From contig CP136064.1 in assembly GCA_032622095.1 (NCBI GenBank), forward strand, positions 254,698,484 through 254,762,483: DNA of 64,000 bases, in the 5' to 3' direction. Source of the DNA: Siphonodentalium dalli (Eukaryota > Mollusca > Scaphopoda > Gadilida > Siphonodentaliidae). Of the stretch, positions 1 to 64,000 are shown piece after piece (position 1 is the stretch's first letter; each line of letters opens with the position of its first letter). Made by a program: the position numbers and the translations under genes. The notes under the pieces are model-generated. The model worked only from the letters and a program-made list of their open reading frames with translations. It had not been told where the DNA came from and did no database searches.

Positions 1-670
1 ATAACTGGATGGAAGAATCCATTTAGGATATAAAGGGTTAATTGTGAGACCAAATATGTTCACAGAGTCCCAGATTTCTTATTTTAATTGTTGTTTTTTT
101 CTCAAATATAAACGGATTTGTATGATTTAAGATGTTCAGACACAAGAGAATAGAATGGCGGCCGAATTCATGTCTTTTCAGAATGAATTTTATTTTGTTC
201 AGTCAACAAACATCCGTCGCCAGGCACATTGTTGGACAGTACCGGCATGTTGTGTTGGTGTGTTCGTATTTTCCCTTGAGGTGTGGCCGCCAAAGTTGCA
301 TTTTTAGCATTATGGAGAAAGAAACATAACATCTGGCATACGCTGGTTTAAACCGAGGAATTTGTTTAAACAGGGTTAAATTTATATTTTATTGCATGTT
401 ACGAATCTCTTCAATATATTAAAACCACATGGCGGTTTGCGCTCCAAAATACTCATACAATACGCTTTTGAATGTTTCCCGGTATCGAAATCGCTCGATA
501 AATAATGATTTTCCTTTCTACGAGGACTGTATGTCCCAACAAATCGCATGCATTGAAGTCATAAAAAAAGTCAAATCGAACGCGATGTTAGGGTCCGAAC
601 AAAAACTGTAACATTCGTGTTCATTAGAATTCTTTAGTTGGAAACGGAATGTCCGGAAAAGGTATATTGA
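1..670. other. Left-edge non-coding sequence
   Basis: AT-rich sequence with two short open frames (65 and 60 residues) that show no domain, no convincing splice sites and no codon bias. I see no gene or recognisable repeat here. Confidence 0.5.
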
Positions 671-1001
671 GGATCTCACATGAGTTTCTATTTTATACGG
701 AATTTATCAACCGAGTTCACTAAATTCGATTTGAGCCGAGGTTTACCGAGGCTCAAATCGAATTTAGAGGACGACGAGGTTGATAAATTACGTATAAAAT
801 AGGACGAGTGTGAGATACCTTTTATCACATGATCAAATAAACCCGAAGCAACGCGAAATATTCATCGAAAACAACAATCATAAACTACAGCGATCGCAAG
901 TTATTCGAAGAACGCCGTGACGTCATCGCACGCGCTGATATTAAACGTGTCTATTACCGATAATTATGAAACTGCTTTTATGGCCAAATTATGTGATAAA
1001 T
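671..1001 (+). mobile_element. Foldback MITE, family FB1, copy 1
   Basis: Non-autonomous inverted-repeat element. It opens with GGATCTCACATGAG. The core is a long hairpin: a left arm reading ATTTATCAACC, then ACTAAATTCGATTTGAGCC, is mirrored by GGCTCAAATCGAATTTAG and GGTTGATAAAT. The rest includes TATCACATGATCA and ends near ATGTGATAAA. Related copies lie at 22302-22617 (same strand) and, reversed, at 49254-49580 and 10401-10926. No protein is encoded. The transposase superfamily is not determined because no clear target-site duplication could be read. Confidence 0.75.
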
Positions 1002-1433
1002 TGCGTTATCATAATAAGAAACTACGTTGTATTTAAAAAATTCAAGAACTGAATGCTTTCTCTTCGTTTTAATCATCAACACATTTTAGTACCATAAACA
1101 TTACAGTTTGACGACCGCTCTATATTGTTCCATGGTTCACATATGCCATTTCTACACGACAGCTGCCTAATACAACGAACCTGTACCAACGAAACGATCT
1201 CAAATTGATCGAAAAATATAAGGAAAAACCACTGATTTCCGCGATATATCGACGAATTTGCTCTGAAATCTTCCCCGTAGACGGTAGGTATATGTTTCAG
1301 GATACCTCGTACAATATTATGTATGCACAAGTTTGGAGTTCCAACAAACCATGTTCATGTAGGAATAATCGCATTCAACATAACGCCCAATACAAGATAT
1401 GATTAATTACTCATTACAACACCCTTGAGTAAG

Positions 1434-1685
1434 GGTCCCCGGTGGTCCAGTCGGTATTGGTAGTCCCCTAGCACACCACATGCCGTCCAGCGCTGACGCA
1501 GTTGGTTCGAACCACGGCATGCGCGGATTCGTGATCCACGCAAAGGGAGTTTAATCACATTCGTCTATCTTGGCAAGTTCCTTTTTTTTTCCTAAGTTGA
1601 TTTCCAGATGTCGGTGGTTTCTGCACGCAGAGGAGTGATTTTAACCCTCTGTTTTGCCTACGACTTGATATACCAACCAACCAAG
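1434..1685 (+). mobile_element. tRNA-derived SINE (Meta-SINE-like)
   Basis: The head carries RNA polymerase III promoter boxes: an A-box match TGGTCCAGTCGG at 1443-1454 and a B-box GGTTCGAACC at 1504-1513. The body (TATCTTGGCAAGTTCC, a T-run, TCGGTGGTTTCTGCACGCAG, TTTAACCCTCTGTTT) resembles, from memory, the conserved central domain of molluscan Meta-SINEs. The tail is a short ACCA-type repeat near 1674-1683. Such elements are mobilised in trans by LINE proteins. This is one of the better clues that the host is a mollusc. Confidence 0.75.
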
Positions 1686-2094
1686 AAAGATACTAGTTGG
1701 CATGATGATCGTAGATCAAAGGGATACTGTTGATATGATGAATCGTATTTTTTTGTCATTTTGAGATGTTCGGTTAAACCGAGCGATTTGGACAAAAGTC
1801 AGTGTCTGTATGAAATATTCAGGAACATGTATATTTTTTAATATGTTAGTAATGGCGATGATCATTTTGGCAAAACTACAGTGATAGTCATCTCAATTAT
1901 GGTCGTTGTCCAACAACCACCACTGTTCACAACAACCACCACTGTTCAGATCATCGAAACACCGCGAAAATTACAACTTGAAAAAAAAAGGATAACGGTA
2001 CTTGTTCGAAACATCTTCACTTTGATCTACCAGGATCATATCAGTATCACCCAACGTCATGTAGTAAATTAGCATCAGCACTTAACCGGGATGG

Positions 2095-2790
2095 GTCAAC
2101 CGGATTTTACAGTCACCGGAGACCCACAAAATCGAATTATTGATATCACTAAATGTTTTGTGATATCAATAATTCGATTTTGTGATATAAAAAAATGAAT
2201 TTACGATATCACAAATTTGAATTAGTTATATCATAAAATCATACCGTGTTATCATAAAATATTCAAAGATATCATATAGTTTTGCTATCGTATCTTCATT
2301 TAGTGATATCATAAAGTGTGTTATTGATATCAGTAAATTGGTAATAAATAGAATAACGGCGCCCCGTGAATCCGTGAATCAGTAATATCATAACGTCGAA
2401 TATGGGATATAATAAAATAACTAGTATGTATTGAGATCACAAAATGTACATATTATATCACTAATTTGAATTAGTGATATCATAGCATAAGTTTAAGATA
2501 TCATAAAATCGAATATTTGATATCACAAAATAGAAATGCATTTAGTAATATAACTAAATAGTCATTTTATCCGAATTATTGATAGCACAAAATGAATATA
2601 TGAGATCACAAACTGGAATAAGTGATATTACAAAAATTAATATATGAAATCATAAAATCTAATATGTGATATCACTAAATGCTTACAATTTTATGATATC
2701 ATAAATTCGATTTTGTGATATCATATATTCATTTTTTTATATTATAAAATTAATTATTGTTATCATAAAATAGGTAATAAATAGAAGAAC
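2095..2790. repeat. Degenerate AT-rich repeat built on TGATATCA and ATCATAAAAT
   Basis: About 700 bp in which the palindromic core GATATC or GATATCA recurs every 20 to 60 bases together with ATAAAATCGAAT-like stretches. The spacing is irregular, so this is an old degraded satellite or a foldback-rich insertion rather than a fresh array. The phrase GGTAATAAATAGAA with ACGGCGCCCC occurs twice, near 2339-2365 and 2770-2800, and may mark a longer direct repeat. No coding potential. Confidence 0.6.
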
Positions 2791-2882
2791 GGCGCCCCAT
2801 AAAAAAAATACGTGTGTTGAGATAACTACCAGTACTAATGTACATATATCACATGAAACGCACGTGTCGTGTAAGTTTATAC

Positions 2883-2961
2883 CTTCGTATAATGCGAGTA
2901 ATGTCACAGGAACGAAAACGCCAGTTAGAATCAACCAGAGACGAAGACATCCGAACATCAT
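2883..2961 (-). CDS. Candidate signal-peptide first exon
   Basis: A minus-strand ATG at 2961 opens a 26-codon segment starting MMFGCLRLWLILTGVFV. It has a short polar start, a long hydrophobic core and small residues after it, as in a secretory signal peptide. The exon then ends in GAAG|GTATAA, a usable splice donor, leaving one base of a split codon (phase 1). Phase-1 signal exons commonly precede extracellular modules, and the two downstream minus-strand genes in this window use phase-1 introns throughout. It could therefore begin another surface-protein gene leaving the left edge of the window. It could equally be a chance hydrophobic frame. No promoter or partner exon is visible. Confidence 0.3.
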
Positions 2962-4200
2962 TAATTCTGTCCAGCAAATAAAGTTTCTAGAACACTTATT
3001 TCAGTACGGGTGTTCATCTATTTTCCTGGATACACAATGTAGCTGTCAATCATGTCAACGCGACCCATTGCTTTATAATTGGATTTATCAACGCCCCCTT
3101 CTGGGCCCGTCGATTTTTAAATAATAAAGCTATTCATTGCAATTCCTATGTTCTGTTTCGGTGATTGCTGGATAAGAGTGCTCGCTTAATTGTTACGAGA
3201 CTCAAATTGCCCACAATGACTTTGCACAATGAAGTGAACGACAGAAAAAACTACATTGTTGTAATTCCACTGAAAAGAGTAGCATGACTACTGTTTAATT
3301 GTCACATCTGTTCCAATCCATTAAAGTGTAGATATTGCGTAGAAGGAATGTTTACACTATTTGAGTTTAATTTTACTCTTTCTTAAACACTTTATTTAGC
3401 TATACAAAATGTGTAGTATTCATTATACATAAACAATACAGTTTATTGCACTTATGTATGGCTCATGGATCTGCACTTTAAAGTGTAGATTCTCCACAAT
3501 GAATTTTGGGTTACAAAATGGTCTTATATCTACACTTTAAAATATTGACGTTTTGGATTCAGATTCTGAAACTGTCGATATGTCTTATTGCAGTTCGCGA
3601 CAAAACGCTCCCACTTACAGTAATTGTAATATTCCCCGTATGCCGCCCCACTTAGAGGGGTAAGAATCCACCAATGTCGCACCCTGTTTTGCGGTGTGTG
3701 CATCCCATGAGGTGTGGTGTAGGAGTCCTGGAGGTACTAGGGCTGTCGTATCACGTGAGGCATCGATACGGACACGGCATAGATCATGTCTTCTTTTGTC
3801 CTACACCCCTTCAAGACGGGTGTTTGAGTTGACGCGACTCAAACAATCTGCTATATCCCGTTGTCGGTGTGAATTTCTCCAAAGTTACCTAATTTCAACA
3901 CAACATGGAGCATATTTCAAAAATATTTCGATTATGTCTATATGTTATTAATTGGTTGTTTCCATGTTGGTCGAGTTATGAGGGCGATGTATGTCGTATT
4001 GGCATGAGGCCGCAGATCTGCAATCTATTTTCCATCGACCCAATATTCTTTGCCGATCGAGTTAAATACGTATTATGTCATTTACGTTAGCGCTTTTCTA
4101 CGTATTGGCCGACTTTGTTACTTATTGGCCTTGTTTTTCACTTATTTTCCGACTTTTGTTACTTATGATGTGGGCAGCTTTCGAATTATTGCGGCCGATA
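2962..4200. other. Intergenic sequence without a recognised gene
   Basis: This stretch contains short palindromes such as CACTTTAAAGTG at 3474-3485 and a less AT-rich patch at 3640-3860. Open frames of 61 to 86 residues show no domain. Nothing is assigned. Confidence 0.5.
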
Positions 4201-4206
4201 GCCTAT

Positions 4207-5335
4207 AGCTAATTAATTATCAGGAAGGCTATATATTAATTATCGACGTTATGAGGTAGGCTATATATTAATTATCGACGTTATGAGGTAGGCTATGTAT
4301 TAATTATCGACGATATCATGTAGGCTATATATTAATTATCGTCGTTATCAGGTAGGCTATATATTAATTGTCGACGTTATCAGGTAGGCTATATATTAAT
4401 TATTGACGTTATCAGGTAGGCTATATATTAATTATCGACTTTATCAGGTAGGCTATATATTAATTATCGACGTTATCAGGTAGGTCATATATTACTTATC
4501 GACGTTATCAGGTAGACTATATATTAGTTATCGACGTTATCAGGTAGGCTATATATTATCGACGTTATAAGGTAGGCTATATATTAATTATCGACGTTAT
4601 CAGGTAGGCTATATATTAATTATTGACGTTATCAGGTAGGCTATACATTAGTTATCGACTTCATCAGGTAGGCTATATATGAATTATCGACGTTAGCAGA
4701 TCGGCTATATATTAATTATCGACGTTATCAGGTAGGCTATATATAAATTATCGACGTTTTAAGGTAGGCTGTATGTTAATTATTGACGCTATCAGGTAGG
4801 CTATATATTAGTTATCGACGTTATCAGGTAGACTATATATTAAGTATCGACGTTATCGGGTATGCTATATATTCATTATCGACGTTATCAGGTACGCTAT
4901 ATATTAATTATCGACGTTATCATGTAGGCTATATATTATTTATAGACGTTATCAGGTATGCTATATATATATTAATTATCGACGTTATCAGGTAGGCTAT
5001 ATATTAATTATCGACGTGATCAGGTAGGCTATATATTATCGACGTTATAAGGTATGCTATATATTATCGACGTTATCACGTAAGCTATATATTATCGATG
5101 TTATCAGGTATGCTATATATTAATTATCGACGTTATCATGTAGGCTATATATTATTTATAGACGTTATCAGGTATGCTATATATATATTAATTATCGACG
5201 TTATCAGGTAGGCTATATATTAATTATCGACGTGATCAGGTAGGCTATATATTATCGACGTTATAAGGTATGCTATATATTATCGACGTTATCACGTAAG
5301 CTATATATTATCGACGTTATCAGGGCTATATTTTA
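4207..5335. repeat. 32-bp minisatellite, about 35 units
   Basis: Tandem array of a 32-bp unit that reads TAGGCTATATATTAATTATC followed by GACGTTATCAGG. Individual units vary by single bases, by TA-dinucleotide expansion and by loss of the TTAATTA part. A higher-order duplication of about 225 bp is visible: the ordered set of variants at 4919-5098 recurs at 5144-5320. The open frame across part of it is a by-product of the repeat. Confidence 0.93.
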
Positions 5336-5339
5336 AGTC

Positions 5340-6092
5340 GGGTCGTTATCGATAGTACTGGAGCGTAGATGACTTGGTGTTATGAGAAAAGTGTCGCACA
5401 AAAGTACAATTCTACGAAATTTGTATTCGCATATTAGGACCCGTGTAATTATTTGCGTTTTCTGCATCATCACGAGGTAATAAAATAAGCTCTTTGTGAG
5501 ACAACCACTGCGTAAAAAATATTTGTGGCGCTAAGTGGCGTCGGCGTCTTGCGTGCAAAGTACTTATTTCTATCACATTCATATCGCTGTCATTTAATTT
5601 GTTGATGAACGCACCAGTTGTGAACTATAAATGAGTTAGATTCAGGAATAGGGGGTTATTTGGTTAATCTAAACTCAGTAATCTAACTAATTTATTTACT
5701 ATCCGACGGTCTGATTCGCTGTGATACCAGCAAAACACATTTACTTCCCCATTTATGACCTTAATACCTAAAAGCCCCGCCGGTCGCCACCAACTTAACC
5801 CTTAACATTCAAATTTTGTGGAAACCCAACCGGCAACACAATTAATATTACCCGGTTTGATATATTTCTCAGCTAAATAACCTTGGACAAACAATTCCAT
5901 CCAGTTGTGCATATTTGGATGCTTATGTAGTTTAATTTTTTATATATTGATTCAAGATTACGTAACGAAAAGAAAAGACTCTGGCACATTTGCCTGGTAA
6001 AAGTTATCAAAATGTTCATGACATTTTTCATAGATGGAACTCTTTTCCATATAAAATGTATCTCAGTTGTGTAAGAACTTGTGGAATTCCTG
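5340..6092. other. Intergenic sequence
   Basis: No gene, RNA gene or strong repeat was recognised. Confidence 0.45.
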
Positions 6093-6234
6093 AAATCTCA
6101 CTACGAATGTAGTTAACCGTTAGACGTGTGTAGGTTAGATCTCACTGCGCGTGTAGTCATTGTAGTGAACCGTTGGGTATGTATGTTAGATTTCACGACA
6201 CATGTGGTGAACCGTTTGGCATGTCTATGTTCGA
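6093..6234. repeat. Short imperfect tandem repeat, 3 units
   Basis: Three diverged units of about 45-55 bp share the order ATCTCAC, TGTAGT, AACCGTT, GTGT or ATGT, GGTT or TGTT. It is old and non-coding; the minus-strand frame across it has no recognisable domain. Confidence 0.55.
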
Positions 6235-6239
6235 GGTAG

Positions 6240-7540
6240 TTTGTCGTTCCCATCCTAGTATAATACAACCCTCTACAACGATTTGGCTGCAAATTGCCAG
6301 GCAAAATATGTGAGTCAAGACTTATCTAGAATAGTATACTCGTACGTTGACATTCCTGTTCATCATTGTGTAGATAGGTATTTCTGGGACCGACTCATAT
6401 AATATAAAGCTGAGTAAGTGAACAGAACTTGCTCATTATTACAAAAACAATTACTCATCTTTGTGATGAAAACAACTTTTGATTTCGGGATTACTGCATG
6501 TTTCTGCCACTGTAAATTGTATCTTGTCGGTATATTCTTCAATAGTTTACTTGTCATCCACTGTTGCAGCATGGAATCGAAAAGTGTTATCAGCATTATA
6601 ACGAACCAATGCCGGAAGCTTTGGGTCGTATATAGACTATATCTGATTTTTGTCACCAATTATTATCTGATACGACGCTGTTGTTTTGAATTTCGGGAAC
6701 GCGAATGTCGCACAGTAGATAGGTGGGCTTAAAGCATAAATGTCGTAATCGGCTGTCAAGAGGCTAACCCAAATCAGTCGACGTGCAACATTCTCCTATT
6801 TATATAAACGTCGTAAAATCATTTATTTGTTTTTATTTATAAGGGAAAGTAGGTCCCTAATTAATTTATAACGGGTCTACTCCGGCACTCCACTGGATCA
6901 AATCATCGGACCCTAGGAAGTTTTAATATTTTTTTTTAAATAAACTAAAATCACCACAACTCAACACGATCTACGTGTATCTCACAGCAGTTGATTAATA
7001 CTGCCTGGTTCTGTAGAGACTATACCGTGCGAAATGAGATAATATTTAATATGGATTTGATTGTTATCATAAGTCTGCATACTTTCATGCATCCGATAAT
7101 CCATATATATATCCTATTTTCTTGAATAGAATGAAAACACATACTTATGAACAAAGCAGAAGATACCGGCATTCAGTTCCACGCGAACTCGGTCAATGGT
7201 GAAAGTTACACGATGACGTTGTTTGTCGACTATCGTTGAAATCGACATGATGACATGTTATACATGAATGAAATGAACATCCTGAGTATCTGAAGCGGAG
7301 AGCTCCCCAGCAGGCCAAGTAAAAGGGCCTATAATGGTTAGTTTCAGTTCCATGCACTCTCGACAACATATATAACTAGTTATAATTACCCCCACCAAAC
7401 ATAAGCCTTATGCATGTGAATCTTATTAGGTGTGAATCTATACATTGATTTTGACCAGAATTGTTTTAAACGCTACATGCAGAAACCCGTATGTGATTGT
7501 TTTAGCTTTGGTTCGTTAATTACGCTTGCGTATGATCATA
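6240..7540. other. Intergenic sequence
   Basis: AT-rich. Overlapping frames of about 100 residues on both strands at 6363-6732 are not convincing as genes. Nothing is assigned. Confidence 0.45.
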
Positions 7541-7951
7541 TTAACCCTTTACCCAACAAACCGGCCAAAACCGGCCAAATAAAGCTTCAACAGCCTAAAA
7601 TATCTTTGGTCTGTCTCAATAAAACCATACAAATATGGATATCATTGGAACCGGCTCATTAACCACATTGTGATAGTTACAGTTATGCCCTGTGCCAATG
7701 CATTCTCTTATATATGCGAGTCGACCATAGGTCGCCTCGCATATATAAGAGAATGCATTGGCCTAAAAAAAAATCTTTTTTTAACACTTTTTACCATTTT
7801 TTCTTACATTCTTTAACAATTTTATAATTTTTAATGTGTTAAGCCAATGCATTCTCTTATATATGCGAGGCGACCTATGGTCGACTCGCATATATAAGAG
7901 AATGCATTGGCACAGGGTAAAAAAAATCCCGACTGTTGGGTAAAGGGTTAA
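7541..7951. mobile_element. piggyBac-like MITE
   Basis: The element is bounded by TTAA on both sides and has 14-bp perfect terminal inverted repeats beginning CCCTTTACCCAACA (7545-7558 and, inverted, 7934-7947). A TTAA target duplication with ends starting CCC is characteristic of piggyBac-type transposons. It is 411 bp including both TTAA copies and has no transposase, so it is non-autonomous. A second palindromic element lies inside it. Confidence 0.7.
7688..7917. mobile_element. Nested foldback element, family FB2, copy 1
   Basis: Perfect terminal inverted repeats of about 75 bp begin CCCTGTGCCAATGCATTCTC. Each terminus is itself a near-palindrome: GCCAATGCATTC and its mirror flank a centre containing GACCATAGGTCGC. 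The whole can therefore fold as one long hairpin or as two separate hairpins. The spacer is T-rich. A second, 3'-damaged copy lies at 22986-23312 without the surrounding TTAA element, so FB2 is a separate family that inserted into the piggyBac-like MITE. Confidence 0.8.
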
Positions 7952-8061
7952 TTGAAACAACGATGGGCGATCTAGGCAAGGTTAGTCACCGTGGTTGAGA
8001 ATGGCCTGTTCCGCATCATATCTTCTATTGTTGTGCGACGTTAGTCATGCTTACAAAATTC

Positions 8062-8405
8062 ATCATCAACATCATCATCATCATCATCACCATCATCATT
8101 ATCTTAATCGTCGTCACCATCATCATCTTCATAATCATCAGCACCGTCATCATCATCTTCAACATCCCCACCATCATCACCATCGTCCTCATCATCATCA
8201 CCGTCATAATCATCGTCGTCTGCATTATCAGCATCATCATCGTCGTCGTCCTCCTCATCACCATCTTAATCGTCGCCGTCCTCACTATCATCGTCACCAT
8301 CTTCAGCATCATCATCGTTGTCATCATCATCTTCATCATTGTAATCACCACGGCCGCCGTCGTCATCATCAACATCTTCATATGTGGTTGTCATCATCAT
8401 CATCG
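8062..8405. repeat. Compound (CAT/ATC)n microsatellite
   Basis: About 340 bp of CAT or ATC triplets interrupted by CGT, CTT and CAC variants. It generates long poly-His, poly-Ile/Val and poly-Met frames in three reading frames, none of which is a credible gene. Confidence 0.93.
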
Positions 8406-8409
8406 ATGT

Positions 8410-10400
8410 GAATAGCTAAAATGTTAACAAGGGAAGCACAGCCTAACCCATATCATGATATAGTGAGTGTGGTATGTAATGTGTGCATACACTGTAACGT
8501 ATTCAATAAACTATATAAGGGTATGTCAAAAGACCATAACTACCAAGTACATGTAAAATAGATTGATTTTGTTCTTATTTTCATTAGTAATAACTCCAAT
8601 AATGGAACTGATTTTCACACAAAAATAATTTAATTGGCGAGGGAATACGGGCGCGTTTGTCGCTCTATTTTGGTCCTCGTTTTCTATGACCAGTTTATTA
8701 CTAGTTTAGTTACAGCTCGAATTCTTTCATTCTCGGTTTAGCAATAGTGGTTGACGGACGCCGAGATTTTAAAACAAATTATTGTTCTCATACCCACCCA
8801 CCCTTCAGATGTGTATTTCATATTCGAACATAAATGTAACTCGACATTCTAACACACCACTCAGTTCCAATTACACCCCTTTACATTGTGCCAATTTGTA
8901 GGAGAATTTTTATTCGCAATATCTTTCATATTCAATTTTCTCTAATCCAAGTTCTTACAAGTAGTTGTATATAACAAAATGCCTTTGAGTTGTATGCAAT
9001 AGGTATTTGTATACTCATCTTTATTAAAGTTTATTTTCCCTTTTGTTTCTTCTGACATAATTTTAGTTCCCATTTTCTGCACAGCGGATTTGAACCTTGA
9101 TATTTTTCTTAATTTCTTTGAGTGTGAAGTTGTATGATGTTATTTGGTTTATTGCTATATGTTTGTCAAGTTGTCGTGTAATTCGTCTTTCGCCCAATTT
9201 TGCAAAACAAAAGCCTCAATACAGTATTATATAGTTTAGAAGTGTTCACCCATGTACAAGCCCTCCCTTAACAATTATAGTTTGCATATTCGTCATGTAA
9301 ATAGTACTGTAACAGTGGCACTACCGACCAAAGTCTACCCAAGCCGATTTAATCAAAACTTGACATTCAACATCGGACAAATGCAAAGCATTGAACAATA
9401 TTCTGTGGGTCTAAAATATTTTAACTTAATACTCGATCAGCAAAGTTTCTTGACAAATCACTTTTTTCCACATAACAATGGTTTCCACACACAAAATATT
9501 CTTTCTCGGAGAGCTAGCAATAAATAATATAAGACCCAAGTGTATCTATTTCTCGATTTTCTTCTTTATGTTGATGTTTCCACATACTTTTGTGTATTAC
9601 ACATATACTCACTCAGAAGGCAGTGGGTCCCTTTAACATACAATTATCATTTAGTTCACATACGTAATATGAATCGCACGTGACACGTAGTGGAGCAATC
9701 ACACAGCATGCTGTGCCTCAAGTTTGCCTTTTATCGGCGACATAATGCTAAGAATAATTTATGTAACATCATGCAGTGGTCACGACGGAGACGACATGAC
9801 AACTTGATAAGACGTGTCGTGGATTGTTCAATTTTGTCTGTATTCTGCCTACAAAACCAAAATGACGTCAGAAACCATGTCATGACGTGTTCATTTTTCG
9901 TTTTCATTAAGCTATCAACGAAATTGGTCTAAATGAAATGAATAGGCCTAAATCACATGGGAATTCTTCGTAAGTTGTACTTTCATTTTCACCGCGATGC
10001 TCCATTCCCGATTCCGCGTTTTTGGAAATATCCACAATTTTGCTATCCGGAAGTCACTTGACAATTTCTCCAAAATCTATACCCGCGCTCTTGAAAAATC
10101 ACGGATGGACATAGACAAAATTATACGAGGTCATTCACCTGCCTTAGGTATAAGCACACTTGGTGGTTGCTATAAGTACGCTGTATGCATCCATGAACGA
10201 ACTAAAGTTAAACAGTACAACGTGAGAAATCAATGTTGGAAGTGATATACCACGGACATGACTACAGTTCAGTTAGTAGCCATTTATTAGGTTAATATAT
10301 TAAAAATGGTGGGTTGGATGATATGGGCTCTGGTTTGATTTCGTTGGCTACATTCAATGCTTTATTATTTATATTGAGAAATATAATTTTATATACATGT
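8410..10400. other. Intergenic sequence
   Basis: AT-rich and without an assigned element. Frames of 80 to 91 residues at 9252, 9690 and 9997 lack domains and splice context. Confidence 0.45.
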
Positions 10401-10926
10401 ATTTATCACATAATTAGCCCATAAACCCGGCATCATATACGTTAGTAAAACACACGTGTAATATCGCCACACACAGTGCCGTCAGAGTTCAGGGCAATGA
10501 TGTCGATGTCAATGCCGGAACTTTATTATTATGTTAATTAGAATATAATTATGATATTCGATTTATGTTGGGTTATTTAGTGTTGACTGTGAGACAAACG
10601 TGGCTGATAAGGGTGAACAATGTTGTCAACATAAAAAGACATTTAAAATGGAACTATATTTTTTCTTGAAGGTGTCTGTACTTTCTCTTTGGTTGTGATA
10701 ACGAAATCGATATTAATTCTGTTTTTAATTCCAACAGTTTCAAGATCATTTTTCCTTGCTAAAATGTGATTATATGATAAAATGGATCTCATATTCTTCG
10801 CAATTATATACGAAATGTATGAACCTCGTCCACTAAATTCGATTCGAGCCTCGCTAAAGCACGCCTCGAATCGAATTTAGTGCATTCTTAATAGATTCCG
10901 TATAAAATTGCGACTATTTAGAGATC
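10401..10926 (-). mobile_element. Foldback MITE, family FB1, diverged or expanded copy
   Basis: In reverse orientation relative to copy 1, it starts ATTTATCACATAATTAGCCC. It shares ACACGTGTAATAT and ends with the hairpin pair CACTAAATTCGATTCGAGCC and CGAATCGAATTTAGTG (10830-10885). It is about 200 bp longer than the other copies, so it probably carries an insertion between 10500 and 10790. Confidence 0.6.
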
Positions 10927-10929
10927 ATA

Positions 10930-12167
10930 TATATGTATGATAGCATATACATCGTTGTCATCGTTTTCATCGACACCAACACTACCATCGTCAGCATCAC
11001 CATTATCACCATCTATGAAGACTGTAATATAGTAAGAGAATGCACTGGCACCAGCGTAGCGCCCGTCATCAAATGGTCAAAAGTGAACGTAACTCAAAGA
11101 TTCGGGCCGTCACATTACTTTAAAACAGTCCCCGAAATGAACAATGGAACGTGTTATTGTTATTTTTTATTGAGAAAATAATAACAACAGGGTTGTAACA
11201 ATATTCACGTACTCACTCATCCATTCTCAATATCACATACAGACAGGCCCTCGATTCAAAACTACTGTAGTAGTTTCATTCAACGTAAAGCAGCTATTGA
11301 CATCGGTAGGGGTAGATACTAACAATCGACGCAGAATACTATATTTATCGGAAAGAGTGATACCATACGGTCACAATGATGTCATGTATGTTAATGTTTA
11401 TGTTAAACCACGCTGTGCAATTAAGAGTAACTGCACACTGTTTACGATAACGACACCGCCGTCACGTCACTAGGTCAAATGAGTTCGTTTTATTTTCAAT
11501 GTATGAAAACATTGTTAAAAATATTTTTTTCACATTAAATTACCGCTTTCGATTGACCACTCGTGTTGGCGTTCTGAACAAATAGGAGGTCTGCTACGAA
11601 ACAGACCGGTTTACTGCGACAAATGTTTCATTATATCACATGTATTTGATATTTTAGACAAGCGGGTAATTAACGCTTATACCCCCGCTATATCGAACAG
11701 TATAAGCAGTAATTATAATCTCTCCCTATACAAATTGCACTAGCTACTTTACGTCCAAGGAAACTTAGACTACTGCAATACTTGCGACACAGAACACAGT
11801 GGTAGTATTATACGTGTATACATACATCTGTTGAACATGAACATAACCTTATTACATATTAGGTTACATGCATTCGTCAATGAAACATTCAGTGCCACCG
11901 TTTTGAAATGTGAAAAAAACAAGATTCGATACAGATGCTTATTCAAAATTGAAGTACATATAATTGACAGCTGTATTAAATGTGAATACTCTACTTGATG
12001 TATCGAGGTGGCCCCAGAATACTCGAGAGAGGCGATTAATTCAATCGAAATGTCGACGTACATAATTATGCACAGTACCTATGATTCATCGGAAATTCCT
12101 AAGTATCAAGCAAGTAGTTCACATGCATGGACATGGGGGAATATAATAACACCATACAGAACAAAAA
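10930..12167. other. Intergenic sequence
   Basis: A fragment AAGAGAATGCACTGGCACC near 11034 recalls the FB2 terminus. No gene was recognised. Confidence 0.4.
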
Positions 12168-14937
12168 TTAGGTTATTTCGCCGCGGAGGAACCGAAGCAA
12201 GCGAAAAAACAAACGAAGGAAGCGAAAACGTATGTGGTGGAAACAGGACACCATACTACCGTCATTATCGTGTTTAAATGTTTGGCATACAACACAATAT
12301 TCTACCCAAAGTGTAGAACTCGTTCGAATAAATATCCCGTATAGAACCGTAACAGTCGTGGTGATTGGCTTGAAATAGAACCATGACACGCACAAGTTTT
12401 GATTATGAAGCAACTGCTCCAAATTATCGACACCTACCGGGATATTTTCTCAGCTATTTTACAGAAGAATACCACAGGTATACTTTATACTCAGTGTTCG
12501 TCTTCAGAATACGTTTCACACTCGCTGTGTACAAGAAAGGAACTACGATTACATGGCTTGATTTTCAGTGAGTATACATGTTGATAATTGCATGTTAAAG
12601 ACATATTGTGGACTTGTTCGGGTGCGTTAAACTAATCAGTTAATATTCAGGCACTATGCCAACAGCAGGAATGTAGCATTTTACTAAATTGCCGAAAATC
12701 TCAAGCAAATCTGCCCTACCAGTCCATAGAAAACATCATCTGGACTACACTCAATTGTAAATATTTACTTCTCAATTCGGGGACACAACAATCGCCGATA
12801 AAGTAACGAAAACGATTTCGCTATCGAGAGCTACAGAATTTAATTAATATATAATATTCACGGTGTGTGTTGTCAGTTTGAATTTAATATTTGTAAAAAT
12901 AACTACTTTGAGCAATATTATCATCAATTTCTATTTGATCACCCTAACGGAGTGTTTCACATCACTTTAACTCGTTATTTCCGAGTTACATATAGTTGTG
13001 ATCTAAAGTTATTGAGTCGGTACAACGGCACTAGTGTAGAATATATTCGTTCAGTAAATTTAATGCACTCAAGATATCTATAAGTGTGCGTGATTTTGTC
13101 CCGATAAGGATTATTTTTAATCATAAGGATCCGTAAAAAATCATTCCTGAACCATCACAATATCGGAAATAAAATAATTTCCGACATAACATTGTCTACA
13201 CCCAGTTGCGTGACTGTTGGCGTTCTATGACATCTATAAATAGTGTTGATATAATAATTATATCCCTGCCAGTGTATGTGTTTGGAGGGATGCGACATTA
13301 CTGCGGTATGTTCCCCGCCAGTGTATGTGTTTGGAGAGATGCGACATTACTGCGGTATGTTCCCCGCCAGTGTATGTGTTTGGAGGGATATGACATTACT
13401 GCGGTATGTTCCCCGCCAGTGTATGTGTTTGGAGAGATGCGACGTTACTGCGGTATGTTCCCCGCCAGTGTTTGGAGAGATGCGACATTACTGTGGTATG
13501 TTCCCCGCCAGTGTATGTGTTTGGAGAGATGCGACATTACTGCGGTATGTTCCCCGCCAGTGTATGTGTTTGGAGAGATGCGACATTACTGCGGTATGTT
13601 CCCCGCCAGTGTATGTGTTTGGAGGGATGCGACATTACTGCGGTATGTTCCCCGCCAGTGTATGTGTTTGGAAGGATGCGACATTACTGCGGTATGTTCC
13701 CCGCCAGTGTATGTGTTTGGAGAGATGCGACATTACTGCGGTATGTTCCCCGCCAGTGTATGTGTTTGGAGAGATGCCATCGGCCTATGGAAAACTTGAA
13801 CTAACAGCACCTCGGACTATCCAAACCTCATACAAATGCTCTTTCCCTCATATGAAGTCCGTAATAGTATTTACCGAATCGTGTGACCTATATATGGATT
13901 GTCGGAACCCGACATGAAAGTGAACACTACAATTGGGACAATGTCAATCCGCGTAATTGTGCTCTCCTGGGTGACATCAATAATATTACTATTGGTATAA
14001 AGGTTTCTCGTCGCGAACAAAATATGCGTATAAACACTGTCGACTATAACCATCGACCACATGTGATACATTTAACAAAGCTGTATCTTGACTGTATATG
14101 ATTATCACCAGGCCACGGAGTTTGTATTCTTCCATTGCAGAAGTTGTTGCCTTTCTTCGTCTTCAAACATAATTTATAAATTCAGAATATCCGTTCCCGC
14201 CATAACTCACTCCGTTTGGAACTCCGCCATATGCTCTGCCGCCATAGCTAGCCTTTCCCGTTCCACCACCATACAGTGGCATATGATGGAACCATTCCTG
14301 TGGAAGTACGCTGTTTTGCCGAGAGGCCGGAGTGGGGTCCAATGAACGGATATTTCTGACCTGGAAAAAGAAATGTTAACTCCTGATCACTCCTCGCTAA
14401 CGGCTTACATTTGTAGTGATTAAAATTGTACTCAACTCTTCTCCACCGTGATAAGCAGTTACTAACATCTATATGTTGAATAGTGCATTTTAGCGTATTA
14501 CTTGTTATATTTAAATGGTTCGTGGAATTTGGTATCAGCTTTCGAGGTGAACTCGCGGCTTAAATCGCCCACCACGAACAATGTAATCAAAATATACTGA
14601 ATTCGGTGTATGATCACTGACTATCTATTTGGAGAATGTTGCGCCATGACGAGTAGTACACTATAAGTTACCATCAGGATTCGTTACAGTCGCATTAGAT
14701 ACAACTCTTATTTTTTCATATTTGCATGCATACGAACATTACCACACGGACACTGGTTGGTTAGACTACATTGTTATAGAGTTGCAGTCACCATACTGTG
14801 GGAAAATACCGCATTAATACAACACATTGTGCTATCAATTGCAAGTATTTGAAGTAGGATACGTAATACATCTATGCATCGAATTGTTGTAATTTGACAT
14901 CAAGTTGTAATAAAATCTGTTATCTAGAGAATCACGG
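12168..14937. repeat. Large tandem duplication, 2,770-bp unit, copy 1
   Basis: Everything from 12168 to 14936 recurs at 14938 to 17706 with a constant offset of 2,770 bp and no difference that I could find on reading. Both copies end in TATCTAGAGAATCACG. No real gene is visible inside. The open frames within it are repeated identically and are short or lie in the 49-bp minisatellite. The near-perfect identity means either a very recent duplication or an assembly duplication. Confidence 0.93.
13268..13783. repeat. 49-bp minisatellite, about 10.5 units (copy 1)
   Basis: The unit reads CCAGTGTATGTGTTTGGAGA then GATGCGACATTACTGCGG then TATGTTCCCCG. Because 49 is not a multiple of 3 and the unit lacks stop codons in all three plus frames, three overlapping frames of 132 to 213 residues run through the array. 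One unit near 13467 lacks 6 bp (TATGTG). These frames are repeat artefacts. Confidence 0.92.
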
Positions 14938-17706
14938 TTAGGTTATTTCGCCGCGGAGGAACCGAAGCAAGCGAAAAAACAAACGAAGGAAGCGAAAACG
15001 TATGTGGTGGAAACAGGACACCATACTACCGTCATTATCGTGTTTAAATGTTTGGCATACAACACAATATTCTACCCAAAGTGTAGAACTCGTTCGAATA
15101 AATATCCCGTATAGAACCGTAACAGTCGTGGTGATTGGCTTGAAATAGAACCATGACACGCACAAGTTTTGATTATGAAGCAACTGCTCCAAATTATCGA
15201 CACCTACCGGGATATTTTCTCAGCTATTTTACAGAAGAATACCACAGGTATACTTTATACTCAGTGTTCGTCTTCAGAATACGTTTCACACTCGCTGTGT
15301 ACAAGAAAGGAACTACGATTACATGGCTTGATTTTCAGTGAGTATACATGTTGATAATTGCATGTTAAAGACATATTGTGGACTTGTTCGGGTGCGTTAA
15401 ACTAATCAGTTAATATTCAGGCACTATGCCAACAGCAGGAATGTAGCATTTTACTAAATTGCCGAAAATCTCAAGCAAATCTGCCCTACCAGTCCATAGA
15501 AAACATCATCTGGACTACACTCAATTGTAAATATTTACTTCTCAATTCGGGGACACAACAATCGCCGATAAAGTAACGAAAACGATTTCGCTATCGAGAG
15601 CTACAGAATTTAATTAATATATAATATTCACGGTGTGTGTTGTCAGTTTGAATTTAATATTTGTAAAAATAACTACTTTGAGCAATATTATCATCAATTT
15701 CTATTTGATCACCCTAACGGAGTGTTTCACATCACTTTAACTCGTTATTTCCGAGTTACATATAGTTGTGATCTAAAGTTATTGAGTCGGTACAACGGCA
15801 CTAGTGTAGAATATATTCGTTCAGTAAATTTAATGCACTCAAGATATCTATAAGTGTGCGTGATTTTGTCCCGATAAGGATTATTTTTAATCATAAGGAT
15901 CCGTAAAAAATCATTCCTGAACCATCACAATATCGGAAATAAAATAATTTCCGACATAACATTGTCTACACCCAGTTGCGTGACTGTTGGCGTTCTATGA
16001 CATCTATAAATAGTGTTGATATAATAATTATATCCCTGCCAGTGTATGTGTTTGGAGGGATGCGACATTACTGCGGTATGTTCCCCGCCAGTGTATGTGT
16101 TTGGAGAGATGCGACATTACTGCGGTATGTTCCCCGCCAGTGTATGTGTTTGGAGGGATATGACATTACTGCGGTATGTTCCCCGCCAGTGTATGTGTTT
16201 GGAGAGATGCGACGTTACTGCGGTATGTTCCCCGCCAGTGTTTGGAGAGATGCGACATTACTGTGGTATGTTCCCCGCCAGTGTATGTGTTTGGAGAGAT
16301 GCGACATTACTGCGGTATGTTCCCCGCCAGTGTATGTGTTTGGAGAGATGCGACATTACTGCGGTATGTTCCCCGCCAGTGTATGTGTTTGGAGGGATGC
16401 GACATTACTGCGGTATGTTCCCCGCCAGTGTATGTGTTTGGAAGGATGCGACATTACTGCGGTATGTTCCCCGCCAGTGTATGTGTTTGGAGAGATGCGA
16501 CATTACTGCGGTATGTTCCCCGCCAGTGTATGTGTTTGGAGAGATGCCATCGGCCTATGGAAAACTTGAACTAACAGCACCTCGGACTATCCAAACCTCA
16601 TACAAATGCTCTTTCCCTCATATGAAGTCCGTAATAGTATTTACCGAATCGTGTGACCTATATATGGATTGTCGGAACCCGACATGAAAGTGAACACTAC
16701 AATTGGGACAATGTCAATCCGCGTAATTGTGCTCTCCTGGGTGACATCAATAATATTACTATTGGTATAAAGGTTTCTCGTCGCGAACAAAATATGCGTA
16801 TAAACACTGTCGACTATAACCATCGACCACATGTGATACATTTAACAAAGCTGTATCTTGACTGTATATGATTATCACCAGGCCACGGAGTTTGTATTCT
16901 TCCATTGCAGAAGTTGTTGCCTTTCTTCGTCTTCAAACATAATTTATAAATTCAGAATATCCGTTCCCGCCATAACTCACTCCGTTTGGAACTCCGCCAT
17001 ATGCTCTGCCGCCATAGCTAGCCTTTCCCGTTCCACCACCATACAGTGGCATATGATGGAACCATTCCTGTGGAAGTACGCTGTTTTGCCGAGAGGCCGG
17101 AGTGGGGTCCAATGAACGGATATTTCTGACCTGGAAAAAGAAATGTTAACTCCTGATCACTCCTCGCTAACGGCTTACATTTGTAGTGATTAAAATTGTA
17201 CTCAACTCTTCTCCACCGTGATAAGCAGTTACTAACATCTATATGTTGAATAGTGCATTTTAGCGTATTACTTGTTATATTTAAATGGTTCGTGGAATTT
17301 GGTATCAGCTTTCGAGGTGAACTCGCGGCTTAAATCGCCCACCACGAACAATGTAATCAAAATATACTGAATTCGGTGTATGATCACTGACTATCTATTT
17401 GGAGAATGTTGCGCCATGACGAGTAGTACACTATAAGTTACCATCAGGATTCGTTACAGTCGCATTAGATACAACTCTTATTTTTTCATATTTGCATGCA
17501 TACGAACATTACCACACGGACACTGGTTGGTTAGACTACATTGTTATAGAGTTGCAGTCACCATACTGTGGGAAAATACCGCATTAATACAACACATTGT
17601 GCTATCAATTGCAAGTATTTGAAGTAGGATACGTAATACATCTATGCATCGAATTGTTGTAATTTGACATCAAGTTGTAATAAAATCTGTTATCTAGAGA
17701 ATCACG
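14938..17706. repeat. Large tandem duplication, 2,770-bp unit, copy 2
   Basis: Head-to-tail copy of 12168-14936. Its last ~120 bp (17587-17706) are also the start of the next duplicated unit, so the two duplication events overlap and one followed the other. Confidence 0.93.
16038..16553. repeat. 49-bp minisatellite (copy 2)
   Basis: Duplicate of the array at 13268-13783, with the same variant order and the same 6-bp-short unit. The internal variants were therefore copied with the 2,770-bp block and did not arise independently. Confidence 0.92.
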
Positions 17707-17989
17707 CTTTGGGAAACGTTCAACAATCAAATGCATGCAGCTAAGTTTGCTAGTGCTGGTTGACATTGTGTGTGTTAATGATAAATAGTGAACGGATTGA
17801 ACGAACTGTATTGATGTTTTTCACCCAAACTGTCATTGTGCTGGTTTTCAGTGAAAAATGCATTCCGCTACGTTATCTGTTGTTCGTCCTGTAATACGTA
17901 ATGTGTTTCCTAACGTATATAATGGACTCTAGTCCTGTCGAATGTAAACATTTCCTTAAATTATTTCCACAAATGTTGGTTGTTAGAAA

Positions 17990-18636
17990 GTTACGTCTAC
18001 GGTGCATGAATAATGTTGAGATGTCTGCTTTACGGTGCATGAATATTGTTGAGATGTTTGCTTTACGGTGCATGAATAATGTTGAGATGTCTGCTTTACG
18101 GTGCATGAATAATGTTACGATGTCTGCTTTACGGTGCATGAATAATGTTGAGATGTCTGCTCTACGGTGCATGAATAATGTTGATATGTCTGCTCTACGG
18201 TGCATGAATAATGTTGATATGTCTGCTTTAAAAGTTACTTCTACGGTGCATGAATAACGTTGAGATGTCTGCTTTAAAAGTTACTTCTACGGTGCATGAA
18301 TAATGTTGAGATGTCTGCTTTAAAAGTTACTTCTACGGTGCATGAATAACGTTGAGATGTCTGCTTTAAAAGTTACTTCTACGGTGCATGAATAATGTTG
18401 AGATGTCTGCTTTAAAAGTTACTTCTACGGTGCATGAATAACGTTGAGATGTCTGCTTTAAAAGTTACTTCTACGGTGCATGAATAACGTTGAGATGTCT
18501 GCTTTACGGTGAATGAATAATGTTACGATGTCTGCTTTACGGTGCATGAATACTGTTGAGATGTCTGCTTTACGGTGCGTGAATAATGTTGAGATGTCTG
18601 CTTTACGGTGCGTGAATAATGTTGAGATGTCGTCTG
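17990..18636. repeat. 33-bp and 46-bp minisatellite (copy A)
   Basis: The basic 33-bp unit is TACGGTGCATGAATAATG followed by TTGAGATGTCTGCTT. A 46-bp derivative carries an extra TAAAAGTTACTTC. Because 33 is a multiple of 3, both strands stay open over the 33-bp stretches, giving an 11-residue peptide repeat on each strand. There is no sign that either is a gene. Confidence 0.92.
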
Positions 18637-18740
18637 CTTTTGGCCGATGGCTATATTCATTGATGTTTGTTCCACGAAATTGTGACATTGGGGCCAGGGA
18701 CGTGGCTAGAGGGTCTCCGTTGGGCTGCATTCGCACATTG

Positions 18741-19164
18741 GTGACTGTTGAACTGACTATGGTGTGACTGTTGAACTGACTATGGTGTGACTGTTGAACT
18801 GACTATGGTGTGACTGTTGAACTGACTATGGTGTGACTGTTGAACTGACTATGGTGTGACCGTTGAAATGACTATGGTGTGACCGTTGAATTGACTATGG
18901 TGTGACTGTTGAACTGAATATGGTGTGACCGTTGACCTGACTATGGTGTGACTGTTGAACTGACTATGGTGTGACTGTTGAACTGACTATGGTGTGACTG
19001 TTGAACTGACTATGGTGTTACTGTTGAACTGACTATGGTGTGACTGTTGAACTGAAAATGGTGTGACTGTTGAAATGACTATGGTGTGACTGTTGAAATG
19101 ACTATGGTGTGACTGTTGAACTGACTATGGTGTGACTGTTGAACTGACTATGGTGTGACTGTTT
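18741..19164. repeat. 23-bp minisatellite, about 18 units (copy A)
   Basis: The unit is GACTGTTGAACTGACT followed by ATGGTGT. Variants include GACCGTTGAA and AATGACT. The array abuts the 33/46-bp array with about 100 bp of unique sequence between them. Confidence 0.93.
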
Positions 19165-19490
19165 TAAAGTACACACACTTACACAAGAGGATAAACACGC
19201 CAGAGTAATTCACAGGAGCTTTGATGTCAACCACTAATACCACGGGACAATATCAGCAAAGTTGTAGAATGTTCACATAGCAATTTCACTCAGTCACTCG
19301 TGAAATGAGTCAGTCCCAACTTTGTTGACTATACATGTTATAATTATTGACTGACGCATAATTGTGGCGGGGTATGCGAACATTGTCGCCAAGTCATCCA
19401 TCAGTTATTACGGATATGCCAGTGGATATTGTCGTGAATGTTTCTATCGTTGAACTATATGTCCCAATCTGTGACATACACATGGACTAT

Positions 19491-21694
19491 ATACAACACA
19501 TTGTGCTATCAATTGCAAGTATTTGAAGTAGGATACGTAATACATCTATGCATCGAATTGTTGTAATTTGACATCAAGTTGTAATAAAATCTGTTATCTA
19601 GAGAATCACGCTTTGGGAAACGTTCAACAATCAAATGCATGCAGCTAAGTTTGCTAGTGCTGGTTGACATTGTGTGTGTTAATGATAAATAGTGAACGGA
19701 TTGAACGAACTGTATTGATGTTTTTCACCCAAACTGTCATTGTGCTGGTTTTCAGTGAAAAATGCATTCCGCTACGTTATCTGTTGTTCGTCCTGTAATA
19801 CGTAATGTGTTTCCTAACGTATATAATGGACTCTAGTCCTGTCGAATGTAAACATTTCCTTAAATTATTTCCACAAATGTTGGTTGTTAGAAAGTTACGT
19901 CTACGGTGCATGAATAATGTTGAGATGTCTGCTTTACGGTGCATGAATATTGTTGAGATGTTTGCTTTACGGTGCATGAATAATGTTGAGATGTCTGCTT
20001 TACGGTGCATGAATAATGTTACGATGTCTGCTTTACGGTGCATGAATAATGTTGAGATGTCTGCTCTACGGTGCATGAATAATGTTGATATGTCTGCTCT
20101 ACGGTGCATGAATAATGTTGATATGTCTGCTTTAAAAGTTACTTCTACGGTGCATGAATAACGTTGAGATGTCTGCTTTAAAAGTTACTTCTACGGTGCA
20201 TGAATAATGTTGAGATGTCTGCTTTAAAAGTTACTTCTACGGTGCATGAATAACGTTGAGATGTCTGCTTTAAAAGTTACTTCTACGGTGCATGAATAAT
20301 GTTGATATGTCTGCTTTAAAAGTTACTTCTACGGTGCATGAATAACGTTGAGATGTCTGCTCTAAAAGTTACTTCTACGGTGCATGAATAATGTTGAGAT
20401 GTCTGCTTTAAAAGTTACTTCTACGGTGCATGAATAACGTTGAGATGTCTGCTTTAAAAGTTACTTCTACGGTGCATGAATAACGTTGAGATGTCTGCTT
20501 TAAAAGTTACTTCTACGGTGCATGAATAACGTTGAGATGTCTGCTTTAAAAGTTACTTCTACGGCGCATGAATAACGTTGAGATGTCTGCTTTAAAAGTT
20601 ACTTCTACGGTACATGAATAACGTTGAGATGTCTGCTTTACGGTGAATGAATAATGTTACGATGTCTGCTTTACGGTGCATGAATACTGTTGAGATGTCT
20701 GCTTTACGGTGCGTGAATAATGTTGAGATGTCTGCTTTACGGTGCGTGAATAATGTTGAGATGTCGTCTGCTTTTGGCCGATGGCTATATTCATTGATGT
20801 TTGTTCCACGAAATTGTGACATTGGGGCCAGGGACGTGGCTAGAGGGTCTCCGTTGGGCTGCATTCGCACATTGGTGACTGTTGAACTGACTATGGTGTG
20901 ACTGTTGAACTGACTATGGTGTGACTGTTGAACTGACTATGGTGTGACTGTTGAACTGACTATGGTGTGACTGTTGAACTGACTATGGTGTGACCGTTGA
21001 AATGACTATGGTGTGACCGTTGAATTGACTATGGTGTGACTGTTGAACTGAATATGGTGTGACCGTTGACCTGGCTATGGTGTGACTGTTGAACTGACTA
21101 TGGTGTGACTGTTGAACTGACTATGGTGTGACTGTTGAACTGACTATGGTGTTACTGTTGAACTGACTATGGTGTGACTGTTGAACTGAAAATGGTGTGA
21201 CTGTTGAAATGACTATGGTGTGACTGTTGAAATGACTATGGTGTGACTGTTGAACTGACTATGGTGTGACTGTTGAACTGACTATGGTGTGACTGTTGAA
21301 CTGACTATGGTGTGACTGTTGAACTGACTATGGTGTGACTGTTGAACTGACTATGGTGTGACTGTTTTAAAATACACACACTTACACAAGAGGATAAACA
21401 CGCCAGAGTAATTCACAGGAGCTTTGATGTCAACCACTAATGACCACGGGACAATATCAGCAAAGTTGTAGAATGTTCACATAGCAATTTCACTCAGTCA
21501 CTCGTGAAATGAGTCAGTCCCAACTTTGTTGACTATACATGTTATAATTATTGACTGACGCATAATTGTGGCGGGGTATGCGAACATTGTCGCCAAGTCA
21601 TCCATCAGTTATTACGGATATGCCAGTGGATATTGTCGTGAATGTTTCTATCGTTGAACTATATGTCCCAATCTGTGACATACACATGGACTAT
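19491..21694. repeat. Second large tandem duplication, copy B (expanded)
   Basis: Same as 17587-19490 but about 300 bp longer. The 46-bp minisatellite has about five more units (19901-20770) and the 23-bp array about three more (20875-21368). Outside the arrays the two copies appear almost identical, differing by single changes such as the added G in AATGACCACGG near 21440. Confidence 0.9.
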
Positions 21695-22300
21695 GCACCC
21701 ACTCGTATTAGTGGCAACAACAACAACAACAAACACAACGGATAATTACGGATACAATTCCACCAAATCAGTCAGAGGATGTTATTACAACGCTTCGCCA
21801 AATTTACTATAACTATTAAACGGACCAATGTATCATCTTATACTACGTCACCAACCTTGTAACATTTTCATCGCGCATGTATTACTGATTCTGATATTGT
21901 ATTGTCTTGGTTTAAAACAACTACATGTGGCTGTCACTGCTACTATGTGTCGTGACACAATGTATGGACCCACTAGTATACATTGAGACACGGAGTCTGT
22001 AGGTTACTGTACTATTTCACGCCTTACATGTTACCACACATGTATGCTATTTAAAATGGTATACTTTTACATAAGTTTGATTTATAAATGTGATAGCTAG
22101 GTTCATTTTTGTCTTAAAGGGAGGCCTGATTCGAATGTTTAATTTGGTCGAAATTTGTATTACTCATAATTTAAAAGCTCACTTAAAATATATATGCTTA
22201 GAATATAGATGCAGTTAATAGTATGTTGCCAATTGATAATCCAATCATGTATCAAAATTACATCTTTGTTTTCAGTTACAGTATAGGTATGCACATATAC
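21695..22300. other. Intergenic sequence with a diverged repeat
   Basis: Contains a short (CAA)n run near 21716-21737. The part at 22012-22180 (TTTCACGCCTTACATGTTAC and, later, GGTCGAAATTTGTATTACTC) recurs diverged at 50508-50690, so it is a dispersed repeat. No gene. Confidence 0.5.
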
Positions 22301-22301
22301 A

Positions 22302-22617
22302 GGATCTCAAACGAGTTACTATTTTATACGGAATTTATCAACCGAGTTCACTAAATTCGATTTGAGCCGAGGTTTACCGAGGCTCAAATAGAATTTAGTG
22401 GACGAGGTTGATAAATTACGTATAAAATAGAACGAGTTTGAGATACTTTTTATCACATGATCATATAATCGCTAAAATTTTATCGAAAACAACAATTAAC
22501 TGCAGCCAGCGATCATTGTCCCAAAGAGCAGCGTGACGTCATTGCACGCGACGATATTACACGTGTCTATTGCGCTCGAATATTACATCGGAAAATAGTG
22601 CTAATCATGTGATAAAT
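22302..22617 (+). mobile_element. Foldback MITE, family FB1, copy 2
   Basis: Very similar to 671-1001: GGATCTCAAACGAG start, hairpin arms around GGTTTACCGAGGC, TATCACATGATCA, GTGACGTCATTGCACGCG, and ATGTGATAAA end. Confidence 0.75.
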
Positions 22618-22985
22618 ATATGTATGCATTAAACGGACATGGCTCATTCGAGCGTCCACATTGTGACTACGTAATTTGGAAAAAGGTTGACAAATACAAG
22701 CAATATTGATATACTGTTTTCGTATGCTCTGAAAAATACCGGCCATGGTCGCAGCCATTTCCCAGCCGTTTTCAATGTTTTGCACATAAGTGAAAAAACG
22801 CTCTTTATTTATGGAATAGACCAATACTGAACGATGTGTTATGTTCCATACTGTGCACATGGCTGTTGATTGTTTGGGACATAGGAACCGTGTTCAATGT
22901 TGTATTGTCTATGACTTCAATGCGTCTTTCTTTGACATATAACGTCCGTCGAACGACATTTCAAGTATCACTAAGGCATTTTTTA

Positions 22986-23312
22986 CCCTGTGCCAATGCA
23001 TTCTCTTATATATGCGAGTCGACCATAGGTCGCCTCGCATATATAAGAGAATGCATTGGCCTAACAATTTTTTACAATTTTAATAATTTGTTCTTGTATT
23101 CTTTAACAATTTTATAATTTCACCCATACAGAGCCCCAGACAAACATGAGCAGACGACACTCTTCTATATGCTTCTATATATGCGTGTACTCCCTGCAGG
23201 GTAATGGATATTTTGTATTTTATGTCCTAAAAATTGTAAGAAACATTTATTTAAAAAACATGATAAAAAATTGTTAGGCCAATGCATTATCTTATATATG
23301 CGAGGCGACCTA
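22986..23312. mobile_element. Foldback element, family FB2, copy 2 (3' damaged)
   Basis: The left palindromic terminus is intact (CCCTGTGCCAATGCATTCTC onward, 22986-23062). The right terminus stops within the hairpin (GCGAGGCGACCTAT at 23299-23312). The spacer carries about 100 bp not seen in copy 1, so an internal insertion or rearrangement is likely. Confidence 0.7.
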
Positions 23313-24824
23313 TTTTGTTACCGTGAACAATTCAAAAGCGAATATTATTAGGTGAATTTTGGAGCACATTCCTCCATGTTGCTTTAATTTGGATATCGAT
23401 TGAAATTGACCTCTGTCATTAGCCTGATATAATGCGTGCCACATCAATCAGCAAATGTTTGTATTTCCTACTGACTAATGTGCATATAGACGTGGCAATG
23501 GCTATACTGCATGTCCGTCTTAGAAGAATTAACATATTTGAAGGATTGGGTGAATCAAGAAGTATTCAACAAAGATTAATACCTAGTATTACTAACCAAC
23601 CTGCATAATCGTCATATTTTAGTTAGCTTTTTAATGGTGTGTAACCTAAATTGCAGTTACATGTATAATCCGGGTTTGTGCTGCCGGTTGCCAATTTAGC
23701 AAATTACTTTTAAAATTAATGTAACATCAGTTCGTAAAATTGTGATGCAGAATCTTACTACACCAAACTTGGTTCTTAAAACCACGTGGCATACCGGCAC
23801 AACAACCGTATTGGTATTATTGGACATTTAAAGAAAGTCCAGTTAATTTACATCAAATTCATTTTATTTTATTGACAATGTAGCTTACATTGTTTGACGG
23901 AAATTCCGCCTTTTAATCACAATACGGATATTTCCTAACAGTGCGCGCAAGAGGACAAGAAACCTACGTCACAAATCAAGTATCTTGCCCAAAGCCGTTT
24001 TGAGTTTAAATGTGCTTAAACATATACATGTAGCGGGTTGTTTGATGTGATAAATTAGTAGTACAATTCACAATGCACATGTCAAAACAGTAGTTGTTAA
24101 TACTAAGCTGGAACTAAGCAGTTCATAATAATTTATTAAATTGTAAATCGGCCCGATATGATTACATTTGTTAGAAATTGTCCGATGTAGTTTCAAAAAA
24201 GCCCGCCGTACAATTCCAATAACAATTGTCCAATGGTAAGTACAATCATGTTTTTGTAACGAGCTTGGAATAACTTTCGCTAAATACATTAAAGAACACC
24301 AGCTGGTAGGAAGTGATATATTTAGTGTACTCAAGTTGAGTAACCTTAGATGTGTCAGAAACAAGACAAGCACACGAGATTAGAATCGACACATGTCCAC
24401 GGGGTGACAGGAATTTGTTTTATGAAATTTCCTATTCCAAAAATATACAATAAGACGTGATGACAGTGGTTTGACCAGCGTACCGAGATGACATAACTGT
24501 GTCTTGCGGTTTGGGCCATCTCAAGCTAGTGGCAAGAAGACAGTATAGCCTGACTATGTCACCCTTCGAATGAGCTTACCATATTTGTAAAATGTATACG
24601 TATGTGTATACTTAAATAAAATATATCCTACCAATATCATCAATTTACATGAATTCACATTATAACAGTCACAGTGTACCGCAAGCTGACATATATAGTA
24701 GTCGGTCCATGCAAAACCACCACTAGCAATTCGTCGGTGCTAGTCAAATGTTAGTTCAGACTGTTTCCATATGACCTGACATGGGCATCAGGAAATTATA
24801 TATATGCCTAGTCGACTGGCTTAC
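23313..24824. other. Sequence 3' of mucin-like gene 2
   Basis: Any remaining cytoplasmic-tail exon and 3' UTR of gene 2 should lie here on the minus strand, because the exon at 24967-24825 ends with a splice donor. I could not identify that exon. A 101-residue minus-strand frame at 24373-24068 has no domain I know and begins with a non-ATG codon. Confidence 0.4.
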
Positions 24825-24967
24825 CTTTTGTTTCCCTGTGTTTACATCTTTTGGTGGCATTGGTCTTCTGCGTTTGATGACAAGCTTGGCTATGCATGCA
24901 CACATACCAATCAGAATGCCACATGTTATTCCCAGAATAACAGACATGGCTGTAATGAATTCCCGTT
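24825..24967 (-). CDS. Mucin-like gene 2, transmembrane exon
   Basis: The 143-bp exon follows a good acceptor (TTCTTCTTTCGCAG) and ends at the donor AAAAG|GTAAGC. It starts with two bases of a split codon and holds 47 codons. The middle is a hydrophobic helix (MSVILGITCGILIGMCACIA) followed at once by the basic stop-transfer KLVIKRRRP, so the protein is predicted to be a single-pass type I membrane protein with a short cytoplasmic part. The two-base start fits the one-base end of the mucin exon at 25951, which keeps the frame open across the junction. The next intron is phase 0. The short tail seen here has no tyrosine motif; the rest of the tail must come from an exon not identified. Confidence 0.75.
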
Positions 24968-25163
24968 CTGCGAAAGAAGAAAACTAAAATGCACACAGCT
25001 GCCAATATTGTTATGTTGTATTCTTCAATCACAAATTAGTGCTATTCCATGTTTGTCAATGTACAAGAAACTACATAGAACGGAATATCCAAACAAGCCT
25101 GTCCAAACATACGCGACTACTTGCCAACAACACCAAAGGGAACTATATATGTTAGGTATTAAT

Positions 25164-25945
25164 TAGTGACCTGTTTTGGGACATAATTATATAACTTGCA
25201 TGATGAAAAGAAAATGCGATAATGCGAATATTCTTAATCCGATTAATCTGATTTCACTCTTTGGAGAAACAGTTTGCGAGTACGTACTGCTACTGGAAAA
25301 GTACTCTTATTTGCGTAACATATTTTATGGATAGTTTCGTGCGTACGTAATCTTTCAAAATAATTTGCCACATTGACTGCTCGATTTAGTCACAGCAGGA
25401 CACATAAATACACGAAATACTAACATGCATCTCTGTATCATAGTATAGTAATCAGAAATACATAATAAAGCAAGACACAATATAATGTTAATCATTGTGA
25501 CCATCATGTGGAGGTGACATATGTATGTTGAGCTGCGTTGAGTATACTTTAGTGACTTTTTACGATATATATATTAGCTGAATAGTGAAAATAAAATATG
25601 GAATTACGAATAATCGAAATCCAATTAACCCAACACATATGTGCGAGTAAGTACTGCTATGTTATAAGCACTATCTTCTTTGCGTAACATTTTGTCATTT
25701 TCAGAAGTCCTGCGGTTGTTACGTATGCAATCGTTCAACCTCACTGCTCGGTTTAATCACATCATGACTCATTAACATACAAAATACAAACATGTATAAT
25801 TATCCGTTAGTATACTAATACGAAATAATTACTAAAGCGAGATATACCTGCGCCAGCCATTGTCGACATTTAGAAATGTGAAGAATGCTCGTTACTTCAG
25901 CGTATGGAAACGACAACAAGCACTTTAGTGACATATACTTTTGTA
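25164..25945. repeat. Intronic direct repeats, about 370-bp unit
   Basis: Two diverged tandem units lie in the intron between the mucin and transmembrane exons of gene 2 (25164-25548 and 25550-25925). They share TTAGTGAC, GCGAGTA-GTACTGCTA, TTTGCGTAACAT and CACTGCTCGGTTTAATCAC-type segments. A third beginning TTAGTGACATA occurs just before the splice donor. Confidence 0.6.
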
Positions 25946-25950
25946 CTTAC

Positions 25951-28900
25951 GCGACTGGTTTTGAGCTTTGCCGTTTATTACGTTTGTTGTCCGCGTTGAT
26001 GTAGTAGTGCCGTCGGTAGTGATTGTAGTTGGTGTGGGTGTCGTCGTAGTTGCTGTGGCTGTAACTGGGGTGGGTGTCGTAGTAGTTCGTGTGGGTGTAG
26101 TATGTGTTGGTGTCGTAGTATTTGGTGTGGATCTAGTTGGTGTCATAGTAGTTGATGTGGATGTAGTTGGTATAGTTGCAGTTGTGGTGGGTGATGTAGT
26201 ACTCGGTGTAGTTGTAGTTGGTGTCGTACTAGTTGGTGTCGATGTAGTAGGTGTGGTTGTAGTTGGTATGGATGTTGTTGGTGTTACATTAGTTGTTGTA
26301 GTAGTTGGTGTGGATGTAGTAGGTGTGGGTGTTGTAGTAGTTGGTGTGGGTATAGTTGGTGTGGGTGTTGTAGTATTTGTTATGGACGTAGTTGGTGCGG
26401 GTGTTGTAGTAATTGGTGTGGATGTAGTACGTGTGGGTGTTGTACTAGTTGTTATGGGTGTAGTTGGTGTGGGTATAGCTGTCGTAGTAGTTGATGTGGT
26501 CGTAGTTGGTTTCGTTGTAGTTGGTGTGGATGTAGTAGGTGTGTGTGCTGTAATAATTGGTGCGGATGTAGTGGGTGCGGTTGTTGTAGTAGTTGGTGTG
26601 TATGTAGTAGGTGTGGGTGTTGTAGTAGTTGGTTTGTGCCTAGCTGGTGTCATTGTTGTTGGTTTGGTTGTAGTTGTTGTGGGTGTTGTAGCTCGTTTGG
26701 GAGTTGTAGTTGGTCTGTGTGTCGTAGCGGTTGCTGTCGTAGTAGATTGTGTGGTTGTAGTTGGTGTGGATGTAGTTGGTGTGGATGTAATAGCTGTGGG
26801 TGTAGTTGGTATGGCTGTAGTAATTGGTGTGGCTGTAGTTGGTGTGCATGTATGTGTGGTTGTAGTTGGCACGGACGTAGTAGGTGTGGGTGTTGTAGTT
26901 AGTGTGGATGTAATATGCGTTGTTGTAGTTGGTGTGGTTGTAATAGGTGTGGATGTAGTTGGCGAGGCTGTAGTAATTGGTATGGTTGTAGTTGGTGTGA
27001 ATGTAGTAGGTGTGGTTGTATTTGGTGCGGATGTAGTAGGTATGGGTGTTGTAGTTGGTGTGGATGTAGTTGGTTTGGGTGTTGTAGTAGTTATGATTGT
27101 AGTTGGTGTGGGTGTTGTAGTTGGTATGGGTGCAATTGGTGTCGTATTAGTTGGTTTGGTTTTGGTTGGTGTGTGTGTTGCTGTTGGTTTTGTTATTGTT
27201 GGGGCGGGTGTTGTAGTTGCTGTGAGTGTTGTATTCGGTTTGCGTATAGTAGTTGGTGTGGTTGCAGTAGTAGGTGTGTTTGTAGTGGACGGTGTGGTTG
27301 TAATTCTAGTCGTAGTCGTTGTGGCTGTAGTGGATGTGTGATTTGTAGTAGATGATGTGTGTGTTGTAGTTGGTGTTGGTGTTGTCGTAGTTGTTGTGGT
27401 CGTAGAAGTTGGTGTGATTGTAATATTTCGTGTCGTAGTAGTTGATGTTGTAGTAGTTGGTGTGGTCGTAGAAGTTGTTAGTGTTGTAGTAGTTGGTGTC
27501 ATAGTAGTTGCTGTGGTTGTAGTTGGTGTGGATGTAGTAGGTGATGGTGTAATTGATGTTGTATTAATTGTTGTTGTAGTTGGTGCGATTTTAGTAGGCG
27601 TGGGTGTTGTAGTAATTGGTGTGGTTGTAGTTGGTGTGGTTGCACTTGGTGTGGTTGTAGTTGGTGTGGTTGTTGTAGTTGGTGTGGTTGTATTTGGTAT
27701 TGTTGAAGTAGGTGTTGGTGTAGCCTGTGTTGTAGTAGTTTGTGTTGTTGTAGTTCGTGTGGTTGTAGTTGGTGTGGATGTAGTTGGTGTGCGTGTTGAA
27801 GTAGGTAGCGTTGTAGTAGGTGGTGCGGTTGTAGTTGATGTGGATGCAGTAGGTGTGGGTGTAGTTGGTGTTGGTGTAGTAGGTGTTGTAGTCGTTGCTG
27901 CGAATGTAGTAGGTTTGGGTGTTGTAGTAGTTGGTGTGGTTGAATTTTGTGTGGTTGTTATAGTAGTTAGTATTGTGGTAGTTGGTGCGGTTGTAGTTGT
28001 TGTGGTTGTAGATGTGGATGCAGTGTGTGTGGTTGTAGTTGGTGTTGTAGTGGTTCTTGTAGTACTTGGTGTGGATGTAGTAGGCGTGGATGTTGTGGTA
28101 GTTCGTGTGGTTGTAGTTCGTGTGGTTGTAGTAGTTTGTGTTGCTGTAGTTGTTGTGGGTGTAGTTGGTGTGGTTTTAGTTGATGTAGTTGTTGTAGCAG
28201 TTTGTGCTGTTGTAGTTGGTGTGGTTGTAGTTTGTTTGGCTGTAGTAGGTATAGGTCTAGTTGGTTCTGTAATAGTTGGTGAAGTAGTATGTTTGGGTGT
28301 TGTGGTAGTTGGTGTAGTAGTTGGCGTGGATGTAGTAGGTTTGGGTAGTAGTCGTGTAGTAGTTGATGTTGTTGTGGTTTGTGTGGTTGTAGTTGATGTG
28401 GTTGTAGTTGGTGTCGTTGTTGTTGTAGTTGGTGCAGATGTAGTAGGTGTGGGTGTAGTTAGTGTTGTTGTTGTTGTAGTAGTGGGTGCAGATGTAGTAG
28501 GTGTGGGCGTAGTTGATGTTGTAGTAGTTCTTATTGTAGTAGTTGGTGCGAATGTAGTCGGTATCGGTGTTGTAGTAGCCGATGTGGTTGTAGTTGGTGT
28601 TGTTGTAGTATGTGTGGATGTAGTTGGTGTTGTTGTAGTAGATGTGGATGTAGATGGTGTGGTTTCAGTTGGTGTTGTTGTAGTAGGTGTAGATGTAGTT
28701 GGTGTGGTTGTAGTTGGTGTTGTAGTAGTTGGTGTGGATGTAGTAGATGTGGGTGTTGTGACAGTTGGTGCTGTTGCAGTTGACGTTGTTGCAGTTGGTG
28801 TGGTTGTAGTAGGTGTAGATGTAGTTGGTGTGGTTGTAGTTGGTGTTGTAGTAGTTGGTGTGGATGTATTAGATGTGGATGGTGTGACAGTTGGTGCTGA

Positions 28901-29943
28901 TGCAGTTGGCGTTGTTGCAGTTGGTGTGGTTGTAGTAGGTGTAGATGTAGTTGGTGTGGTTGTAGTTGGTGTTGTAGTAGTTGGTGTGGATGTATTAGAT
29001 GTGGATGGTGTGACAGTTGGTGCTGTTGCAGTTGGCGTTGTTGCAGTTGGCGTTGTTGCAGTTGGTGTTGTTGCAGTTGGCGTTGTTGCAGTTGACGTTG
29101 TTGCAGCTGGTGTGGTTGTAGTTGGTGTTGTAGTTGCTGGTGTGGAAGTAGTTGGTGTCGTAGCAGTTGGTTTGGTTGTAGTTGATATTGTTGTAGTTAC
29201 TGTAGTTGTATGTGTTGTGGTTGTAGTTTGTGTTGTAGTAGTTGGTGTGTGTGTAGTAGGTGTGGGTGTTGTGGCAGTTGGTGTGGCTGCCGTCGGTGTG
29301 GTTGTTGTAATAGTTGGTTTTGTTGTAGTTGGTGCTATTGTAATTAGTATTGTAGTAGTTGCTGTGGATGTAGTAGGTGTGGGTGCTGTGGTAGTTGGTG
29401 TGGTTGTAGTTCGTGTGGTTTTTGTAGTGGTAATTGGTGTTGTTGTTGTAGTAGTTGGTGTTGTTGTAGTTGGTGTTGTTGTAGTTGGTGTTGTAGTAGT
29501 TGGTGTGGATGTAGTAGGTGTGGGTGTTGTGGTATTTGGTGTGGTTTTAGTTGGTGCAGTTGTTGAAGTAGCTGGTGCTGTTGTAGTTGGTGTTGTTGTA
29601 GTTGATGTGGTGGTTGCCGATGTGGTGGTTGCCGGTGTGGTTGTCGTAGTTGGTGTTGTTGTAGTTGGTGTCGTTGTAGTTGGTGTGATTGTTGTAGCAG
29701 TTGGTGTTGTTGTGATTGGTGTAGTAGTAGTTGGTGTCGTATTAGTTGGTGTCGTAATAGTTGGTGTCGTAGTAGTTGTAGTTGTTGGTCTGGTTGTAGT
29801 AGTTGTAGTAGTTGGTGTGGTGGTAGTAGTGGGTGTGTTCGTAGTAGTTATGAACATCCACCAACAGGTACCACAACAAGTTTCTGAATTTGACTCACAC
29901 GAGCTAGCCTGACACCATGAAGCTTTGTCGCCATACTTGCAAT
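25951..29943 (-). CDS. Mucin-like gene 2, PLAC-like plus Thr/Pro mucin exon
   Basis: A single 3,993-bp exon, bounded by the acceptor TGTTACAG and the donor TCGC|GTAAGT, both phase 1. Its first ~27 residues are a six-cysteine module beginning [10 protein letters not shown] and ending CCGTCWW, with the spacing C-x8-C ... CC-x2-C of PLAC-type domains (found in ADAMTS and papilin relatives). The other ~1,300 residues are almost entirely Thr and Pro with some Ser and Ala, in TTTTPTTTT-like repeats. This is a mucin-type stalk expected to be densely O-glycosylated and extended. A roughly 123-bp higher-order repeat occurs three times near 28680-29050. The exon lacks stops for its whole length, against a background where similar blocks at 44480-47125 are broken, which argues that it is under selection. 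The short ending ([10 protein letters not shown]) links to the transmembrane exon. Confidence 0.8.
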
Positions 29944-30640
29944 CTGTAACATATATATATATATATATACATATATTCTCAAGACATTGTATAATCTATG
30001 AAATGCCATTTAGACTATATATATAACTAACTTGTTTCTACGTGCTGTTTGTGTATACATCACATAGAATACACAACAGGGCTAGTTTTGCATTGTGTAT
30101 GTCTCTTATATGGATCAGATTCACAATTATATCAACCAGTTTAACGTTTCAGCTTATCCTGGAATATAATGTGGAGCAACACAGCGAATTTGTGCGTGAT
30201 ATGTTGATAATTGGTTGATACTGAATCGGAGCAGGGATGTTCGGTTCAACAAGCAAGCTCGGAGTGTTTAATGACTACTCCCGTACTCAGTCCATCACAA
30301 TAGACGGAAGCGATTGCTATCGCACCCGTGCACGCTCGCAATGTTCAATGCACGGGTGGCAAAATGTGCACTCGTCCCTCTTGGGAAATTGATTATGATG
30401 ACTGCTATCGTTGATTCAATATTGAACTATTTGAAGGTTTACTTTGATCCTTTTATGTTTCCATGCAATTATGGGCATGTGAAACTGTGACTACATGCAG
30501 ACAGACATGTAAGTGTAGTGTCCCAGTATGACATATTTTTAAAAACACCCAACTTACGATTATATTACAGGTGCACTTACACCCGTCTTATGAATTGCGG
30601 GAGCAAATAAGTGCCCTTGTTGTGTTTTCCTCCTGGCAAG
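29944..30640. other. Intron of gene 2 (part)
   Basis: Begins (minus strand) upstream of the acceptor with a (TA)n run at 29950-29970. Segments near 30080-30160 resemble the intron just upstream of the paralogous exon at 44156 (around 44310-44375), which supports gene duplication. An interspersed repeat, GGATGTTCGGTTCAACAAGC, lies at 30235-30300. Confidence 0.5.
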
Positions 30641-30643
30641 GAC

Positions 30644-30880
30644 TGTCCGTACTACACACATGGATGCTCAGTCCAACAAACAATCTGAGACTGTTTAACT
30701 AATAAGCCCGTACTACGCACAGGGATGTTCAGTCCAACAAACAATCTGAGACTGTTTAACTAATAAGCCCGTACTACGCACAGGGATGTTCAGTTCAACA
30801 AACAATCTCAGACTCTGTAATGAATACTCGTACTCTATGAAGGGATGTTCAGTTAAACACACCAGCTAAGTCAATTTAGT
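30644..30880. repeat. 61-bp tandem repeat, about 4 units
   Basis: Units start at 30662, 30723, 30784 and 30843 and contain GGATGTTCAGTCCAAC, AATCTGAGACTG and CCCGTACTACGCACA. The same motif occurs as single dispersed copies at 30235-30300, 33575-33690 and 63855-64000. Confidence 0.85.
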
Positions 30881-33246
30881 GAATTATACCACAGTACATG
30901 CATGCGGAGCCATTGTTCGCTTATCTGCTAGTTTGATTTAATCAGAACAGTATAAACTAAAACTCGACCACTCAGGTGTATGATAGAAAATCATGTCAAA
31001 ACTGATTCAGAATCAGAGTATAGACTTTACGGCATATTTCCCACATTTAGTTTGGCATATATTTATACTGGGCAGTGCTAGATATTATAGTCATTTGTAG
31101 ATGTAGCTGGTGTGTGTATTGTTCACTGTGTCGGCCGATGCAGACAATCAGATCGCACGTGACTTACTTCACATCGCGTGGCATCAGCTAAAATATTCTC
31201 ACGTTTTGTGCCTGGGCACTGGGCATCACTTTTATATTTAATGATGCCATTAAATGTTATTTTACTGGCACTCTATAGAATTAACTAGAACAATACACTT
31301 GAACAGAACATCTAATACTTCGGTCGATTCCATAAATTTTCGCCAGATCCAGGTGTTGGTAGACCTATTAGAAAACTGACTGCCAACGGAATGCGGTCGA
31401 GTACTGTTGTTGAGTTAAGGTGTCGGCTAATTGTTAAGTTAGATTATTCCTGAAGATAAGCAACTTTTAAATATTTAATCGGTGATTTAGAAGCGAAAAC
31501 AAATAGAAAGTCAGCATAGGAAGGTTTTCTCAATGCCAGCTGCAATGATCGACGTCCCCATACCGTTTCATCAGTTTTACGGTTTTGTACCGTTATTGTA
31601 TGTGCCTATGAAAATTGTCTAAGTTAAATATTTTCGTGATCCACAGTCATGCCGTCGAAATTCAATAGTATATTTATCGGCGACCATATTATATACGACA
31701 ATGATTCCGTACAGTATGACTGAATCTGAATCTGCTGATATTTAATATTTATTATTAATCCGGTAAACAGTCTGTGTTATGCGGGTCCCTATAACTTGAG
31801 TATGTTATCCTCAAATCCGGGTTTAAGTTCCTGCTTTGGCACTCACCTATTTTATTCGCCATTTTGAATATTTTAGCGCAGGCAAATTTCAAACGATTGC
31901 TTTTTTTTTTGTTGAAAATGTTACCTTTTCATTTGTGGACAGTAACTGTTGTTAAGACGGTCTGATTTTGGTAACCGGACAAGTTTCAATTCTGCGAAAA
32001 TCGGCTTAATCATTGACAATTTCCACTAAATTCGAGAGTAGAGATTCATGCCAATCAATCATGGCATGATCTGAGGTCGGCTGTAATCTGACTTCATTCG
32101 ACGTAGTACTGATGTTGAAATTGACAGTGATGTGACTATCATAACACTGGCACACTAACTGACACAAGATACAGGTACAATTAATACGAGCTTCGATATC
32201 AACCAATAGTGACAATAATAACAACAACGAGCTGCTATTACTATTAGATTGTTGACGGTGACCTGTTTTTCAATCCAGTTGACAGTGTTCCGATTGTTTC
32301 AAAGCACATGCATGTACATTTACAAGAGAGGCATACGTGTACTGTACGCACCAGTGTAATTCACAAGAGCTTCAATATCAACAACAACACCGTAAACAAT
32401 GAACTGACGCCGCGCAGTGACGGGTGATCACATATTTACAATCCCAACTTACATGTACAAATACAACTTTACAAATACATGGACCAATTCATCCCGTATT
32501 CATCAATTTTCATTGAAACGTGTGGATATGAGACATTGTCATCAATCGCCATGTTATCGTCAGGTTATCACGACAATTTACCAGGAGTGCACCATTGGTT
32601 GGATGTTCTTAGCAAACTATCTTTGGCTGACTCACTGATATTGATACTAAGTGTCGTGATACCAGTATACAGTTTGATGCATCATGCTGTAAAATTTCAT
32701 CGAGAAATGTGCGACTACAGAAGAGCATTGTCGCCAAGTCACCGCGCACAGTTATTATCGGATCTGCTGTTGTTTCGAAGATTTCAATCCCAACCAGCTC
32801 TATTTTCGCGCCCAATATCGCAATAATATGGCAAGTGGAAATGCTTATAAGCGTGTCGATTGTGATATTATTGCAATATTTTGCGCTTAATATCTCAATA
32901 TTTTGCGCTTCATATTGCGCTCAAAATTGTGATGTATAGTTCAAATGATTGCTTCTATATTGTTTATTGTATAAATAGAGACAATGTGTTAGATGTGTAT
33001 ATAAGTATAGTTGTAAATGCTATATGTACACTATATGTACACGATATGCACAGTATTTATCTAATATCAATCTAAGGGCAACCACTTAGTGGATAAATGT
33101 TTTACAACCAATTATTGTATACATTCCATGTACTAACAGCTTATGAGTAAACTGTTTGCATATATGTTAAAACATTCGGTCAGCGAGTTCTACTTCGTTT
33201 TGGTGATTTTAGTTGTGATAGCTCATGTGGATATAAGAAGTTTTTA
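30881..33246. other. Gene 2 intron or intergenic, no exon recognised
   Basis: Lies within the intron between exons at 34093 and 29943. Includes a dispersed repeat at about 32150-32760 related to 19165-19490, and AT-rich sequence. Short frames at 32006 and 32417-32826 fall in this repeat and are not called. Confidence 0.45.
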
Positions 33247-33535
33247 TTATTCCTCTTCGCTACAACTTTGGTAAGCTACACGTTGGTTTGATCGTGCACT
33301 TGTAGATGCTATGAGCACGTGAGTCAGGTGTCCTACATCGTCAATAGAACAAACGCTACATGTGTCCTCGAGTGTCGCCACAAGTGGCCATGGACTCAAT
33401 GTAATGTCTCGTACCTGAAAAGCACCACATTTAGAGCAGCGCAACATACCAATAGCATCAGCGACGTGTAAATACTTTGCTGTCACATATGCTTGTGTAG
33501 GATCAATTTCTACCAGTGATGTCTCCTACCGATTG
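33247..33535 (-). pseudogene. Cys-rich coding fragment, unknown family
   Basis: The minus frame reads through LVEIDPTQAYVTAKYLHVAD, then LRCSKCGAFQV, then TCSVCSIDDVGHLTHVL, ending SCSEEE at a stop. Two CxxC pairs and a His suggest a small zinc-binding module. An acceptor-like CAATCGGTAG lies at its start (33533) and a donor-like CAG|GTACGA in the middle, so it may be one or two real exons. A second, degenerate relative lies at 39345-39470 on the same strand, with a shifted frame. I do not recognise the family. It sits in the gene 2 intron on the same strand, so it is either an insertion or an old gene remnant. Confidence 0.4.
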
Positions 33536-33574
33536 CCGAGAGAGGTTAGCCACAGTGTATGAGAGCTGCGTGTA

Positions 33575-33690
33575 GGATATGTTCAGTTCAACACACAAGC
33601 TCAGACTGTTAGTAAACACTCCCGTACTACACAACTGAGGTACCATTGTGCGTTTCAGCGAATATAATCAACTAAAACTAGATCAATCAA
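33575..33690. repeat. Dispersed repeat related to the 61-bp array
   Basis: Contains GTTCAGTTCAACACACAAGC, CTCAGACTGTTAGT, CCCGTACTACACAAC and AACTAGATCAATCAAA. Closely matches 63860-64000 at the right edge of the window. Confidence 0.7.
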
Positions 33691-34092
33691 AGGTATAATA
33701 GCGAATCATGTCAAAACTTATTTAGAATCAGAGCAGCGACTGAACGGCATATTTCCCGCATTCTGTTTACCACTTTTCCAAACATTAGCCACTACTCTCC
33801 GCAATTTCACGATATTGAATTTGTTATAAAAATGTGATAGAATGTGGCGATGATATGTACACTGTAGCCAGTCAATCTCTGACGCAAAGCGTCAGACATG
33901 ATAACTAAGTGTCAACAACGTAACCAGGCACGCATGTTTTCGTCAATAAGCACAACTAGTTTGTCGTTTGTGGTGTCAAGCATTGGGTCTGTTGTGAAGG
34001 ATTTGACAACAATAACATCCTGCCATTCGCATGATATCTGATTTGTAATCTCCGAAATGGAGTTGGTTTGAAAATGTCCACACAAAACGTAC

Positions 34093-34212
34093 CTGTTGGA
34101 AGAGTCGGTTTGAGGAAATCGTGGCATGTTTGGCAACAATTAGTGTCGTTTAGATAACAACCAGTCGCAGTCAGGGTTGAACACCAAGATGCTTTGTCTC
34201 CGTACTCACAAC
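34093..34212 (-). CDS. Mucin-like gene 2, PLAC-like exon
   Basis: A 120-bp symmetric phase 1-1 exon: acceptor TTTTTCCACAG, donor CAACAG|GTACGT. Its 39 whole codons begin [18 protein letters not shown] and continue to NCCQTCHDFLKP, a six-cysteine module spaced C-x8-C-x7-C-x6-CC-x2-C, most like a PLAC domain. Such modules are small disulfide-bonded extracellular units. The exon is a near-duplicate of 51476-51595, and homology extends into both flanking introns (about 33870-34500 against 51245-51850). It lies upstream of, and in phase with, the mucin exon of gene 2. Further 5' exons including the signal peptide are not identified. Confidence 0.75.
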
Positions 34213-34525
34213 CTGTGGAAAAACGACATACTTGAACGGACATAAACGGACATAATTAGTGTGAGAATATAAATTATTTTGCTGACAAATTTAGAAAACT
34301 ATGGTGTCCTAATTTATGCTATCGAGTCGACGAACTCTAGTTCCAACCTTCGTTCTTGTGAGCCATCTTGAAACAATCGGAGCGGTATATCATAAGAATG
34401 GAATTCAGTCATCATAAACTGAAAATATCGTTCACTTGTACTCAACAATTACGCACTTCGATGTAATTTTACACATAGCAACACGTGTTTAATAAACTAG
34501 TTCTATTCAACGATTTGACTAATCT

Positions 34526-35066
34526 TTTTTACTCAACTTTGAAAGTGAAACCAGTCAACAACGTGTTTAAATTAGTTCAGGCGACCAATTCTTTAATTTG
34601 AGTCTGTATTTCTGGAATATTCAGATTAATGCGCATTGAAATGACTTTGATCGTATTTTTTTATTACCGCAGCCACTTGGAAGTAGTAAATTCATTATAT
34701 TGAGCCATTAAAGCTGAGCTGATCACTCACTATTTTTCGAGCACCTGGATAACCAGTGTTTTCAAATAGACAATTGCAACCGGTACCCAGGTTTTATGAA
34801 ATTGGCGTTTGATTAACCAACTTATTAAACTCTGGGTTTTATTCTTGTTACAATAGATCAGTCTCCTGGCATGGGCCGCAGTGTTTTAAGAGTGGGAACT
34901 CTAAATGCTTGAACATGGAAGTGATGCTAGTTTGAAGATTTGTATGTTTATTTTGAATATTCTCAGTAACAAATCAGAATTAATTTTGTTTTTACTCAAC
35001 TTTGAAAGTGAAACCAGTCAACAAAGTGTTTAAATTAGTTCAGGCGACTAATTCTTTAAAAAAGAT
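34526..35066. repeat. Direct repeat pair, ~80 bp
   Basis: TACTCAACTTTGAAAGTGAA followed by CCAGTCAACAA and TTCAGGCGAC occurs at 34529-34595 and again at 34992-35058, about 463 bp apart. Nothing else is recognised between them. Confidence 0.7.
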
Positions 35067-35499
35067 AATTATAGAATAGTTTAGAGTGACGCCCCTTATC
35101 ACAGATGCACGCGTGCTATTATAGATTGATATGTGGTTAACCCAGACGTGTTTAAGACATTTTGCGAATCACTTTAGACAATCAGACATATTTTTTACTT
35201 CATGTGCAGGTAAGATATTAGGGAAATTCTGAAATCGAGTAATTGATAACACGATATCGAATAACCTTGATCGGTTTTGTTCTTAGCTCGAGGTTTAGTG
35301 CCTCAATTTATAGATTCCTCCGACCTGGCGAAAAGCATAATTTCCCACTTAGGTACCCCCATAGTATAGGATCCTCAGTCCTATAGGATCCTTTAGCCAC
35401 AAAAATCAACAATGATATGGGAAAGGCCGTGGTATTTGGAATCTAACATTCCACATCATTAAACGTTCCGTGGGACATTTTTCCTAATTTCGAGGGCTG

Positions 35500-35790
35500 G
35501 GTTCTTGGTCAGGTACTCCTGAGTACCCGGGTAGGTACTCCACTGTAATTCCAAAATACGTGGGGAAGATTCTCGACATAGTACCTCGATATTTTGTGCT
35601 AAAGAGTACCTGGAAATGAACCACGGAGTACCTGGACAGGTACTCCGCATAGTACCTGAATGTTTGGTGTTCCATAGTACCTGGACCACATGTACTCCTG
35701 AGGAAATACATGTATATAGGTAGTACATAGTACCTGGATTTGTGGTACTCAAGAGTACCAACATTTCGGTACTCCGCATGGGACACGTAT
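35500..35790. repeat. Cluster of AGGTACT/AGTACCT motifs
   Basis: More than a dozen GTAC-centred motifs (AGGTACTCC, AGTACCTGGA, GAGTACC) occur in about 290 bp in both orientations, giving many small potential hairpins. The two minus frames across it have no domain. Confidence 0.55.
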
Positions 35791-36049
35791 TGTATCTACG
35801 TAGGTAATCCAGTGGACCTTGGTTCTAAGAGTGTATTATGGTTGGTTCTCAAATTGTTCAATGCAGATGTATACTCATTAGATTCACATAGGATATAAAA
35901 ATATATTTGAATATTTTTGAACATTGGAGTTTAAATAATTCTGATTCGAAATTAATAGCCAACACAAGCTTCTGTTACTGGAATTCTATATTCGTTCCAG
36001 GTTTAGGTAAAGAAATGTCACAATTTTTAGAACACTAATACTAAATATA

Positions 36050-36840
36050 CATGGACGAGGCGACAGGGGGTTTGGGGGTGTCTTACCTCCCCAACTTTGG
36101 TCAAAATGTTCAACAGTTGGAAATTTCATAGCTGACACAACATTAGTTGGATATTTCACACCAACAATAGGTTGAAAATGTTATTGTACTTTGATTTTCA
36201 AACAATTTATTGTTTTTGGACCAATATTTGCATATTTTCCTTCTTTTGGTAATCATTTTGGACTGAAATGCCCATCAGTTGGAAATTTTCCAACTTTAGT
36301 GGGGTGTCATGTTGGAAATTTCAAACACTTGAAAAGCTTGTGTTCTGGTCCCTCCCCCGTGGCTAGTAAAAAACTGCTAATTAATTTAAGAAAACAATAT
36401 TATCCTACATTTGGTCAAAATTGTCACTGGAAATTTTCCAATCTAAGACTTGTCAGGTTTGATATTTCCAACTCTGGGAAGGCTTAAGGCTAGTCTAGAT
36501 GCTACGATTTTGCGATCTTCTTGTTCATATTTCAAAATTTTCGCACAGAAGGCCGAACCACGGTGGTCCAGTGTGTCCTGGTCCCTCCCATGTGGACAAT
36601 ACTAAACTACAATATTTTACTACATTTGGTTAAGAGTGTGGACTGAAATGGTCATCAGTTGGAAATGTTCCAATCTAAAGCTGAGTATGAAGTTTTAAAT
36701 TTCCAACACTAGGCAAGTTTGAGGTTAGTCTAGATGCCAGGATTTTGCGATTTTCTTGTTTAGTTTTCAAAATGTTCTCACACCGGACCGAACAACCATG
36801 GTCAGCCCAGTGTGTCCTGGTGTGTTGCCCGCAGTCGTGT
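36050..36840. repeat. Diverged direct repeats, about 240-bp period
   Basis: GGCTAGTCTAGATGC, ATTTTGCGAT, TCTTGTT, CCGAAC, and CCAGTGTGTCCTGG recur in the same order at about 36488-36590 and 36724-36820. Repeated GTTGGAAATTT phrases occur earlier in the block. The plus frame at 36191-36487 lies in this repeat and is not called a gene. Confidence 0.6.
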
Positions 36841-37907
36841 GCATTTGTCTGGAGTTATAACACTAGATGTTAGGATTTATGCAATTTTCAGGTTAAAATA
36901 TCTGAATATTATCGTACGAAGTGGATAGAACCATGGTTAATGAATAGGCTATTAAGCCTGAACATTTAGATGAAAGGGGAAATGAAATTATGCAAAACCT
37001 TTGTTTGGTCTGATTGAAGGGCGGGGGAGGGGCCAAATGGAATAATGCAGTTTTGGTTTGATTAAATGGGGGTGTGTGCAAAGGGAATTATTGAAAACAT
37101 AGTATTTGGTCTCATTCAGGGGGGTGGGTAGCCACGTCACTGTAAGCATAGTGGGTTTTTTCGACAGTGATTCCCATGCCATTGGTACGGGAATAATAAT
37201 TTCTTTACATTATTAATTGAATGCACGTCATATTCTCAAAATATGTCTTGTTGTGTTTTGAAAGAGGGGGTGGGTAGTGGAAATACAAAATAAACTTGGC
37301 ATACATAGGCCATCTAATACTTGAGTTTTGAAAATTGTTTAAATGGCACCTATTTCACCACATCTAATAGACAGTAAGCACAAAAATAGAAAGCTATGAA
37401 AAAAAATATTTGACTCCTATTGACTAACCACCCACCACTTCATACCGACTGTTACACGTGCTCAGAAAAAAAGTATTGACCCCATCCAGACCCTGAGTAT
37501 CGCTAATTTCTCTGGGTGAATGTTATAACATGTTAGGTGTCAGCTGTAATACTTGTGGGAGCATAACAGTCTAATTTTCATTTTGGGTGTAAATTTAACT
37601 TCAAACTGTTTACTGTCAACTTCTCCCTAATACATAGCCGTCGCTCAATTTAATACCCCTGGGGTGGGGTATATTTCCACTTATTATTTGGTTTAACCCA
37701 TAGACACGTGTGCTATGGACTGTAACAATGCGTTTAAAATACCAGTTATTAGGGCAATATTCCTATCAGATATACCCATCCAAATAAATATTGTATCACA
37801 TACTGTTTTGGTGAACGTCCATGATAACAATAAGCATTGATTCAAAATTAATTTATGGCCCATACATTAGCAAGTCAGTCTGTGTCATATAATATTTATG
37901 TTTCCAG
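36841..37907. other. Intergenic sequence
   Basis: G-rich imperfect repeats lie at 37010-37135 (GGTCTGATTGAAGGGCGG, TTTGGTTTGATTAAATGGGG, GGTCTCATTCAGGGGGG). No gene. Confidence 0.45.
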
Positions 37908-38030
37908 CTCAGAGTTGGAGTGAAAGAATCTATAACTGTGAAGCGAAAGTTCCCCGCCACAGAAATTGTTGATTGTGTTACAGAGAAAGTTATGAAGGTA
38001 TCTGATAGTGAGCCAGTTTATCTGAATGAG
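37908..38030 (+). pseudogene. Plus-strand exon, unknown protein (part 1)
   Basis: A 123-bp exon-like segment after the acceptor TTTATGTTTCCAG, ending at GAG|GTGTGT, with 41 codons open in phase 0 (starts LRVGVKESITVKRKFPATE). Its phase matches the next exon-like segment at 39883, 1,852 bp downstream. It has no recognised domain but composition like soluble protein. Beyond the donor the frame soon meets a stop, as expected of an intron. The downstream part carries an in-frame stop, so the locus is probably decayed. It opposes the minus-strand mucin genes and is unrelated to them. Confidence 0.45.
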
Positions 38031-39882
38031 GTGTGTAGTGACAAACAGTAAACCGCATATGGAGGCAATGCAATATCCAGGAGCGTCTTCAACATGCATA
38101 TATGTGCATCTATATGTTGACTAAAATGCAATTGATGCTAAAGATTCAATTTTACATTTCAGCCCCTTTCTGTAACAAGTTTTTTTTTATAGTTTCTTGG
38201 ATACAAAATAATAAATATGAATCGAAGACCCCAGTCAAGAAGAAACACTTCTATCAAATAATATTAATTGTACTTTTTGTAAATTTTTCTGGTATAGTAG
38301 ATACGATCAATTTGGGACATTGTAAAACTTGGGGAACGTTTGGAGCATAACACGTGGGAGAACTCTCTCTAACTGACATCGCCTGAACGTTTCAAATTGT
38401 TGTAAAAAATAGTAACAGAAATATACCAATTGATAATAGCATTATATAAGAAAATGTTGATATAAAATGAACATTAATTGATGGAAGCTTTTCCAGACAG
38501 GACTGGTGTCTCAGTTTTATTATTTTTTACCCCGGACACTATATAAAATTTAGTAACAAAGAGATAGTCTATCTTTAACCATGAATTAAAATTTCTGGTG
38601 TTAAACATCGCAGACTATGGTATAAATGTGATACATGTACCAACAAACTGGCGGCTCAACTTCAATGCGAACATTTTGGAAATCACGGTATGATTCGGTA
38701 GAAGAAATTCCTTACAAATCAAAGTAGTGAATATTAATGTAAAAAGCCATGGATATCTCACTGCCTCGTTATAAATGCACATACTAATATCAAACATATT
38801 ATATACTGTGCAACACTGATTATATTTTGCAGAAGTATAACTTTCAGAGCATTTCCTTCACCATAGCACAACGTTGCAGGCCAATACATCTACATATTGC
38901 AAAATAATAGATGCTGAATAGAGGTACAGAATTACATTGTGTGGGACCACCAACTGTGACCTGAATTAGATTGATGCATATTATGTACACGTACCATACC
39001 AATGATGGTGAAAATAGATATATGTTGAATATTAATAGTTATACAGTATGGTTGAATATATCTCGGACTCATAAATGTGTCGATGTCAGTGAGTACTGTC
39101 GGACGTAACAGACAACAATCGGAAATGATGAATTTATTAGAAATAATAAAAATACTATACATTTAACATTTCTTACGTTAAAATCCATTCTAGAATATTG
39201 AATGGATCAAAAAGAAATTCAAGCTGTCAAAGTAATCATTGATACTCAGTTGATAAATAGTATTAGTCCTCAAGGGAGATACATGTATTTATAATTTCAC
39301 ACTCTAAGATAATAGCCAGGTTCTGCCGCAAATATGTCATAATGTTTTGACCGTGTATTTGTAAGCATCATGATAATGTGAGTCAGGTGACCTCCATTGG
39401 CAATGGCAACACACATTACAAGTTACATGTAGATGTGGTGAACATGGCTAAAACAACTGATACAGTGTAGTCTCGACATTAGCCGCATTAAAATGGTTTT
39501 AAAAACATGTAATTAAAGTAAGCACACAGTTTAGGTACTGAAATTTCGAATCAATAAAATGGTTGCACGTTTTATATCCCTCTGAATTGAAATAAAATAG
39601 CCCTTCAAAATCATGATCTGAATGCACACATAGTGTTTGAAACTTTGAGAAGTTTATATGTGCACAGTGTTTCCTGAAGAAAAATCAGGGACACTACTGA
39701 TGTCTGTACATGTATGCACATGGGTTTGTTCCAAATGGTTTTGGAATGATTAATTTTCTAAACTCAATATTGTTGAAATTCCTTTTCAATAACAGTGTAT
39801 GGGATCTTGAACATTATGTGTGTCTTCAAATTAAATTAATGTGATGGATCATAATTCTAATCAATATGCTGTCTAACTTCAG
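38031..39882 (+). other. Putative intron
   Basis: AT-rich. Includes a degenerate minus-strand relative (39345-39470) of the Cys-rich fragment at 33247-33535, recognisable by the shared stretch GTGAGTCAGGTG. No other feature. Confidence 0.4.
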
Positions 39883-40290
39883 GAAACAACATATTTGAGT
39901 GTAGCTGATAAAACATATGCTTCAGTGTGGGCATGTATGCCAAGTGTGTGTAAGAATATTAACCTAAGTGCAGGACATAGCTATTGTACAGCTTCCATAA
40001 GTAAACAAATGCTATTAAATTCTTCAACATCACATATGAAACCACTTTCAACATCAACGCCAAGTAAGAATGTGGATAGAGAATGTAAGTCAAACAAAGA
40101 TACGGAAAGTGATTGTGAGAGTGTCAACACAGAGAATGAGAAAAATGATTCCCATTGAGATTATGTTAATATGGAATCTGACAGTGATAGCGATAGTGAT
40201 TGTTCAGATGGTGAGAATCAGAGTGTGGAAAAGAATTTTTTTAAAGAGAGAAAATTAATAGTGTTCGAAAGCTGCTTAGAAGAGTTATTG
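39883..40290 (+). pseudogene. Plus-strand exon with in-frame stop, transposon-derived-like protein (part 2)
   Basis: Follows the acceptor TCTAACTTCAG and stays in one frame from 39883 to about 40290 except for one TGA at 40156-40158. Before the stop come ETTYLSVADKTYASVWACMP and a Ser/Thr-rich stretch. After it, in the same frame, come an acidic run (ESDSDSDSDCSDGEN) and ERKLIVFESCLEELLNFC. The last phrase resembles, from memory, the start of a conserved region in uncharacterised, possibly transposon-derived metazoan proteins, where a cysteine pair normally follows. Here the similarity stops at about 40290, exactly where the antisense tail exon of gene 1 begins. Truncation plus the stop make this a pseudogene. 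Assignment to a family is uncertain. Confidence 0.45.
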
Positions 40291-40582
40291 AACTTCTGCA
40301 TATATGTCATTGTCCTGCTCTGCAAGTGGTGCTGTATATGTCGGCACGGGATAGGGGTCTTGCGTCCTGACCAACTGAAATCCAGTTTTGTACAATGCAG
40401 ACTCTCTTATGTCGGCGTAAACACTCTTGTAAACACCTTCTGCATGTATGTTATTGTTCGTCTTTGCACGTGGTGTTGATTCTGTTCTTTTTCCGATACA
40501 TCCTATAACCACATATGCATAGAACAGCCATAGCGAAAAATCCAATTGGAATCGCTACCAGATATGGAATCATCTTGAATAC
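40285..40582 (-). CDS. Mucin-like gene 1, transmembrane and tyrosine-motif tail exon (frameshifted)
   Basis: After the acceptor TTATTTATAG, the exon starts with two bases and then FKMIPYLVAIPIGFFAMAVL, continuing CICGYRMYRKKNR: a transmembrane helix with a basic stop-transfer. The two-base start fits the one-base end of the mucin exon at 42969. That frame stops at TAA about 15 codons after the helix. A second frame, shifted by one base, carries a tail to 40285 with several tyrosine motifs: VYKSV, SVYADI (fits the ITIM pattern S/I/V/L-x-Y-x-x-I/V/L), ALYKTG and DIYAEV just before the stop. The natural reading is helix plus tail with one indel between about 40545 and 40470, from an assembly error, an undetected tiny intron or a loss of function. 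Tail motifs imply SH2-domain binding. Confidence 0.6.
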
Positions 40583-42380
40583 TATAAATAATGAAAGGTA
40601 TGTATATCAGAATGAATGGGGGTGCTAGCTCAGTAATTGCTTCAATGTACATGCGAACATTCTTTTCATTTTTAATCGAAATGGTCATGTTTCAATCAGA
40701 ATGGCAAACTGAGATGTACCTCAACTCAGATCAATCCTGAAAATGATAAAATGATAGGTCAAGATTATCTCCCATGCTCGGGTCCAAACTGCTCCGGCCC
40801 CACCCAGATACGACTGCGATTATGGTGTATGTGATCTAACGGCATTGTTCACCGGAACATCACAACATTGAGTCTTTCCCAGAGAGTTGAACTGCCTCAT
40901 AATCTTCAGCTGACAAATTATGTTCTGTGAAAGATGTTGATAGGGGAAATGCATGTTGAATTAACGTGTTCATAGTACATAAGTGTTAACTGGGCATTTA
41001 TGATTTTCAGAGCAGTATAGTGGATTTTTTTATTCAAGAATGTTGTTTACGTTCTTCTAATTTGCCACGGTCGGGGACCTCAACATATATTATGTATATA
41101 TCATTTTTGTCACATTTACATAGTTGCGAGACCACTAATTATTACAGTATATGTAATTGAGTGAGAAGAGCAGAGAGAATAAATTGTAGGGGCCTGCGAA
41201 TTGGGTGTTTTCATTTCAATCAGGCAAACGATTCGAAATGTCATTCTTACAGATTGGGTCGATTCGTTATGGATTAGTTGGCGATAACATTACATGCCCT
41301 ACCATCGAACATAACGATACGTGTGTACTTTTAATTCGTTTACTACATTATTATAGCGAATTTTCTTTTCTGGTAAGAGCTTTGTGGTCTGTAGAAAGCA
41401 CAGAAAAGCACCTGTCACCAAAGATTCGACGAAATTCGAATCGTGGTAGCCGATTTCGAATCAGACGAGCGATTTCGAATCGCATCAAATCGAATCGATT
41501 CGCATGGCCCTAATACATTCACCAAAACTAAATGAGGAGATTCTTTATTTGTACCATGTCCAGAACAGAATATCCATTAGTGCTCTGTACTTGTCCACGT
41601 TAAGTAATAGACGTGTTTTCTTTCTGACACGATGGATATTACATCTGTATGAACTACATTAACATACATTATTTTTTGAAAACTAGTGTATCTACATAAT
41701 CGGATTGGAATATGAAACTAATCTTAGCGAGTGTTATTATGTATGTATTGATGATTAAAATGGCTATGTATCTTTAACCAGGTTATGTGTGGCGCAGTAC
41801 ATATTATTTTCTGATCGGCGCGTGGTTGGCCTAAATCGGCAACGCCGTTCTTCGGTCAGAATAGTTAGAACTGAAACCATATGTTAAATATTATTTGTGT
41901 GTGGTGGAATATGATTTATTGTAAGTGAGTGTAAACGTTTAAGTAATAGTGCAATAATATATTATTATGTCAGATTTTGCGATTAGCCAATTGGCGTCGA
42001 TATCTAGTGACGGTATATGAACCCATATTAGGTTGGTGACCTAACATGAAATCAATATTAAGTGCGTATCAGCCATCTTGTTTTTTCAGAAACTCAGTCT
42101 CCTCTTGAATATTTTGGTGTATGTTGGCGCCAAGAAAGGGGATATCTGTCGGAAATCATTTTCGGATATATTTGAGGACTTCTAGAGACTCATAAATTAA
42201 CTATCAAACATGTTGTCCTACTTCTGATAATTATCCATTGACATAATGCGTTGACGTTCAACGCCCATGACGCGTCGATGTGACGTTAAATAATTGGTTA
42301 ATGGCCATAGACGACGCATTTATCTTACCAAATTACAATAAATTACAGGGATATGCTGGATTTTGTCATAATAAATACGC
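40583..42380. other. Gene 1 intron
   Basis: Lies between the mucin exon (42969) and the tail exon (40582). Contains a patch at 41420-41510 dense in GATTCGAAATCG-type palindromes. No other coding exon was recognised. Confidence 0.5.
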
Positions 42381-42469
42381 TACGGGACGCTTAGTGGTCG
42401 GACGTGGTGTCATGTGAGGCTCAGCTAGATCAACATTAGGCACCATATCCGACCACTAGGCGTCCCATA
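42381..42469. repeat. Short inverted repeat, 29-bp arms
   Basis: Arm 1 contains GGGACGCTTAGTGGTCGGA and arm 2 contains TCCGACCACTAGGCGTCCC, separated by 31 bp. Probably a small hairpin MITE in the gene 1 intron. Confidence 0.7.
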
Positions 42470-42968
42470 ACTTATAATACAGTACCACGTAATCAAATTC
42501 AAGCAGTTAACCTCAAATCATAAATTACTTAATAGAATTAATATTCAAACTTATCTGTCAGATAAACGACATTCTTTCTGTTCACAAATTCAACATTTAA
42601 AACAAATACAGAATATTAAGATTCACTCGGCCAAAAGTGTATGATATTGTCAAATGAATTAGGAATATATCTTGACAGAGGCATTATAAATTAATTATAA
42701 ATGAATTGCAAGTGTTCTTATTATTATTAACTATAAATAATAACTTCCATCACAACGTATATTTCTGTTATTATTCTTTATCTGTTTATCATCGTTCTTG
42801 TTGCATGTTAGTACAGTTATTTTACTTGATGTATGTGCGTATTATGTAATCTCATATCCTTTTTTTTAATAAAACTCCATATTCTCTTCTATAATAAATT
42901 ATTATGTAATTTGAGGTTTGCATAGAAAATAACGCGTTTTCGTTTTATAATCTTAGTACATGTATTAC

Positions 42969-44156
42969 CTAACTCGTCGTTTTCATCATCACCCTTGCCT
43001 AACGGAGTCGTTATGTTGGCTGTCGTAGTGGCGGTTATCTTCCTTGCCGTGGTCGCTGTTGTTGTCGTGATTGTAGTGAACATTGGCGTCGCTGTTGTCG
43101 TTGGTGTTGTCGTCGTCGACGGTGTTGTCGTCGTCGTTGTTGGTGTCGTCGTCGTTGTTGTCGTTGTTGGCGTCGGCGTTGTTGGTATCGTCGTCGTTGT
43201 TGGCGTCGATGTTGTTGTCGGCGTTGTCGTCGTCGTCGGTGTTGTCGTCGTCGTCGGTGTTGTCGTCGTTGTTGGTGTCGTCGTTGTTGTTGTCGTTGTT
43301 GGCGTCGGCGTTGTTGGTGTCGATGTTGTTGTCGTTGTTGGTGTCGTCGTTGTTGTTGTCGTTGTTGGCATCGGCGTTGTTGGTGTCGTCGTCGTTGTTG
43401 GCGTCGATGTTGTTGTCGCTGTTGTCGTCGTTGGTGTTGTCGTCGTCGTCGGTGTTGTCGTCGTCGTTGTTGGCGTCGGCGTTGTTGGTGTCGTCGTCGT
43501 TGTTGGCGTCGATGTTGTTGTCAGCGTTGTCGTCATCGTCGTTGGTGTCGTCGTCGTTGTTGGCGTCGTTGTTGGCGTCGTTGTTGGCGTCGGCGTTGTT
43601 GTCGTTGTTGGCGTCGGCGTTGTTGTCGTTATTGGTGTCGGCGTTGGTGTTGTTGTTGTCGTCGTCGGTGTTGGCGTCGGTGTTGTCGTCGTTGCTGTTG
43701 GCGTCGGTGTTGTCGTCGTCGTTGTTGGCGTCGGTGTTGTCGTCGTCGTTGTCGTCGTCGTCGTTGTCGTCGGCGTTGTTGACGTCGGTGTTGTTGTCTT
43801 TCCGGTTGGCGTCGCTGTCCTCGTTGACGCCGTCATTGTCGGTGTTGTTGTCGTCGTCGTCGTTGTTGTGGTTGTTGGTGTTGTTGTGGTTGGTGTTGTG
43901 TTAGTCGTTGGTCTGGTTGTAGGTGTTGGTGTTGTAGTAGTTGGTGTGGTTGTAGTTGTGGGTGTTGTTGTCGTAGTTGGTGTTGTTGTCGTAGTTGATG
44001 TTTGTGTAGTAGTGTGTCTTGTAGTTGTGGCTGGTGTGGTTGTAGTAGTAGTAGTTGTGAACATCCACCAGCACGTACCACAACAATTTTCTGGAGCGAT
44101 ATAAAGTTCACACAAGCTTGCATCACAGCCATCAGCTTTGTCACCATACTTGCATT
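42969..44156 (-). CDS. Mucin-like gene 1, PLAC-like plus Thr/Pro mucin exon
   Basis: A 1,188-bp exon: acceptor GTTTGTTACAG, phase 1, and probable donor TTAG|GTAATA, phase 1 (2 + 395 codons + 1; GG|GTGATG slightly upstream is an alternative with the same phase). The six-cysteine module starts ECKYGDKADGCDASLCE and ends CCGTCWWMF, close to that of the gene 2 mucin exon. A Thr/Pro stalk of about 340 residues follows, with TTTTPT repeats. It is shorter than in gene 2 and written with many ACG and ACA codons, so the two stalks expanded separately. The last residues are acidic (GDDENDEL) before the membrane exon. The product is predicted to be a heavily O-glycosylated surface stalk. Confidence 0.75.
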
Positions 44157-44479
44157 CTGTAACAAACATACATCTATTGTCAGAACACAATATACTACAT
44201 GAGCTAGCTGGTTCAACAATGAATAGAAACAACGTATGTCTACAATTTTGTGCTACCATATATCAATTATAACATATAATACCCCAAAATCTAGCTTAGT
44301 TAACACTTATACCTTGCATTACATATGACTCTTGTATGGATTGGATGCATATTGCAATCCGTTTAAAACGTTGTCCAAAATTGGCCTCACTAACAATGGA
44401 GTTAATGAAATAGCACAATAAGAGCATTGCGACTGGAGCGTAGCGACATATCAGACGTGTCAATGAAGGTAGATATTTG

Positions 44480-47125
44480 GCTGCAACTTGTGTTTGTTCC
44501 TGGTTCGTGTGGGTGTTATAGAAGTTAGTGTGGTAGTATTTCGTGTCGTGGTAGTTGGTGCGGTTGTCGGTAATGTGTATGTAGTAGTTGCGAGTGCTGT
44601 AGCAGTTGGTGTGGGTGTTGTAGTTGGTGTCGTAGTCGTTTATGTGGTTCTAGTTGGTGTGGTTGTAGTTTATGTGGATGTAGTATGTGTGGAAGTAGTT
44701 GGTGATGTAGTATGTGCTGTAATAGTTGGTGCGGATTTAATTTGTTTGTGTGCTGGAGTAGTTGTTGTTGTTGTTAGTGTGATTGTTATAGTAGTTGGTG
44801 TTGCAGTTGTTGTGGTTTTAAGCGTGGATGCAATTGGTCTGGTTGTCGTTGGTGTTGTGGTAGCTGTAGTAGTTGGTGTAATAGGTTTGGGTTTTGTGGA
44901 AGTTGATGTGTTGTAGCTGGCGTGGTTGTTGTGTTTTTTTGGAGTAGCTGGTGTTGTAGTAATTGTTGTTGTAGTTGATCCACATTTAGTATGTATGTGT
45001 GTTGTAGTAGTTGTTGTGGTAGTAGTTGGTGTGGATGTTATAGTAGAGTAGTTGGTGTTGTTGTAGTTGTGGTTGTAGTTGTTCTGGTGTTGTAGTAATT
45101 GTTGTTGTAGTTGGTCCGGATATAGTATGTATGGGGGTTGTTGTATTTGTAGTTGGTGTGGTTGCTATAGTAGTTGGTGTTGTTCTAATTGATGTGGTTG
45201 TAGTTGGTATGGTATTGGATGTGGTTGGTATGAGTGTTGTAGGCGTTAGTGTTGTAGTATTTGGTGTAGTTGGAGTTGTTTTAGTATTTGTTGTAGCTGT
45301 TGCTGCGAATATAGTAGTTGTGGTTGTTCTAGAAGTAGGTGTGGTTGTAGTTAGTGGTGTTCTTATAGTATTTGGTGTTGTTGTAGTGATTGTAAATGTA
45401 GTAGGTGTGGGTGTTTTGTAGTCGATATAGTTGTAGTCGGTGTTTTTGTTGTAGTTGATGTTATTGTTGGTGTTGTCAGTGTTGTTGTAGTTGGTGCTGT
45501 TGTAGTTGATGTGGTTGTTGTGGTAGTGTTATTATAGTAGTTGCTGTTGTAGTCGTTTTGCGGATGTAGTATGTACGGGTATGCTGTAGTTGGTGTGATT
45601 GTAAATGTAGTAGGTGTTTTGTAGCCGATGTAGTTGGTTTGGTTGTTGGTGTTAGTGTTGTTGGTACTGTTGTTGTTGTTGTTGTAGTTGGTGTGTTTGT
45701 GTATGGTGTGGTTGCAGTTGGCGTGGTTGACGTGGTAGTATTGTAGTAGTTTATGTTGTAGTCGTTGTTGCGGGTGTAGTATGTACTGGTTTTATTTTAG
45801 TTGGTGTGGTTGCTATATTAGTTGGGGTTGTTGTAGTTGTGGTTGTAGTAGTTTTTGGAGTAGTTTGTCCGGATTTAGTATGTATGTGTGTGGTAGTAGT
45901 TGGTGTGGCTGTAGTTGGTGTGGTTGTAGGTGTGGACGTAGTTGGTGTGGTTGTAGTTGGTGTAGTATGTTTGGGTGTTGTGGTTGTTGGTGTGGTTGTA
46001 ATTGGTGTGGTTTTGTAATATTAGTTGTTGTAGTTGTTGTAACTAGTGTGGTTGTAGGTGGTGTTCAGGTGTTAGTTGTTGTAGTCCACGATGTGGTTGT
46101 TGTACTAATCGATGTTGTTGTAGTGGTGTGGTTGTTGTAGTTGATTTTGTTGTAGCTTTTGTAATTTTAGTTGGTGCAGTTTTTGTGGTAGGGCTTGTCA
46201 GTGTAGTATGTGGTGTTGTTGTAGTTGGTGTGGTTATATTTGGTGTAGCTGTAGTTGGTGTGGTTGTTGTTGCAGTTGGTTCTGTTGAGTATATGTGGAT
46301 GTAGTTTGTGCTGTGGCACTTTGCGTTGTAGTAGTTGGTGTGGTTATTGTTGCTGTGGTTGTTGTAGTAGTTGACTTTCTAGTAGTTGGTGTGGTTGTAG
46401 TTGGTGTATTTGTCGTGTAAATGCGTGTAAATGTAGTTTGTATGGTTGTTGTAGTATTTGGTGTTTTTGTAGTTGATGTGGTTGTAGTTGGTGAGTATGT
46501 GTGGGTGTAGTTTGTTTTGTAGCTGTTTGTGTTTTACAGTTGGTGTGCTTGTAGTTTCTGTTGATGTAGTAGGTGGGTGGCTTTAGATATGGATGATGCT
46601 GGTGTGGTTGTAGTTGGTGTTGTCGTATTCGGTGCGGTGTAGTATGTATGTGTGTTTTGGTAGTTGTTGTGGTTGTATTTGGTGTGCTTATAGTTGCTGT
46701 GATTGTAGTTGGTGTTGTTGTAATTGGTGTGATTGTTGTTGTAGTTGGTGTTGTTGTAGTTGATGTTGTAGTAGTTTGCGTTGTTGTAGTTGGTGTGGGT
46801 GTATTTGGTTCTGTAGTAGTGGACGTGGATGTAGTATATGTGGTTGTTGTGGTAGTGTGTGTTGTTCTGGTTGACGGTGTTGTTGTAAATAGTGTGGATG
46901 CAGTTGGAATGGTTGTAGTTGATGTTGTCATAGTTGGTGTAGATGTTCCAATAGTTAATGTTTTTGTTGATGGTGTGGTTGTTGTAGTTGGTGTTGTTGT
47001 AGTTCGTGTGATTGCAGTTGGTGTTTTTTTGTGGTTGGTGTGCCGGTGTGGTTGTAGTTGGTGTGGTTTCAGTTGGGGTGGTTGTTATTGTTGTAATTGG
47101 TGTTGTTGTCGTAGTGGTATACACT
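44480..47125 (-). pseudogene. Decayed Thr/Pro mucin block
   Basis: About 2.6 kb of the same GTTGTAGTTGGTGTG-like (minus strand: Thr/Pro) sequence as the gene 2 stalk, lying in the gene 1 intron between 51476 and 44156. Unlike the two intact exons it is broken into short frames by many indels and stops. The longest pure Thr/Pro stretch is at 46931-46590. It starts near 47125 with [12 protein letters not shown] but has no six-cysteine module before it and no clear splice sites. Likely a former mucin exon that lost constraint. Confidence 0.7.
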
Positions 47126-47582
47126 TTCCTTATATTACCTATCTAAACTGATCCAAAAGGCACAGGTTAGTGATGATTGTTTTAATCTTTCTACACATTG
47201 ACTTTTATCAAGTATTCCCCCAATAAATGAATATCTATAATCCTTAAGACAATCAATTACTCTAGCTTAAATTAAATTAAGTGAAATAATAGTAGTGTTC
47301 TTCGGTTTGTTTACGGTTACCAGTGACTTCATGATTAACAATACCCTTGTCCCCTGATAACGAACTCAGTCACGTTTGTAACGGAAAGTGTGAGAAATTT
47401 CGATTTTGTTGGCCGTTTTGGATGACATGCTAAACCTATTTTCCAATATGGAGCGCATGTAATGCCGTATCTATAGTCAGTTGTGATCACTGGCCCGACA
47501 TGCGCGGCACAAATATGAAACTACCGTTCTGTATAACGTAAGTCTCACTCAATCTTTTGTAGCCATATGTGTTCAGTCGAAA
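47126..47582. other. Gene 1 intron sequence
   Basis: No feature recognised. Confidence 0.4.
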
Positions 47583-48083
47583 TCTCATATATATTTTGAA
47601 GACCTCTGTCTGTTTGTCTGTTTGTCTGTTTGTTTGTCATTTATACAAATCTACGATTCTCGACCGATCGGGACGAAACTTGGTACGTGTGTGAAGTTTG
47701 ACCAGGCGGTGGACGTTGTCGTATTGGCGAGCCCGTGCGGCGCCGGCTTCGCGCATGCGCAGACGATATCTCGGAAACGGGTGGAGCTATCGACTTGAAA
47801 TTTGCTATGTGAATGTATCTTGCCCCGGATACGAATTTTATCGGATCGCCGAGCCCGTGCGACGCCAGCTTCGCGCATGCGCAGACCAGATCTCGGAAAC
47901 GGGTAGAGCTATCGACTTGAAATTTGGTTTTTGAATAGCCCGGACAACGTCGCCCGGACAACGTCGGGCTCATCGACTTGAAATTTGGTTTATGAATAGC
48001 CCGGACAACGTCGGGCTGGGTAGAGCTATCGATTTGAAATTTGTTTTTTGAATAGCCCGGACAACGTCGGGCTCATCGGCTAG
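47583..48083 (+). mobile_element. Helitron-like element, subfamily with CCCGG hairpin
   Basis: Starts TCTCATATATATTTTG after an A and ends CTAG before a T, the A|T insertion pattern of Helitrons. The 3' hairpin GCCCGGACAACGTCGGGC lies 7 bases before CTAG. The hairpin and neighbouring text (TCGACTTGAAATTTG) are repeated about three times towards the 3' end. The interior (GACCGATCGGGACGAAACTT, GCGCATGCGCAGAC) recurs at 60107-60500. No RepHel protein, so non-autonomous. Confidence 0.75.
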
Positions 48084-48620
48084 TCTATTATATATTTTGG
48101 AAGATCTGTGTGTGTGTTCGCGATGAACGCGAAAACGGCCGAGCCGATTTGGATGAAACTTGGTATGTGGGGGTATTTTCGGCCGGGGTGACATAGGCCT
48201 ATTAATGTGCCCGTGCGACGTGACCTTTGCCTTGAAATCTGGTAATTTCAAGGTCAAACGCCCCGATGAACTCGAAAACGGCCGAGCCGATTTGGATGAA
48301 ACTTGGTATGTGGGGTACTTTCGGTCGGGAAGTGGCATAGACCTATTAACTTGCACGTGCGATGTGACCTTGACCTTGAAATCGGATCAATTCAAGGTCA
48401 AATCGCGAATTTGATGGTATTTCCACGAAATTTGATACATAGGGTTACTTTTGTCCACTGATTGTTTATCCCGTTACCCCGACCTGAATTTGACCTTCAA
48501 AATGATCAATTCAAGGTCAAATCGGGTAAAACAGGATTGATTTCGACGGGTACTTTTGTCGGGTACTTTTGTCTGGGCAGTGTTTTGAACGGGTCAAATG
48601 GGATAATGGGATAAAAAAAA
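48084..48620 (+). mobile_element. Second Helitron-like copy, head-to-tail (3' end not found)
   Basis: Begins TCTATTATATATTTTGGAAG directly after the CTAG of the previous copy. The interior has repeats of GAAAACGGCCGAGCCG, TTTGGATGAAACTTGGTATG and TTCAAGGTCAAA. No CTRR end with a hairpin was found, so the right limit (about 48620) is only where the similarity to such repeats fades. Confidence 0.5.
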
Positions 48621-49253
48621 ACAGGCAATGGTGGGTATAATGAATCATGAGCCTCGGGAGTTAGACGTTATATTTTCGGGCTTTTAAAAATATATAACGC
48701 GAATTTTTTTAGAGGAACTTTAGTATTGTCTACCGACTTATATTTTGGTATGTTACTACAATATTGTCTGATTGATGCAATACATACTTATTCCAGTGAA
48801 TCGAACTGATATGTTAGTTATCTGATGCTGAAAGAATGTTAAATCCAACTAATATTAACACAAAAAAACATTGTAAACATATACTCAACTCGGGTAGAAT
48901 TTTCTAGATACACAAACGGAAATGATTCCCTCAATTAGAGTGGCTTACATATATAAGTTATACATAAAAATAATGCTACGGGCTGCCAATTTGAAGATCA
49001 TGCTTATGCAAAATAACTTTTTTTAAATGCTATATTCCCATCCGATCTCCCTTCTTTAAGCATAAACACAAAGAGTATTTAGTAACGCTTCCTCTGACTT
49101 TCCATGATAAGATATATACCCACAAAAGTTATAGCTTGTCCCGTGTTTAACGATGGCGGGCGTCTAAGCACTGACAAATATAACAAAGAGCGTTCGTGCA
49201 TACACTCTCTTCTTTATATGTGATCTGTTCGATGCTGGGTCGTCCAGAATTGT
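48621..49253. other. Gene 1 intron sequence
   Basis: AT-rich, with AAAGAGCGTT at 49185-49194. No gene. Confidence 0.4.
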
Positions 49254-49580
49254 ATTTATCACTTAATTAACCCACAAAACCAGCTTCATAATGATTGGTA
49301 AGATACACGTGTAATATTGCCGCGTGCAATGGCGTCACGCAATTATTTAAATGACTTGCGATTGCTGAGGTTAATTATTGTTGTTTTCGATGAATACTTC
49401 GCGTTGCTTCGCCTTTATTTGATCATGTGATAAAGGGTATCTCAAACTCGTTCTATATTATACGTAATTTATCAACCTCGTCCACTAAATTCTATTTGAG
49501 CCTCAGTACACCTCGGCTCAAATCGAACTTAGTGAACTCTGTTGATAAATTCGGTATAAAATATAAACTCGTGTGAGAGT
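49254..49580 (-). mobile_element. Foldback MITE, family FB1, copy 3
   Basis: Reverse orientation. TTTATCACTTAATTAACCC end, GATCATGTGATA, and the hairpin with TCCACTAAATTCTATTTGAG and CTCAAATCGAACTTAGTG arms. Confidence 0.75.
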
Positions 49581-51475
49581 TGCCGGGGCTAAAGTGATGT
49601 GAAACCCTCTGCATGCTGTGGATATTTGGTGGGAATAGAGAATACACGTATTCTCATAAATGGTATACACATGGCATCACAAATCATGCGTCTTACACAT
49701 GGAATATAAGTAGTGGCTCACCTTGTCGGGTCGGAGCAATTGTCAATTTGTTTATCGCGTTTAAACCGTCCCACCAATAAAGAAGTATTTATTTATTTAC
49801 GTATATTTCAGACGTTATAGCATGAAATATGAACATCATGAACACATTAGTTCGCGAAAATAAAAGAAGACAATTGTGTTTACACACATAAGTGTCAATA
49901 AATCTAGTGGGTTAGACAAAGAATTTGAGGACACCTGGTTATCACATCAGATATAGATTCTTAAAGACATGTCCAGGTGCTCTTCTGTTCTGGCGCTATA
50001 TACTGGCTAATTATTGCTATGCAAGTATAGCAGCTACATGAGCCTGACATAGCGGGATTTTTAGTAATTTATGTTAGGCGGTGAGTCTGTTCTAAAAAAT
50101 GAAATAAATCCTCTCTGGCAGATATACCCTTGTCATATGTCACTATTGGACGATCCTGAAATGTCACGTACTACTGACTGCGTTTTCTTTTATCTCAGAA
50201 GTAACTATATTTGACTGCACACTGCGACCACTATTTTTACCGGCCTGTTGTACATTTCCATATATCTTGACAATTGTAACTTATTTTGTGGAAACTATAT
50301 TGAATGGGACAGACTCAATTGTGTTATAATATATACATGCGCCATTCGAATGTGCAATCCTCTGACGATTCAATGTTCCTCAGTTTGTAAGAATATATCG
50401 CAATAAAGGTGGGCCTAAAAATACCACTTCTTCTGATGGTACTGTATTGTCATGATGTACGGATTCACCTGTTAAAACAAAAACTGTGTTTGCAAGTGAC
50501 TGAACAATTTCACGCCTTACATGTTACAAAAAAGTATGCCACTAAGATATTTTACGTTTACATGTACATAAATTTGAGCTTTCACTGTGAAACATGGAGC
50601 TTTGTTGTTCTTTTTGTGGCTTAAAAGGCCATGGCGATTTATTTATTAGAATGGTCGAAATTAGTATTACTCATAACTGAATAGTGATGTGTTGGCTTAT
50701 CAGCTATTACCAGTATCATTTTGTATTTACAGCCATATTTATACAGTAGTTAGTGAAAGGTGAACACATTACGCGTGTGCAGTCTTTTCCGGATTAAATT
50801 TATCACTTTATCTATTGAGGATTTGCCTTTCAACAAAACTATGATCGTAACATAAGAACTAAGATGCATTTTTCAGTTACGAATAATCCTTGTTTCGAAC
50901 ATTCAAAAACCTATGAATCGTAATGCCTACTGGAAAATCATATTGTCGCCATGGGAACCTGGCTAGTTCTATGGTAAATTAGCAAATTAAGAGCAAAAAA
51001 TTGGTATTGATCCATGAAAAATACCATTGGTCTGACCTTTATTAGTTACGGTCTTGATATTAATTAATCGGTGCTGAACTGTAAACAATATAACGGTCTG
51101 AAAGTTACTGGTTACGGTCTGCCAGTTACTTAAACGGTTTTATACCGTGGAACATGTTACGGCCTTGTCATATGTTTAACGGTCAAATGTTGGCAGCGAT
51201 GTTGCGCGGTATCAGACCGTTAAAGCGACGTATTATTTCTAACAGTGCAATCTCTGACTCAATGCGTCAGACGTGATAACTAAACATCGAGTGTCAACGA
51301 CATAACTGGAGGGCGCATGATATCGTCATTAAGCATAACCAGATTTTCATTTTTAGTGTCAATCATTGGGTCTGTTATACAGGATTAACAACGAAAACAA
51401 CCTTCCATTCGCATGATATCTGAGTTCTGGATCTCCGAAATGGAGTTTGTTTTAAAATGTTCACAAAAATCGTAC
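49581..51475. other. Gene 1 intron sequence
   Basis: Carries a repeat at 50508-50690 shared with 22012-22180. A set of AACGGTCTGAAAGTTACTGG and ACGGTCTGCCAGTTACT phrases lies near 51090-51190. No exon recognised. Confidence 0.45.
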
Positions 51476-51595
51476 CTGTTGGGAGATTCGGCTTGAGGAA
51501 ATCGTGGCATGTTTGGCAACATACAGCGTCGTTTAGATAACAACCAGCCGCAGTCAGTGTTGAGCACGTGGGAATTTTGTCTCCGTACTCACAAC
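51476..51595 (-). CDS. Mucin-like gene 1, PLAC-like exon
   Basis: A 120-bp symmetric phase 1-1 exon with acceptor TTCTTTTCACAG and donor CAACAG|GTACGA. Its 39 codons begin CEYGDKIPTCSTLTAAGC and run to VCCQTCHDFLKP; all six cysteines match the gene 2 exon at 34093-34212. Substitutions are confined mostly to loop positions (ASW to IPT, NDTN to NDAV), and length and phase are preserved, which suggests it still codes. It lies 7.3 kb upstream of the gene 1 mucin exon. Exons further 5', including the signal peptide, are not identified. Confidence 0.72.
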
Positions 51596-52570
51596 CTGTG
51601 AAAAGAACGACAAACTTGAAATAAACGGACATAATGAGGGTGAGAATATATTTTGCTAACAAATTTAGTAAACCATGTTGTCCTAATTTATGCTATCAAA
51701 AACAGCGCACTCTAGTTTCAACCTTCGTTTTCAACCATCTTGGAACAATCGGAGCGGAATGTCACACGAATGGAATTCAGTCATCATAAAATTAAAATAT
51801 CGTTCACTTGTACTCATCAATTACTAACGTCGGTGTAATTATGCTCCAAGCAACAAGTATAGCGAATCTTACTCAATGTGTATAAACAAGCTACATGTAT
51901 ATTTGTTTAATGGGAGGACCGTTAATTAAGAATATATTGATGTTCATTTATACAATTAACGTGCTAAGAGATGTAACTCCATATTTCGGAAAGTTCGGAG
52001 TCAGTTATAAGCCCAAAACTATATATGTAATAAACTATATGTAAATAAAACCAATTATAAGTGATGTGTAGATATCATGTGCTATTCTGTGTCAACTTAT
52101 ACATTAACTTAAGATGACAGGGCAACAAAATAATGACCTATAACCCAGTCGTGATATGAGTTAAAGTCGGAACTTGTGTCCAGCTCACCACTCGGAATAA
52201 GTTACTATACTTTATAAATGCGAATATCAGACTTAGGATTCTGAAATATAGTTTCAAAAAAACAACCAGCTAAAAGGGTCTCGTTTTCATGGTAATGTGC
52301 TGACTAAGTGGCTCGTTTTCTAGACTACTACAACTGATGGACCCTGATAAGGATATACACAGGCTGATGAAAAAGGGGGTAACACAAAAAAAACAGAACT
52401 AAAAACAGATGTGATTTATTGCATGTCAAGGATGAATGATTTCCAATATAATGGTTATTTCTAGTTTGAGATCCCGTGGTCATACAATGAGGTGAAGCCT
52501 AAATATTCATAGTATGTGAGATCACCCAATAAATGCTAAATTAGACTACAGGTTTGATCAAATTTTACAA
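51596..52570. other. Sequence upstream of gene 1 PLAC-like exon
   Basis: The first ~250 bp are homologous to the matching flank of the gene 2 exon (34213-34460), for example AATGGAATTCAGTCATCATA. Nothing else recognised. Confidence 0.5.
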
Positions 52571-52579
52571 AGAGAGCTT

Positions 52580-52770
52580 AACCGAGTTATGGTCCCTAAA
52601 GAAATGCATATCACTAAATCCCGGAAACCCAAACTCGGCCCACTCCCTGATAAGCATAGGTGCATATGTTTTTAAAAGAATGGGGTTTAACTGAGTAAGG
52701 GCCCCGAAATAAATGCACATCCCTAAATCCCGGAAACCAAACTCAGCCCACCACATGATAATCATAGGTG
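52580..52770. repeat. About 109-bp tandem duplication
   Basis: GAAATGCATATCACTAAATC, CCCGGAAACC, and ATAGGTGCATA in the first unit match AAATGCACATCCCTAAATC, CCCGGAAACC, and ATAGGTGCATA in the second. The minus frame here is a by-product. Confidence 0.75.
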
Positions 52771-53204
52771 CATAGTCATTGAGTTTCATTATATAATCGG
52801 ACATAAATGGTTGACCTATGTGCATCAAAATACGACCACGGAATGACAAAGATAAAAAAAAATATATAACTTTTCATCCACCAACACAATAATTAAAATA
52901 AATATGTTAAAGTAAACCCCCATCAATAATAAAGCATGACTAACAACATTTCGATAACGACTACTCTCTAATCGGTACTAATGTATGACTATAAACAAAA
53001 CATTTGCATTATAACAACTACCTCCATCAACAATAAATCAGGGTCACTGTCATATGTTTTTCCTATGTCCAATGACATTATTTGAAACTAAAAAGGTGCC
53101 TACATTTCTTACAATATCAGGTAGTGAAGTCTCCATAAACGTATGTCAAGGTAAGAGGACAAAACGCGAATATAACAGGTTATAAAATACAGTAAAGGGA
53201 GTCT

Positions 53205-53460
53205 GACATAACAATAAAGAGCGTTCTATTTATTTCATTTCGTCAGACTCGTCACCATAATATGACGTGTATGACAAACATGGGTCAGATTTCGTATACC
53301 GAGAAACATTAGAATATGAATTGTTATTTACTGACTTGAAACCCGACAACAATAAAGAGCGTTCCGTCCATAAGCTAATCCGACTTGACAGCGTAGTCTG
53401 ACATTCATGACAAACAGGTGTCAGGTTACGTATACAGAGAAATACTAAGACACATACAAC
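53205..53460. repeat. About 140-bp direct repeat with ATAAAGAGCGTTC
   Basis: Two diverged units start at ATAAAGAGCGTTC (53213 and 53352) and share TATGACAAACATGGGTCAG or CATGACAAACAGGTGTCAG and GTATAC-GAGAAA. Confidence 0.65.
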
Positions 53461-53977
53461 TACTGTCACGGTGGGGCTCGAAATTAACCAATGTCATATA
53501 AACAGAAATATGGGAGTTAACCCTATTTGAGAATCTTATCAAATTATACACATTTGACATATAATTTATCAGGGGACAATAAACTGAACGTTGACATATC
53601 GGCTAAATTTCTTGAACACCAAACCCGAACATTATTTATACCGAAATATAGAAATGACACCTTTTCGGATGTACATGGTTCATAACAACACAAGACTGTC
53701 TGTATTCCCGGCAAAACTACTGTCACGGTGCAACTCGAAATTTTCCAATAATAATAAACGGAAAATGGGAGTTAGCTCTATTTGAGAATCTTATCAAATT
53801 ATACACATTTGACATATGATTTATCAGGGGACAATAACTGAACGTTAAATTTCTTGAACATTATTTATACCGATATATAGAAATGACACCCTTTCGGATA
53901 TACATGGTTCATAACAACACACGATTTTCTGCACTTCCGGTAAAACTACTATCAGGATGCGGCTCGACATTTCCCAA
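53461..53977. repeat. About 245-bp tandem repeat, left part
   Basis: Units begin near 53457, 53706 and 53943 with AACTACTGTCACGGTG-like text. They share GGGAGTTA-CTCTATTTGAG, ATCTTATCAAATTATACACA and TCAGGGGACAATAA. The third unit is cut after CCCAA at 53977 by the Helitron array. It resumes at 62778 with TGATATATAAACGGAAAATG. Confidence 0.85.
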
Positions 53978-54737
53978 TCTACTATATAATTTGAGACTTC
54001 CGTATATATATGTGTGTGTGTATGTATATATATGTGTGGGTACTTCATAGAATCGAAAACGGCTGGTCGAGATGAGCTCAAATTTCGTATATAAGTGTAA
54101 AAACCCACGGGATCGTCGACGTCGCATATTGGACGAGCTCTGAGCACCAATTCTCCACTCTCAATCATCAAAATCACCGCAAACGCCACTTCTGGGGTTA
54201 AGGCATCAACGACCTTTATATTGACCATATACGTGGCTAAACGACTAGCCCCATGCGTCCGAAATACGGATGCGGGACGAAATGCAATTATCTCTATTAA
54301 AAAGGCAGAATTGATCTAAGAAGCGTTTGTTTACAATTCAACGCAACCTTATCGCTCGAAATATTATCCAGAGAGATTTCACGACGGGATTTATTGACTG
54401 TCCGCTCTTTTCGGGGACTACGGGGAAGTTTAGGATGGGTACCATGAATTAACTCATTGAAAAACAAAGAATGCGTTGTCTGTCGTTCCTAGGAATGGGG
54501 GATTTCATCGGGTCAATTAGAATAAAAATTAAATAAATAGGTCAATTAGAATAAAAATTAAATAAATATTTAAAAATTCAAAAAAACATAAATTAAATTT
54601 AAAAAACAGTAAATTAATATTAAAAAATAAAAAAAATATATATATTAAAAATTTAAAACAAATATAAATAAAAACTAAATAATTTAACAAATGTCATGTT
54701 TCTGACCAACAACGCCAGTGGCGGGCTAACCTGCTGG
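53978..54737 (+). mobile_element. Helitron-like unit 1 of 7
   Basis: Starts TCTACTATATAATTTGAGAC after an A, has TACTTCATAGAATCGAAAAC near the 5' end and an A-rich TTAAATAAAT tract before the 3' end. The end is GTCATGTTTCTGACCAAC, hairpin CGCCAGTGGCG, GGCTAACCTG, then CTGG, a CTRR-type terminus. No protein is encoded. Confidence 0.75.
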
Positions 54738-55477
54738 TCTACTATATAATTTGAAACTTCAGTATATATGTGTGTATGTGGGTACTTCATAGAATCGAAA
54801 ACGCGTGGACAGATTGAGCTCAAATTTCGTATATAAGTGTAAAAATCCACGGGAATCGTCGACGTCGCATTTTGGACAAGCTCTGAGCACTGATTCTCCA
54901 CTCTCAATCATCAAAATCACCGCAAACGCCACTTCGGGGGTTAAGTCATTAACGATCTTTATATTGACCATATTCGGAAATGTTAACGACGAAAGCTCTT
55001 TATTGCAATCGACATAGCTAAACGACTACCACCATGCGTACGAAATAACGCGAAATGCAATTATCTCGATTAAAAAGGCAGAATTGATCTAAGAGGCGTA
55101 ACTCTACATATGTATGTCCTAGGAACAGGGGACTTTTTCATCGGGTCAGTCTTTTAGGGACGGGTACCATGAATTAACTCATCAAAAACAAAAAATGCGT
55201 GTTGTGTGAAACTGTCGTTCCTAGGAAGGGAAGGGGGATTTCATCGGGTCAGTTTTTCCGCCCGAAAAAGGCCGAATAAAATTTAAAAAAAAAAAAAAAT
55301 TTAAAAAAAAAAAATTCAATTCAATTAAATTTAAAAAAAATTAAATAAATATTAAAAAATTAACAAAAAATTAAATGTTAAATGTTAAAAAATAAAAAAT
55401 AAATTAAACAAACACAAAATAATTTTAAAAATGTCATGTTTCTGACCAACCACGCCAGTGGCGGGCTAACCTGCTAG
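54738..55477 (+). mobile_element. Helitron-like unit 2 of 7
   Basis: Starts TCTACTATATAATTTG directly after unit 1 and ends CTAG at 55474-55477 behind the CGCCAGTGGCG hairpin. Contains GGGACGGGTACCATGAATTA and poly-A-rich sequence (55280-55420). Confidence 0.75.
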
Positions 55478-56317
55478 TCTATATATATATATTGTGTGTG
55501 TGTGGGTACTTCATAGAATCGATAACGTGTGGACAGATTGAGCTCAAACTTCCTATCTAAGGGTAAGAACTCACGGACACCGCCATTGTCGCGTTTTGGA
55601 GAAGCTCTGAGCACCCATTCTCCATTCCCAATCATCAAAATCACCGCAATCGGCACTTCATGGTTAATAGCGTTGATAGATAAAGAGCGTTCCTTTTCCG
55701 CAATGTTTACATAAAGAGCGTATCGGTTCAGATCCAAGAGGCGTAACTCTACATTTTGTATATCTGTATGACGGGAGTCTGATTTTTATGCCTGTCGTTC
55801 CTGTTTACAATTCAACGCAACGTTATCGCTCGAAATATTATGCAGAGAGATTTCACGACGGGATTAATTGACTATTGACCATCTCGTAAGGGTGGACAAC
55901 CTCTGTCAGGGGCTGCTCAATGGCCACGGGCAGGTTTTAGGGACGGGTATCTAGGAACGGGGAAGATTAGGATGGGTACGGGCGGGTTAAAAAAAATCAT
56001 ACCTCTTTTAGGGACGGGTATCTAGGAACGGGGAAGTTTAGGACGGGTACCAAAAAAATAATTAAAACAATTTAAAATAAAAAAAAATAAAAAATAAAAA
56101 AAGAATTAAATTATTAAAAAGAATTAAATTAAACTAAATTTAAAAATTAAAAAATATTAAAAAATTAAAAAAAACATAAATTAAAATAAAAAAACATGAA
56201 ATTAATATTTAAAAAAAATATATATTAAAAAATAAATAAATAAATAAATAAAAAAAAAATTATTAAAAAAATGTCATGTTTCTGACCAACCACGCCAGTG
56301 GCGGACCAACCTGCTAG
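55478..56317 (+). mobile_element. Helitron-like unit 3 of 7
   Basis: TCTATATATATATATTGTG start and CTAG end (56314-56317). Carries GACCATCTCGTAAGGGTGG, a block shared with units 5 and 7, and a long A-rich tract (56040-56260). Confidence 0.72.
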
Positions 56318-56370
56318 TCTATATATATATTTTGAGACTTCCGTATATATATATATATGTGTGTGTATGT

Positions 56371-57572
56371 GGGAACGTCATCAGAATATCAGAAGTTCTT
56401 CTTAAATCGTCACGTGACACATTTGGACCTCCGATTAGAAAGCGGAAAGCACGAAAAAAGAACAACAAACCATGGTTTAATTCTGCATGCTTGCCTAAAA
56501 ATAGAATATTTACATACAATGGACAAACAATTGAAGTTGTCAAGAACTTTAACTATCTTGGAATTGTACATACAAAATCAGGCTCGTACTCGGATACAAA
56601 AAAAACTTTGATGAATAAAGCAACTAAGGCGATGTATTCAATAATCTCAAAATCTAGAACACATTGCTTGTCAGTTAAAAACATGTTTGAATTATTTGAT
56701 ACCCAAGTTTTGCCAGTCATGTTGTATTGCTGTGAGGTATGGGGATCAGGAAATAATGATATATTTGAAGTTATGCACAGAAAATTTATAAGGCAAGTTC
56801 TACATTTGAAATCATCCACCCCAAATTTTATGTTATATGGTGAGAGTGGGAGATTGCCCATTGAATATACAATCAACCTGCGTATTATGAAATATTGGAT
56901 GAAAATTAAGAATATGAATCAGAGCAGATTTTCTAAGACTTTGTATTTACTAGCCATAAAAGTATGTGAAGTTCCAACAGGAAAATTCCAGTGGATGGAA
57001 AAAATAAAGACCATCCTAACAAATTGTGGACAGGTTCATCTTTGGAACATGGAAAATATCACATGTCCAGAAACATTAATGTCATACCTCAAGTGCAGTT
57101 TAAATAATCAATTTCGCACAACCTGGTTGTCTGATATTGAACAATCTAGCAGAGGCAACACATATAAAATTTTCAAACATGACATAAATTTCGAAACATA
57201 TTTAGATTGCTTGGATACCAAGAATAGAATAACTCTCTGTCAATTCCGCACGAGTAATCATCGCCTGCCAATAGAGACAGTCCGATGGAACGACACCACT
57301 GTTCTTCGTGATTGTGTCCTCTGTGTAATAAACGTCAACTTGGAGATGAAATGCACTACTTGACGGAATGTGAATGTTTAATCGAGGCTAGAAATCGTCT
57401 CATGCCCCGACAATTTACAAGTATACAAAATGCGACTATTGATATCTTAGACGACATACTAAATTTGAATGATGTAACTTTTTTACGTAGACTTTGCTCG
57501 TTTATACGATTGATTAACTTTAAGTTGGATAACAACGATTAATCCGTTGTTGTTGTTGTTGTTGTTGTTTAG
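56371..57572 (+). pseudogene. Non-LTR retrotransposon fragment with internally deleted RT
   Basis: The plus frame to 57363 begins with sequence typical of the endonuclease-RT linker (KKNNKPWFNSAC). It jumps at once to sequence typical of the end of RT (LPKNRIFTYNGQ, NFNYLGI), so the whole catalytic core, including the YxDD motif, is missing. It continues with LPVMLYCCEVWGS and KSSTPNFMLYGESGRLP, the C-terminal region of LINE ORF2 proteins. At about 57312 the frame shifts to one reading CPLCNKRQLGDEMHYLTECE, a C-x2-C-x8-H-x4-C-type zinc-binding end, stopping at 57540. A (GTT)n tail follows. It is therefore dead, inserted in Helitron unit 4. Confidence 0.8.
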
Positions 57573-57714
57573 TCGCTACTGTTGCCATTTTTTTTAACAA
57601 CCACTTTGAAGCCGGCACGTGGTGACCATATTATGAATATTATGATCATGGTGATTATGAAAACAATGACGATGATCAACGTCGACGCTACGGTGAATAT
57701 GATCGCGACGACAA

Positions 57715-57730
57715 CGATTACACGTGGTGG

Positions 57731-57775
<45 letters not shown>

Positions 57776-57810
57776 CGATGATTATGATGATGATGATGAT
57801 GACTATTATT
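57715..57810. repeat. (GAT)n microsatellite
   Basis: About 80-90 bp of TGATGA repeat producing poly-Asp, poly-Met and poly-His frames. Not a gene. Confidence 0.93.
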
Positions 57811-58333
57811 TTGAGGAAGAAACTGGTGATGATGAAAGCGATGTTGACAATGCTGATTATGACACCCGAGAGGTCGTTGTATAAAGCATATATATATATG
57901 GAATCGAAAACGCCTGGACGGATTGAGCTCAAATTTCGTGTATAAGGGTAAAAAGCTACGGAGATCGCCGACGTTGCAATTTAGACAAGCTCTGATCACT
58001 CATTATACACTCCCAATCAATAAAATCACTGCAAACACGGCGGGGGTTAATCGGGTTGATATTCGCTCGCGATCCAACTGGAGTAACTCTACATTTTTTA
58101 TATCTGTATATGTATATTTTTGTATCCATATTCAAATTTCAAACTGGTAAACCCGTTGAGCCAAAACTTGCTAATACCTCGCAAAATATAGAATTTACAT
58201 TTTCTGATGTATACATTTTTTGTTACGGCTGAAAATCTTTCCGAAACATTCAGATTTTAAAGTATAAACTTACACACCGCAATTCCTGCTAACTGACGCA
58301 GCTATATGGCTGCTGAAATTTAAGTCAATCGAG

Positions 58334-58920
58334 AGGCACTGCGATACGTCCCGAATCTGACGGGACTTCCACTGCCCCAAACCGTGAACGCCAACGACAT
58401 TGTAGGCGAGAAAATAGCCCCCAAGCCGTAAATATCAACAACAACAACATTGTTGGCGAGAAAATAATTAGTTAAAATTACTAAATACACCCAATCCTAT
58501 TTTCCCTTTTCGGCAATGTGAGATATTTCGGGGAGCCGTGATGCCAACAACAACGACCCGAAGCCTTGAATGCCAACAACAACGACATCACCAGGTCAGT
58601 TTTTAAGTGAATCCGAGGCACTGCGATATGTCCCGAATCTGACAGGACTTCCACTGCCCAAAACCGTGAACGCATTGTTGGCGAGAAAATAGCCCCCAAG
58701 CCGTTAATATCAACAACAACGACAAGCCCCAAAGCCGTAAATATCAACAACAACGACATTGTTGGCGAGAAAATAATTAGTTAAAATTACTAAATACACG
58801 CCATCCTATTTTCCCTATACGGCAATGTGAGATTTCTCGGGTAGCCCTTAGCCGTGTTGCCACCAACAACGATCCGAAGCCATGAATGCCACCAACAACG
58901 ACATCATCGGGTCAGTTTTT
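58334..58920. repeat. About 281-bp tandem duplication inside Helitron unit 4
   Basis: GAGGCACTGCGATA, GTCCCGAATCTGAC, GGACTTCCACTGCCC, GGCGAGAAAATAATTAGTT and CGGCAATGTGAGAT occur in order twice. (CAACAA)n phrases are interspersed. Confidence 0.85.
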
Positions 58921-59051
58921 TTCTGCACAGTGTACCTTAAATCATACATCTTTTAGGGAGGGTACAATAATTTCTCTTAAAAAGGCACGATTAACTCATT
59001 GAAAAGCGAAAGTTTCTGACCAACCACGCCAGTGACGGGCTAACCTGCTAG

Positions 59052-59883
59052 TCTATACTATATATTTTGAGACTTCGTATATATATATATGTGTACTTCA
59101 TAGAATCGAAAACGGTTCGCTCGATTGAGTTCAAACTTCCCATCTAAATGTAAAATACCACGGGAATCGTCGTCGCGGCGTTTTGGAGAAGCTCAGAGCA
59201 CGCGTTCTCCACTCTCAAAATCACCGCAAAGGCACGGCGGGGGTTAATCGCGTTGATAGTTAAAGAGCGTCAGTTTTCCGAAGTGTCTATATAAAGAGCG
59301 TCGTTTTCGCTACCTACTTATCTGTATAACGGGCAATTCAATGCAATGTTATCGCGTTTGGTTTCAATGCAATACCGGATTCGACATCAAGCGTGAATGC
59401 TTATGTGAGTCGTTTCCGGGAATCAGTGTTAAAAAAAAAGGAAAACAAAGAATGCGTTGTCTGTCGTTCCTAGGAAGGGGGGGGGATTTCATCGAGTTCT
59501 ATTGACCATCTCGTAAGGATGGACAACCTCTGTCAGGGGCTGCTCAATGGCCACGGGGAATTAAATAACGGGGAAGTTTAGGACGGGTACCATGAATGAA
59601 CTCATTGAAAAACAAAGAATGCGTTGTTCCTAGGAAGGGGGGATTTTTCATAATAAAAAAAATTAAATTATAAAAAAGAATTAAATTAAATTAATAATTA
59701 AATAAATATTAAAAAATTCAAAAAAACATAAATTAAATTTAAAAAACATTAAATTAATATTAAAAACATAAATTAAATTTAAAAAACATTAAATTAATAT
59801 TAAAAAATATAAATAAAAACTAAATAATTAACAAAAATGTCATGTTTCGAACAAACGCCGCTGGTGGCGGGCTAACCTGCTAG
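59052..59883 (+). mobile_element. Helitron-like unit 5 of 7
   Basis: Starts TCTATACTATATATTTTGAG and ends CTAG (59880-59883) behind a variant hairpin (CGCCGCTGGTGGCG). Contains the ACCATCTCGTAAGG block and an A-rich tract (59650-59830). Confidence 0.75.
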
Positions 59884-60606
59884 TCTCTTCTATATATTTT
59901 GAGAACTCCTTGTATTCGAGAGATAGCCCACACCCTCCGGACCGCAATGATATGATCGTGAATGAGTATTGATATACCCCACTAAACTTTGACAAACACC
60001 AGTAATGGTGTGTAGATCATTTACATATCTCTCCTATATCTTTTGATACAATCTATCTAATTTACATATCTCTCTTATATATTTATGTTTGTGTGTGTGT
60101 TGTACTTCATACAAATCTACGATTCTCGACCGATCGGGACGAAACTTGGTACGTGTGTGTAGTTTGACCAGGCGGTGGTCTTTGTCGTATTGGCGAGCCC
60201 GTGCGACGCCCGTGCAGCGCATGCGCAGACGAGATCTCGGAAACGGGTGGAGCTATCGACTTGAAATTTGCTATGTGAATATATCTTGCGCCGGGTACAA
60301 ATTTTATCGGGTCGCCGAGCCCATGCGACGCCCGTGCAGCGCATGCGCAGACGAGATCTCGGAAACGGGTGGAGCTATCGACTTGAAATTTGGCATGTGA
60401 ATGTATCTTGCGCCGGGTACAAATTTTATCGGGTCGCCGACCCCGTGCGACGCCAGCTTCGCGCATGCGCAGACCGGATCTCGGAAACTGGTGGAGCTAC
60501 CAGGTACAAATTTTTCTTATTGAAACGCGTGGAGCTAAAAATTAAAAAAATATATGTAAAAATGTCATGTTTCGGACAAGCCGCCGGTGGCGGGCTAACC
60601 TGCTAG
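59884..60606 (+). mobile_element. Helitron-like unit 6 of 7 (chimeric)
   Basis: TCTCTTCTATATATTTTGAG start; CTAG end at 60603-60606 behind the hairpin CCGCCGGTGGCGG. The interior from about 60105 (ACGATTCTCGACCGATCGGG, GCGCATGCGCAGAC) matches the other subfamily at 47640-47930 rather than its neighbours. It therefore joins the interior of one subfamily to the 3' end of another. Confidence 0.72.
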
Positions 60607-62777
60607 TCTACTATATAATTTGAGACTTCCGTATATATATGTGTGTGTGGGTACTTCATAGAATCGAAAACGGCTACGCGGATTGAGCTCAAACTTCCTA
60701 TCTGAGGGTAAAATCCCACGGACACCGTCGTTGTCGCGTTTTGGAGAAGATCTGAGCACCCATTCTTCACTCCCAATCATCAAATTCACCGCAATCGGCA
60801 CTTCGTGGTTAATATCATTGTATATGAAGCGTCGCTATAAAAGAGCGTTTGTTTACAATTGAACGCAACGTTATCGCTCGAAATATTATGCAGAGAGATA
60901 TATGGGAACAATATTTTGAGTGCTTTCTTATGCGTCGCTCGAAATATTATGCAGAGAGATATACGGGAACAATATTTTGAGTGCTTTCCTATGCGGAGAG
61001 CGTTTGTTTACAATTCAACGCAACGTTATCGCTCGAAATATTATAATAGAATAGAATAGAATAGAATAGAATTTATTAAGCAAAATACGTCCCTGGGTTG
61101 GGACAGGTTGCCATACATATATATAATATTAATATGGTACATGAACATATATAAACTGTATAATAATAACATCACTCAGTCAAGTAACTTAATATACATT
61201 ATATAATAATATTTATGTATTGTTCAATCTGCACTCGAAAAACCTCCTGACTATGTTGCAAACTTTCGCACAATGTTGTGTAAGGTCATTATCTAATACA
61301 TGCTTCAGTTGGTCCCATCTACTCATCAGTCGAAAATTAATAAAATTTCCCTCCATTAGTTTTAGTAATTCACTACGCTGGGTGGAATAATGGGGCAGTC
61401 AATTAAGAAGTGTCTTTCGTCTTCGACGATTTTGTCTTCACAAAAAACACACAGCCGTAATGGTAACGGTGTCTTTTTCGGTTGCGTATGCCTACCATTT
61501 TCAATAGCAAGAGAATGATTACTTATTCTCAGTCGCGTAAACATTGTACGATCAGTTTGGGAAGCTGTGTGAATAAGGTAGGGTTCTAACTCAAAATTTC
61601 TTTTGAAACGCCTATATGTTCTTAGCTTGTTTTTGCCTGATTTAGAAGCGCTATCAAGCATACTGACTCGAAAATCTATAACATGGTTTTTCTTAAGCTG
61701 GCGTTTGAACGAAATCAGACTACTCAGAATGGCGCTACTACTCTCATCGCTATTTAGAGTAAACCCATACGATTCTAAACCGTTGAAGATTGAACTACCA
61801 GTTTTTCCATTAAGTTGTTCAACGCGTCTTGCAATAACTTGCTCGTACAACGTGAGGTAATTTTAACAGCGTAGGTAGCCATTCTATACAATGCATCAAT
61901 ATATAAAGGATAGCTTCCTTGTTCAGCTCGAACAGCAGAATTAGATGCATATTTTCCAACTCCGAGAATATGTTTGCAATGTGATACATGAATTTTTTCA
62001 CACGAATAGCGGTCATAATTTTGTTTAGTTATTCCTGTTGCCCAAATTTCACTTCCGTATAAGATGATGGGTTTAATTAATTTGTCGAATAGTTTAAGGG
62101 ACGTTTTCAGAGGGAGTGGTGCAGAGAGATATATGGGAACAATATTTTGAGTGCTTTCCTATGCGGAGAGATTTATTGGAAGTCATGGATCAGACGCAGT
62201 TGATTTACAATTCTTTGTCTGTTCGCTCTGTGCGGTGACTATTGACCATCTCGTAAGGGTGGACAACCTCTGTCAGGGGCTGCTCAATGGCCACGGGCAG
62301 GTTAAAAAAAATTATACCTCTTTTAGGGACGGGTATCATAATTTCTCTTGATTAAAATGTCTGTTGTTCCTAGGAACGGGGAAGTTTAGGACGGGTACCA
62401 TGAATTAACTCATTGAAAAACAAAGAATGCGTTGTCTGTCGTTCCTAGGAAGGGAGGATTTCATCGGGTCAATTTTCCACCAGAAAAAGTCTCAATTAAC
62501 TCATTGAAAAACATTAAAAAATTAATTAAAACAATTTAAAATTAAAAAAAATTTAAAATAAAAAAACAATTAAATTATAAAAACAAAAAATTCAATTAAA
62601 TTCAATTTAAACAAAATAAAATAAATATTAAAAAATTCAAAAAAACATAAATTAAATTAAAAAAACATTAAATTAATATTAAAAAATTGAAAAAAATTGA
62701 AAAAATAACAAAAATAAATAATTAAAAACAATGTCATGTTTCTGACCAACCACGCCAGTGGCGAGCTAACCTGCTAG
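60607..62777 (+). mobile_element. Helitron-like unit 7 of 7, split by a LINE
   Basis: Starts TCTACTATATAATTTGAGAC; the final CTAG at 62774-62777 is followed by T of the interrupted ~245-bp repeat. It contains a short tandem repeat of GCTCGAAATATTATGCAGAG with GGGAACAATATTTTGAGTGC, and one such unit is cut by the LINE at 61045-62120. Confidence 0.75.
61045..62120 (-). pseudogene. 5'-truncated non-LTR retrotransposon, C-terminal part
   Basis: On the minus strand the frame from 62119 reads PLPLKTSLKLFDKLIKPIIL then YGSEIWATG and GVGKYASNSAVRAEQGSYP, the region after RT in LINE ORF2. A one-base shift near 61857 moves the frame to the one at 61850-61362, which ends with RLRISNHSLAIENGR and CVFCEDKIVEDERHFLIDCP, a Cys/His zinc-binding end. 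The 3' end has an (ATTCT)n tail (61045-61070 on the plus strand). The flanks rejoin perfectly (AATATTAT with GCAGAGAG) without a target duplication. Confidence 0.82.
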
Positions 62778-62900
62778 TGATATATAAACGGAAAATGGGA
62801 TCTAACTCTATTTGATAATCTTATCAAATTGTACACATTTTTTGACATTCAGACTCATCGCTTCCGGTTGAGTGATATAACGCTCTTTAAAAGACAAATG
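62778..62900. repeat. About 245-bp tandem repeat, resumed after the Helitron array
   Basis: TGATATATAAACGGAAAATG, CTCTATTTGATAATCTTATC, AAATTGTACACATTTT continue the unit interrupted at 53977. ACGCTCTTTA follows at 62881. Confidence 0.8.
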
Positions 62901-63408
62901 CCTGGATGGTCCACTGTCTGGTATCAGTACGGCTGACTCATGTTTAGACGTTTCCGGTTTCGTCGCATCTCGAATTTTTGTTGTCGCAGTAGGCACACTT
63001 TTTTGCTTAATAAATACATTATGCGTGTATTTTTGGATTGACAATGTAGTCAGTTGTTGTTTCTGTATTATTTTGTTTCTATGTACACTGAAAGTCGCTC
63101 GCAAAATGATTTCATACGGCGATACTATCGTGGTTTATGCCAAGTAAAAAGTGAAAAAAAAGAAAAAATCGAGAAAAATAAATCATCTAGGATTGTATTC
63201 ACATGTTTCAGCAAAGCAATTCACCAAATAAAACATCCATCGCGAACTAGGAACCTTCTCTGACACGTATGAAGTTTCACTTATCTTTAATATACATTTT
63301 TCGTGATATAGTGCCTGTTTTTCAACAGGTGGTGTTGTTAAAAAGTGTACAGTTTAGATGTCAAAGATTGTGATTGTGTGTACGGTTTATCTCAAAATCG
63401 TGTACAAT
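62901..63408. other. Intergenic sequence
   Basis: Open frames of 98 (minus) and 69 (plus) residues, with Lys/Thr-rich composition and no recognised domain. Not called as genes. Confidence 0.4.
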
Positions 63409-63786
63409 ACCTTGGAACCTTTTTAAGTTTTGACAGGGATCCTTTTAAAGTCGAAAAAATAACGCGGGGTATATATTTATTAGTTATTATATGTTCCTTA
63501 ATAATGTACTTCACTGTAGGTTAATGTCCCATTTCAAAATTGCATGCTTTTCCTTGGTATTTGTGAGCCTATATCGCAATCAATTAGCCAGGATAAATTG
63601 CAAAATTGTAAGCGATGCAAGCAAAAGCGCTCACAGATTTATTTAAATCGTAAAAGTTCGAGTTGGGACCTCCACCAACAGTGAAGTGCATTATAAAGGA
63701 ACACATAATAACTAACAAATATATTCCCCGCGTTATGTTTTTGACTTTATACGGTTCCCTGTCAAAACTTCGAAAAAGTCCCAGGT
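63409..63786. mobile_element. Long inverted repeat, ~108-bp arms (MITE-like)
   Basis: The arm at 63409-63516 (ACCTTGGAACC, AGTTTTGACAGGGA, ATAACGCGGGGTATATATTT, CTTCACTG) is mirrored at 63679-63786 (CAGTGAAG, ATATATTCCCCGCGTTAT, TCCCTGTCAAAACT, CCCAGGT) with moderate divergence. The spacer is about 160 bp. No coding sequence. Confidence 0.8.
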
Positions 63787-63854
63787 TTTATACTGGTGGA
63801 ATATGATCTCTACGCGCGTTACCAGAGTAGAGATTCATGGAATGATTTAGGTAT

Positions 63855-64000
63855 AGGATTTGTTCTGATCAACACACAAGCTCAGACTGTTAATTACCAC
63901 TCCCGTGCTACATAACTGATGTGCAATTGTGCGTTTCTCGGCCAGTCAATGATTTAATCAAAACATTACAACTAAAACTAGATCAATCAAAAGTATAAGC
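63855..64000. repeat. Dispersed repeat, right edge
   Basis: ACACACAAGCTCAGACTGTT, ACTCCCGTGCTACATAACTG and AAACTAGATCAATCAAA closely match 33590-33690. It runs off the window. Confidence 0.75.

Follow-up and report, generated by a model that had tools for sequence, protein, structure and literature searches.

To what gene, or genes, do two neighbouring sets of minus-strand exons belong, each composed of a 120-bp six-cysteine (six-Cys) module exon, an exon that joins another six-Cys module to a Thr/Pro stalk, and a transmembrane exon? These sets, here called cassettes 1 and 2, lie in a window of 64,000 nucleotides (C4:254698484-254762483), the whole stretch of DNA that was analysed; the genome searched comprises 2.23 Gb on 9 contigs. 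The exons and associated features are:

51476-51595, minus strand: A1, 120-bp six-Cys module exon, phase 1-1, the most 3' member of a module array
44503-47119, minus strand: decayed Thr/Pro stalk relic, between A1 and B1
42969-44156, minus strand: B1, six-Cys module plus Thr/Pro stalk, 395 codons
40451-40581, minus strand: TM1, transmembrane segment and short basic tail, stop at 40451-40453
40285-40450, minus strand: tail-like frame with the tyrosine motifs SVYADI and YAEV
34093-34212, minus strand: A2, 120-bp six-Cys module exon, phase 1-1
25951-29943, minus strand: B2, six-Cys module plus long Thr/Pro stalk, 1330 open codons
24756-24967, minus strand: TM2, transmembrane segment and basic tail

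Both cassettes have this exon order at the coordinates that an earlier note had given, except that the first transmembrane exon begins at 40581 and not at 40582; splice sites and open joined frames are present in both. All junctions between cassette exons are phase 1 and keep the frame. Cassette 1, when joined, comprises 1440 nt with a single, terminal stop, and cassette 2, joined to position 24825, comprises 4256 nt with no stop. TM2 is followed by a possible donor, GTAAGC, after 24825; alternatively, its frame stays open as far as a stop at 24756-24758. In its nearest paralogues, L042 and L043, the stop falls at the same residue, preceded by the same last ten letters, and neither has a GTAAG donor at the position of 24825. 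Because they share this end without the donor, TM2 is probably a terminal exon.

The six-Cys exons were compared with one another and with the rest of the genome. With one module as query, 25 places were found at E<=10, and nine of the best 10 are at C4:254.39-254.77 Mb. Past the right-hand edge of the window, the array goes on with a further three 1-1 exons at C4:254762867, 254765192 and 254765581, followed by a divergent 1-1 module at C4:254.79 Mb. A comparison of array module 67214 with 144 kb recovered the pair of 120-bp exons (E 6e-24 and 1e-23) and the pair of mucin-linked modules (E 1e-6 and 1e-5). Such similarity far exceeds chance, and the modules are indeed mutually related, as had been proposed. 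In the 36 pairs formed by nine array modules, dN is smaller than dS in 32 and larger in 4, with only about 24-26 synonymous sites in each; for A1 and module 67214, dN is 0.132 and dS 0.080.

It had also been claimed that a duplication copied the two-module arrangement as a block, and here the comparisons point the other way. The TM1 and TM2 exons do not align with each other. B2 is nearer to mucin-linked modules at other loci (100% over 31 aa at C4:273046532 and 97% at C4:254410525) than to B1 (71%), and the DNA of the A2 exon is nearer to array module 67214 (90.0%) than to A1 (85.8%). As to the intron flanks, the 250-bp flanks of A1 and A2 are 86% (5') and 78% (3') identical; the pairwise match of the B1 and B2 mucin exons extends only about 21 bases into the intron. 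The A2 flanks are themselves a mosaic, with the 5' side nearest to module 67214 (88.8%, versus 86.1% to A1) and the 3' side nearest to module 66825 (85.5%, versus 78.4% to A1), and the 5' homology to DNA upstream of module 67214 covers about 1.6 kb in two pieces of 80-81% identity (80-83% in a second comparison). This flank pattern, together with the 1.6 kb of 5' homology, suggests a duplicate that started upstream of the array and was either reduced later to a single module or subject to conversion by it. As judged from DNA sequence, A2 is no simple copy of A1, although at the protein level A1 is still its closest match (82%, versus 79% to module 67214).

The earlier label of the modules as PLAC-like or ShKT is not borne out by profile searches. 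An alignment was made of 28 modules, chosen by a motif that requires C..GD..C..CC..C, so that the invariance of the six cysteines is partly a product of selection; the aligned modules end in CC-x2-C. Left out were the identical protein L034, the near-identical neighbour L013, and L010, L015, L016, L039, L055, L056, L057 and L058, whose match was either off the motif or a chance match on the wrong strand; at least one of these, L010, is broken by a stop. None of the 28 matched PLAC (which we take to be PF08686) or ShK/ShKT (presumably PF01549) in Pfam at E<=10, a search whose HMMER filters can drop weak short matches, and what was returned were chance matches to other families. In a profile search of the PDB, the 28 modules matched zero chains at E<=10. 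An AlphaFold model of the A2 module, made with four window modules, is too weak for use (pLDDT 75, pTM 0.42), and Foldseek with this weak model gave one match, natrin, at E 5.5.

The stalks differ about three-fold in length and also in codon use, as described before: the exons have 395 and 1330 codons, that is, a 3.4-fold difference, and the Thr codon ACG makes up 41% of Thr codons in stalk 1 versus 5% in stalk 2. These figures support the proposal that the stalks diverged by repeat change. Thr and Pro account for 71% and 16% of stalk 1 and for 60% and 16% of stalk 2, so about 87% and 76% together, and a hydrophobic segment follows each stalk, as in transmembrane mucins; their O-glycosylation is predicted. 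In bins of 150 bp, a single frame is kept throughout stalk 1 (6/6) and stalk 2 (25/25). The relic at 44503-47119, which matches stalk 2 at about 68%, has a Thr/Pro-rich frame that shifts, with its 17 bins spread over all three frames, and contains stops.

Upstream of the window, on the same strand, we located exons of a metalloprotease by comparison with a sister gene, itself flagged weakly by PF13582 (E 0.6) and PF17771 (E 1.6, below the cut-off). Two catalytic exons lie at C4:254.823 and 254.832 Mb, a cysteine-rich exon at C4:254.810 Mb, and a second exon, named by eye as of disintegrin/cysteine-rich type, at C4:254.811 Mb. Where the catalytic exons meet, at a distance of about 93 kb from the first anchor, the sequence reads HELGHSLGLPHDG, i.e., HELGH|SLGLPHDG. 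Once spliced, these exons give HELGHSLGLPHD, which contains the M12B zinc motif HExxHxxGxxHD and is followed by KFIMASS, where IMASS is presumably a Met-turn-like element. Among the best 60 of the 105 PDB chains matched at E<=1 by the joined catalytic sequence, ADAMTS-13 stands first (8e-9), ahead of snake-venom M12B proteases and ADAMTS-1/5. In genome searches with PF13688, PF01421 and PF13574, neither this catalytic head nor its sister was among the matches, and the PF13582 search that returned the sister exon did not return the catalytic exon of the gene described here. The cysteine-rich exon (region 111438-111572) is 80% identical to the sister-gene exon and is absent from the 45 matches to PF17771, 7 of which pass the cut-off. 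For the splice that would join the two cysteine-rich-like exons, the most plausible donor is in the wrong phase. A search of 154 kb for thrombospondin type 1 repeats, made at low sensitivity with one consensus repeat, gave a chance-like best E of 0.14. Signal-peptide and prodomain exons were not found in the 20 kb upstream, for which the region was extended by 10 kb, when compared with 10 kb of the 281.6-Mb paralogue; this comparison returned the catalytic exon, one conserved stretch adjoining it, and nothing else.

At other loci, too, catalytic exons are followed by modules on their own strand, e.g., from C4:254506627 to 254476645 and from C3:249763247 to 249733968. By order, strand, phase and this recurrence, cassette 1 reads as the C-terminus of the protease, and the link between the window exons and the protease upstream is very probable. 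No catalytic exon lies between the cassettes among 23 genome matches, and direct comparison over 144 kb gave only chance-like scores there. The view of two stand-alone genes, as first envisaged, is not supported: cassette 1 is preceded on its own strand by protease, cysteine-rich-like and further module exons, and no such exons were found between the cassettes. Most likely, the two cassettes are C-terminal ends of a MIG-17/ADAMTS-like metalloprotease that belongs to an expanded family.

The two anchors define two classes. The TM1 class has three clear places, C4:254738970, 273172810 (87%) and 254582919 (77%), and two further matches on C9 at E 0.09. The TM2 class has six places, the weakest at E 0.3, and the end motif that was used missed two of them, L044 and L045; the window copy and its two nearest relatives retain both TM2 and its stop, and the end of L046 differs. 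When anchors were counted downstream of each catalytic match, before the next match on the same strand, both classes were found for 2 of the 23 and one class for 4 of the 23, with the 17 others left out; the single anchors are of TM2 type for 254342086, 281645207 and 273103643 and of TM1 type for 254644119. For the extra mucin exon at C4:273014366, the search for an anchor yielded only unproven candidates.

In the window copy, the frame that encodes the tyrosine-motif tail is not that of TM1. In the paralogue L031 the same tail and TM1 share a single open frame of 157 codons; an insert interrupts the tail of L032, the third TM1 copy. The window copy may either have lost its tyrosine tail or contain an assembly error at this point.

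A diverged paralogue at C4:273.15-273.22 Mb has a stalk with TM1 and then a stalk with TM2, as in the window, below one protease-like exon. No catalytic or cysteine-rich exon was seen between its two cassettes; from its first stalk to TM1, part of the catalytic query has one weak counterpart (E 0.003), in which the zinc motif is missing. Its head, at C4:273220420 (E 0.21, 44%), keeps the frame and ends in phase 2, and since HALGV replaces the HELGH of the window gene, this paralogue is probably no active protease. That both anchors recur in the same order, and that TM1 and TM2 do not align, speaks against plain copying of the block and is suggestive of alternative 3' ends. The gene at C4:281645207, whose catalytic exon is 86% identical, has TM2 as the only anchor class found there. 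The 5' part of its mucin exon and the preceding DNA match the B1 side, including the relic stalk (73% over 2714 columns), and the 3' part of the same exon (78%) and TM2 (92.6% in DNA over 1855 columns) match cassette 2. These split matches fit recombination inside the stalks, in either direction.

The explanation we favour, at a probability of about 0.55 on sequence grounds, is that the region would be the 3' end of one minus-strand gene of more than 108 kb, encoding an M12B (MIG-17/ADAMTS-like) zinc metalloprotease, with catalytic exons, cysteine-rich-like exons, six-Cys module exons and two terminal cassettes in that order. Since every module or stalk junction that was examined is of phase 1, an upstream module could be joined in frame to either cassette, and the two would serve as alternative last exons. 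That is, splicing to B1-TM1 would place the protease on a stalk of about 360 residues, probably O-glycosylated, with TM1 as the anchor; skipping of this terminal exon and splicing to A2-B2-TM2 would place the same protease on a stalk of about 1,300 residues with the other anchor and tail. The length of the stalk would then set the reach of the enzyme from the cell surface, and the tail, with tyrosine motifs in the TM1 class, its trafficking. That the cassettes are used as alternative 3' ends we rate a little below even odds; the simplest reading would be an old layout with two ends that serve as alternative last exons.

In favour of this one-gene explanation are the catalytic and cysteine-rich-like exons, which precede the cassettes on their strand in the order expected, the match of the joined catalytic exons to ADAMTS-13/M12B, and the modules that follow catalytic exons elsewhere. 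It is further favoured by the lack of any catalytic match between the cassettes, by the repeated TM1-then-TM2 order at C4:273.15-273.22 Mb, by the sole TM2 class of gene C4:281645207, by the stalk frames, which are open while that of the relic is not, and by the gap between the cassettes, which at about 6 kb is smaller than several introns of the gene (12-24 kb). Against it count the absence of the gene's own cysteine-rich exon from the PF17771 matches, the wrong phase of the cysteine-rich junction donor, the lack of signal-peptide and prodomain exons in the upstream comparison, the state of the tyrosine tail here and in the third TM1 copy, and the finding of both anchor classes downstream of only 2/23 catalytic matches; the alternative ends in particular are weakened because the zinc motif is missing from the head of the paralogue that supports them.

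Cassette 2 could instead be a separate, protease-less gene, an ADAMTSL-like membrane mucin that arose by partial duplication of the protease gene, with a promoter and a first exon of its own inside the 6-kb gap. This is unlikely, although its 1330-codon exon and splice sites are intact and the duplicated 5' block extends upstream from the first array module by only about 1.6 kb and contains no protease exon. The gap does contain one signal-peptide-like open reading frame (starts at 38797 and 38782) with a phase-1 donor, where 0.5 such starts are expected on both strands (24 in 2 x 144 kb) and 0.25 on the minus strand (6 in 144 kb). However, an excess of one reading frame may be chance, and the gaps of the two two-anchor loci share no convincing exon (DNA, 30 columns, E 0.006; protein, E 0.004, with an internal stop); as a first exon for cassette 2, this single candidate is unconvincing. 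Slightly less likely again is that one of the cassettes, be it cassette 2 or cassette 1, is an unexpressed partial duplicate without function. There is decay nearby, namely the relic stalk and the out-of-frame tail after TM1, and a paralogue head has lost its zinc motif; moreover, since direct mutation of a Thr or Pro codon to a stop is rare, the openness of a stalk is by itself a weak sign of use. Yet the single frame maintained in every bin of both stalks, against three frames in the relic, and the conservation of TM2 with its stop in three copies both speak for use.

Beyond this locus, we tentatively propose a membrane-anchored ADAMTS/MIG-17-like family in which one head may be served by two inherited alternative cassettes that differ in stalk, anchor and tail, with their order kept in diverged paralogues, one of them with a head that lacks the zinc motif, and with stalk-to-stalk recombination giving rise to single-cassette hybrids.

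The members of the ADAM family are M12B proteases with a membrane anchor and a cytoplasmic tail, and the predicted proteins resemble them in this respect. They differ from ADAMs in their cysteine-rich exons, which are ADAMTS-like on weak support, and in the mucin stalk and six-Cys modules that precede the anchor. MIG-17 of C. elegans, which is described as secreted, is given the domain order SS-Pro-MP-DI-PLAC in the part of the account cited (PMC4856095), and a limpet 'ADAM family mig-17' protein, P-vulgata_8, is likewise listed as secreted in the section cited (PMC7333891). By description, not by sequence, the predicted gene would resemble MIG-17 and the mollusc 'ADAM family mig-17' proteins in combining an M12B protease, a disintegrin-type region and a C-terminal module of six-Cys type, with no thrombospondin repeat found here. 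Unlike MIG-17, which is described as secreted and has one PLAC, it has at least five module exons before the cassettes, as well as mucin stalks and membrane anchors. ADAMTS7 and ADAMTS12 combine an ADAMTS-type protease with a mucin domain and a six-Cys PLAC module, but in the passage cited their mucin sits among thrombospondin repeats (PMC4448532). The modules described here are analogous to the PLAC of MIG-17 and ADAMTS in position and number of cysteines, as far as the excerpts cited describe it (PMC4856095, PMC4448532), with no profile match to it. In the same excerpt ADAMTSs are without transmembrane and cytoplasmic modules (PMC4448532); here, by contrast, the anchor exons TM1 and TM2 continue the stalk exons in phase and would be spliced to the protease. 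The Drosophila MMPs, of which released and membrane-tethered forms are noted in the portion cited (PMC5353688), offer a parallel for one metalloprotease in differently anchored forms, as predicted here; they belong to another metalloprotease family, and both ends predicted here carry a transmembrane segment and differ in stalk and tail. Among the literature matches listed, no title or start of an abstract reports such a layout. On the bivalve origin assumed in the earlier note, a genome search with PF14830 (mollusc haemocyanin) carries no weight, as it matched nothing here and nothing in the controls either.

For annotation, these exons would be better read as protease tails than as stand-alone mucins. 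If our explanation is correct, a family whose ADAMTS/MIG-17-type core is carried by mucin stalks and membrane anchors would make the division between ADAMTS and ADAM proteases less sharp, and with two stalk/anchor ends per gene the animal would choose the reach and trafficking of the enzyme by splicing.

The protease and mucin-linked exons, the latter joining a six-Cys module to a Thr/Pro stalk, belong to a large clustered family spread over C4, C3 and C1. At E<=10, the genome holds 23 matches to the catalytic exon, the weakest of which may be due to chance, and 27 to the mucin-linked module, of which the weakest may likewise be chance and some are tandem six-Cys array modules. The family loci are as follows.

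C4, 254.25-254.90, 273.0-273.2, 281.6 and 214.3 Mb: family exons
C3, 218.8-219.2 and 249.7-250.1 Mb: family exons
C1, 90.87 Mb: locus
C4:281590644-281645317: sister gene with one cassette
C4:273220420-273220527: catalytic-type exon (L064), HALGV where HELGH is expected

From its sequence, the sister gene looks like a hybrid of the two window cassettes, with cassette 1 on the 5' side, including the relic (decayed) Thr/Pro stalk, and cassette 2 on the 3' side.

The window itself also contains repeats, namely an array in which a 32-bp unit recurs about 35 times (4217-5324) and two tandem duplications. One (12168-17706), with copies of 2769 bp, is perfect (12168-14936 vs 14938-17706, 100% identical), with a 49-bp repeat array inside each copy; it is either a very recent event or an assembly artefact. 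The pieces of the other (17587-21694) are 93-99.7% identical, and it bears arrays of 23-, 33- and 46-bp units. Two long ORFs are retrotransposon reverse transcriptase-like by resemblance.

56248-57363, plus strand: long ORF
61362-62158, minus strand: long ORF

Both resemble the 3' portions of such enzymes; a Pfam search of the two returned nothing at E<=0.1.

Downstream of L064, the stalk and membrane-anchor exons appear intact. With HALGV in its catalytic-type exon, this gene is possibly a pseudoprotease within the family.
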